The translations under genes were made by a program, and so were the position numbers. DNA of 64,000 nt, from the NCBI GenBank assembly GCA_030737835.1, contig CM060853.1, forward strand, positions 10,908,034-10,972,033, in the 5' to 3' direction. Below are positions 1-64,000 of this stretch, piece after piece. Numbering within the stretch: the first letter of the stretch is position 1; each line of letters opens with the position of its first letter. The notes beneath the pieces were generated by a model. It saw only the letters and a program-made list of their open reading frames with translations. It was not told the DNA's origin and ran no database searches. Source of the DNA: Acorus gramineus (Eukaryota; Streptophyta; Magnoliopsida; Acorales; Acoraceae).

Positions 1-540
1 TAAATTGTGTACACATTGCAGTCCCTATAAACAATCATAAAGACAAATTAGTCATTGCAAAAGATAAAATTGCCCCTCAAAGATTTTTACATTTAATTGG
101 ATAGACATTACAGTCCTTATAAATAATCGTAAAGACAAATTGGTACATGTAAAAGACAAAAAATGCCCCTGAAGAATTTTTACATTTAATTGTGTAGAAA
201 TTGCAGTCTTTTATAGGGTATTTAATTTTTAAATTGCAATGTATGCACAATTAAATGTAAAAATCCTTCAAGGGTATTTTTGTCTTTTAGAGGGACCAAT
301 TTGTCTTTACGATTATTTATAAGGACTGTAATGTCTATTCAATTACATGTAAAAGTCTTTCAAGGGCAATTTTATCTTTTACGGGGACTAATTTGTCTTT
401 ATGATTATTTATAGGGACTATAATATATACACAATTTAATGTAAAAGTCTTTTAGGGGTAATTTTATCTTTTGGCGGGACTAATTTGTCTTTATGACTGT
501 TTATAAGGACTTCAATGTCTACACAATTATATGTGATGGA
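1..540. repeat. Inverted array of ~95-bp tandem repeats (foldback repeat, left end outside window)
   Basis: About two and a half degenerate units in one orientation (1-215) are followed by three units in the reverse orientation (240-530), with the centre near 215-240. Each unit contains a run like 'gggactaatttgtctttatg', a 'tcttttaggggcaattttatc' type run and 'acacaatt'. There is no coding potential. The same unit recurs singly at about 39825-39915 inside another foldback, so this is a dispersed family. The left boundary is cut by the window edge. Confidence 0.7.
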
Positions 541-700
541 ATATTCTAGGAATATTCCGTTAAATTTGGATGGAAATTTAACTTAGGGATGATAATTGGG
601 TTTTTCTGAGTTTTCAGGGACTCGTACGTCTGTCCCAATTTTAGTAGGGACTTATTTGAGTTTTTCCATGTTTGTAGGGACTTAGATGTCTTTAACCATA
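541..700. repeat. Arm of the foldback family that recurs at 39.5-40.2 kb
   Basis: The stretch reads 'gggactcgtacgtctgtccc ... gggacttagatgtctttaac'. It matches the arms of the foldback at 39540-40245 (for example 40050-40150) in wording and order. It directly abuts the inverted array, so 1-700 is probably the right part of one larger element whose left arm is beyond the window. Confidence 0.55.
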
Positions 701-763
701 CATTGGATTGTTGTAAGTTGGGCCTGGGTGTATGAATTAAAAAAAAAAAATGGCATGGACTAA

Positions 764-1153
764 GAGCATTTTTAATGTATACGTTAGTTAAGCAAGATGT
801 TAAAGTGTCCACTTTATACCTCAACTATATACTCATTTACTACATTCCTATTTAGTTGGTTGTTGTTGCTCCAATGGACTAGCTAAATAAATTAGCCAAA
901 CTAGTAGTGGGCTCCACCTCTTCATCCACTCAACCTTTTAAATGTATTTTTTATTAATTTTTTAAAGAGAACTATCACGTGGGGTCCACATTTAGCTAGC
1001 TAAAACACTAGCTATAGTTAGTATGAAAGATAACACGTGACACGTGGGGCTCACATTTAGTTCTCTCTTAACATCTTCATTAGAGCAACATTTTTACATG
1101 TTATGTAAAATATAACACTAACATGTTGATTAAGATATCTATCGGAGATGCTC
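764..1153. mobile_element. PIF/Harbinger (Tourist)-like MITE
   Basis: Imperfect terminal inverted repeats GAGCAT(t/c)T.. and ..AGATGCTC are each flanked by TAA (761-763 and 1154-1156), the target duplication expected of PIF/Harbinger elements. The 390-bp interior has no ORF and contains repeated 'acgtggggctcacatttag' type phrases. It is non-autonomous, as far as the sequence shows. Confidence 0.7.
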
Positions 1154-1194
1154 TAAGCCAATAAGTATATATTTTTCAAGATATGAGGCAGGGG

Positions 1195-1393
1195 CTCTAG
1201 ACTATTGTCTTGGTTTCCCTCCTGCTTCAGCTTTACCAATTCCAACTCTCTGGTGAACTGTCCATCACAGGCTCCGACACCGTCGTATTTCGTTCAATCG
1301 GCAGATACTCTTATCAACTCGCATTACGCAGAGGTACCAGTACCTCTTTATCGAATAAAAAAGTGTCTTGTCTGTTCAAAAAAAAAAAAAAGA
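1195..1393 (+). mobile_element. Possible 3' end of a 5'-truncated retroposon (LINE-like tail)
   Basis: The stretch ends with an AATAAA-type signal (near 1358) and, about 20 bases on, 'tgttc' followed by a 14-base A run with one late G (1380-1393). The two better-supported LINE tails in this window have the same '..ttc + poly(A)' junction. No reverse-transcriptase sequence is visible and no convincing target duplication was found, so a processed transcript fragment is equally possible. The short ORFs here are not credible genes. Confidence 0.35.
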
Positions 1394-2112
1394 AAAGGAT
1401 TTTTGGGGCAACTAAACCCACCCACCCCTCCCTGTTGGAACCCCTCGCATTCTAATTCCATATACACAAACATTCCATTCAGATGTTCTAAAAAAACAAA
1501 ATGACGCTTCTTTTGTATATGTAATGCTTACCGTTCATTTGACTTAGATGATTGCTTCTTCGATGTTTTTGAGAATAACTTAAAAGACATTTTTATTCTT
1601 TATAAGGATTTAAATGATTTAACATGTGATTATTTCCTTCAATACATAATATTGAATAATTTTTATCCTTACCATTATTCTTTGTTAAAAAAAAAAAAAA
1701 ATTATCCATTTGTGTAGCACTTTTTTCATTGATGATGATGTCACGTTAATTTCAATCAACCATGGTGCAATATTGCTCATGCAATTTCCTTCATTTTTGG
1801 AGAGTAAACACTAGCTTCCCAGCAAAATATTAATTTTTATATCAATGAACTAGTGACTGTCATATTAATTTTCATACATATTTGGATGAACAATACATAT
1901 TTCAGGGAATCTCATCAATATTCATTAATGAACACGTGTCAACATCAACAGATATATAAAATTTCCCCACAAATCAATATAAACATCATCTAGTGACTGT
2001 GTTCAACTTCTGAATATACTAAATTATAAAAACCCACAAAAACATTCTTCATAAAACTCAAAAAAGGAAAATAAAAATCAAGCGAGCAGTAATAAAGGGA
2101 AAAGAGGAATGG
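1394..2112. other. Intergenic, AT-rich; includes the 3' flank of RBX1
   Basis: No coding signal was seen. On the minus strand this is where the RBX1 3' UTR and polyadenylation site must lie, but no strong signal could be singled out in the AT-rich sequence. There are A/T homopolymers near 1687-1700. Confidence 0.5.
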
Positions 2113-2117
2113 ATTGG

Positions 2118-2147
2118 AGGGAGAGGGAGAGGGAGAGGGAGAGGGAG
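2118..2147. repeat. GGGAGA microsatellite
   Basis: Five or so consecutive GGGAGA hexamers lie just 3' of the RBX1 stop codon, in its presumed 3' UTR (pyrimidine-rich on the sense strand of the gene). Confidence 0.85.
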
Positions 2148-2198
2148 CAGGTAATATAGAGTATTCAGTATTCCACCCAGCAGCAACCAGTGCTTTCA

Positions 2199-7521
<5,323 letters not shown>

Positions 7522-7552
7522 TGTTTTCTTTTGAGAGATTTTTTTTTCCCAA

Positions 7553-8669
7553 AAGTTTATAATTAATTATTATTATAAAAAAAAAATTGTCATGACTTTT
7601 TTATAGAGGACCAGTGGCACGTGTAAATATTAATACACATAATTATAGTTAATAATCAGTTAAGATGTTATAACAAATTATTTTATTTTAATAAAAAATT
7701 TGTTAATATTTTTCTATATAAATTATTTTGGTATAACATGTAAATATTTGAATATAATGTGTAATAATGAAAAACAGATGAAGTGAATCATGCACATAGA
7801 TGTATATTTTATGTTAAAAAATATTTAATTGAAGATGAAAAATAGTATTTTTTATTTGATAATTTAATAATGATGATATTTTTTACATCTGCACTGTTAT
7901 AAATGGTATTAGAATGTTATTACATATTTTTAACATGGTGATTATACTAGGCATTGAATCAAAGATAAATTAATATTAATGATAAATTTATTTTGCATAA
8001 TTTTTTTTATGATATGTAAAATAGCAAACATCATTGTCATCCAATTAATAATATTTCATTTCATTGTTGTTGCGCGTTTTGTGGAAGCCTACAACTAACA
8101 TTATCAACACAAAATTAAGTATGTCCTAACTAAGTTTTTGAAGAATAGTTACAATAAATTTTATTTATTACTTTTTACTCGCATGGAAGTTACCCAATTT
8201 TTCATTTCCATTTTTATAATCTCATAAAATTTAGAAATTACTTGTAACTTATTTTTTCAAAATTTAAGATTTTAACTTAAATTTAGATAAATCATAAATT
8301 TATTTTAATATCTCAAGATTAAATTTATTACGTAAGTTTTGTTATAATATAAAAATAAAACTATATTACATTGTATATATGTATTCTATAAATCATAAAC
8401 TATGTCAATATTATAATTACACCTTGTCAATTTTGATACTTGTGCATTTGACATTATAGATTAAATTTCAACTAATCTATTTAAACTTTATGCTAAGATT
8501 AATCATAACTAACTTAGTTAATTGGTTACTCCGCAATTATGATTTTTGTGAAACCTGATCTTTCACGAAAATAAAATAAAAAATTTCTGCTATTCACATA
8601 AAACGTTTAAATGTCTATCAAAATATCTTAATTTACATAGCATAAAACAATAATAAAAATAAATGTGAC
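7553..8669. other. AT-rich intergenic DNA upstream of RBX1
   Basis: Probable RBX1 promoter side. Very AT-rich, with no ORF, TIR or repeat structure that I can support. Confidence 0.5.
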
Positions 8670-8672
8670 TTA

Positions 8673-9370
8673 GTGTGCGTTTGGATGTGAGGTTGAAACA
8701 CTGAGATTCTTAAAATCTTATGTTTCAAACTCAGCTTTTGAAAAACTATGTTTTATTAGATTTTCAACTGCAAGATTTTTTGGCCTAAAAAAGGAAGATT
8801 GTGGTTTGAAAAATTAAACGCTGAAACTGTGTTTGGATCTGATGGTGCGTTTGGATGTGAGGTTGAAACACTGAGATTCTTAAAATCTTATATTTCAAAC
8901 TCAGCTTTTGAAAAACTATGTTTTAATAGATTTTCAACCGCAAGATTTTTTAGCATAAGGATCCGTTTAGATATGAGTTTAGGTAGATTCTGCGTTTCAA
9001 AAGCTAAAAATTCTCAAACTCAGATCCAAACACATTTTCAGCTTTTAGCTTTTTAAACTACAATCTTCATTTTTAGGCCAAAAAATCTTGCGGTTGAAAA
9101 TCTATTAAAACATAGCTTTTCAAAAGCTGAGTTTGATACATAAGATTTTAAGAATCTCATAGTTTCAACCTCACATTCAAATGCACCCTAAAAATGAAGT
9201 TTGTAGTTTAAAAATCTAAACGCTGAAAATGTGTTTGGATATGAGTTTGAGAATTTTTAGTTTTTCAAACGCAGAATCTAGCTAAACTCATATCCAAACG
9301 GACCCTAAGTTTGAGAATTTTTAGCTTTTCAAATGCAGAATCTACCTAAACTTATATCCAAATGGACCCC
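8673..9370. mobile_element. Tourist-like MITE with internal direct and inverted duplications
   Basis: TTA duplications (8670-8672 and 9371-9373) flank ends GTGTGCGTTTGGATGTGAG and, inverted, GGGGTCCATTTGGATATAAG. The ~95-bp terminal block (8673-8770) is repeated directly at 8845-8950 and inverted at 9070-9190, so the element consists mostly of copies of its own ends. A relative lies at 58070-58290. Confidence 0.65.
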
Positions 9371-9373
9371 TTA

Positions 9374-9582
9374 GATAAGGGTTTTTGGGTCTCGATGAAG
9401 AAGGAGAGGTCTAGACGATTTCGGGTCAGCTTAGGTTTGATTTACCCCCCTTTTTTTGGTCTGATGGTTTTATTTACAACCCTTTAAGTCGTAAGTAAAC
9501 CCTTTTATACTCAAGCCCCTCGCATTTTCATCACTATATTATTTAAAATCCCCTTATACATTAATCTCGAGTGGTGATACCC
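9374..9582. other. Intergenic spacer
   Basis: No gene signal. It is pyrimidine-rich with short homopolymers. Confidence 0.4.
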
Positions 9583-11062
9583 AGGCCCCAACTCAGAGGC
9601 CCCACTCACAGACCCCATGAGGTGTCATCACTTTATTGGTTGGCTTGTTGACTTTTGAAAATGGGTAAAATGGTAAAATACAAATATGCCCCTCATTAAA
9701 AATAGATCCCATTAACCCAAATCTCCCTTTTTTCTCTTATTAATCTTTCACATTAATTTGAATTTGCCTATTTTGAAAAATATATTCCACTCTAAAATTT
9801 GCCTATTTCAAAATTTGAATTTTGAAATTCTTATGGATTTTACACCAAAACTTACCTAACTTACACAAAAATTACCTAAATTGTTTTTCATCAAAATTAC
9901 ACCAAAACTTACCTAAATTACACCAAAATTACCTAAATAACACAAAAAAAATGTTCCAGTTTTTTTTTTATGATTATAACTGTTACAGAATGTAACAGTG
10001 TTGCATAAATGTAAATGTAATAATCTTATGATTGTATAACTGTTTTGTATAAATGTAACAGTAAATTTAATGTAGCAGAGGAGTCTACAACAATGACTAT
10101 TTGCTCTTCAAATAAAAAAGCAAAATAAAAAATTTGCTCTTCAATGACTATTTAGATTGTCATGTAAAAAATGTAACACTTTTACAACAATACACCTATA
10201 GGTAACTGTTACATTTACAAATATATAAACTATTACATGTATGCGATCGACTGTTACATTTACAAATGTAACAAATATAAATCATTATGTGTATGCGATT
10301 GAATGTTACATTTACGAATGTAACGAAAATATACATTTACGAATGACTGTTACATTCACAAACTGCAACACATACAAATCATTGTGTATGCGACTGAGTG
10401 TTATATTTACAAATGTAACACTGTTAAGAAAATGACTACTTATGTTATAAAGAATGTAGCAGTATCATCAATTCAAACAACCACATATAAAATGTAACAG
10501 TATCTAGTGTTACATTTAGATATTGATACAAACAAATCAAAACTGTGTAAAATGACATTCAATCCATGAATAATATTCTTCTTTAAGCATTTATAACAAA
10601 AAAACACAACACAATTCGATTATAAATCCAATAATGACCAACCTGATCGGATAGACATTGATGTGAGACCCAAATAAAAAAAAAACCTAGCTTCTGTGCC
10701 TTCCAAGACCTCAAAAGTATAAATTCGGATCTGCTCTCATGTGTTCTTCAATAAACAAAATCGAATCCGATATTCAAACTTCGGTTAAAATTGCTGATCG
10801 ATTATCATAATCGAATAATGGTGAACAAACAGAGGATCTGATCCCACCTGTTCTTCATAAAAAAAATCAGTTCAAAATTCATTAATCGATCGGTTTTTAA
10901 TGGTGAAAAAACAAACAGGATTTCAGAATTGATTTCATTTCACAATTATAGGAGATCAAAATCATCCAACACATTTTAGGTAGTTATTATCTAAAGGGCA
11001 AAATGGATAAAGACTTATTGCCATCTCATGGGGCCTATGATGGGATCTATGAGTTGGGGCCT
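9583..11062. mobile_element. 1.5-kb element with ~38-bp terminal inverted repeats, superfamily unknown
   Basis: The left end AGGCCCCAACTCAGAGGC.. (9583-9621) matches the right end 11025-11062 inverted (..ATGAGTTGGGGCCT). No transposase ORF is present. No clean target duplication was found, although 'gtatcac(cac)tcg' outside both ends may extend the TIR. The centre (9960-10520) is packed with a palindromic motif, described separately. Confidence 0.55.
9960..10520. repeat. Cluster of palindromic GTTACATTTAC(A/G)AATGTAAC motifs
   Basis: Full or partial copies of GTTACATTTACAAATGTAAC and the half-sites GTTACA / TGTAAC occur more than fifteen times, interspersed with 'atcattatgtgtatgcgattg' type spacers. 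The copies near 10250-10440 are spaced about 50-60 bp apart. Confidence 0.7.
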
Positions 11063-11288
11063 AAATAATATTATTCGTTAACCCCGTATCACTCGTCTCA
11101 TGATCTCTTTTTTTTTCACTATTTTATTTAAATTAATGATGATTTGGTTTTTCTCTTCAATGCATTTGGAATATGTTAAATATATTTTTGTATGTTGTGT
11201 TAATTTCTACACAAAAATAAATAAATAAAATAAAATAATTTTAAGCTACAACTGCAACACATATTCAATGTCATTCTCCATAAACATT

Positions 11289-11812
11289 AGAGGTGTAAAA
11301 CGGGTCAAATCGACACGACACAACATGAGGCACGACATGTTAAGAAACTGACATGACACGTCATTGTCTTATTGACACGAGACGACACGATACAGTACGT
11401 TAGGTATTTGGGTTGTGTTGGGCTAGCCTTATGACACGTGGGTCATTTCTGACATGACATGTTAGCGAGCACGACACGACAATTCACAATAGATAAAGCA
11501 TGTATTATGTTGAACAAATATATTCTCTCGTTGTTTTATTAAGTATATATAATCTTTTTGTGTGTATATATATGTATATGTAATACATTTATATATTTTT
11601 GTGTGTATAATGATAAAAAAAATTAAAGTTTAAAATTAAAAAATATTTTTTAAAAAATAATTGTGGGCTTGACATGCTAGGTCTGTGGGCTCATCAGCCT
11701 GAGGGGTCATGCCCAGCATAGCCCATCAAAGTTAACTGGTCGACCTAGCATGACCCATTGGCCTATTTCTTTAACGGGTTGGGCTGGCCGGCGCAACTCA
11801 TTTTACAGCTTT
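11289..11812. mobile_element. hAT-like MITE with perfect 8-bp target duplication
   Basis: TAAACATT occurs at 11281-11288 and 11813-11820. The ends AGAGGTGTAAAACGGG and, inverted, AAAGCTGTAAAATGAG form imperfect TIRs. The interior has the repetitive 'cacgacacgac' and 'gggttgggctgg' phrases common in plant hAT-type non-autonomous elements. No ORF. Confidence 0.75.
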
Positions 11813-11820
11813 TAAACATT

Positions 11821-12418
11821 CATTGAAAAAACAATTTTGCTACCAAAACTTTTATAAGTGTCCCTCGTATTTATGCAAAGCTTAACTACGGTTGAAAAAA
11901 ATGTATTAGTTGTAGTTCATTGTTTATTTTAACGACATTTGGGTTCACAATTCCATATTTGTTGAATACAATAATACAATCTTATATAAAAACTAATTTA
12001 ATTCTTTTAAAAAGAATATATATAAATATTTATTTATATGAGATGGGGGCGTGCTTAGTAAATGAATGTTAATAAAATATTTTAAAAAAAATTAGGTGAA
12101 TTTATTTATTGGGGGGACTTACTTTTTATGCATCTCTAAATAAATATTCAATAACAAAATCTATATATGGGGTGCTTACTTACAATTTAGAATGGCATAA
12201 ATAGAGCTAATTTTTTTTATATAAGTGCTAAATAGTCAGGCGGGCCAAATAGGCCTGCCAGACGCGTTTACATCTTACAAGCCTGTCCACTTGCTTAAAC
12301 GGGCGGTTTCGTACCGCATATGCATGTACAGTTCGGTCACCCAACCAAATCGTATATGCGACCGCATATAATGCATATCCAAACAATGATACTTTGTTTA
12401 ATAAAGTATTGTTTAAGT
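11821..12418. other. Intergenic DNA to the left of element 1
   Basis: No gene or clear repeat was seen. The short minus ORF at 12228-12422 is not credible. This is the left half of the sequence interrupted by element 1, whose right half resumes at 26709. Confidence 0.45.
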
Positions 12419-12423
12419 GCATG

Positions 12424-13370
12424 TATAGCGAACAAAAATGTCCCTTAGTAATTTAAAGAAAATGATGTCCTCGGAGAGCAAATCAATACATAAAAAGATG
12501 ACGTGGGTACAACTTGATCTTTTAATCCTCTGATCCTCGGTCTCCTTTGAAAAGTGTCTCAAGAATTACAACTTCAGGGATTTTTACAAGTTTGTGAAAA
12601 TTTAAAAGGAAGATGAAGAGGCTTGCGGTGCGTGACCCTTCGGGTCTTTTGAGTTTGGGCCTTGTTGTTTAGGACTAGCGTTGCTTTGTTCTTCACCCTT
12701 CTTGAATTTCTGAACTTGAGATTTGATTTAAAGCCGCTTTTTCTTGATCTTCCCTTCTCTGGACTTTCTCCTTCGTAAACAAAGTGAAGATATTCTTCAA
12801 GAAGAAGATGGAATCGAGGGAGAGTTAGTATTTCTCTCCCTTGGATTTTCTCTACACTTTTCTTTTTCTTCTTCTTTGGCTTTCTTGACTTCTCCTTCTT
12901 TTGGTGGGTTCTTCAAGAAGAACGTGGAATCGAGGGAGAGTTTGTATATCTCCCTTGGATTTTTTCCCCACACTTCTTCTTCTTCTTCTTCTTGCTTTTG
13001 CTTTCTTCCTTCTCTCCTTTGGTTTTTTTTGTTCTTGCCTTTTCCACCTTCCCCTTCCCCTCCCTTCTATTTATAGAGGAAGGGAGGGGTGGTTATAAAA
13101 GGTAATGGATAGTTTTAGGGGGTGTGGGTAGTTAGAAATTTTTTTTGACTTTTTTTTTATTATTTGATTTGATTTAACTAAATTTGACTAATTCCTTCTC
13201 TTTTCTTTTCTTTTTTTTTTAATAATTTGGCCTGCCTAGGCAGGGCCGTTTTGGATCTTGTCTTGGCAGGGCCAAATTTGGGCCCTGCCCTGGCAGGGCT
13301 CAGTAGGCCATCATGGGCCTTGCCCTGAATTGGCCATAGCAATTTTTTTTGTTTTTTTTTTTTGTCTACA
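12424..13370 (-). repeat. 3' LTR of element 1 (947 bp)
   Basis: Reads TATAGCGAAC.. to ..GTCTACA on the plus strand. The terminal TG has become TA compared with the other LTR. It contains the minus-strand TATA sequence TATAAATAGAAGG (about 13063-13076), a CTT-rich tract and a GC-rich palindrome cluster (13230-13330). Confidence 0.9.
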
Positions 13371-13672
13371 AATTATTACCCCTTAAGGATGGATAAAAGA
13401 GTCCAAGGACGAATTTTGTCATCCTTGATTAATTATTATTATTATTATTATTATTATTTTTAATTCAAACTTGATTTCATTTAGACATGGATGGCATAAC
13501 TATTAAGTATGTTAGGATGTTAAAATTTTAAATTTAAATTTTAGATTTTGAATTTAAATTTGATTTTATTTAGATATAGATGGCATAACTAAAATGTTTG
13601 TTGTGATACTCAATATTTCAAGTTTAAATTTTATCTGTTTAGATATATATAAAAACTTATGGGAAAAGTGGC

Positions 13673-13680
13673 TATAAATA
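13673..13680 (+). promoter_or_regulatory. TATA box of the antisense PMD gene
   Basis: TATAAATA is followed about 25-30 bases on by 'cactctttcac'-like pyrimidine-rich sequence suitable for a start site, then a short 5' UTR ending in an intron donor at 13778. It is on the opposite strand to gag-pol and outside the LTR, so the PMD gene has its own promoter. Confidence 0.6.
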
Positions 13681-14349
13681 GGAGTTACTCTCTTTCACAA
13701 AACAATTAAATTAAATTAAAAGAGATAGAGAAGAAAGAGTCAATTTCCTCAACGAAACCATCTTGAAGCCATTCCAGGTTAGTATATGTGAATATAGGAA
13801 TTCTTTGATTTGATTTGATTTGTTTACTTCAAAGATAGCATGATGCAAGCATAGATAATTCATGAATTTATGTTTTTGTTCATACTACAGAGTATATGCA
13901 TATTTATTTATTTATTTATTTTATTATTATTATTATTTATTTTTAAATTTTTTATTATTATTATTAAAATCTTTGAACGAATGAATCATATTTACGCATG
14001 CATGGCAGCGATTTCACGTTAAGATCAACATGGATCTTCATGTGTGGTTTACTACCATCAATCAATTTTTTTTAATTTTTTTTTAATTTTTTAAAAGAAT
14101 GTCGGTGATTTATACACATCATAAAATAAATCTGAAAATGAATTAAATGATATCGAATATGATTTTATTAACATAGAGTCAATAGTTTGTTAGAATAATC
14201 ATTTTGTTTTTTTTGAAAATGACAAAACTTCATATTAAATTGATTGTAACCAAATATTTTTTTTCTTTATGGAGTTATTAAAGATTCAAAAGCTGTATTA
14301 TCATTGTTGTTCATAATATTATTATGATTATTTTATCTTATTCTTTTTT

Positions 14350-14440
14350 TTTTTGAGGACCCTGTATAGCAGGGCCGTTCTGGGCCCTGCGAGGCAGGCG
14401 AACTGGCAGGCCGTTCTGGGCCCTAGGAAGCAGGGTCGAT
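14350..14440. repeat. GC-rich GGGCCCTG/GCAGG repeats in the PMD-gene leader intron
   Basis: The block 'cagggccgttctgggccctg' occurs twice and resembles the palindrome cluster in the LTRs (13230-13330, 26510-26675). It stands out sharply from its AT-rich surroundings. Confidence 0.6.
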
Positions 14441-14491
14441 CATTTTTTTAAAAAATATTATTATTATTTGATACCTGTATTGTTTTTGTAG

Positions 14492-17400
14492 ATGACACGA
14501 AGGAGCTTCCGCGGTAACATGTTTTCTCAAAATATCCAACCTTTGTCTGGCGAGGAAAATATAGAATACGTTTGTCTTCCTTCTGATGGTTGGATCGTGG
14601 AAGAGGTAGTCAAAGGAGTCAAATATTTACTTTTTCCCAATGTGATGATTGCGCGACATGGGATAATATCAAAAGAGAATCGTACGACATTGTCGCGTCT
14701 GAGGCTGATAGTTCATGGATGGCATGATCCAGATGGTGTACAATTTGACCCCAGTCTGTCTATGCCATATATAAGCAAAAATATGCGTCCGGACAAAGAA
14801 CCTCTTTCAGCTCATCCAAGACCTCTCTTATCACTTCCCTTTCATCATAATGAAGTGGAGAGTCATCCAATTCCTCTCATAACATCTCGGATCTGCTCTC
14901 GTTCAGCTCGTTGGGGTGAGAGAATAAGGAGTTGAGGCGACATTCAGTATTTGAGCGGTTTTTGTGAATGGATGACTGAAGTCTATGAGGGGCTGGCAGC
15001 TCAGGAGGAGACCAAATCTTTTAGCCATTTTATGGAGCCAGCCTGTTTTGAATATTTTCGTCTTGATAGTGTGTACACAGCTCTTTGCGAACTTTAGTGC
15101 TCGGAGACGAATTCATTCGTTACAAGTGATGGAGAAATTAGCATCTCAATTTTTGAGATCAGCTTGATTTCTGGATGCCCCTTGGGAGGAAGCTATTATG
15201 AAGAGTCTATGGTTGACTTACAGTGTATGATGGAGTTACCTGAATCACATATTTGCTTGCTTTTGTATCGCACATACGCTTTCCTTGCTGCCACACGCTG
15301 CTCTGACAAAATCAGGCATTCTGACTGGATGGAGTTTTTGTATAGAGGTGACTTTCGCTTTCCAAATCCTTTGCGATCGCATATAGTAAGGAGTGCGAAG
15401 GTAAAGCGGGCTTCTGATATCAAGAGACCATTACTCGTTTACAAGGGCGAAAAATGTTCGCAATACGGAAAGATGGACCCCTTTGATCTTCTTAATGTTC
15501 ATAAGGGAAGCAAAGAGGGCAAGGCAGTATATGAAGCAGCCTGTATCGTTCTTTTCCTCTGCAGATTTGCACTGCCTCAGAGCGGAGACTTAATTCGTCC
15601 GGGCACTTTTGTTTCTGCTGCACGTATAGTGACCGGGTTCCATTACAATTTCACGTCTGCCATCCTCTGTAGCCTGTATAAAGGGTTATCTCGTACTTAT
15701 ACAAGTTTGTCGACACTATCTTTCGCTCGTGGTGAAATCGGTCAAGCTACATCTTATTGTCCTCTCCATTACCTTTACGGTTGGATTGGGCTTCATTTCA
15801 GGAAGGGAGTATATGGTATAGTGAAATCCAAAAGTAGATTCCCCTTTTTGCCCAGCATCGCTGGTGCTCTGAATGCTTATATTGACTGGGAACCGTCCTT
15901 CATTGAGCCTCGTGCATTATTGCGTCGCACAAACAAAATAGGCTTCAATTTCTGTCCCAGAAGATCAATTATGAATTTTGGCGAAGTTAGCCTTCTCGAT
16001 GACCAAGATATGCCGCTGGATGCCTTTTATTTTTCTATCAGCTGCAGACCAGGGTATCTGATTTATCGTCGTGGAGACGTAATTGATGTGGAGTCTTATA
16101 ACCCACACCGGTTTGCACGACAACATGGTTTTGGACAAGACACTCCTGGAACTCCAATACCATTAATAGATCCAGTTGGTCATTCACGGGCAATTCAGTT
16201 TTTCATGGCCCTTTTTAGAAGGAATGGATTGAGCTAGTTTACACCGCCGGGTTCTTTGATAGGCTCGAAGAATGCACCTTCTATAGAATATGACATATGG
16301 CTTCGTGAAAAGATAAGACCCATGCTTGCCGATTTCCCGATTGAAATCCTTTTGGAGAGCGAAAAAGCTTCTTTCGAATACAACAAGAGTGAGGGGATAA
16401 GAGATCGCCAGCGCATCAACCCTGGTCCTTTACGGTTTAGATCACCTCAAACTTCTAAATCGGGAGATGTTGATATAACCACTAAAGACCAACAATCATC
16501 TTCCCATATTGCCAGAGATGGTGATGTCCCCAAGGTATTTACTGGGAAGCGGAAGAGATTGGCGAAACGATGCTTACAAATTCAAACGGCACCATCCGTT
16601 TTATTAGAACCAACGCCGCTAATCGATGCTCCTCCAGTGACTACCTCAGAACTGATTCCCAAAGATGTGTCATCCTAGGGAATTGCTTTAGAGGTTGTTA
16701 GCGATGGTGAATCTACATCAGGAACTGTTGATGAAGTTCCTTCTACGAAAATGATTTTTTTTTTTATGATGACCCTATATCCTTCTCTTTTTTTTTGTGT
16801 GCACAGTTCCGCCTGAGCATATGTCTAGCTTGGGTCTACCCATTCCTTTGGACGATCTGGACAATATTGGCTTCGATAATTGGGACGGAGGTCGTGACTT
16901 TTCCATGTTACGGGACTTTATAGAGAACAGCCACCATGACAATGATGCAGAAGGTGCATCGAAGGCTGCTGCTGATATGACTGAAGCTGAGTCTCAAGCA
17001 GTACATGTTGAAATTCAGCTTGATGCATCTGAACCAGTTGAAGAGATTTCACCAGAATTTTCAGTGGTAACAAGAAACAATTCGTGTACAAGAGAAGATT
17101 TTAGGCGCTCTACGGCACCCGTGATGCTTGGACTTTGCCGTCAATTCATTGCCGCTACTCTTGAACCTTACTTGAATGCCGGTTTCACTGCTTTGAAGAA
17201 CTGGTGGAGCTCGGCGAGAATATTTTTTTGTGAGCAACTTCAGAAGTTTGATGTAGATGATCATGCTTTTGCTACTCACATGGAGTCATTCCTTTCTGAC
17301 TGTGATGCCTACCATACCGCTCGAGCGACGCTCACTATGAATGCTGTTTCAGACACAGATGGTCAGCTTTCCTCCCTTGGTGAGGAAATCAGATCTTTCA

Positions 17401-17695
17401 CTGAGAGTCGTGATGTAGCCATGTCTGAACTTGCTGCTGCCAAGTCGGAGCTCGATACTGCAAAGTCGGAGGAAGTGGCCGCTAGAATTATATTTGAAGA
17501 GGCCCAGGCTCATGTCACTGCTGCATCTAACATTGTTTCTATGAAGAACAATGCACTGAATACTTGGGATATTAGCAGAATAAACAGGATCATCTTCGAC
17601 AGTTGAAAAAGGCGAGGGTTACGGACATCCGCAATGTTGACGTTAGGAGAAAGGAGTTGATGCAGCGCCTTCAGAACTTTAGCTCCATATATTAG
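14492..17695 (+). pseudogene. Plant mobile domain (PMD, aminotransferase-like/MAIN-like) gene carried antisense in element 1
   Basis: A 5' UTR exon ends at 13777 (CCAG), intron 13778-14491 ends TTTTGTAG, and the ATG follows at once. Coding exon 14492-16706, a 100-bp intron 16707-16806 that keeps frame, and exon 16807-17695. The PMD core (about 15164-16330) includes DLIRPGTFVSAARIV, YLYGWIGLHF and similar runs typical of PF10536 proteins. The last ~150 residues (from about 17300) form a coiled coil rich in A, E and S. Four in-frame stops (14933 TGA; 15095, 16235 and 16676 TAG) and a frameshift near 17575 break it. The stops are in CAG/TGG-like contexts, as expected from C-to-T decay. AATAAA lies at 17748. 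Whether the PMD protein helps the element or is passive cargo cannot be told. Confidence 0.8.
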
Positions 17696-17699
17696 CTTC

Positions 17700-18033
17700 T
17701 TTTCTTTTTTTGTGTATATCCTCTCTTTTTTTTTGTTATGAATTTGTAATAAAGAATTGTGGATGATGATTGATGGTGATATATATTTATTTTTTGTTCA
17801 AACTAAACCTGATATAATTTCTTAGGCTATTTGCATTAATAATGAATGAAGATTTGGTAATTGACGACTTTTTTTTTGTCTGGACTGAACCTGATGTAAC
17901 TTCTCAGGCTGCCTACGTACCCTTACTTAAGGGATCAAGTCGCACGTAGTTCTTTTTTTTTTTTGGGTGATCCTTCCGACAAAGCGTTCAAGCTATAGCC
18001 AGGCTGGGCAAAAACCCAATTTTTTTTTTTTAT
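17700..18033. other. Convergent spacer between PMD gene and pol 3' ends
   Basis: It holds the PMD-gene AATAAA (17748-17753). Two degenerate direct repeats read 'actaaacctgatataatttc' (17800-17825) and 'ctgaacctgatgtaacttct' (17883-17908). T runs on both sides suit termination of the two converging transcripts. Confidence 0.5.
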
Positions 18034-21000
18034 TTATGGATAATACCTTTTGAGGAACTTTCCATTGATTGGACCAAGTTGATTCCCTCCAGGAGTAGTT
18101 AATAGGTAAGCACCATTGGTGTAGACTTCTTTGACAATATGGGGGCCATCCCATTTAGCATCGAACTTCTTCCCTGCTCTATGGGACATGATGATAGGCC
18201 GTTTAACCGCCAACACAAGATCGTCCTTTTGAAAGGATCGAGGACGTACTTTCTTATTGAATGCGCGAGAAAGACGTGCGTGGTAGCATTGGAGGCGTTG
18301 TTGTGCTTCAAGCCGCTTTTCATCTAAAGCTTCCAGTTCTGTTAGACGAAACCGAACGTTGTTATCTTGAGTAAGCCCCTCTTGAATAGCAATTCTTAAT
18401 GAAGGAATTTGAAGCTCGAGAGGAAGAATGGCTTCTACTCCGTATACAAGAGAATATGGGGTTGCTTGTGTAGGAGTTCGGAATGATGTACGGTAAGCCC
18501 AAAGAACTTCGCCTATACGTTCATGCCAATCCTTTTTCGACTTGAAAACTATCTTTTGTAGTAGTTTACACAAGGTCTTGTTGAAGGCTTCCGCTAATCC
18601 ATTGGTTGGAGCATTGTACATCGTCGAGCGCCTTTGTATGATCTTGAACTTGGCACAAAATTGGTCCATGGCAGCATTTTTGAATTGTTTACCATTGTCT
18701 GTCACAATGAAGCGAGGAATGCCATATCGAAAAATAATATTATCTTGGATAAAGTTAATGACCGAATTCCGATTGACTTCTTTGAGAGGAATCGCTTCAG
18801 CCCATTTAGAGAAGTAATCTGTTGCGGCTAGGATATAGCAATGTTGTTTAGACGACTTTGGCAGGGGTCCGACTATGTCGAGTCCCCAACTATAGAATGG
18901 CCATGAAGCAGTAGTAGGATGTAGGGGCTCTGGAGGCTGATGAATATAGTCCCCATGGAATTGGCAAGATTGACACCCTTTTGAAAATTCTAAGCAGTCT
19001 TTAACCATAGTAGGCCAATAATAACCCATTCTTTTGATATGAAGATGAAGCTTTGGCCCGGATTGATGTGTGCCACATATACCAGAATGTGCTTCTTTGA
19101 GAGCTGTTTCTGCTTCTTCTCGCCTTAAACATCTCATCAAGACGCCATCATAACTACGACGATATAACTCGTCGTTAAAATGAAGGAACCTTGATGCACG
19201 ACGACGAATATCAATTTTGTGTTTTGCGTCATCTGGAAGCCTGCCGCGAACAAGATAATTTATCATTGGTTGCCTCCAATCTTGCTCTTCTGTCATAAAT
19301 ACATGGACCACATCTGTTTGTACTGGAATTTGATTGCTTGTATCATCTGTGACAACCACCCACTTGCGACAAAGAGGGATGACCAAGCGGTTAGTGTCCG
19401 GGAGAGTAAGAGTAGTAGCCAAATTTGCCAGAGCATCTGCTTGTCGGTTGAGGCCCCTTGGAACATGTTGAATAGTGGCATCATCAATAATGTGGAACAA
19501 TGTCAATGCCCTTGTATGATACGGTATCAAGTCTTCTTTATTAACTTGATATTCCCCCATAATCTGACAAATAACAAGCTTTGAATCACCATGAATTTGG
19601 AGTTCTCGAATACCCATATCGACAGCGAGTTCGAGGCCGATAATTAATGCTTGATATTCTGCCATATTATTAGAACATGGTTCGGATAGGACGAAAGAAA
19701 ATGGGAGAACTTCATCTTTAGGTGTGACAAAGACGATTCCTGCCCCTGCCGCTTCACGTCTTGCAGCGCCGTCAAAGAACATCTTCCAAGATGGAACAAT
19801 GTCAATAGAAAGCACTTCTTCGTCAGGAAAATTTTCAGTCAATTCCCATTCAGCAGGGATTGGATAATCTGCTAGAAAGTCGGCCAATACTTGTCCTTTT
19901 ATAGCCTTTTGAGAGACAAAGATGATTTCAAACTCACTCAGAAGGAGAGCCCATTTTGCTAGCCGTCCTGAGAGAACTGGCCTGGACATAATATACTTGA
20001 GGGGATCTGCTTTAGAAATAAGTCTGATCGTGTGTGCGAGCATGTAATGCCGAAGTTTCTTCGTGGTGAAAATGAGTGCAAGACACATCTTCTCAATTGG
20101 CGAATAGTTTAATTCGGCACCAATAAGAGTACGACTGAGATAATAGCACGCCACTTCTTTGCCAATATGATTTTCTTGAGCAAGGAGTGCCCCGATAGAG
20201 TGTTCTTGAGCACTAATATATAGAATAAGGGGTACACCAGGAACTGGAGCAGATAGAACTGGTGGCTTTAATAAATATTGTTTGATGCTATTGAGGGCGT
20301 TTTGGCAAGTAGCATCCCACTTGAAGATGGTATCCTTCTTCATGAGTCGGCTAAAGGGGTGACACCTTCCAGCCAAATTTGAAATAAACCTTCTGATGTA
20401 GGCCAAGCGACCTTGTAGACTTCTAAGGTCATGCAATGATTTGGGTTCAGGCATGTTGAGAATAGCATCAATTTTGGATTGATCTATCTCAATGCCACGA
20501 TGCCTAACAATGAAGCCAAGAAATTTCCCCGAAGTGACTCCAAATGCGCATTTGAGCGGGTTCATTCGAAGTTGATATCTTCGTAGACGATTGAAAATAT
20601 GTCGAAGATCATCAAGGTGAGAGGTCCTTTGTTTAGACTTCACGACGAGATCATCAACGTAGCATTCAACCGTTTGGTGGAGAATATCATCGAAGATCTT
20701 CTGCATGGCGCGCTGGTAAGTAGCACCTGCGTTCTTCAAGCCAAATGGCATCACTTTATAGCAATAGATGCCTTTTGGAGTGCGAAAAGCTGTGAGTTCT
20801 TCATCTTTGGGTGCCATTCGAATCTGATTATAGCCAGAAGATCCATCCATGATAGCTCTTCATGACCAGTTGTCGCATCCACCATAAGTTCAGTAATTGG
20901 CAATGGAAAATCGTCTTTAGGACACGCATTGTTCAGATCTCTGAAATCTACGCATACCCTGATTTGTCCATTCTTCTTTTCTACTGGTACGATGCTCGAG

Positions 21001-24000
21001 ATCCAAGTAGGATATTTGACCTCTCGGATGAAGCCGGCTTCAATTAGCTTGTTGACTTCATTCTCGATTTGTGGGATTAACTCGGGTCGGTAGCGTCTTT
21101 GCCCTTGTTTAATAGGGCTAGCGCCATGCCAAACAGCAAGTTGGTGTACAACAATTTTAGGATCCAATCCTGGCATCTCCTTGTAAGACCATGTGAAGAC
21201 GTCTTTGTACTCCTGAAGAAGTTTAACATATGCAGCTTCTTCTTCTGAAGCTAGGAGTGCACTAAGAAAGGTTGGGTGTGGATCTTCTTTGGTGCCCAAA
21301 TTGACTTCTTTTAAGTCGTCTACGGTGGATTGTTCTCTTTCATCAAGGTCAGGCTGTGCGTCCAGCAATTCGTCGTCCGAATGAGAAGTATTCTCAATGT
21401 TTGGCTCGTCATGAATGGAATTGTGGTTGACGGAGACAACAATGGATGTAGAAGAATCATCCATGGGAGCATCAGAAGGTGGACGAGTAGTGATGACTAC
21501 TGTCCTTGGCTTGTCACAAGAAGGATCATTCGATGCAGACACTTGAATGGTAGTAAGCTTTGAGGAGAACGGATACATAGGGCTATTTGAGGACGTCGTA
21601 AGTTGTCTACCCTCCTTGTGATTGCCTCCAAGTTGGCGATGTTGTCAGGTGGGGCGAGTGGACTCCATGGTGGTCTTCGAAATGGGAGCGATCGGTCCCA
21701 AACGACTGAATACTGACTGTCGAGTCGATGGAGCATGGACAACCTTGGATTTCGTCTTTGACTTTTCAGGCCTTCGGGATACTGAAGTAACCCTTTGTTT
21801 GGGGTTTTGTTGTACAAAATGAAGCTCTTGAATGACTTCATCATGCCCCCCAAGCCTAGCTTGATGTTGTGCTTGTCTGCCTCGTCTTCTTGTACGCCTG
21901 GATTTTGACTGAGTATTGTCGATGGACGCCGATGTTGGATCTGCTTGAGATGATTGCGACTTGGACGTGCAAGAATTGTTCGCTATCTCCACTTGAATAT
22001 GATTAGAGGAGAGGTCTCCTCTGATGGCTGACTTAACGATAATTGGAGTTTGCACAAAGCCCATGCCACGTCTGGATATTGGTATCTTTTCTCCGGCATG
22101 AATGAGGTGAGCTTGAGTCTTGGTCATCCCGCACGGGATTGTTTTTGGGGGAAGCGCCCCTAGAGATGCCATATCGCTAATGTGGAAGCCCGCCTTTTGT
22201 AGCAATTTCGACGACTTCTCGCTCCAATGACCTTCTGGTACGAAGCCTGACAATGGAGGGGTTGTCACTGATGTAGGTGACAAGGCATGCAAGGGCAAAA
22301 TCATCTTTTGCTGAAGTGCGACAATGTCAGCTTCGGTGAATAATGACTGCAATTTTGCAGTTGCTGATGTGAATAGTGGTTGTTCTGATGTACGATGTGC
22401 TTTGGAAATGAGGCGTAACACAGGGCCAACTTGAGCATTGGTTGGAGGATGTGGATTGGTTCCCTGTACATGCTTGATTCGCATCTTTCTGCTTGAAGTA
22501 GATGTAGTTTGCTCTTCAACATTTTTCTTGATGCCGTGTGGAGTTTTCATCGGCAATGCTTCGGCGACTACACCCGTTGCTTGATAGAATTTGGCATCAG
22601 CAAGATGTATTTCTGTTTTGGTGAAGGGTTTGCTGTCAGCAGCGACACATTTTTCCACACCGTCTTTATAATATTTGAAGCATTGGTGCCAAGTAGAGAC
22701 CACTACCCCATTTTCATGTAGCCATGGCCTCCCCAATAGAAGACGATATGAAGTTCTACAATCAATGACATGGAAGAGAATCATTGTATCAAGTTCACCA
22801 ATTGAGAGCTTTAGGCGTATAATGCCAATAGTAGACTGTCCGGCTTGGTTGAACCCTTGAATAACCAATTGGCTTTGAGAAAGCTCACTGGTTGTAATGC
22901 CTAATTGTTCCATGGTCTGGACAGGCATGATGTTGACAGCAGAACCGCAATCTAGCAATATGCGAGTTATTTGCTTCTCTCTGATGTATCCTGACACATA
23001 GAGGGGCCTATTGTGAAGGCGGACTCCAAGTTGCAGGTCTTCATCAGAGAAAGATATGGTGAAGTTGCAAGACGGTGATGCCCCCTCTCCTTGATTGGCT
23101 TCAGATTCTCTCTTATAATCATCAGGGTTGGTCAAGACTGCTGCCATGGTGAGGCGTGCTTCTGAGAGATGCAACGCTTCAATGAGAGGTAGATGAAGAA
23201 TAGCCTCCTGGTAGGAAGCAGAATGATCTTCAGTAGCTTGTGGGCTGACGAGGGCCTTTTCATCATCGGAATGGTCAACTTTGGAAGACTCCGCCAAGCT
23301 AGAGGTAGTAGGGAGCGTTAGAGTTTCAGCGCTCTTTATTTCTGAATCATGGACCTCCACCATATAGCAAGTCTCCGTGGGAGAGGTTGAAGAAGAACTG
23401 GAAGGAGGGAGTGTTTCAAGGGCGTCGGCTTCAATGGAATCTGCCAGAGTAGGTGGACCCGGGAGATTCTTTTCAATAAGATCTGCAGGGTCTATCTGGG
23501 TTGCTTTGGATATTTGCCTTGTAGCCATCCTCCTTACTTGGGAATCTGGGAAACACGACTTCTCATTGCGCATCTTCATAGTCCATCCTTCTTCGTCGAT
23601 AAGGTCTCCCTCCCTTGGAGTTTGGGATTCCGATGCTTCGTCTCCCCACCCATCAGGGGCATCCCGAGAAATGCGTTCCAGATGTGGATCATATCGCATA
23701 CAAGCATGTGTGCAATTACAAGTCGGCAATGGCTTTGGTGGATCAAGCTCCTTTGGGATTTGAACAGGTGAGAAGGAGCCGAAGGAGATTGATGTTGTAT
23801 TTGCTGATGCGACATCTCCCAAGTCAAGCTCAATTTTTCCCTGACGTGCAAGATCCATCACCTTCTCTTTGAACACAAAGCATTGCTCAATGGGGTGGCT
23901 AACCACCCTATGATATTTGCAGTATAGCAGGTCATTGACACGATCTGCTTGTTCAGGCCTCTTTGACTCGGGGAGTTCAATCATCTTCTCTTTGAGTAAC

Positions 24001-25511
24001 TGATCGAACATAGCGGAGACTTCGGAGTCTGGGAAAGGGTACACCTTGGCTTTAAGTTCTTCAAGGGTCATTCGTGGCGCTTTCTTCTGAGAGGAGCCTG
24101 GATCAAGTTTGCTTTTGTCTGCTGCACCACTCGTCCCCCATGGTTTTGAGGAAGACGCGATATTGACGACATTCACATGCTTCTTCTTAGGCGCAGATGC
24201 TTTGTCTTTGTCATCTTTCACAAAGTCCTTCGGCTTGAAGTCTCCGTGAGTGGCCAGGCTAATCTCCATATCGTGCGCTCGAGTAGCCAATTCTTCAAAG
24301 GTATGAGGTTTGATTCCCTTGAGAATGTAGAGAAGGCCCCAATGCATGCCTTGGATGCACATTTCGATTGCTGAAGTTTCTGACAATCGATCTCGCGAAT
24401 TAAGGGCAAGATTCCTCCACCGGTCAATGTAGTCGATCACCGATTCTTCCTTGCGTTGTTTAACTGCAGCCAACTCCACCATGCTGACAGTACGGCGAGT
24501 GCTATAGAAGCGAGTGAGGAATTCTCGTTCTAAAGCCTCCCAACTGTCGATTGATGCGGGCAAAAGATCGACGTACCAATCGAATGCATTCCCCTTTAGG
24601 GAGCGCACGAATTGCTTCACCATCAAGTCGCCATAAGTGCCAGCATTGTTGCAGGTTTCGATGAAATGGGCAATGTGCTGTTTTGGATTGCCCTTCCCAT
24701 CAAAATGCTGAAATTTCAGTGGTTGGTATCCCGATGGAAAGCGGAGCTGCTGGATGCGTTGAGTGTACGGCTTTGAATACCCCGCTGAAGATTGGACATA
24801 TCCGCCATTTTGAGTGCGGACCATGTCTGCTACTAATGACTGTAATTGTTGTACAGTCATAGCCGGAGCAACCGAAGCTTGAGACGCCGCGAGAACTGTC
24901 GTTGGAGGAATGACCATCGATTGCTCAATGGGCAAAGTTGATGCAGAGACAGCATTTGGTGACACTGGCACCTGATTTGAGGCGCCGGTATCATCCTTCG
25001 AGCCCAATTTTTGGAGAAGAATGCTAATTTGACGGTCCTTCTCCATCATCATCTGAGCCATCTGCGCCATGGATTGATTGAGTTGCTGAATTTGCTCCTC
25101 GAGTTTGGACATTGAGGGATGGTTGTGTGTGCACCTTGCCCCCGGCGTGGGCCCATCGAATCTGGTGTTGGCGTCGTCATCAGAGATGTAATTAAGATGA
25201 ATTACAGTCTCCACTTCATCTTCGGTACGCGCTACTCGAACTTGAGCACCAAGATCATTTGAATCGTCATGCACCTCCTGTGCCGTTGCATTATTGGCAT
25301 TCTTCATCGTACCTTCGTCTTCCATTTCTGGAACGAGGGTTGATGTCGTAGCTCTAGCTCGCCTAGTGTAGACGCGCATGCCAGGAGTGGTGACCGGTAT
25401 TGCATCGTGCGCCTCCTGGAAAAGATTTTCCAAGCCTCCTTGTTGAAGTGAAGTAGGGTCAACAAGAGGCGTTTCGCTTGCAGGAATGGCATTGGTGTTG
25501 GCTTCGGCCAT
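18034..25511 (-). pseudogene. gag-pol of element 1 (Tat-type Ty3/gypsy), one stop and one frameshift
   Basis: From the ATG at 25511 one frame runs through gag (retrotransposon gag domain, residues ~265-400, with [20 protein letters not shown]) and protease (active site LLDCGSAVN, with C in place of the usual T/S). A single TGA at 21645 follows. The same frame then enters reverse transcriptase. A short deletion near 20850, inside the motif around the first catalytic Asp, shifts the frame. The rest is open to 18034: RT YVDD box, RNase H, a second archaeal-type RNase H (FFDGAARREAAGAGIVF), and integrase with H-H-C-C finger, D..D..E core (GLDIVG, TDNG, GLAEAFN) and a C-terminal DNA-binding tail. 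Gag and pol share one frame, as in other plant gypsy elements. Confidence 0.92.
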
Positions 25512-25581
25512 GGTTGTACTTCGAACGCCTTAGAAGAAGGAAGTCCGAGCTTGACGGAAATGAGGGATGAGAGGAGATGAT

Positions 25582-25600
25582 TGTCCCACCGGGCGTGCCA
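25582..25600 (-). other. Primer-binding site of element 1
   Basis: TGGCACGCCCGGTGGGACA on the minus strand, six bases inside the 5' LTR. It begins TGG, complementary to the CCA end of a tRNA. The tRNA species was not identified with certainty. Confidence 0.75.
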
Positions 25601-25606
25601 AAAATC

Positions 25607-26703
25607 TGTAGCGAACAAAAATGTCCCTTACAAATTTTAAAGAAAATGATATGCTCAGAGAGCAAATCAATACATAAAAAGATGACGTGGGTACAACTCG
25701 ATCTTTTAATCCTCTGATCCTCGGTCTCCTTTGAAGAGTGTCTCGAGAATTACAACTTCAGAGATTTTTACAAGTTTGTGAAAATTTAAAAGGAAGATGA
25801 AGAGGCTTGCGGTGCGTGATCCTTCGGGCCTTTTGAGTTTGAGCCTTGTTGTTTAGGACTAGCGGTGCTTTGTTCTTCACCCTTCTTGAATTTCTAAACT
25901 TGAGATTTGATTTGAAGCCACTTTTTCATGATCTTCCCTTCTCTGGACTTTCTCCTTCGTGAACAAAGTGAAGATATTCTTCAAGAAGAAGGTGGAATCG
26001 AGGGAGAGTTAGTATTTCTCTCCCTTGGATTTTCTCCACACTTTTCTTTAAGAAGAAGGTGGAATCGAGGGAGAGTTAGTATTTCTCTCCCTTGGATTTT
26101 CTCTACACTTTTCTTTTTCTTCTTCTTTGGCTTTCTTGACTTCTCCTTCTTTTGGTGGGTTCTTCAAGAAGAAGGTGGAATCGAGGGAGAGTTTGTATAT
26201 CTCTCCCTTGGATTTTTCCCCACACTTCTTCTTCTTCTTGCTTTTGTTTTCTTCCTTCTCTCCCTTGGTTTTTTTTTGTTCTTGCCTTTTCCACCTTCCC
26301 CTTCCTTCTCTCCCTCTCTTCCCTTCTATTTATAGAGGAAGGGAGGGGTGGTTATAAAAGGTAATGAGTAGTTTTAGAGGGTGTGGGTAGTTAGGAAAAA
26401 TTTTTGACTTTTTCTTTTTTATTTATTTATTTATTTGATTTGATTTAACTAAATTTGACTAATTCCTTTTCTTTCTTTTCTTTTTTTTTTTTTGTTTTTT
26501 TTTAATAATTTGGCTCTGCCTTGGCAGGGTCGAACTGGTCCCTGCCTAGGCAGGGCCGTTCTGGATCCTGTCTTGGCAGGGCCACATTTGGGCCCTGCCC
26601 TGGCAGGGCTCAGGAGGCCATCATGGGCCTTGCCCTGATAGGGCCCACCAGGCCCGTCTTGGCCCTAGCAATTTTATTTTATTTTATTTTATTTGTCTCT
26701 ACA
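25607..26703 (-). repeat. 5' LTR of element 1 (1097 bp)
   Basis: Plus-strand ends TGTAGCGAAC.. and ..CTCTACA. It is longer than its partner chiefly because a ~65-bp block ('gaagaaggtggaatcgaggg ... ttggattttct') is tandemly duplicated at 25984-26112. The minus-strand TATA box lies at about 26325-26337. The GC-rich palindrome cluster is at 26510-26675. Confidence 0.92.
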
Positions 26704-26708
26704 GCATG

Positions 26709-26857
26709 CTTAGTCACTATTCCAGTAATCACCCACTAATTCACCATTCCAAAATGTGGGTCTATAAAAACCTCACTCTTGCTATACTAAATTTTCAGTC
26801 TCTAGACAGCTGCCTAGCTCACTTAAGGTCCAATCTAGTCCTTTAGAGCATCTCATG
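26709..26857 (+). other. Right flank of element 1 insertion, promoter-like
   Basis: Contains 'gggtctataaaaacctcac' (about 26757-26776), which resembles a plant core promoter with TATA box followed by a pyrimidine-rich start region. No gene follows within several kb, so this may be a relic or chance. Confidence 0.3.
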
Positions 26858-27150
26858 AAAAAAAGGGATTTTTAGTTTTAAGTCCCCACGAACCATCATA
26901 TTTAGTGATCGATCCATCCCTTCTTCGTATTTAGGTTTTAGTCCCCCGATTTAAATGATAATTCATGGATAGGTCCCTCACAGGGACTAAAAAGTAAATT
27001 AAATAATTTATGGATAGGTCCCTTTCAGGACTAAAAAGGAACTATCATTTAAATCTGGGGACTAAAACCTAAATATGAAAAAGGGAAAGATCGATCATTA
27101 AATATGGTTTGATGGTCTTAAAGGACTTAAAACTAAAAATCCAAAAAAAA
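26858..27150. mobile_element. Foldback MITE, ~290 bp
   Basis: The two halves are near-complete inverted repeats: 'gatttttagttttaagtccc ... tttaggttttagtcccc' on the left and 'ggggactaaaacctaaatat ... ggacttaaaactaaaaatcc' on the right, meeting near 27000. No ORF. Confidence 0.75.
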
Positions 27151-27244
27151 TTGTAAAATGATTTGAAACACTATGGGATCGAATGTGGTGTGACATAGGC
27201 TTATTCGTCTCTGATAGCTATACCGAGATAAATAACAATCCATG

Positions 27245-27640
27245 CTGAATATGTAAATTTTTGTTTGGTTGTCTTTTCTGTTATTCTCATTGAGAATGTA
27301 AAAATGACATTTTTGTTGTTTTACTCACTCTGAACAAAGTAATGATAAGTGGTGGATAAAGAATAAATAAGAGTTTATGACTTTTTAAATGATAATTATA
27401 TCCTTGAATAAGTGTGAGAGATGTGTGACTGATTTGATCGATATGATAGTTTTTGAAATTTGTATGTGAGACTATTATGTGAGTTAAAAATTTTAAAATG
27501 ATAAATAAATGTATTTTTATCCATTAACATTGATAATCCCTGATAAGCAATTCTTGTTTTTCCTTAGAATAGTTATCAGACTTTATCCTAACTTATCTAG
27601 ACATAACTATCAGGTTCTATCCAAGAAAAATAAACAACGA
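27245..27640. repeat. Degenerate MITE related to copies at 43.2, 52.1, 54.6 and 55.1 kb
   Basis: Shares phrases such as 'aaatgacatttttgttg', 'gtggtggataaag' and 'gagtttatgactttttaaatg' with 52300-52380, and with 54.6 kb in reverse. Ends are not sharply defined. Confidence 0.5.
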
Positions 27641-29165
27641 ATAAAGGCTATTCTTCAGTATTCACCCCTATTATTATTTGTTAATTCTTCACCACAATCG
27701 GGCTATAATTTTGAAAAAAAAAATATACCCCTAGGAGAAAAAAAAAACTCTTGTTTCCTCTTTTTTTATATAAAAAAACTATTTGACATTTTTTTAACAC
27801 ATGTGGTCCATGTAAACCAACTTAAAAACAAAATAATAAGAAACAGTACAGTACAACAGAATCATTTGCACATGATTATAAATCAGAATCGTAATTTTTT
27901 AGAAATTTATATATAAAAATAATTGTTTGGGAACATTATCTGAAATAACAGAAAAAAAAAAAAGCTTCTCCACCCACAGAAAACAACTTCTCTGTCAGTG
28001 CAAGTTACACCAAACAAGAGCCATTTCAACAAAATTGAAGGCACAAATGACAAACCATCCAAACATCTTAAATATAGACTGTCTCAAAAAAAGTTGATGA
28101 ATCACAAGAGTGAAGATACTACTATACTTAAAGAGGCTACAAATTCACAGCACCAACTATAACCTTCAATAAAAGATGATCTCCACAGTTTGGAAAAAAA
28201 ATTAATGGAAATCACCTGATCATTACACTTTTCTAGGATCCCATCCCAAATTGGCTTGGTGGTTAAAGGGACATCATCACCTCATTGGGGAACCAAACCA
28301 AATTAATGTTCAAATTCTTAAATAATAGGTCTTTAAAAAAAGACTAATTATCATACTCTGAGTTGGTTGGGCTTTTAGTTAATAATCTATTCTGGACTTG
28401 TGTTGGTTCCCTTGTCTGGGATAGTATAATTGTGAAAAAAAGCTTATCTTGCATTAGGTTGGTTCTTGTGGATTAGTTCATAGTTTATTCTGGACTCGTG
28501 TAACTCTTATGTACTTTTATGTGGTTCCAAGATTCATATTCCACATCAATAGATTACATCTGACTCTTATATGCTTGCAATTAAGATAGATGTAATGAAA
28601 CTATGTGGTAGAATAATTTGAATGCTTATAGACTGTCCCTCGCTTTAAATTGGCTTAACTGGTCCTGAAGGCTGTTGGCCGAGTGGGGGATCAAAGTTTG
28701 AATTATGCAGATGGCAGGATTGTAAAATTAGAGCTTACAACCTTTTGTACTGGTTCTTGTGATCTTCTAATTCACAGTTTGTTTTAAATCCATGTTATTC
28801 TATGGTTTTTTTTAATACAAAGTAGTAGTGGTCTATACAATGTATAATAAGAATTTATAAGTCTGCATTTAGGACAAGAATGTTGTTTTTTAAAAAAACG
28901 CATAAGGAATCAAGTTAATTTAAATGGTTTTATTCAAAATCTTATTTTTCAAACGTGTTTCCAAACAGACTCTAAGTCTCTGTACATTGTAACAAAAATT
29001 AACTTGTCTCTACATGCAAAATAGCATGTCTGAAATAAAAAAACAATATTCATGTGCCAGGTGCCTTTGATAGGGAGAGGTCTTGATAGTTGATACCCCC
29101 ACATGTAAAGCATTATTGAAGTGGTTTATACCCACTTTTTTGGGTACATTGTGGTCATACCCATA
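27641..29165. other. Intergenic DNA between the two gypsy elements
   Basis: No gene was seen. At 28240-28760 three loosely similar blocks contain 'ttggttcttgtggattag' or 'tactggttcttgtgatct' type runs, perhaps an old SINE-like or tandem relic, but no clear A/B boxes could be fixed. Confidence 0.4.
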
Positions 29166-29878
29166 TGTGGGCGCCAAATTTTCTGGCTGCCAATACCAGG
29201 CCGGGTCTCGAAGCCCATCCGATCAGATCTGACGGAATGACGACCCGCTGGACTCAAGCCCACCTCAACGGGTCGGGTTATTGGTCCTACTACCCGACAA
29301 TGCGGCAGCCCAGTCGACCCTAGTTCGAACGGGTCTGACTTGAAGACCCAGATCTGACCAGGTCAGTATCTAATCCATCCAATTATTACATTGATTCACA
29401 TAAATCTGTGGCACTAAATGATAATTATCAGCATTCAATCTCCATCAATACCAATTTAAATCACCAAACCAGGTCATTATTGACTTTGTCCACCAAATCC
29501 CTATGAAATCCGGATATACATGTCAACCCATAATTGACCAAATCAAGGAGTATATCTTTTGTTTCCTAACTAACAGCAGATAAAATCTCGTCCGTCCGAT
29601 GGAGAGGGTCGGATCCAAAGCCCAAGTACCATTCGACCTCCTCTATAAATAGGGGACAAGACCACACTGTTGGTAGGGACAATTCCTTTTTATTAAACCC
29701 TTCTTGGCCATTTTGACTGACTTAAGCGTCGGAGAGTCTTCCGCAGGTCCCCCATCTCTCATTGTTGGAGGCGTTCAAGAGGTGCTCACCGGCGGTGCAA
29801 GAGACGTTCGGGCGGAGGAGAACAGGAGAGGCCGGATCCGCTTACCCGAATCTGACAAGGAAAAATTCTGCCCCTCCA
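29166..29878 (+). repeat. 5' LTR of element 2
   Basis: TGTGGGCGCC.. to ..CCCCTCCA. It contains TATAAATAGGGG (about 29644-29655). By eye, differences from the 3' LTR are mainly transitions and are concentrated in the GC-rich first 200 bp. Confidence 0.92.
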
Positions 29879-29881
29879 GTT

Positions 29882-29899
29882 TGGCACCATCTGTGGGAC
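29882..29899 (+). other. Primer-binding site of element 2
   Basis: TGGCACCATCTGTGGGAC starts three bases after the 5' LTR. The TGG start fits pairing with a tRNA 3' CCA. Confidence 0.65.
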
Positions 29900-29925
29900 G
29901 CGAACGAAAAGCTTAGCTCGTCGTT

Positions 29926-31325
29926 ATGCCTCCCAAGAGAACTCCCCCGCCTACATCGCTGCCGGCCAGCACGTCAGCGGCCAACCCATCATCCCTTCCC
30001 GGAGTGACCGAGGGAGATGAACCAATCCCCGAGGTCATAGCGGTTCAACAAATATGTGATGAAGCCCTGGCCCGCGTGGAACGTGCCGAGAAGCAGGTCG
30101 AAGAACTAATCCGAACGATCGAGGTGGCCATAGAAGAAAACGATCGCCTTCGGACCGATTGAGGTAATTCAAATCCCCCAAGCCAGCCTCAGCCTATGTC
30201 TCCGGTGCCCAATGACCCCCGGTGGACCAACGGGCACGTTAACCTTACCGGGGATGAGCGCTCAGAGCAGCCGACAGTTTCCTCCAATGCTGCCACTCCT
30301 TCCAAGCGTCCCCGAGAGGAGGACCACGTCTGGCAAGACATGCAAGACAACATGACGAAAGAATTCGACCGGCGCATTCTTCACAACTTGAAGCCTCGGA
30401 CCCCTACGGATATCGTCATGCAAACGGCGCATTTGATCAACAACTCCCCCTTCGTGGAAGAGATCGTCCGCGCTCCCAAACCAGATAAGTTCACCCTTCC
30501 AAAGTTTAAACTGTTTGAGGGAAAGTCCGATCCCACCGAGCACATCTTTCATTATAAATAGCTTATGTCCCTTGATGCATGGGACAACGCTTTGCTATGT
30601 AAGGTCTTTCCGCAAAGCCTCGGAGGACAGGCCTTGACATGGTTCTGCAAGCTCCCGGCCAGCTCCATCAATGACTTCAGAAGCCTCTGTGAGGCATTTA
30701 TTAGCCATTACATATGTCATTGCAAGCCCAAGAAGGACGTGACGAGCCTATTCGGGATGAAGCAGGCGGAGGGTGAGAGCCTCCGAGACTACCTCACGCG
30801 CTTCAGCGTGGAAATGACACAAATTGAGGCGTGCGACCCTCAGACCGCGGCGATGGTGTTCTGAGGTGGTTTAATCCCCACTGGGCATCTCTACGAGTCC
30901 CTCGTCTGGGAAACCCCTACCCACATGGTGGACTTGCTCTCCCGCGCATAAGGATCCATCCGCTTGGAAGATGATGTCTCGCTTGCTGCCCGAAAGGCGA
31001 CTACCGTCGTAACGGTTGGGCCATCCCGCAAGGACACCCATCCCCCGAAGAAACAGTCCTCCGCGATGTCGCAAAAGGACGAGGTGAAGCCCGCCAGTTC
31101 TCACCCTCAAAGGGTGAAGGACTTTGTGTTGACTCCACTCACCGTGCCGGTGCGGCAAGTCTAGCATGAAAACAAGGATAAAGGGTACTTCAGGGCCCCT
31201 TTCCCGATACGGAGTCCCGTCGAGAATCGGGATCAAGCTCGCAAGTGTGAATTCCTCAACGAAATCGGACATACCGCCGAAGAATGCAGGAGTCTTCGCG
31301 GACAGATAGAGATTCTGTGACGGGC
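29926..31325 (+). pseudogene. gag of element 2, broken
   Basis: One frame starting MPPKRTPPPTS is interrupted by stops at 30160, 30559, 30862, near 30949 and 31162. Between them the retrotransposon gag core is plain (GGQALTWFCKLPASSINDF; YLTRFSVEM), followed by a zinc-knuckle-like C-x-C remnant near 31245-31290. A frameshift near 31318 separates it from the protease frame. It cannot make a full Gag. Confidence 0.85.
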
Positions 31326-31339
31326 ACCTTGCACACTAC

Positions 31340-34300
31340 GTGGCACGGCAGCCTCATGCCGCCAAGCTAGACAGCGACAATGTTGCGGACACGTCCAAAC
31401 CCGATGGAGCGCCAACCAGGATCGTGTCGGTCATCCACGGGAAACCCGTCCCGGACTACGCCTATCTGGCCTCGAAGTGCCAATCAGGACCGTGGAAGCG
31501 CCCCACCACGGATCCGACCAACCAGCGTGGAATAGCCATTAATTCTATTCATTTCAGGGCTGATGACCTCGAGCAGGTATCCCTTCCTCACGTTGACCTG
31601 CTGGTTATTTCTATCTATATATGCAATTGCCAGGTACAAAGGGTTATGGTCGACGGAGGAAGCAGCGCGGACATCTTGTTCTTGGATGCCTATCGTCGAA
31701 TGGGTTTGGACGTGGAGGAGATCAGGCGCTCCAATCCTCCCTTGGTCAGATTTGACGGGAAACAGGTAAGCCCGGTCGGCGCGGTTGCACTTCTAGTCAC
31801 AGCCGTCGACCGCACCCTCAGCGTTGAGTTCATCATCATCAACTCCCCATCGGCTTACAACGCTATCATGGGACGCGAGTGGATCCACCGGATGGAAGGA
31901 GTACTATCCACCTTACATCAGGTCATGCGGTGCATCACTAAGGATGGGCGGTCCACCATTGACATCCGTGGGGACCAGGTGGCGGCTCGAAAATGCTATG
32001 CCTTGGCGTCCCAGGTGCCCGACTGTCCCGTTGAGGGACCGTCATCCCTTGGCTTATAGCAATCAACCGACCGGCCATTGAAGTGGGTTCAAGCGCTGCT
32101 CGAGTCCGAACCTGAGCCACCCACTCTTGAGCTGGTCGACATCGTCCCCCTAGGCGAGGACGACCCAGAGAAGACCGTGCAGCTAGGGAGCCTTCTGCTT
32201 GACCACAAAAAGAGGTCAATGATTTCGTTTTTGTAGGACAACCGAAACGTGTCCGCCTGGACTCACAGCGATATGCCAGGTATAGACCCCGCCATTGCTG
32301 TCCACGAGTTGAACGTGCGACCCGACGCAATCCCAGTAAAGCAGAAACAATGACGGTTCGCACCCGAACGAAACAAAGTGATCCCCGATGAAAATTGATC
32401 GACTTCTCTCAGCCGGGTTCATCCGGAAAGTCCGTTATCCTGACTGGATATCCAACGTGGCGCTGGCAGAGAAGAAAGGCGGGAAGTGGCGTGTTTGCAT
32501 TGACTTCGTTAACCTCAATAAGGTATTCCCCAAAGACGGTTATCCCCTGCCGAAGATAGATTAGCTCTTGGATGCCACGGCAAGATACGAGCGTCTGTCG
32601 TTCCTGGATGCCTATTCGGGGTACAACCAAATTCCCCTCCACCCACGCGATTAGGAGAAAATCACGTTTATCTCAGAGCACAGACTGTATTGCTACAAGG
32701 TAATGCCCTTCGGACTAAAAATTGCAGGTGCCACTTTCCAGTGTTTGGTCAATAGGGTTTTCAAGCATCTCATTTGGCAGACAGTGGAGGTGTACATCGA
32801 TGACATGGTGGTCAAAAGTCGAAGCCACGCACAACATTTGCAACACCTCGCCGAGGCCTTTGAGGCCCTCCGGGCACATCACATGAAGCTGAATCCGGCC
32901 AAGTGCTCGTTCGGCGTCTCTTCCAGACACTTCCTGGGCCACATCGTGCATCGGCAGGGCATAGAGGCCAACCCGACGAAGATTCTAGAACTCCGCGATT
33001 CTGTCACCCCTAAGGCCGTTCATGACGTCCAGGTGATCACCGGCCGAATAGCCACCCTGTCCCGTTTTATCTCTCATCTTTCAGATAATTGTCGGTCATT
33101 TTTTCAGGCTATTAAAGGAGCGAGGGGCAAAATCTGGTCAGACAAACAGCAGGCAGCGTTCCAAAGCCTCATAGACCATCTCAGCCAGCCGCTAATTTTA
33201 TCCGTCCCGGTCGAAGGTGAGACGCTTTTTCTGTACCTCGCCGTGTCTGTAGCGGCGGTCAGCGCTGGTTATTCAAAGAGGACCGCCAACAGCAGCGTCT
33301 GGTCTTCTACATAAGCAAGGCCCTACTGGACACCGAGACCCGCTATTCGCCCATCGTGAACCTCATCCTGGCGCTTGTGGTAACGAAAAGAAAGCTCCGA
33401 TACTATTTTGAAGCGCATCCAGTCGTCATGCTCATGTCTTACCCCATCCGGGTCTTCTTACACAAACCGGATCTCTATGGATAAACCGCCAAGTGGGCCT
33501 TGGAGTTGTCACCATTCGACATCAACTATTGCCCCCGGGTCGAGAAGAAGGGCCGGGTAGTGGCCGACTTCCTGCTGGAGTTCAACCCGGAGGACGACAT
33601 GTGAAAGGCCGCATCAAAGCTCGATGACTCGCTAGAATTTTTGGAATGGTGGGATCTCTTTATCGATGGAGCATCCAACACCGGGGGCAGCGGTGCTGGG
33701 ATCGTATTGAAGACTCCTGATGGCACCCAACTGGAACATTCTATCAGGCTAGAATTCTGTTCCACGAACAACGTGGCCGATTTGCAGCTCGCCAAAGCTC
33801 TCTACATCAGGTATCTACGTGCGTACTGTGACTCGCAGTTGGTCGTGCTACAGCTTCAGGGGGGATATACGGCTAAGGATGAGAAAATGGAGCGATATCA
33901 TTGCCTGGCTGTCCAGCTCTCCCAAGACTTCTTCGACTTCGAAATCAGCTACCTGCCTCGTGGGGAGAACAAGGAGGCAGACTCGTTAGTAGTGGGAGTC
34001 ACCATCCCAGGGGGGCGTTGGATCGGGCCGACAATCCTTCAACGACCATCAATCGACCCGGGGCTCACCATCCATGTGATGAAAAGGGAGGCCCCTTGTT
34101 GGATGGACCCAATTGAGACTTACATACGTGATGGTGCGCTGTCGGCAGACCAAATCGATGCTCAGAAGGTGCGTTACTGCTCCGCCAGTTATGCCATCAT
34201 AGAAGGGGTGCTCTACCGACGCAACGCTTGCGGCCCCTTCCTCTGGTGTCTCAGTGCGATGGAGGCCAAGCTGTTGATGGAAGAAATCCATGAGGGATCC

Positions 34301-35341
34301 TGCGGTGACCATTCCAGTGGACGATCGCTTGCCCATCGCATCCTTACCTAGGGGTATTACTGGCCCTCACTCAGGAAAGACGCCACCGCATTCGCCCGAA
34401 ATTGTGAGAAATGCCAGAAATTCTCCCCGATTATCCACCTCCCTACAGAAGAGCTCCACACTCTAACCGCCCCATGGCCATTTGCCCAGTGGGGGATTGA
34501 TATTGCAGGACCTTTTCTAACCGCTGCGGAAGGAAAGAAGTACGTGCTCCTGGCAACGGACTATTTCACCAAGTGGGTGGAAGCGGAAGCATACAAGACG
34601 GTCAAGCATGCTGACGTCAAGAATTTCCTATGGAAACATATCATATGCAGGTTCGGTGTCTCCAAGGCCATCATCGCGGACAACGGAACTCAGTTTGCAA
34701 ATGCACCGATTAAGGAATTTTGCAATAAATACGGCGTTCAACAGCATTTCTCCTCATGAGCATACCCACAGGGAAATGGGCAAGCCGAGGCAACAAACCG
34801 CACCATCTTCACTATGCTCAAGAAGCGGGTCAACAAGAAAAAAGGCGCATGGCTCGAAGAGCTTCCGGGCGTGTTATGGGCCTACCGCACCACTCGAAGA
34901 AAGCCTACAGGAGTGTCGTCGTTCACCCTCGCATACAAGACCAAAGTGGTTATCCCCTCTGAAGTCGGGCTCCCCACTCTACGAACCTCCATCGCTCTCA
35001 GCGAATGGAACAATGAAGCCCTCGCCAATAACACTGTGCTCCTGGAGGAAGCTAGGGAGACGGCTTCAATTCGCCTTGTCGCCTACAAGCGCCGTCAAGC
35101 TCGACACTTCTACAAAAAAGTCCACCCACGGTCATTCTCGCCCGGTGAGTGGGTGCTCAAACGAGTTACCGATAACACACGTGAGTCAAACGCTGGGAAG
35201 CTCGGGGCCAATTGGGAAGGACCGTACGAAGTGATAGAGGCCTACAACAAGGGGGCATACCGGCTATGCACCATCGGCCCAAGAAAGCTACTCATACCAA
35301 CTCCTTGGAACGCCATGAACTTAAGGAAGTTTTATGCGTAG
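31340..35341 (+). pseudogene. pol of element 2: protease, RT, two RNase H domains and integrase, broken
   Basis: The protease (31340-32059) has the active-site run MVDGGSSADILF, with the usual DTG/DSG changed to DGG. RT (about 32400-33150) keeps FLDAYSGYNQI and YIDDMVV but carries in-frame stops near 32562 and 32652. The first RNase H (33200-33600) is frameshifted. The archaeal-type RNase H starts at 33650 (DLFIDGASNTGGSGAGIV). Integrase (34352-35341) has the zinc-finger C-x-x-C (CEKCQ), D (GIDIAGPF), D (IADNGTQF), a TGA at 34757, and E (GQAEATNRT), with a complete C-terminal tail. Two RNase H domains place it in the Tat group. Confidence 0.9.
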
Positions 35342-35550
35342 GGCCCTCGGTGGCCATCATTGAATAAATGTAATAGATGCTATCTCTGTTACTCTATTTT
35401 CAACTGCTATTAATAAATAAATGCCACTCTCTTCAGCCATGATTTCTGAAAAGGGTGTCCAAACCAGTTCTCGTTATACTGTAAGTCGAACTAATAGCGT
35501 CGGGATTATGTCAGTGAGTTTCGCTCCTATCCTCCCCATTCACAATAAAA

Positions 35551-35957
35551 CTCAATCGCCCCCTCATCTGGCTACGTCGCGCAAAGCGGCCCGAGCCCGA
35601 GGCGGTCAAGCCCAATCGTCCCCTCGTCTGGCTACGTCGCGCGAAGCGGCCCGAGCTCAAGGCGGTCAAACTCAACCGCCCCCTTGTTTGGCTACGTCGC
35701 GTGAAGTGGCCCGAGCCTAAGTCGATCAAACTCAACTGCCCCCTCGTATGGCTACGTCGCGCGAAGTGGCTCGAGGCGGTCAAGCCCAATCGCCCCCTCG
35801 TCTGGCTACGTTGCACGAAGCGGCCCAAGCCCAAGGTGGTCAAACTCTCCTCGTCTGATTGCATCGCGCAAAGCGGCTCAAGCCCGGGGTGGTCAAGACC
35901 ACAACGGCCTCCTCGTCTGGCTACGTTGCGCGAAGCAGCCCCAGCCCCAGATAGTCT
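35551..35957. repeat. 60-bp minisatellite in the 3' untranslated zone of element 2, about 7 units
   Basis: Unit starts are near 35551, 35611, 35671, 35731, 35785, 35845 and 35898. The first four are exactly 60 bp apart and the fifth is shortened. The consensus contains CGCCCCCTCGTCTGG, CTACGTCGCGCGAAG and CGGCCCGAGC. Because 60 is a multiple of three, long spurious ORFs appear on both strands. Tandem repeats at this site are known for Tat-type elements. Confidence 0.88.
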
Positions 35958-36299
35958 GATTCACAGGGCCGCCTCACCAAGGAATGCCGCGAATGGCTCC
36001 TGCCTAAGACGGTCCTACCCCAACAATAGTTTTGTTCGAACCACGCCCACGCCCACGCCCAAAACGGCTCGTTCCAGAGGGCCAGGTTCGCAACCAATTT
36101 GATCCCATCCTCATGGCAGCCTCGCTTGGTCACAACGGATTGTCAATGCAAACCAAACGCGGCTCCTCTCTTGAAATACCCAATTCAGCCACGCTGATTA
36201 AAATGACTTAAGCCCGCAATGGGTCATCTCACACACGCACTCAATACAAGCCCGGGACTGTAACGTTCGTACAAGAAACTTACAACAACAGTAAGTGCA

Positions 36300-36340
36300 A
36301 CGAAAAAAGATTTTTTATTACAAAGTTTGATTACATACAA
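36300..36340 (-). terminator. Polyadenylation region of the antisense gene of element 2
   Basis: On the minus strand: 'ttgtatgtaatcaaactttg' followed by 'taataaaaaat'. A far-upstream UGUA-type element and an AATAAA-type signal are in the right order for a plant poly(A) site. Confidence 0.45.
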
Positions 36341-36363
36341 AAAGAATTTCTATGCGCCCCCAG

Positions 36364-37654
36364 CTACCACCCGAACCGACGGGTGCCGCGGGGTCGATAG
36401 CGACAACGACGAGGGAGTTCCGAATACACATTGGGAGCGAAGCCCTCCTCCCGATCGATCACCTCCGACGGAATCCTCCTTGCACTCCCCACAGGCAAGA
36501 GTGCCGCGTCCCATGCCTCTCGGTATGTCCGGGCCCGCGTCACGCTCAGCCCAGCATCGAGGTCATCTTCAAGGGCGCAGACCTCCCCTTCAAGTTCCAG
36601 CGCCCGGGATTGCCACCGGGTGGCAGATCGCTGGAGGGAGTCGCGCTCCGTAGTAACCGCAGAAAGCGTCAAAGCGGCCTGAAGAGCGGCCTCTTCCGCC
36701 CTGGCCAGCGCTCCCAAAGAAGAGTCCCGACCAGTAGCTGGGGCAGAAGCGACGTCGTCCTCCTCGCCGCCCGTCCCAGACTCTTCTTCATCGCTCTCAA
36801 TGATGAGCCGGCGCTTCCCCCAACAATTGTCAGTCAGAGGTTGCTTGCCACCTACCTTGCTGCTCTCCCCTCAGACCGGTACGCTGCCTCTAGGGCCGCT
36901 ATTGTGGCCTGGGGAAAGAATCGACGAGCACCGGCAATCGCCATCAACTCCCTGGCGTCCAGAACCGGCGTCTCCAGTGTGATCACGTCGAAGAAGGACT
37001 GGTCCCACATCAACGTCTTCACTGCCTCTTGGACGGTGTCGTCCAGAAACCGGACCCTCGAAAAGGGCATGCCAACGGTGGGGTCAAGACGCCCTGCATA
37101 AACAGGAGCATGCAAAGTCAAAAAAAAAGAAAAAAAAAAGAGGAAATACGAAGCGACAAGCACAGGAACGATTACGCACTGAGTTTGCCAAAAGAAGTCC
37201 GAATGGGGGGCACGCCATCGACAGGGCATGGCCAGGGTCCCCCGATCAACACGACCTCGTCCTTCCACCCACGATCGCGGTCCAGAATGCCTTGCATAAG
37301 GTATTTATCCCCTCGCATGACGAAGTAGTACCGCAGGGAGCTCCCCGGACACTGAGCCAATCGGTAGAAATACATTACCTCACGTATCCTGAGGCTGTAC
37401 CCATGGGTCTCATTCAGATAAAGGGCGGCAGCCAGAACTCGGAAGACGTTTGGGTGGACCTGCATCGGCGCCACTCCAAAGAAAGAAAGGAACGTGGGAA
37501 TGAAGGGGTGGAGCGGATACTGGACGGCCGTCAAATGATACAAGGAGAAGTAGGCCTCCCCCACGAGGAGACCTGCTCCGTTGCGAACGAACGGGCCGCC
37601 CTCCACCAACTTCACCGTCACCCCACATGGAAACGGAAGTCTCTTCTGCACCAT
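36364..37654 (-). pseudogene. Antisense gene of element 2: 'putative gypsy type transposon' (PF04195-like) domain plus coiled coil
   Basis: On the minus strand, exon 1 is 37654-37180, an 86-bp intron 37179-37094 (GTGCGT..GCAG) keeps frame, and exon 2 runs to a TAG at 36364. I place the start at the ATG at 37654 and not at the upstream ATG at 37759, because a TATA box sits between them. The N-terminal half (LLVGEAYFSLYHL, FLSFFGVAPMQVHPNVFRV, YFYRLAQCPG) resembles the PF04195/Transposase_28 family found in plant gypsy elements; this is from memory of the family and needs an HMM check. The C-terminal half is acidic then coiled coil (ERDSLQRSATRWQSRALELE). One base seems lost in a G run near 36864, shifting frame. 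It converges on pol, as the PMD gene does in element 1. Confidence 0.7.
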
Positions 37655-37743
37655 TTTGACCGAGCGATAGGGGCAACAGCAGGGGGACGAAGAAAGTAAG
37701 AGGCGTAGATATAAGGACAGGGACGAGACTGTCCCTTCGGTGC

Positions 37744-37752
37744 TATTTATAG
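37744..37752 (-). promoter_or_regulatory. TATA box of the antisense gene in element 2
   Basis: TATAAATAG on the minus strand, about 90 bases upstream of the chosen ATG at 37654. It is outside the LTR, so the gene has its own promoter. Confidence 0.55.
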
Positions 37753-38081
37753 ATGACAAAACCGCCTCTTCAATCCCTTTGCGCCGTTCTCTGAAATAAG
37801 GGGACTCATCATGACGGCCCTTCGACCGAAGTCCCTCCCATGCCGACTGTCGCCCTTCTCGAAACGGCGTCCCATCGGTTCAGACGACTTGGCATCTTAC
37901 GCACCCACTCGTCACTCGCCCCTGACGCAAGGAGGGCCGTTGAATCTGAGGGGATACGCGCCCTAACCGAGGCAATTCATTTCAGCGTGACGCAGTTGAC
38001 AACCTGACACGTGGCGCCTCGTACTAAGTTTTTCCCATTTGACAAGAATGACTATCAGTCGAATGAGAAAAAGGGGGCATC

Positions 38082-38794
38082 TGTGGGCCCCAAATTTTCT
38101 GGCTGCCAATACCGGGCCGGGTCTCGAAGCCCATCCGATCTGATTTGACGGAATGATGACCCGCTGGGCTCAAGCCCACCTCGACGGGCCGGGTTACTGG
38201 TCCTACTACCCGACAATGCGACAGCCTAGCCGACCCTAGTTCGAACGGGTCCAACCTGAAGACCCAGATCCGACCAGGTCAGTATCTAATCCATCCAATT
38301 ATTACATTGATTCACATAAATTTGTGGCACTAAATGATAATTATCAGCATTCAATCTCCATCAATACCAATTTAAATCAACAAACCAGGTCATTATTGAC
38401 TTTGTCCACCAAATCCCTATGATATCCGGATATACATGTCAATCCATAATTGACCAAATCAAGGAGTATATCTTTTGTTTCCTAACTAACAGCAGATAAA
38501 ATCTCGTCCGTCCGATGGGGAGGGTCAGATCCAAAGCTCTAACACCATTCAACCTCCTCTATAAATAGGGGACAAGACCACACTGATGGTAGGGACAATT
38601 CCTTTTTATTAAACCCTTCTTGGCCATTTTGACTGACTTGAGCGTCAGAGGGTCTTCCACAGGTCCCCCACCTCTCATTGTTGGAGGTGTTCAAGAGGTG
38701 CTCACCGGCGGTGCAAGAGACGTTCGGGCGGAGGAGAACATGAGAGGCCGGATCCGCTTACCCGAATCCGGTAAGGAAAAATTCTGCCCCTTCA
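38082..38794 (+). repeat. 3' LTR of element 2
   Basis: TGTGGGCCCC.. to ..CCCCTTCA, the same length as the 5' LTR. TATA box at about 38560-38571. Confidence 0.92.
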
Positions 38795-39539
38795 ATTTAT
38801 AATAATACAAGAAAACAAAAACCTGATTTATTCCATTATTGATATGAGTGGTAAAACAATTATCTCCTCCCTTGAACACAAAGAATCATTGTTGTAGAGA
38901 CACCCATATAGTTCTTGAATTGGACTCTTGGCAAAGATAAACAATCACATCAATTTCACAATATTGATGTGCCTTTGTGCATAAGTTTAAGCTGTATGTA
39001 GAATAGTTATTTCAGTAGAATAGGGATAGAATTTGTGAGCTCTATCAAGCATACTCATGGATTACTCTGACTGGGTATCTCTTGTATTAATGGCCAAATA
39101 TACATTTGTTTATCGGAATCATACGTCTAGTACATTCAGAATCTAAAGTATCTTTTTGGTTTGGATGATCTATCACATTTTTCACAATTTAAAAAAAAAA
39201 ATTATTATTTGTTATGCATCACCGTCCAATATAGACTTTTTACATATGTATTTTTTTGTTAAGATATGTTTTGCATAGAGTGTATGTACATTGAATAGTC
39301 ATGATGAAGTTATATTACAGTGGTCATCAATTGGTAAGATCAGTTAAGATTTGATCTTTATTAATTAATATAATCTTGTAAACAATATGATGCAGCCTAT
39401 TTGATTTCAATTTTTATTTTTGTTTGTTAGGATATAGTTGGTTAATTATAATTATGAAGGAAGTTTAGATTTTATTTTAGTCTATTTAAGGAAGGTTCTA
39501 CACAACTCTCCAAACATCTTTTGATCAGTAAAATTTTTA
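38795..39539. other. Intergenic DNA
   Basis: AT-rich, no ORF or repeat that I can support. Confidence 0.45.
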
Positions 39540-40245
39540 TTATTCATAGTTACATTGGTTCATCCTTATGTATTCAAGGAACATCCTTGTGGATTCAAGG
39601 GCCCCTACGTGAATTTGTAGGGTTTATTTTCTCTGCGGAGGTGTTATTTTCATGGGTTAAAGACATTCACATCCCTACAAACAGTGGTAATCCCATATAC
39701 GTCTCTGTCAAAGTTGAGGCACACATACAAGTCCCTAAGAACTCATAAAAACCCAATCATCATCCCTTGGGGAAATTTTCATCCAAATTAATGGAATATT
39801 TTTAAAATATTTTATCATCATATAATTGTGTAGACATTATAGTTTCTAAAAATAATCATAAATATAAATTAATCCACGCAAAAGACCAAATTACCTTTAT
39901 AGAACTTTTATATTTTTTCATGTTCTACCACTACATTGTTTGAAGGGGTTGAAAAATTAGGAAAAATTTAGTCATTTCATTGTACGAATTAGAGTTAACT
40001 AAGATAATTTGAATTGTGATTAAATTTTGTTGAGGATAGGGATGTATACGGGTTTTTGTGAGTTTTCAAGGACTTGTACGTCTACCCCAACTTTGATAGA
40101 GATTTATATGGGATTATCCACATTTACAGGGACCTAGATGTCTTTAACCCTATTTTCATACCCTTGTGAATTCAAGGGGTCTGCGTAGATTCGCAGGAAC
40201 ATTATTTTTGAAGAGACATCGTTTTCATCTCGTTTTTCAAGCATT
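39540..40245. mobile_element. ~700-bp foldback element, related to 1-700
   Basis: The left arm (39560-39790) and right arm (40030-40240) are inverted repeats sharing 'ttcaaggggcccctacgtg'/'gaattcaaggggtctgcg' and 'ggttaaagacattcacatcc'/'gggacctagatgtctttaac' phrases. The centre contains one copy of the ~95-bp unit seen six times at 1-540. No coding. Confidence 0.65.
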
Positions 40246-43227
40246 ACGATACCCTGACTGCGCCACATGATTTGTTAGTTATTGTTGAGTGATTAATAGG
40301 GATGTTGAGATTTATCTATGAGAGAGATTTTAATGGCATTACAACATATTCCGTCTTTAATTCTTTATTATAAATTTATATACTTGATATACTCAGATTT
40401 TATCCCCGGGATATAAGTTTAAGCATAACCATATAAATTTCATATTCCTCATGTGATGTGTATTATATTCTTCGTTCTCAATCTTTTTGTTGTTTGTTTT
40501 CATTATATGCTACATTTTTACTTATTAATGAATGAATTAATTATCTTCATATTTTTATCATATATGATTTACGAATATACATGTATTTACATAGAACTCA
40601 AGCTCCTTAAAGCACCAACCAAATTAGTTCTTTAAAGGCATGTTAATGTCAGTGCCACCCATCTGCAAAACACATCATTGGTTTAAATAACACAAAACCT
40701 AATTAAATAATCCATATGGAGGACATTATATTAATTCTAATAAACCAAATAATCACGCAAGCGAAGCCTACGGAGGAGGATGAGGAGGTCGGGCTTTTAC
40801 AGGTGCAGGTGAGCAAATCAGATTCAGTCAATTAATTCACTCATTATTAAATTCTAGCAATGTCTGTTTTGTTTCCCATAATCCAAGGGGACCCAGACAA
40901 GAATATTGTAGTTGGATCACCTTTTGTTTTGTAATGTATAAAGTTCAAAATTCAATTTTTTAACTTTTAGTTTCATGTGTACTGATAATCTAATGGTAAT
41001 GTAGATCAGTAGAATGCCAAGTATTGGAACTGGGTATACCTATGTCATAATCGTAATAAGTGTGAATTTCAAGTAACCTTGAATTGTGTTGCTTCTTCTA
41101 ATACATTTCACTGGTATAAGGGACATATATATTAAATCATCAGTCATCACATCTTACAAATCAGAGACTTTTATTTTTTATAAATATTTTTCTACATCAT
41201 ATTTATTGACATTTTATTTATAATTTATTTATAAATAATTAAACGACGACAACAAAAACTTGATTATCATGTTTTTTAAAGATAATAACTAAAAACACAA
41301 TCAAATAAAAAATAATTTATTTTTTATCTATATTAGAATAATTATCTATTATGGAATAGCTTATATCATTGCTCAAACGGGAGCTAGCTGAGTAATATGT
41401 GTTATGCAAATGCACTGTACATGTATCAAGGTTTATCCATGAAAAATAAACAATTATTTTTTGGGTAATGGCAATTACTTAGCCCTGATGTTGTAACTGA
41501 TCAAATGGTAGAAAAGAGTGCACTGAAATGCCAATTTCATCCAACTTGTAATATATAAACATCTATCAGTCTAGTGGTTTCTATATGTACTATAGTTTCC
41601 CAACTTCGAAAGAAGGGAAAAAGAAACATTTATTCCAAACTTCAACACTCTCTTCATCACACAAACAAGCAAATTGTTTTTAGATAAGGTCCCATCGAAT
41701 GAGCCCTTAATTGAGGTTGGATTTGGGGATTGAGATATGGAATAATGGCAGGAGAGCTCCTTGACTTATCCATTAAAAAAAGGTCCCACATCAAGCAAAA
41801 AGTTCATAGAATGATCAATAATGGGAACACCTTTATAAAATTATTTTATTTAGATTAGATAGGTGCATCATTATTGCTCAACAAGAAAGTGTTTAAAAAT
41901 GTGTGTCATGTGTGGCAGTGTGTATGGGATATAACAAATATGAGATGTTTTAAAGATTTGTATGCGATTATTTCATAGAATATTTTGTGAAAAATTCCAT
42001 CCACGGCATTTTAATATATGGAAAATGTGAAAACAAGAGACCTTGATGATAAATAGAAGATATATAAATCTGTTGCTGCACTAATAAAAGAGAAAGTGTA
42101 GTGAGACTGGGGAGCACCAGCATTGATGGATCTTTTTCACCCTTGTGGATGCATGAACCAGATATATTTATTCACTATTTTTATTATGATACTTTCTTTC
42201 TCATCCATAGTTTTTTTAATTTAAAGTAGGACCTAAAAACAGTTTATTATTTTGATTTAATTACACAATAACTTGACAGCTATACACAGTTTCCTTATTA
42301 CTCCTCAAACAAATGTAACTCATTCTGGTCATAATTGAAATGAATTTCATGATTCAAAAAACAGTTTGAGATACACTTTTCACTGTACTCTTCCATTAAA
42401 ATCCTTGTAACAAAAACATAAAAATAAAACAATCATAAATAAATAAATAATATCAAATAATGCACAAAATTCACTCCTCACCCTCCCTGATCCAAAACTA
42501 ACTGACCACATGGAATCTCATAAAAAGGAGGGCCTCAAACATACATCTGCGGACCCCAACACCCATTCAATTCATTCCCCAATAATACCCCTCCCATCCC
42601 ATGCAGTCTCATGTGATTTTCTTAAAAGCACCCCCAAAAAAAATATAATTTTTTTTTCAAGAAAAAATATATATACACAAAACGACAAAAGAGTCCTTTG
42701 GGAACTCACTCAAATGGACCTAATTATAAGCTCGTCATTAATCTAAACCACCTCAAATTAAGCACTTCTTTATTAAACAAAACCAAACAAAATGAATTAA
42801 TTTTTTTTTTTAATAACAAGCACCCTGAAATTCACGTATTCAAAATCAAGGCCCGGGAGAGAATATCGAATCTCTGCCGTCAAATTTCATGTGATTGGTT
42901 TTTAACGGTCAGGATGAGTTAGAAGCGATCGTCTTTTGAAGTCCACGGAACTGAAACTAACCGCGGTTTGACTTTAACCACAGAGGGTGGTTAAATGTTA
43001 AAAGAAGAGCCCCCGGTTTTGGTCGTATTAACGGTGTCAGCCCCTCCGACAACGAGCGGGACCGGATCACGTGGCGGTATTTATGATCGGACGGTCCAAA
43101 ATACGAGTATCCCGATCGTAGGACCACGGAGTGGTTATAACGAAAATCGGGGTGAGTGTATCATGGGTCCTAGCGATGGCAATCCAGTAATTCGATTGTC
43201 TCTTGGTGGTAATTTTGTAAACATTTA
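40246..43227. other. 3-kb intergenic DNA upstream of the kinase gene
   Basis: AT-rich. No ORF with family resemblance and no clean TIR element was recognised. Short plus-strand ORFs near 42510-43228 lack any recognisable feature. Confidence 0.45.
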
Positions 43228-43575
43228 GCGGGTTTGTTTTGCGAATAAGCCACCGGATATAAGGGATACAGGGTTTTTGGAAACCCCGGATAACCCGGCA
43301 TAAAGTATGCTAGAATAAATTGGTATAAAGTGGTATATGAATTCCAACCAATCCCTGGAATTAAAGTTATCCTAGGTTATTCCACTCAAAGAATATGTGG
43401 GTCCACTGTCAAATCAACTGCCATCACCTCTCAAATCAATTATCATTATTTTTTCACCTTTTATAAATTTTTATCCATACTTTATTCACATTTTATCCAA
43501 ACAATAAAATATTTATTTTTACGTTTACCAATGAGAATAATTCAAAACACATCTAAACACAAAATCACTTTATCC
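43228..43575. mobile_element. MITE copy of the 54.6-kb family
   Basis: Shares 'ggtataaagtggtatatg', 'agaatatgtgggtccactg' and 'tttatccaaacaataaaa' with 54740-54950, in the same order and orientation. Ends are degenerate. Confidence 0.6.
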
Positions 43576-43971
43576 TTGGATAAATGTATATCCAATAATA
43601 AATCATATTCCCGTTGCGTTTGGATGTAGGTTTGAGAATTACCATTTCTTCAAAAACTGAGTTTAAAATTAAATTTACAAGCAACTATCTCTCTATATAT
43701 TATGAAAAAACTAATTTTAAAACACTTATTTTAATTTTTAATTAACCTACAATTTTTTTTCCTGGTTGGAATGGGTTTAAAAAAAATCAGACTCTTGCAT
43801 ACCATAATCTTCCCCAACCATGTCCAAACACTCTGCGGTCCAAATTGATGTTACAGACAAGGAGTTTTTGCATGTATACCCTTGAAAAAATGAAAGTTTA
43901 TCAAAATGCCCCTGGTAAATTATTATTTTTAACAATATCCCTCAAAATATTCTAAATTGAGCCCTTTTGAG

Positions 43972-44522
43972 TAAGGGTACAATTTAGTTTCGATTTTTTT
44001 ACAAACTCAAATTAAACTAAATTATATTCACATGTAATAAAAAAATCGAACTGAATCGAACTAAAAATCCAAAATCGAATCAAACTGAATTGTTCAAGAT
44101 AAACATATATATACTCAATTATTACCTTTTTCTTCTTATCAATCTAATTGGTCAGAGTTTTTTTGGGAGATTAGTTTACAACTTTACGTAAATATTAAAA
44201 TGTTAGGAATTATGATTGATGATAAAAATTAGTATATTCATTTTTTAATGAATTTAACGTGTTACAATAATATAATTTTTAATATAAAAAGAATGATTTA
44301 AATGATATTGATTAAGAATAATTATGTGTTTAAATTTAATTCATTTCGATTCGGTTAATTCGGTTTTTTTTTTAAAGTAAAACAAAATTCAAACAAATGT
44401 AGCTCGGTTTTTTATTTTTTAATCCATATCCAAACCAAACAATAAAACTATTGATTCAAACTAGAAAAGAATTAGTTTGGATTGATTCAGATTCGGTTTA
44501 ACTGACTAAAATTGCACCCCTA
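43972..44522. mobile_element. hAT-like MITE with perfect 8-bp target duplication
   Basis: CTTTTGAG flanks it at 43964-43971 and 44523-44530. Ends TAAGGGTACAATTTAG and, inverted, TAGGGGTGCAATTTTAG. The interior has 'aatcgaactgaatcgaact' and 'ttcgattcggttaattcgg' repeats, typical of this kind of non-autonomous hAT element. It lies about 800 bp upstream of the kinase coding start. Confidence 0.78.
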
Positions 44523-45068
44523 CTTTTGAGTGTTATTCCTACAAAATTTAAAATATTTATTTTATGCATAAAATACACATCAAAATAGCGTTCATGTACA
44601 ATTAACCTTTTTGAGGGTATAATAGAATTTTAAGGAGGGGTAGTTTAATAATATATGATTTGTAAGGATATACCTCCAAGAAAAAAAAAACTCTCAAAAT
44701 CCCGTCATTGACTCGCCGCGGCGAGTGGAAGAATCTAGGATTTCACGGCGCTGAATGCGTTGAAGCTTCTGATGATTCGATTCGACGTCAATTTCGGTAA
44801 ATTTTTTGGGGGGATTTCTGAAAGGGTGAACAGTTGAATCGCGTGAGTGACAGTTTTTAGGGTTTCCGTTTGATTTGAATGGTCGAAGAGGAATCACTGT
44901 TTTGTGGACCGTCGGATCTGCTTTTCTTTTTCGTTGTTGTCTCCCTCTACAGTCACGCGACGACCTTTTTTTTTTTAGGGATCCAGACAAAAATAAAAAG
45001 ATCATCTTTTTCAATGGCAAAGTTGTTATTTTTTTCGTTGAGACTCGAGGGCTTTTGTTTTGTAGCTT

Positions 45069-45240
45069 TTGAAGGAACTCCGTTTGGGTCATGGTCAAAA
45101 AGGTCATTTCGCTAGTTCTTCTTCTTTGGTGGCACTGAAAAGGTGGGAGCTTTTGTTGATCCTTGAAGGGATTCAATCTGGGTCCGGGTAAAAACCGTCA
45201 TTTCTCTTGTTCTTCTTTGGTGGCACTGAAAATGGTGGGT
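45069..45240 (+). repeat. Tandem duplication (~95 bp) in the kinase 5' leader
   Basis: A block with 'gttcttcttctttggtggcactgaaaaggtggg' (45069-45147), here given in pieces because of length, recurs at 45167-45240 with small changes. Both copies lie just upstream of the start codon, probably in the 5' UTR or proximal promoter. Confidence 0.6.
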
Positions 45241-45304
45241 CTGGTTGAGATCGGATTGATGAAAGGAGGGAGATTTTGAAGGGGGAGTGAATGTTTTGGT
45301 AGTG

Positions 45305-48300
45305 ATGAGTGCGAACAATGTGATGCAGAAGAGAGGGAAGGGCGAGAAGGGATGCGAAGCGGCGGAGAAGGTTGTTGTTGCTGTGAAGGCTTCGAAGGAG
45401 ATACAGAGGACTGGTTTGGTCTGGGCTCTGACCCATGTGGTTCAGCCCGGAGACTGCATCACCTTGTTGGTTGTTGTTCCCGCTCAAAGTTCAGGTAGTC
45501 AATCGATTGTTTTTACTGTCCTTTTGGGTTCTTGAAAGTTGGTTATGGTGGTGTGTGTTGTGACCCTTTTGAGAGATTTGATCGATGTAGTGGTTTGTGA
45601 GGTTTTTCTGATACCCAGTTAACCAGAACCACTGTTTTGAGCCCATTTTTAAACCATGAATGAGTTTCTTTGATGAATCTTATGACCCTTTTGGGAGACT
45701 TGAATAATGTACATAGCCTTTCCATTTTTTGAGTATTTCTGTAGATTTTCTGATACCCAATTGTCTAAAACCTCTGTTTTCAGCCTTTTATATGGTGATT
45801 GACTGATGAGAGTTTCTTTGGTTTTTGATTCAGGTAGGAAACTATGGGGATTCCCGAGGTTCACGGGTGACTGTGCGAGCGGGCACCGGAAATCTCAACC
45901 AGGTACTACGTCAGAGCAGAAGTCTGATATAACGGATTCCTGCTCCCAGATGATGCTTCAGCTCCATGATGTGTATGACCCAGATAAGGTTTTGTTGTTG
46001 ATCCTTGAATTATCTTGTGTGTCTGAAATTTTTTGGGGTTGTTTTTAATTTTGTGAATAAGTTTTGGTTGATTGTGTTTATGTGTTATTTTATCAGATAA
46101 ATGTCAAGATAAAGATTGTTTCTGGATCGCCATGCGGAGCAGTGGCTGCAGAGGCCAAGCGAGCACAAGCAAACTGGGTTGTTCTTGACAAGTAATGACT
46201 TCATGGGGCTTTGTTCATAATTTATTGGCTTTGAATTCTGCTCAAATTTAGCCTTTTGCAAGTTAGTTTGATTGGCTTGAATTTATGTTGGCAGACAGTT
46301 GAAGCACGAGGAGAAACGATGCATGGAAGAACTGCAATGCAACATCGTAGCAATGAAACACTCTCACCCAAAAGTGCTTCGCTTGAATTTGGTGGGATCA
46401 CCAAAAACCGAGCCCCAAGTGGCCTGCCCATTGCCTCTGCATCCGGAGATGGAAGGAGCAGCTGAAAAGCCCACGAAGAACGCTAACCATTCTTTGCATT
46501 CCATCCGTGGCCCAGCCGTGACTCCAAATAGCAGTCCAGAGCTTGGGACACCTTTCACTGCTACTGAAGCCGGGACATCTTCGGTTTCAAGCTCGGATCC
46601 TGGGACTTCACCTTTCTTTGTATCTGAGATCAACACATGTCTTAAGAAGGATGCATCAGGGAATGCGAAAGAAAACTTTCATCTTGATGTGACTAGCTCG
46701 GACACTGATAGCGAGAACCTAAGTCCTTCAACTAGCTTAGATTTCCAGCCATGGGTGGCAGAGATCATCGGCTCTGGCTGCCCATCTTCAAAACAAATCG
46801 AGGAAATCTCACATAGACTCAACGATAAAGCTCAGATCTCCACGGCCAAAGCCTTGTTGGAAAAATTTTCGAAACTTGATCAAGAAGCCGGTGTAGGCAT
46901 GATGAACTACCGAACGGATATTGAGTTCAGTGGAAATGTTAGAGAAGTGATTTCGCTATCAAGAAGTGCACCTCCCGGACCACCTCCATTGTGTTCAATA
47001 TGCCAACACAAGGCACCTGCTTTTGGAAAGCCTCCAAGGTGGTTCAGTTATGCTGAACTTGAACTCGCTACGGGTGGATTCTCCCAAGCGAACTTTTTGG
47101 CTGAAGGTGGGTTTGGATCTGTTCACAGAGGGATACTACCGGATGGTCAGGCAGTTGCCGTGAAGCAACACAAATTGGCCAGTTCTCAGGGGGATATGGA
47201 GTTTTGTTCAGAAGTAGAAGTTCTGAGCTGCGCTCAGCATCGAAATGTTGTGATGTTGATTGGGTTTTGTGTTGAGGACAGGAGAAGATTGTTGGTTTAT
47301 GAATATATTTGCAATGGGTCTCTGGATGCTCACTTATATGGTAATTCCTCTGCCAACCAATGTAGAGATGAAGTTCTTGAGAAGTCACTAGGCCTCTCAC
47401 ATATGGTGTTTGATAGTTTAATTTGTTTGTAGATTTTTTTTTACTTATATGAGATCTTGGATTTGAACAGGTCGTAACAGAGAACCACTGGAATGGTCTG
47501 CCCGACAAAAAATTGCAGTGGGAGCTGCTCGAGGGCTGCGATACCTTCATGAAGAGTGTAGGGTCGGTTGTATTGTTCATCGTGATATGAGGCCAAACAA
47601 TATTCTAATCACACATGATTACGAACCTCTGGTAAGACCCTTGATCCCTTATTATACCTGTTGAATGTTGCAAGGAATTGAATATTTGAATGAGATTATT
47701 ATGTCCCCATATCTTTGGGGACTCTATTTTATCTATACAAGCATTCCCCTTTAAGTATATATATACATGTGTCCTTGATATTACTGTCATTATGAATTAA
47801 AATATGCTTTCCTTTGCTAAACTGACAATCCAGAGTAATAATGAATGACAACTTTTTTCATGTAGTGAGGAATAGAGCTCAGTAATGGTGTGTGAATGTT
47901 AGTATTTTTGTTGATCCCTCATAATGTTGAGAGGCTATCTACTAGGTGGTGTGTGCTATTGTAGGACTCAATCGTATGGATCACACACAATCAATATATT
48001 GGTTGGGTGCTTTGTATCAAGTGAATAAGTTGAAGAATGTTCATCCACTTGCATTACCGAAATCATTAGGGAGTGGGTACACAAGTGAGCTGTAGTCAGT
48101 GGGGAATTGCAGTATAGTTATACAACCTGAATCTTCTTACGTTCACCAACAAACCTTTCTCTAAAACTCACAGTACTCAAGTGATGCCTAACTGGCCTCA
48201 TTATGTGTTGAATTGCACATGGTGTTTGCTTGTATGCTCATTTATGAGTTCCGTCCATTTGTTCTATCAGAATTTTTTATGGGAAGTTTTAGCTTCAGAA

Positions 48301-50323
48301 TTGCATCTAAGTGAGCATGCATGTGATTGTTGATGATGGAAGTCATTATGTTCATGACGCATCATCCCCCAGTCAAATGACAACAAGAGAGTAAGAGTGC
48401 ATGTGCCTGTTTGTTTTATTACTGGCAGCCAATGATATTCAGGACAGTGACCAGCCCTTTCTCATATTTTTGTATTATAGATTGATAGGTTATCATAGAC
48501 TTGATGCATCCAGGAATCTTCATTGGTACCTGTGGGCTTACAATGTAGCATATCACTTCTCTTACAAGCAGATATCTTTATTATTTTTTGAGTTGAGTTG
48601 GTGTCATCTGCTTATGCATGTTTCGATAGATGAATAGTCAAATGAAAATCTTGATGCATATTCTTGTGGAAAATGATTTGTAGACCCGTTTTCGCTATTA
48701 CACACTCTTACTTTCTTGGGTGCAGTCAAATAATTCACCTCATTACATATTTAAACAAGTCATTTTTCAGTTGTCAGATAAATGAAAATGTACCCATTTT
48801 TGTTCCATTTTTTTTTCTTCAAAAGGTTGGAGATTTTGGCCTGGCAAGGTGGCAACCTGATGGAGACCTTGGTGTGGAAACGCGAGTGATCGGAACCTTT
48901 GGGTATATATCTGGGTTGTTATAAACTCCATTATTGTGTGAATAACACTAACATGACTAAATCGATACATTATACTTTTCATCTAGGTACCTGGCTCCAG
49001 AGTATGCTCAAAGTGGACAAATTACAGAAAAAGCTGACGTGTATTCCTTTGGAGTCGTTTTGCTTGAGCTTGTGACTGGCCGGAAAGCTGTGGACATCAG
49101 CCGCCCAAAGGGCCAACAGTGCCTCACTGAATGGGTAAAGACAAGACTCTATCTACCATATGCTTCAAAGCAGAAAGGACTTTTTTTTTAAGAATCATTG
49201 GCTTCCAATTTTTCAATTCAACCACTGGTATATGATTTTTGGTGTATTCGTTTCTCACACCCACTCTGCTGGTGTCTTCTTGTTCAGGCCCGGCCGTTAT
49301 TGGAAGACTGTGCAATCGAGGATTTCATAGATCTTCGGCTGGGGAACTGCTATTCAGAACAAGAGGTCTTCTGCATGTTGCAAGCAGCATCCTTGTGTAT
49401 TCGACGGGATCCACATTCCAGACCTCACATGTCCAAGGTAAGGACTAGAACTGTGTTCCTACTAGTCTTCTCTGATTTAGTAACAGATTGAAAATTAATT
49501 GCTTAAATTAAACTTCTGGGTTATTTAAATTACGCAAACTTGAACTTGTGTCAGTGTATGTGATTTACTGATTATATAAATCACACCAGCTTGAAATTGT
49601 GTCAGTGTGTGATTTTTTAAAACTGATCCAAACAGTGGTCTACAAGTGATTGCTTGTGAGTAGTGGGAAATGGTCCCCACCTGACATGAAATTTGAATAG
49701 TTCAATTATTTGGGTTATCATCAGTCCCGCTTTGGTCATGTCAGTATATTAAATTGTCTGCACAAGGACTGGAATGATTGACCTAAGGTAACGTAAGGTC
49801 GTATGGGCCCTGTTTGGAATCAATTATCAAATTGATTCTGCTTCTGCAAAATCAGTTTTCAGATAATCAGTTTTAAATAAGTTTCAACTTCTATGAAAAA
49901 GTTGTTTTTGAAAATTGGTTCCAAATGAGACCTAACTGCACGTGTATTTGTCTAACCTAACTACGAACAGAAATAAATAACTGAATATTATTGAAATTAA
50001 ATCTATTAGAGCTATCCATGATTAATCACTTTCTTCCAAAACTTTGATAAAAGGTGCTTCGGATATTGGAGGGCAACATGGTCATGGAATCCAACTACGC
50101 GTCAACGCCTGTCTATGACTCTGGAAACAGGAGCAGGCGTGTGTGGGCAGAACAACAATCATACAGTGGTATTTACATGGGAGACGACGCAAACGAAGGG
50201 GTGGGCGGAACTAAAAAAATCTCATACGAGGCATTAAGAACTGCATATTGGGAGAGAGAGAAGGCCCGGCGCGCCTCCTGCAACTATGATGATGATGATG
50301 AAGAAGAAGAAGACGACATGTAA
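45305..50323 (+). CDS. USP-like N-terminal plus protein kinase (PERK-like; 'inactive protein kinase SELMODRAFT_444075-like'), nine exons
   Basis: Exons 45305-45494, 45834-45988, 46097-46191, 46295-47340, 47471-47631, 48826-48902, 48987-49134, 49288-49437 and 50054-50323 all join in phase with GT-AG introns to give 763 residues. An in-frame ATG at 45287 would add six residues; 45305 (MSANN) fits the family better. Residues ~20-150 form a universal-stress-protein-like domain ([32 protein letters not shown]). A Ser/Pro-rich linker follows, then a kinase domain (~397-690): glycine loop EGGFGSV, K437 in AVK, H532-R-D534, D552-F-G and APE 578-580. There is no signal peptide or membrane span, so it is probably cytoplasmic. 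The C-terminus is acidic (DDDDEEEED). All catalytic residues are present; only HRDMR departs from HRDLK. 'Inactive' may therefore be a misnomer. Confidence 0.93.
45559..45822 (+). repeat. Tandem duplication (~125 bp) filling kinase intron 1
   Basis: Copy 1 (45559-45672) and copy 2 (45683-45822) share 'gacccttttg(a/g)gaga', 'ttttctgatacccaa/gtt', 'cctctgtttt(c/g)agcc' and 'gagtttctttg'. Together they make up most of the 339-bp intron. Confidence 0.65.
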
Positions 50324-50588
50324 ACACTGTAAGAAAAACATGGCTGCGCCAGATTTTTCTCTCATGTGTCTTCTTCTTTCTTTTTTCACATCATGAGTGT
50401 ATCCATTTTGTCATCATGGTTTGATTTTTTGGTTGCTTTTTTGCTTGTATAGCTGTAGGCATTGTATCATCTATAGTTCATTGAGAATCATCAGTGGTAG
50501 CTAAAAAGATGCTCTGTTTTTTTTATATATATTGGGTTTATGCCTTGCATTTCTCTTACTGGACAAGGAAGAATTGAAAACCAAATGA
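50324..50588 (+). other. 3' UTR region of the kinase gene
   Basis: T-rich stretches with TGTA-type sequence (50448-50456). No AATAAA stands out. Transcript end estimated within 50500-50600. Confidence 0.4.
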
Positions 50589-50622
50589 TTGCACACTCTA
50601 CCCCATTGGGGTAGAGTGCAAA
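50589..50622. repeat. Short perfect hairpin downstream of the kinase gene
   Basis: ACTCTACCCC-ATT-GGGGTAGAGT, extended by TTGC/GCAA with a two-base bulge. Stem of 10 plus 4 pairs and a 3-base loop. Confidence 0.7.
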
Positions 50623-50751
50623 CCTTTTGATGTCAGTTTGTATAATTTTTTTGGATTACGTTGTGTGACGGGGCTACAAATTTGCCGTTTCCTCCCAGAT
50701 CTTGGGATTGTCTCTTAATGTTATGAGAAAACTTAGCTTATTAAAAAGTAG

Positions 50752-51255
50752 GGAAAAATCCACATAAGCATCTGTAAACTGTTTGAAATCTATATAACCT
50801 CATAACCCTTAAAAACTCCTATATAAATCCAAATAACCCATTGAGTGGAACTTTCATTGATAGATAAAGAATATTATGTAAATGTTCTATTTTATTAACC
50901 CTGATTGAAAATACAGTATACCAAAATCCTCTTGTAATTTGTTAAAAATGCGAAAAACCTTATGTACATGATGATTTTATCACTTCGGATAGATTATAAA
51001 ACCTATCCGGAGTGGTAAAATCGTCATTCGCAGATAATTTTTCACATTTTTAACACATTGTAAGAGTTTTTTGGTATACTACGTTTTCGATCAGGATTAA
51101 TCAAACAGAATATTCACTAAATAATCCTAATATGTGAACGAAAATTTAACATAGGGGGCTATTTGGATTTACGTATGTGTTTTGAGGGGGTATATGGACT
51201 TTAGGAAAAGCCATAGGCTTATATAGTTATATGGATGTCAAACAGTTCACAATAT
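50752..51255. mobile_element. ~500-bp foldback element
   Basis: The arms 50752-50985 and 51000-51255 are inverted copies: 'catctgtaaactgtttga' pairs with 'tcaaacagttcac', 'gtataccaaaatcctc' with 'ttttttggtatac', and 'ttcggatagattataaaacctatccgg' marks the centre. No ORF. Confidence 0.7.
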
Positions 51256-52084
51256 CTCCACTCATAATATAGAATTATAACATTACCATTACATGTACAA
51301 AATACTCATACACAAATTTGTTGGCTACCTCTATTTTTCTATTGCACATTTATCTCCTTTTTTAGTTTCACCCGACAGCAAGCTAACTGCATAGCACTTG
51401 TATTCCGTTTGTATTGGCAAACTGACAAACGACACATCGACCATGGAAAAAATTGTTGTTGTAATTCTTCCTTGATAATTCAGAGATCTGAATGTAAGAC
51501 ATAAACAAAATAGGAGTATGATAATGTGTTAAATTATATATACATATTCTTTTAATAGTTAAGAGTTTCTTGTATGATCTGATAGCGAATGTACTATTGA
51601 CCCTAGGATTGAGATATCTCTTTTTTGGTGTTTTTTTACTCCGTTTTCATTCATTGTCCTATTTTTCCATCAGTTTTTCTTGTTTGTGAATGTTATGTTG
51701 ATGAAATCAAAGGCAGAAATTTTAGGGCTGTAAATCTGCAACCAATTTAAAAGAACAAAACACTATTCTGATTCAGAAGTTTGGTTGGCTTATTCATTGG
51801 TTAATGGACCCCATATACTACAGTGTACTTGCCCTGTCTTTTGGTGAGGCAGTTTCAGGATAAGATTGAACCCCAAGTTCAAATGGCAGTGTTGGCTTTT
51901 TTTGTCTGTGTTCCTTGATTGATTCCTACATGCATTAATGGATATTGGCCTCTTGTCATGACATTTCTGTTTAGCTAATATATCTCTACTGTGTTTTTAG
52001 ATCATCCACGAACTTTCAAATGAATGTATACAACTTTTGGAGAGAGGAATAAAATGTTTGGTTAAACATTATTCTTATAACTTG
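51256..52084. other. Intergenic DNA
   Basis: Nothing supportable was seen on either strand. Confidence 0.4.
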
Positions 52085-52665
52085 TGTTTGGATAGCCACG
52101 TAAATTCTGGGATAAATAATTATTCTAATACATTAACTATAGCAGTTAAATAAGATATTTTTTGTTTACTTGTACTTTTAGTTATTCTCGTACCGTCGTT
52201 TGAACTGTCATATAGAGTCATTCTAATAATTTTGGTAAGATAAATAACAATTCATATAGAATAAATAATTTTTTGTTTAGTTGTATTTTTTTTTATTATT
52301 ATTGGAAAACATCAAAATGACATTTTTGTGAGGAAGTGGTGGATAAGAGTTTATGATTTTTTAAATGACAATTATACATTCACACAAAAAAAATTGTTTG
52401 CATAAATTTGCATAAAATGTTTGTGTTTGGGAATAAGTATGAAATGTGTATGATATGATAGATGTGACATGTTTTTGAGATGTCTATGAGAGTGTTAGGT
52501 GAGATAATTTTTAAAAAATGACAAGAAATTATTTTTCTATTCATTGCCATATATAATCCTTTTTTTTTAAAGGGGCATAGATAATTCTTGATAAACAATT
52601 CCAACACCCTTAGAATAATTGTCAAACATATTCCTAGCTTATTCAGACACAACTATCAGTGTTTA
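52085..52665. mobile_element. MITE copy of the 54.6-kb family, reverse orientation
   Basis: 'gtttggatagccacgtaaattctgg' at the left end, and 'gaaaacatcaaaatgac' and 'gtggtggataagagtttatg' inside, match the family. The right end near 52660 carries 'tatcagtgtttattctcc'. Confidence 0.5.
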
Positions 52666-53319
52666 TTCTCCCATAACAAACAACACTTTTTCTTTATTTC
52701 CCTCTATTCTCCCTTATTCCCCACCTCACATCAAAATTAAACAAATTGATTATTACATACCAATCACAAGAAGACATCTCATCCTTTTATTTTTCATATG
52801 AGTTTTGTTATATCTTTTTATTAGTCCACAAGTTCAAACTTTTTTTTTCAGTCTTTTAAAAATTGAACCGTTCATTTATTAAGAAAAAATGAACGATTAA
52901 CCGGATTTTAACCATGATAATATAATAACATATTAAAAGTATTAATTATTATTATTAAATAATTTTTTTTATAAAACTATGAAATATTTTAGATAATCTT
53001 TGTATAATTATCAAATCTTAATTTTAATAATTTTTAATATTTTACTTAAACATCAGAAAATAAAATGATTTTATTATATAAAATATAATTTTTTTATTAG
53101 ATTTTGTTTTCTAACAAATAATTAATCATACTTTCTATGTATAAAGAATCAATCGGTTTAATAAATCCGTAGTCGATTCTGAAATACCGTCGGTTCAATC
53201 AGTGGGTTCATTGGTTTTTTATATGACCAGATTTTAAGAATAAATCAAAGTAGAATTTAAAACCGATGAAGATTTAACTGGTCGGGTCAGTTCGGATTTT
53301 AAACCACTACTTTTTTTTA

Positions 53320-54098
53320 GGGAAAATGACCCAAAAAATCCTCTAAAAGTTAAAAATACATAAATCAGCAACTTTTTAAAATTATACATTAAAAAGTCTC
53401 ATTTCACGATTTTGGTAACACAAAAGACTAATATACTCTTCAATAATTAGATTCTTCACATCCTCCTCTAACCCTTGTTATGTTATTGTACACCAAAAAT
53501 ATATATTTCTTACAAAATAACAATCTCTCTCTAGATGACTCAAATCAATTTCCTTAGAGATTATGTTATTATATATTATATTATGTGTTTTCTTATACAT
53601 ATCTTACATGATGTTGTTTATTATTTTTCATTATATATAATCATAAGATGTAATGTAAACCTGTGTTGCTTCCCAATGCAGCAGATGATATTTTAATATT
53701 CTAAATCCTTATTACATTTTTTTTTTGCTTAGCTATTCACATATTTTAAGGGCGTCATTAGTATATATCTATTTTTTTAAAGAAGCATCAACATTTAATA
53801 GAGTTCATCATCAAAAACTCATATTATATTATACATATCTCACAAAATCCACATAATCACAAAGAATCTAGAATAAAAAAAAAATTACATAAGAATATGT
53901 GAAATACATTAACAAAATTAAGAGGATAAAATATTTTAACAAAATTAAAAGGTATGGAATATGTTAATGATCTAATTAGGTAAGGGTAGTTTAGTTTTTT
54001 GTGTTTTTAAAAATATGAAATGAGACTTTTATATATAATTTTAAAAGTGGTTAATTCGAGTCATTCTAATTTTTAAGATACCTTTTTAGTCATTCCCC
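53320..54098. mobile_element. ~780-bp TIR element, copy 1 of a pair
   Basis: Ends 'gggaaaatgacccaaaaaat' and 'ttaagatacctttttagtca' are imperfect inverted repeats, as are the next ~100 bp inside ('aaagtctcatttcacg' against 'gaaatgagacttttata'). The interior is shared with 56160-56921. No ORF. Confidence 0.65.
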
Positions 54099-54641
54099 CT
54101 CCCCCTCTTTTTTTTTTTTTTTTATAAAGTAACACTGAAGTAGACTGTAGACAGGTTGTTCCAGGTGTCTGATCAAATATACAGATATTGATTGAGTTTC
54201 AGAGGTGCCATGTAACAGATATTGAATTCTGACTGTCAAATTTCTTCACTGTCCTTTTTTATGTCTTGCTTTGTGTGCATTGTTGTACAATTTCTCAACT
54301 CCTCTGGTCCCCATCACATGTGAATGATTTTGATTTTGTAATCGGTTCAGTTAGTTTTTATGAAGTATTTAATAAATTTTTATGTTACTGGGTCATTCTC
54401 CATTGTTCAAAGGATAAATAATACTGTTACGTATAGTAACTTTTTCAGTTTTAATTTTAGTATGCACATATTTTACATTTTTATTAAAATAGCCTATGAA
54501 CTCATTTAATGAGATACATGTTATTATAAAAAATAAATATATACTTTAATTAATTGAATTGATGCATTTATAGAAAATGTAAAAAAAATTTATATAAATT
54601 GTGTAACAACACTCATATGTAAACTAGTTTCCAAACCCTTG

Positions 54642-55072
54642 GCCCCCGTTTGGTTCGGGATTAGGCCCGGAATAAGTGGGAATTAGTCGGAATAATCTCA
54701 ACATGGGTGTTTAGATGGCTGAAATAAATGAGAATTTGTATGTCAGAATTGGCTGGTATAAAGTGGTATATGGATTCTAGCCAACCCCTTGAATCAAGTT
54801 ATTCCAAGTTATTCAACCTAAAAGAATATGTGGGCTCAGTGTCACATCAATTGTAATTACCTCTTATAAATCAAAAGTAATAATTTTTTTACATTTTGTA
54901 AAACCTTATCCACACCTTATTCACATTTTATTCAAACAACAAAAATTTTATTATTATGTTTTCCAACAAAAATAATTCATAACATAACCAAACAAAAAAT
55001 CAATTTATCTTTATTTATATTAGAATAGTCATAAAACTTCAAAATAACTTAATTTTCTATCCAAACGGGGGC
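54642..55072. mobile_element. Tourist-like MITE, family reference copy
   Basis: 12-bp perfect ends GCCCCCGTTTGG / CCAAACGGGGGC. Flanks TTG and TTA suggest a slightly diverged 3-bp PIF/Harbinger target site. 431 bp, no ORF. Confidence 0.7.
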
Positions 55073-55084
55073 TTAGATGCCACT

Positions 55085-55525
55085 TGGAAATGACATAAGC
55101 TATTCTGGGTTTATGACAATTCTAGGAATAAATTAATGTACCAGTAAAATAAGTGATTTTCTGTTTAGTTATGTTTTTAGTTATTCTTGTTGGAAAACGT
55201 AATGATAAAGTTTTTGTTGTTTGGTTAACTATGAATAAGTTGTGAATAAAGATTTATAAAAGATGAAAAAGTGATTTGATTTGTGAATCCTCTGATTTAT
55301 AAGAGGTGATAACAGTTGATTTATCAATGGGATCCATTTATTCTATTGTCTGGAATAGCCTTAATTCCAACCTCCATGGGGGTGGAATGGCTATATCATC
55401 TAATTCCAGCTTATACTGATATCCAAATACCAGTCTATTCCATCAATCCAAATAGGTTTTTTGATCTTATTCCAACATATTCTAGTCTAGTCCACCACTA
55501 ACCTTCTATCCAAACAACCCATTAA
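55085..55525. mobile_element. Inverted neighbouring copy of the same MITE family
   Basis: In reverse orientation it carries 'gaatcctctgatttataag', 'ataacagttgatttatcaat' and 'aataaagatttataaaaga', the counterparts of the 54.6-kb copy. The two copies lie back to back. Confidence 0.6.
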
Positions 55526-56159
55526 TTACTCTAGCTTTTAAAAATAACGTTGATACATGCAATCCGCACAAACAATCCCACTGTTATTCCATGTACCTCC
55601 ATATCCAATCATTGAGGTATATATCTCATTAATTTTTTTTATATTTATTAAAAATAAATTCATTCAATTTGATATGAAACGATATATATATTTTTTTATT
55701 AAATACATACATTATTAAATTATGTTTATTATTTTAAAAAAATTAAAACATATGCGATGCAGAGGACTGCCCTTAACCTTATTTATTTATTTGAAAAATA
55801 TATTTTTTCAGAAGATTTAGATACCCTGTGTGAACCAATGAGAACATGTCACCTCGGAGAAATACTTTTTCTTAAAGGTCATACTTTTAACCGTTTTTAC
55901 AATAAAACCATTGCATGCATGAGATTAATAAAATAAAATAAATTTGGTATAGCACAAGTGATTTCTAATTGGGTAGCATAAGATTGTGTGTCCTCGGCAC
56001 AGTAATTGCATATTTATTTAAATTTAATAAAATTTATTTAAGTTAAAAACAATTTAAATATATAAAATTAAAAAACTGAATAAATGATGCTTCTAATATT
56101 ATAATTTATGGAGTGTTTTAAATAATCTTTATTATGAACACCAGTGCCCTTAACTTTTG
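55526..56159. other. Intergenic AT-rich DNA
   Basis: No feature supportable. Confidence 0.4.
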
Positions 56160-56921
56160 GAGAAAATGATCAAAAAAATCTCCTAAAAGTTTGAAATACT
56201 CAAATCAGCTATTTTTTAAAATTATGCATAAAAGAGTCTCATTTCACAGTTTTGAAAACACAAAAGACTAATCTACCCTTTTATAATTAAATATTTAATA
56301 TCCCTCTTTATTCCACACTAAAAACCTATTTTTCCTACAAAACAACAATCTCTCTATAAATGATGAAAATCAATCCTCTTAGAGGTTTTATTATTATATA
56401 TTATACTGTGTGTTTCTTATATATATCTTACATGATATTGTTTATCATTTTTTCATTGTGTATAATCATAATGTGTAATTTAAATCTGTGTTGTGTCTCA
56501 ATGCAGCATATGATATTTTAGTATTCTAAATCTTTTTTATATATATATTTTTTTGGCTATTTACATATTTTTATGATATCATTAGTACATATCAATTTTT
56601 TTAAAAAAATTAACATTTAATGGAGTTCATCATCAAAAACTCAAATTATATTGGTACATATTTCATAAAATCTACCTAAGCACAAAAAATTTACAATAAA
56701 AAAAATTGATCTACATGAAAATGTATGAAATATATTAATAAAATTAAGATGGTGAAATACTTTAACAAGTTAAGAGATATAGAATGTATTAAGGATACAT
56801 AAGGGTATATTAGTTTTTTGTGTTTTAAAAATTGTAAAATTAGATTTTTTATGTATAATTTTAAAAAGTGGATGATTTTAATATTTCTAACTTTTGAGAG
56901 ACTTTTTAAGTCATTTTCCCT
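56160..56921. mobile_element. ~760-bp TIR element, copy 2 of a pair
   Basis: Same ends, length and internal landmarks as 53320-54098 ('cttacatgatattgtttatc', 'caatgcagcatatgatattt', 'ggagttcatcatcaaaaact'), same orientation, 2.8 kb apart. Confidence 0.65.
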
Positions 56922-57037
56922 AACATTTTACTAATAACAAATATATTTTCATTTCTTCCCAAACTCTCTCATCTTCCAAAGCATTCACCGAGGGTATTTG
57001 AGACAATTACACAATAAAAAAAACTATTTTATAGTTT

Positions 57038-57925
57038 GGGCACGTCTATCCCTACCAAGCGTTTTTCTTACCCCACTAATCAAAAAAAAAAAAAAACTGG
57101 TGTTTGCCTGTTCCCACTGATCCAGGTCGATCGAATTTAGTCGTCATTTCAGGTTTTGAGCGACTGTAATTGGTCGCAATTTCAGGCTTTGAACGACTGT
57201 AATTGGTCGAACAGGGTTCAGAACTATATCTACCTATTTTTTTGTAAACAAATAAATTTTTGGATTTATCCATCATATTCTACATTTATTCTTTTATCCA
57301 AACAACAGCTAAGGGACCGAAAAAAATATAAGTAGGTATACTTTCAATTAATTCAAAATTTTATAGAAAAATATCTTATTAGACAAATATATATCATTTT
57401 TAAGCTTCGTTTGAATTCATAGTTAAGAGGATTCTAAACAAAAAAAACATATTCTAGAGGATTCTAAATTTTTAAGCTCCGTTTGAAAACAAAAAAAAAC
57501 ATATCAGTTGATCTAAACACATTATATATTTGGCTTTTGAAAATTTGTCTGTCACTTATGTAAAAAAAAATTGTTCTTATATTCTACATTTAAGAATAAT
57601 AATTTATTCTACTTACATTACAACTCAGACTTGGAGTGGTATGAAGGATTCAAGGAAGATATACGTCATGGGATTATGTTTTCAAGAAAAAAAATTATAA
57701 ACTTTATTACAAATTCTGTTCGACCAAGTTCGGTCACCCGAAACCTGAAATGATGATCAAGTCCGATCGCCCAAAACCTGAAATGGCGACCAAGTCCGGT
57801 CGTCCAAAACCTGAAGTGGCGACTAAATTTGGTCGACCTGGCCGGATCGGTGGAAAAAGATAAAACACCAATTTTTTTTCCGATTGGTAGGGTAAGAAAA
57901 ACGTTTGGTGGGGATAGCCGTGCCC
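57038..57925. mobile_element. Non-autonomous Mutator-like element (MULE) with 9-bp target duplication
   Basis: TTATAGTTT is repeated exactly at 57029-57037 and 57926-57934. Long TIRs of about 180 bp begin GGGCACG(t/g)CTATCCC. Inside each TIR a ~30-bp phrase ('ggtcgccatttcaggttttg' type) is repeated two or three times. No transposase. Confidence 0.82.
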
Positions 57926-58059
57926 TTATAGTTTATCTAACAAACATCAACTATTGTTTACAACAAACACATTTATTAGCTTATTAAAAAAAATTAAAAT
58001 CTATAATATATATACTTCAATTTATATTTATAATTTATAAATGAAAGTTGTAATAAACA

Positions 58060-58290
58060 TGATCATGTTAGATACCGTTTGAATCCGAGTTTAAGTAGAT
58101 TATATATTTGAAAAGCTAAAAATTCTCAAACTCAAATCCAAACACATTTTCAATGTTTAGTTTTTCAAACCACCATCTTTCTTTTCTAGGCCAAAAAAAT
58201 CTTTCAGTTGAAGAGTTAATTAAACAACACTTTTCAAAAACTGAGCTTGAAACATAAGATTCCAAGAATCTTAGGATGCGTTTAAAAATA
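58060..58290. repeat. Fragment of the 8673-9370 MITE family
   Basis: 'aaagctaaaaattctcaaactc', 'ccaaacacattttca', 'ggccaaaaaaatctt' and 'cttttcaaaaactgagc' match the 9000-9150 region in order. Confidence 0.6.
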
Positions 58291-58515
58291 CAGTTTGAAA
58301 ATCAGCTTTTAACTTTTTAACGTTTTTATACACGATTTCTAAAGATATAATGATGATAGCTGCTCTATGAAACACATATTTCGAGACCTAGTCCTTTGAC
58401 AAAATCTAGTAAATGATGATCTATGTAAACTAACATGTTTGATAACAGTTTTTAACTTTTAACTTTTTAAAAAGCGAAAATCCCTATAAAAAAAAAATTA
58501 CTAAATGCACGCTTA

Positions 58516-58990
58516 GACCTAGTTTGGTAAATGGATAAATTTTTAGGATAAATTAATCTAATTTATAAAGATAAAAAAACCACTATTTTTATCCATATTT
58601 GTATTTGATAATGTTTTTTATTATCCTCATTTTTTATGTTTTTATCCTCAATCTTGTATTATCAAATATGGGATAACTTCAAATTTTTTTAAAAAATATG
58701 ATCTATCATTCTTATTAACAAGGCACTAATATTGTTTGGTGAAACAAATATTCTTTTTTTTTTTAAAGAGTAATCATAAATGTTATCCCAATTTTACAAA
58801 ATAGAGATAAAAAAATTAAGACAATGTCTATTCTACCTTTTACCCAAAACAAACTATCTCATTTTTTATCTCAAAATGTGAACAATTGTCAATGTTTTAT
58901 CCATTTTTTTTTAATGTCATATAAAATAACAAATAATTTAATCTAATTTTTCCCTTATTCCAACCCCTTATCCCTATGTCAAACTAGACC
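58516..58990. mobile_element. Tourist-like MITE with TTA duplication
   Basis: TTA at 58513-58515 and 58991-58993. Ends GACCTAGTTTGG and, inverted, GGTCTAGTTTGACATAGG. 475 bp, with 'tttttatcc'-rich interior. No ORF. Confidence 0.75.
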
Positions 58991-59606
58991 TTAGTGTTTT
59001 AACCTCACATCGGCCTTGGAAGGTCTAGAAGGTTAACAAACTCTATTCCTCTTAATACTTTAAACAAAGTCTTCCATATTCCGCTTAACCACTCGAACAG
59101 AATAACATATTATTTCCAAACAAAATACCTCACAAGAGTAACAAATATTGACAAGACCTGAACGTCATCAATCTTAAGGTCACTGACCTGATTAATTCTG
59201 CTTTGTTAGGTGCAGCCAAAATGAATCATCTGTAAGTGAAATCTGGTCAGTAAATATAAGATTATACTCAATGTAAACATTACCCAATTAGGTAAATATA
59301 GCTCCTCACCATCCTGGATGCTATGGCATAACCTGGGTCAATCATTCAACATTCATCAAGCAATAGTCATCAACAAATATAAAAAAACAAATTGCACTCT
59401 TTCATGTTTCAAGTCATACTAATCTAACAAAAAACAACAGATTAAAACAGAATGAAAAAGATTTGACTCAATTTACATCACTGCAAATAAAAAGGTTGAG
59501 ATCTCGTTATTGTTCTGGATCCTAGCATCATCATCAAATTCGACAAAAACGGGGGACAAACACAACATAGACTGGGCATATAATTTAATATAACTTAAAA
59601 AGTCTT

Positions 59607-62600
59607 CTATTTCCCACCCAGAGAGGGAAACTGCCCTATGTCTTCAATTTTGGGAGCAGCCGGCATGTTTAAGCCACCACCCCCGCCACCATAGCCACCA
59701 CGGTACGGTCCACGTTCGCCTCGGCCCCTGCCACGGCCTCGCCCACCATAATGCCTGTCACCCTCAGCTGGCTTCAAGAACTCGGTGATGCTAACAGACT
59801 GAAAAAATCAGACAATCAGTCAGAATATCAAAGTTCCACTAAAGTTCAAACAAAATAAAGTTGCTATCAATAACTGGTAGTACCTTCTTAGCTTTCTCAT
59901 CCCGTTCAGCACTCTCTCTTCGTTTCAGCAGATCTTTGTCCGAGCCCTATCAATATAAATTTTGATGTTGTGTTATCAAATTTCTTTAAACTAAAAGTCA
60001 TAATTGTGTTGCGGGAGAGATTAGAATAAAGAAAGTTACTAGTTTAATGAAGATATCCTCATTTTCCTTCTTAATTTGCTGCATAGATGCAAATTCCTTG
60101 ATGTCGACCTTCCTCTCTTCAGCCTTCAGAGCAAGCAAAGCCTTCCGCTTCTCCTCCCTTATTTTCTCATACTCATCAAGAGTCATCTCCTATGAAACAG
60201 ATAAAACAAACCAGAAAGATATTAATATTATTTTTGTGGCAGCTGATGCACGGCCACCCACCCAATGCACACAAACATTGTAAAAGGATGTGAGAGATGA
60301 TCACAGTTCACAGGTAATATGGAGATCCACTTAAAAAGTATTGTATAGAAATGGACTGTGGTGTATAAGACATACAAAGCAATGAAGTTCACCCTTCCTT
60401 CAAGTGGTCATCGGGCAAAAAATAAATGCCACAATGGAAGGGACAAATGATTTTTTGGCCTGATGATAAGAAAACTCTATTTTGAGGAGAAAAGAGTGGA
60501 TGCCACCAAATTTTATTTAAACTTGATCTTATCAGATCCAGGAGACAGAAAACTTGGGGGAAAATTTAAAATTAGAGAGGGCAAAAGAAAACTCCAGTTC
60601 ACACAGCAATTAGACTAAGGAAGTTACTCTGACAAAGAAGCAGGTATATTTTATATTATATAATTCTGTACAATGATAGATGGCACCTGGCAAAAGAAAC
60701 ATTGTTGCTCACACAAACAAATTGGAAATGCACACAATAGAATTTGTAATATTTTCATTGGATAAACATTTGTCCCTAAAAACAATTAACTGATGGGATT
60801 TTTGTTCATGAGGAAACAGAAATCAGAATTTAAAATCATGCAAACTATCAGTCCAGACAACTTGCCTCGCAAGCAACTATAATGTAAGGTCAAGGAAAAT
60901 GTTAATGCACAATGTTAACATTTTTATAGGATCACTTCAGTAGGTCCCTGATCAAATATTATCCATGAAATATAATGCAGTAGCCAAATTTGACTACGTA
61001 CAAAATCAAATGCCAAGTGAATCCTTAATAGAAACATCGAGCTCTGGTAAAGCTAAACATTTTGTTTCAGGCAACTTGGAACAAACTACTGAATTAGAAT
61101 CAATTTTCAGAGCATTTTCAGAGCCTCTGTTTTGTAAAGAACAGTCTCTATCAGGTAAGCCTTCGTTTAACATGAGACAATTGTGTTCCTGTTCACCGAT
61201 GCTGAAGTCATGAGTCCATAAGCAAGGGTTGCAACTTTAGGCAAAATGCAGATCTTCAGACTGATGTATTTGAACTAAAAGGTTCTATGAATTCAGTGGG
61301 GTACTGCAATATGTGCTCTTTGGTTGTAAGGAAATGCAAAACTCGTGACTAAAAGAAAGCAATTGGAATCCAAAATCATAGAGAAGGATGAATTGAGGGT
61401 GGGGGTGGGAGGAAGAGAAAGATAAGGACCATAACCTAAAACATTCACTCTAAATTAAACAAAATCTTGTTAAAAACCCATTGATCCTGATGTAAGCATT
61501 GCAACACAAAAGAAAAAAGAAATATTGAATCAGTCATAATGGAAGTAAATCAATTAACTATCATGCAAAAACACGCGGAAAGAAAAAAAAATCGAATGTC
61601 ATAAAAATAAATCAATTAACTATCACGCAAAAACACAAACGCGGAAAGAACTCGACAAAATAGATAACACATAATACGTATCTATATCTATATACAAAAA
61701 AGAGAAACACGGAATCCGTAAACCATAAGAAGATGATACATATCAAACACAAGAACAATTACAAAACAAGAAAATGGGACAAGTACAAAATCCAAATGTA
61801 TCACAAAAACCCAATGTTTATTCAATTGTTAGAACTTGTGCATCCCAACAAACAAAATATCAATGCAACATCAGGAAAAACATTAACCAGATCACACCAA
61901 ACATCAATGATTAATCCTAAAAAACAATTAATTAACTATTTAAACCCCCCCCCCCTCCCCCGCCACCTCATAGACCCATTTAAGAAAGAGATTGTTAAGG
62001 AGATGGCTTCTAGAACAGTTTTCACAGAGAGCTGTAATTTTTTTTCCAAGTTCTTAATCAGGGCCAGCCATATCTGAGCCATGTTAGATCCATGTCCAGG
62101 TCACATGTGGCTAAAATTTTATGCAATTTTTATCCGGGCATGGCCAGAAATAATGTGTCCAGCAGGTATCCATGTCCGACTAGCGCCGGTTAGGAACATG
62201 GCAAATCAATAGTGATTATCATGGGCGAACAAATGTACAAATATTCTGAGTCCCTAGAGAAAGGCTGGACACAAGTACTTAAGGTTTTTTTTTTTTTTTC
62301 AAGAGTTTCATGGAGTATAATTTAAAAGGCCAACAAAATACATTACTAGCACAGGGAAACATTGATGGGTGTTCAAGGGAATTGCTTAAAATAACCAAAT
62401 GGCTTCTTTTAGCAAGGCACCAGTGAAGTCTAGAAAACTATCATTTATAAGACCAGAAATTATAATTCTACAGGGATCATTTGATGCGTCTATATGCAAG
62501 TCCTCGCGAATCCAGGATCAGGTTCCAATTACAAAAAATACTAAAGATTTGATTAGTAATTCAAGTGGAGGAGAATTTTACAACTGAAGACACATATTTT

Positions 62601-63703
62601 CAATGATTAATCTCAGAATAAGAAAAGTACAAAACCTTCTTATTTGCAGATTACATAATTCTTTGACTACCATAGTATTCTATAGGAAGCCCATTTATGT
62701 ACTTTAGTAACATCATTCAGGGACATGATTTACATGAATGAAATAGTAAATAAACAATCATCCATGTTCATGGATACGATCTTTAAAGTTAGGCATCAAA
62801 ATAATTGCACTTTTTAAAAAAATATTTGGGGCACTACATCATTAATTGGATTGAAGAACAACCCCTCAAATGCGTGATTCTCAATCAGTAAGTATGACAG
62901 CCAGAAAGAGAATGCACAAATGATATTAAAAAAAAACAGATTTATCCTAGGTTGATTGTAGTTGGCAAAATGAAATCACATAAATAAAGTGAAGCACCAG
63001 AAAGCACATGTATGCTTAAATTACGATTACCTTTTCCTCCGGTTCCTTCTCTTCAGCCTCATTTGCTTGATTCTCCTTGTTCTCCTTATTCACATCTTCG
63101 GCTGGCACAGCCTCAGTCTCAGTTTGCTTTTCGGGGGTCACAATCTTCTCTTCAACATTGAGGGCTTCAATATCCCTAGTTCATTGAACATTCCACCAAT
63201 TAATCACACTTTGATGCTTGAACTAGTTATAAAAAATCACTCAAATCAGATTTGGGGAAAAAATTGGACAAGAAAACTCAACTGTGCGTTCACATCATCA
63301 GTTGCAGTGCCCCAATTTCCACGGCCCGAACCTTCACGCTTCACTTCATTCCCACGGCCGGTCCCACTGCGGCGCTCATACATCCTCCTAGGAGGGCGCT
63401 GCTCTTCATCTCCTACAGTGGCATCACCACCATTCCCAGCATATCCACCGCGTCTGGGACCCCGGAATGGCTGACGGGGCGCACCATAGGATCCACGATT
63501 CCTCCCATCAGAAGGCTTGTTCTGCTCACCATCTTCCCCCCCACCGCCACCGCCACCGCCACCACCATAACCTCCCGAAAAACCATTGACATTGCCATTC
63601 CCATAATCTCTGTTCGGGCCAGGCCCACGACCACCCCGGCCGCGAGCATATCCCCCACGCCCGCCACGAGGACCTGAACCAGGCTCACTCCTAGCCTCCC
63701 TTA
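59607..63703 (-). CDS. RGG repeats nuclear RNA-binding protein A-like (HABP4/SERBP1 family), 3' five exons, partial at window end
   Basis: Plant RGGA-type proteins bind mRNA through RGG boxes and belong to the hyaluronan/mRNA-binding (HABP4_PAI-RBP1) family. Coding exons on the minus strand: 63703-63283, 63175-63031, 60189-60040, 59946-59884 and 59798-59607, in phase, 323 codons including the stop. The first visible exon encodes RGG/glycine-rich sequence (GGRGGYARGRGGRGPG; a G-run at 63540-63570) and the family core ERRSGTGRG..GSGRGNWGT. Later exons encode the acidic stretch ending EEKEPEEK, then MTLDEYEKIREEKRKALLAL, FIKLGSDKD, SITEFLKPAEG, a second RGG box and the terminus QFPSLGGK. The missing first exon should encode the short acidic N-terminus ending before V-R-E-A-R. 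The joint at 63283/63175 uses donor GTTGAG and is the least certain. Confidence 0.9.
60190..63030 (-). other. 2.8-kb intron of the RGGA-like gene
   Basis: No nested gene seen. It contains a ~45-bp direct duplication around 'aatcaattaactatca(t/c)gc' (61547-61590 and 61606-61650), a C-rich run (61946-61965) and a T run (62286-62300). Confidence 0.5.
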
Positions 63704-64000
63704 CTGATAAGCGACGGATATAATAATCATTGATAATGATAAAAAAATTATCATAATTCTATAATGATAAAACATCACCATATAGAAAACAAACTCTCCT
63801 CAAATAGCACTAATGCTGTTGGTTTGCAAACACCCGCATTCAATTTTGCAGCAACATAATCTCACCTTTGATTTTAGAGGGAGAAAATTATGAAAAATAA
63901 AGGGTTGAAATGCAATACCAATGCTGAATTGTTGATACATACATTTAATCCATAATGACTAGATAAAAAATAAGGATATATTGTGCATTGTCAAACCTCC
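63704..64000 (-). other. Intron 5' of the visible RGGA-like exons
   Basis: No exon could be recognised up to the window end. Plain AT-rich intron sequence. Confidence 0.5.

Follow-up and report, generated by a model that had tools for sequence, protein, structure and literature searches.

A 64,000-nt stretch of Acorus gramineus DNA (GCA_030737835.1, contig CM060853.1, positions 10,908,034-10,972,033, forward strand; hereafter the window) holds two LTR retrotransposons, A and B, each with an extra gene on the opposite strand between its integrase and its 3' LTR. What, if anything, is selection keeping in this slot? The first-pass annotation took one layout filled by two different domains as a sign of selection for an antisense transcription unit or for a coiled-coil partner, and not of chance capture. 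Features are listed in Table 1 by window position.

Table 1. Elements A and B and the parts of their antisense genes
Feature	Position	Strand	Remarks
Element A	12424..26703	-	Tat-type Ty3/gypsy; LTRs 12424-13370 and 25607-26703
TATA box CTATAAATAG, antisense gene of A	13672..13681	+	read directly; identical in L061, L062, L063
Predicted 5'UTR intron, A gene	13778..14491	+	GTTAGT...TTGTAG; abuts ATG 14492
PMD exon, A gene	14492..16754	+	stops at 14933, 15095, 16235, 16676; open in L061, L062, L063
Coding intron, A gene	16755..16806	+	window copy: donor lost, acceptor kept
Tail exon, A gene	16807..17695	+	unannotated; borderline coiled coil; dN/dS 0.32
AATAAA poly(A) signal, A gene	17745..17760 (approximate)	+	read directly; ahead of pol stop 18034
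RT-RH-aRH-INT frame of A	18034..20859	-	Pfam domain matches
gag-protease frame of A	21645..25529	-	Retrotrans_gag 49.6 bits; predicted coiled coil, residues 139-175
Element B	29166..38794	+	Tat-type Ty3/gypsy; LTRs 29166-29878 and 38082-38794
60-bp tandem array, 6.8 copies	35553..35947		between pol and antisense gene of B
AATAAA poly(A) signal, B gene	36314..36319	-	read directly
Tail, B gene	36367..36870	-	acidic linker, ~50-residue coil, conserved non-coil end; dN/dS 0.26
Intron, B gene	37094..37179	-	GTGCGT...TGCAG; same place in copy alignment
TRP28 exon, B gene	37180..37654	-	PF04195 24.0 bits; dN/dS 0.27
TATA box CTATAAATAG, antisense gene of B	37743..37752	-	read directly

The Tat clade is recognized in angiosperms by a second RNase H (aRH) between RNase H and integrase. 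Pfam profiles located RT, RNase H, a second RNase H (RVT_3) and integrase in element A, where a single frame carries RT_RNaseH at residues 209-310, RVT_3 at 362-481 and integrase from residue 581; in B, RVT_3 lies in 33605-34348, between RT (32655-33311) and an integrase piece from 34760. The LTR alignment showed a 5-bp target duplication, GCATG, flanking A, and none was seen on inspection of the LTR edges of B. The LTR pairs differ at 55 of 938 aligned sites in A (K 0.061) and at 41 of 721 sites in B (K 0.060).

The slot holds a plus-strand plant mobile domain (PMD) gene in minus-strand element A and a minus-strand Transposase_28 (TRP28) gene in plus-strand element B. The proposed placement was thus borne out in both elements, but both gene copies in the window are broken. 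The plant-type make-up also held: each gene has a TATA box and a poly(A) signal and is split by an intron that follows the named domain, and the A gene has the predicted 5'UTR intron as well. The PMD match (PF10536) reached 46.9 bits for 15098-16234 and 61.0 bits in copy L062, above the Pfam cut-off of 34.9; the TRP28 match of window B (PF04195, 24.0 bits) is slightly below its cut-off of 26.2, and that of family-B copy L056 (28.5 bits) is above it. The window copy of the A gene carries four in-frame stops, has lost a splice donor and has a shortened tail, open only to 17606. Copies L062 and L063 retain two open exons (the tail open throughout), GT-AG splice sites, TATA and AATAAA; the AATAAA and the splice signals of the 5'UTR intron are also kept in L061. 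None of the three frames of that intron carried a coding signal (dN/dS 0.81, 1.01 and 1.17). The A tail drew only chance-level matches from Pfam (E 0.09-0.1), and a search of the genome with it returned 54 matches. The window copy of the B gene has its frame broken near 36857, between the tail and the upstream exon. Among 11 family-B copies, CTATAAAT at the TATA region is exact in four (window, L066, L067 and L069), the donor GT is lost in L071, L073 and L075, and the acceptor is deleted in L069.

The layout has already been described for such elements, and A and B add members to a known kind; passages of PMC7264820, PMC11963269 and PMC6317226 cover both the antisense extra gene and the idea that it makes dsRNA. 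Element B resembles the Retand lineage (Grande, RIRE2 and Retand among its names in Vicient 2025, PMC11963269), which likewise carries tandem repeats between pol and the 3' LTR, and the antisense TRP28 ORF that the same account places in this region of 97% of Retand clusters is present in B. Some Retand clusters have Smc matches there, to which we ourselves give a coiled-coil reading. Compared with the Retand elements of that account, B is older (LTRs 5.7% apart) and broken, and selection on domain and tail is measured here for B. Element A shares with Ogre an extra ORF coding for PMD; Neumann et al. 2019 (PMC6317226) report PMD from 57% of the Ogre elements studied. Ogre is described there with two ORFs about 274 bp apart, whereas in two relatives of A, judged by frame length, a single open frame at the integrase runs to 2,562 and 2,561 aa, approximately the whole gag-pol span. 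The same Pfam domain occurs in host and MULE PMD proteins, the host proteins MAIN and MAIL1 among them (PMC7156037, PMC5418596); the A gene differs from these in lying inside an LTR element and in its long added tail.

A survey of the Tat elements of this genome had been proposed as the check on strand and position, and in families A and B both proved constant. In family A, with 45 integrases surveyed, all 23 pairs found within 15 kb had the PMD gene antisense to and downstream of the integrase; in family B, with 61 integrases, the TRP28 gene was so placed in all 48 pairs found within 10 kb, where about 0.3 chance partners were expected. The antisense slot gene is a trait of whole families, beyond the two window elements. 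Among the matches listed, 22 of the 45 family-A and 13 of the 61 family-B integrases lacked a partner. Neither domain was found, among the matches listed, at any of 55 surveyed integrases of a third Tat-like group (C), and in group E only 7 of 89 integrases had a TRP28 partner, one of these on the same strand at 8.7 kb. At one family-B integrase (C61:602602) the Pfam-found TRP28 sits 8.6 kb upstream in the same orientation, and it also pairs antisense with another integrase. Counted together, B and E gave a partner for 51 of 150 integrases, 49 antisense-downstream and 2 same-strand. Domain and tail of the B gene were on the same strand in all 65 linked pairs (103 TRP28 places), 62 of them spaced 521-1,180 bp apart. 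Because copies share ancestry, the strand counts amount to only two or three independent origins, and we set binomial values on them aside as evidence.

These counts draw on an integrase list of 113 entries, from which 8 repeat fragments of counted copies and 5 B/E entries were removed (leaving 45 A and 55 C), and on a second list used in full (61 B and 89 E, 150 in all). From the match lists we used 116 of 163 PMD Pfam matches, 103 of 151 TRP28 matches, all 41 of the Pfam TRP28 list, and 32 of 57 and 88 of 136 in two further lists; those dropped were further fragments of one copy, weak matches, or lay outside the matches listed.

Selection on the encoded proteins was estimated from the substitutions among copies. 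For B (11 copies), dN/dS was 0.27 in the TRP28 exon and 0.26 in the tail, compared with 1.06-1.34 in the wrong frames and 0.70-0.94 in upstream sequence. For A (4 copies), it was 0.42 in the PMD frame as against 0.95 and 0.73 in the wrong frames; in the tail it was 0.32 as against 0.49 and 1.50, the former of which is near the true-frame value. In a diverged relative, L065, the tail is open and 55% identical, with pN 0.25 and pS 0.54, and the adjoining integrase is 47% identical over its last 220 residues. Since dN/dS is below one and lowest in the coding frame, selection most likely acts on the encoded protein rather than on antisense transcription as such. As far as substitution patterns can tell, the PMD and TRP28 proteins are lineage-specific proteins shown to be maintained by selection at the amino-acid level.

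If the antisense unit were itself the selected thing, with pairing to genomic RNA or polymerase collision tuning copy number, the protein would be incidental. Genomic RNA would span the entire antisense gene on its way to the 3' LTR, making full-length pairing possible, and regulation by dsRNA is put forward in PMC7264820. A role for RNA only, however, predicts no codon bias of change, and the coding-frame-specific constraint in both genes counts against it, as do the intron lengths of family B, which diverge freely in the copy alignment; we regard this reading as unlikely. The argument that the genes were neutral passengers, fragments of a host or MULE gene that each family picked up once and went on copying, could draw on the broken window copies, on the 116 PMD places found with the Pfam model, none of which lies within 15 kb of any surveyed Tat integrase, and on PMD locus L025, which by eye also has a MULE-transposase-like frame. 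Purifying selection argues against such drift, as does the L065 tail, kept beside so diverged an integrase; antisense TRP28 is, moreover, ubiquitous in recently active Retand elements (PMC11963269). We consider neutral carriage very improbable. The earlier view that capture was not by chance and that selection is involved is supported by the constant strand and position in A and B and with the constrained frames.

That the two genes carry different domains was likewise supported, at the level of sequence profiles: hhalign scored PMD against TRP28 at 0.1-0.3% with no profile match, compared with 96.8% for TRP28 of B against E and 87.6% for PMD of A against PMDs at other loci of this genome. These results support the view that the two domains are unrelated at that level. 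AlphaFold2 models of PMD and TRP28 (mean pLDDT 35.9 and 32.0) were unusable for fold comparison; a search of solved structures returned nothing for PMD and one chance-level match for TRP28 (an antibody chain, E 0.18), and an NCBIfam search gave one chance-level match and nothing useful. A single ancestral Tat antisense gene whose N-terminal domain was swapped, or diverged beyond recognition, would account for the common slot, for the same CTATAAATAG in both window genes and for an intron between domain and tail in each. Relative L077 fits it too, its tail being more conserved (59% and 49%) than its PMD (42%). Against it stand the missing PMD-TRP28 profile match and the lack of any similarity between the A and B tails in sequence comparison, and we think a common origin quite improbable; equally improbable, to us, is its extended form, in which the slot is one ancient Tat accessory locus with the unannotated tail as constrained core and N-terminal domains exchanged between lineages. 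In L065, PMD was not found within 5.3 kb ahead of the tail; a domain swap there was rejected by eye, no frame suggesting a replacement.

The C-terminal coiled coil fared less well. In B a predicted coil of about 50 residues does occur, mid-tail and in 6 of 11 copies, but it is followed by some 60 conserved non-coil residues; in A it is borderline: L062 and L063 score p 0.53, L061 has none, and the decayed window copy reaches 0.95. The scores of L061-L063 were matched by 3-4 of 60 shuffles. No gene-strand coil was found at 30 TRP28 loci (from 41 matches, reaching 1.5 kb beyond the match), a survey that can miss decayed coils, since L056, a family-B copy with its tail present, scored none. A coil as a design common to both genes is therefore doubtful. 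The suggestion that the extra proteins dock through it on Gag or on themselves would be helped by the family-B copies, by the three of four family-A copies at 0.53-0.95, by L065 (0.62 and 0.66) and by the predicted coil in the Gag of A. It has against it the negative loci, the shuffles and the dissimilar tails, and is in our view unlikely. With the coil in doubt and constraint tied to the coding frame, the earlier proposal that an antisense unit or a coiled-coil partner is the selected thing is unsupported.

We therefore favor, as likely, the reading that A and B carry antisense accessory protein genes kept for their amino-acid sequence, with the antisense layout coming from inheritance and a rule on cassettes. 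In each of the two Tat families the accessory gene brings a TATA promoter, intron or introns and poly(A) signal of its own and lies antisense between integrase and 3' LTR; slot and strand would be shared mainly by inheritance among copies. A cassette with its own introns and poly(A) site may be tolerated in the RNA intermediate in the antisense orientation alone, since a sense copy would be removed by splicing or would cut the genomic RNA short. The common slot is thus probably ancestry plus this antisense-only tolerance, and two separate acquisitions passing one filter could yield a like layout without a common protein or RNA partner. Depletion of sense poly(A) signals in the slot was not seen (raw AATAAA counts of 13 sense and 3 antisense in A, 4 and 1 in B), so the cassette rule is without direct support in A or B.

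As for function, the review in PMC7264820 reports that the antisense gene23 of maize Grande is transcribed from its own promoter and that its protein is nuclear. By analogy with this protein and with MAIN/MAIL1, the PMD and TRP28 proteins would most likely act in the nucleus, either on how their own element is expressed or on how it evades silencing. Frame-specific constraint on domain and tail alike, in two families of one genome, makes the unannotated tails worth study. The antisense rule in these elements may have a simple cause, namely that a self-contained gene with introns can pass through the RNA intermediate in this orientation.

Elements A and B both contain a second RNase H domain (RVT_3), and because this domain marks Tat elements, both were typed as Tat. 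Comparison of the two LTRs of each element shows mismatches at 55 of 938 aligned positions in A and at 41 of 721 in B. As the first-pass annotation had described, each element carries a gene on the strand opposite gag-pol, between integrase and the 3′ LTR. The gene encodes a plant mobile domain (PMD, PF10536) in A and Transposase_28 (TRP28, PF04195) in B. The plant-type design claimed for these genes, converging on pol, was likewise borne out; both have a TATA box (CTATAAATAG, identical in the two), an intron, and AATAAA. The pol frame of neither element overlaps the converging coding region, and the tail (the unannotated part after the coding intron) would end ~340 bp from the pol stop in A and ends ~1 kb from it in B. 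Elsewhere in the window, a 383-aa open frame at 46281-47432 resembles, by eye, a host receptor-like kinase exon, and direct and inverted repeats of ~115-122 bp each are clustered at 8670-9191.

Features of elements A and B and of their antisense genes in the window
Feature	Position	Strand	Structure or location
Element A	12424-26703	minus	LTR pair and 5-bp target duplication
Antisense gene of A	integrase-3′ LTR slot	plus	TATA, 5′UTR intron (predicted), PMD exon, short coding intron, tail exon, AATAAA
Element B	29166-38794	plus	LTR pair
Antisense gene of B	integrase-3′ LTR slot	minus	TATA, TRP28 exon, 86-nt intron, tail, AATAAA
60-bp tandem array, 6.8 copies	35553-35947		between pol and antisense gene of B

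Both window copies are broken, the A gene by four in-frame stops, loss of the splice donor and truncation of the tail, and the B gene by a frame break near 36857. All three other A copies read (loci L061, L062 and L063) have GT-AG splice sites, TATA and AATAAA, with a PMD exon frame open for 766-789 aa, measured stop to stop and extending into the intron; the tail is open in L062 (322 aa) and L063 (310 aa) and divided between two frames in L061. At three family-A copies (C112:42056; C10:5643860, 680 aa; C1:9897509, 598 aa) the tail lies inside open frames exceeding the usual ~310 aa, as though some copies lacked the intron or had it in open frame.

Across 11 copies of the B gene, pooled dN/dS in the coding frame was 0.27 (TRP28) and 0.26 (tail); the other two frames gave 1.06-1.34 and an upstream control 0.70-0.94. 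Four copies of the A gene yielded 0.42 for PMD in the coding frame versus 0.95 and 0.73 out of frame, and 0.32 for the tail versus 0.49 and 1.50; the alignments take in decayed copies, so that all of these values are shifted towards 1. In a distant relative (L065), a 343-aa tail frame is open at 55% identity (pN 0.25, pS 0.54) and the adjoining integrase is 47% identical over its last 220 residues; PMD was not found in the 5.3 kb preceding this tail. A decayed relative (L077) matches at 59% and 49% in the tail and 42% in PMD. These few comparisons suggest that the tails are constrained about as much as the named domains, or more. Judged from sequence, coding constraint on domain and tail points to a role for the protein more than to one for the RNA alone. 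By title, the part of the literature covered holds no apparent selection test or tail analysis for these genes, and the tail constraint extends beyond those accounts.

The two cargo domains appear unrelated in sequence, as had been claimed: comparison of PMD and TRP28 profiles gave 0.1-0.3%, versus 96.8% for TRP28 of B against that of integrase group E (more distant from B) and 87.6% for PMD of A against PMDs of other loci, and blastp returned no hit between the two tails. The claim of a C-terminal coiled coil in both genes fared less evenly under a COILS-type score, with shuffles as controls for A copies and the reverse strand for TRP28 loci. A coil of ~50 residues was predicted in 6 of 11 B copies, placed mid-tail rather than at the end. 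The A window copy scored 0.95, reached by 0 of 60 shuffles; L062 and L063 scored 0.53 and L061 fell under threshold, and 3-4 of 60 shuffles reached these three. From 41 TRP28 matches, 30 loci were scored; none had a gene-strand coil, and 5 had a spurious one on the reverse strand. This survey is weaker than it appears because L056, a family-B copy with a tail, also scored none and because many loci were decayed. On these predictions, a conserved coiled coil is unproven as a common design and unlikely in E-type TRP28 genes.

The 398.6 Mb genome was searched with the A and B integrases, PMD and TRP28 (each by family and by protein), and the B tail; partners were assigned by coordinate pairing of match places. 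The searches score best candidates only, which makes every count a lower bound; copies inside one family are not independent in any strand or position count. Extra genes were antisense throughout the pairs of family A and the window-query pairs of family B. In the former, PMD lies within 15 kb of at least 23 of 45 integrases, antisense and downstream in 23/23 pairs. In the latter, window-derived queries placed TRP28 within 10 kb of at least 43 of 61 integrases, the tail near at least 47, and either near at least 48 (chance expectation ~0.3 partners), all antisense and downstream of integrase; in the Pfam-found TRP28 set, one more family-B integrase has a neighbour on its own strand, lying 8.6 kb upstream of it. 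The TRP28 and tail sequences of B share a strand in 65/65 linked pairs (103 TRP28 places). Group E has TRP28 near at least 7 of 89 integrases, six antisense and one same-strand at 8.7 kb. Best-candidate searches gave a PMD or TRP28 partner for 0 of 55 integrases of group C, a third Tat-like group (41-45% identical to the A integrase; perhaps more than one family). The single member read, L076 on contig 54, looks like Tat from its RT, RNase H and second RNase H; its slot (L064) showed no protein-like frame on either strand by eye, and 28-bp tandem arrays follow pol. A G-patch domain (35.9 bits) lies upstream of the L076 RT. None of 116 Pfam-found PMD places tested (L001-L030 and others) has a surveyed Tat integrase at a distance of 15 kb or less, and one, L025, also has a frame resembling, by eye, a MULE transposase; PMD is therefore widespread in the genome outside these elements.

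In published accounts, 57% of Ogre elements carry PMD and 23% of Retand elements Transposase_28, with eORF position and orientation used to divide Tat (Neumann et al. 2019, PMC6317226); antisense TRP28 occurs in 97% of Retand clusters, with 11 Smc hits (Vicient 2025, PMC11963269); transcription from own promoters, a Grande protein that is nuclear, and dsRNA are discussed (Vicient and Casacuberta 2020, PMC7264820); and PMD is reported in Gypsy elements (Steinbauerova 2011, as cited in PMC9289625). Element A is like Ogre in its PMD gene; it was not filed there because in two A relatives the integrase lies in one open frame about as long as gag-pol (judged by length only). By gene content, A is a Tat-type element with a PMD gene. 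Element B resembles Retand in its antisense TRP28, and placement there fits by this feature.

Within families, slot and strand are constant, the signals are gene-like, and the coding sequence is constrained. The common layout is most likely explained by inheritance in two lineages together with an orientation rule, by which a gene that brings along introns as well as a promoter and a poly(A) site of its own would survive the RNA intermediate unharmed only if antisense. An indirect test of the rule by AATAAA counts did not support it. The extra proteins would be expressed and act in the nucleus, and may influence expression of the element itself or its escape from silencing.
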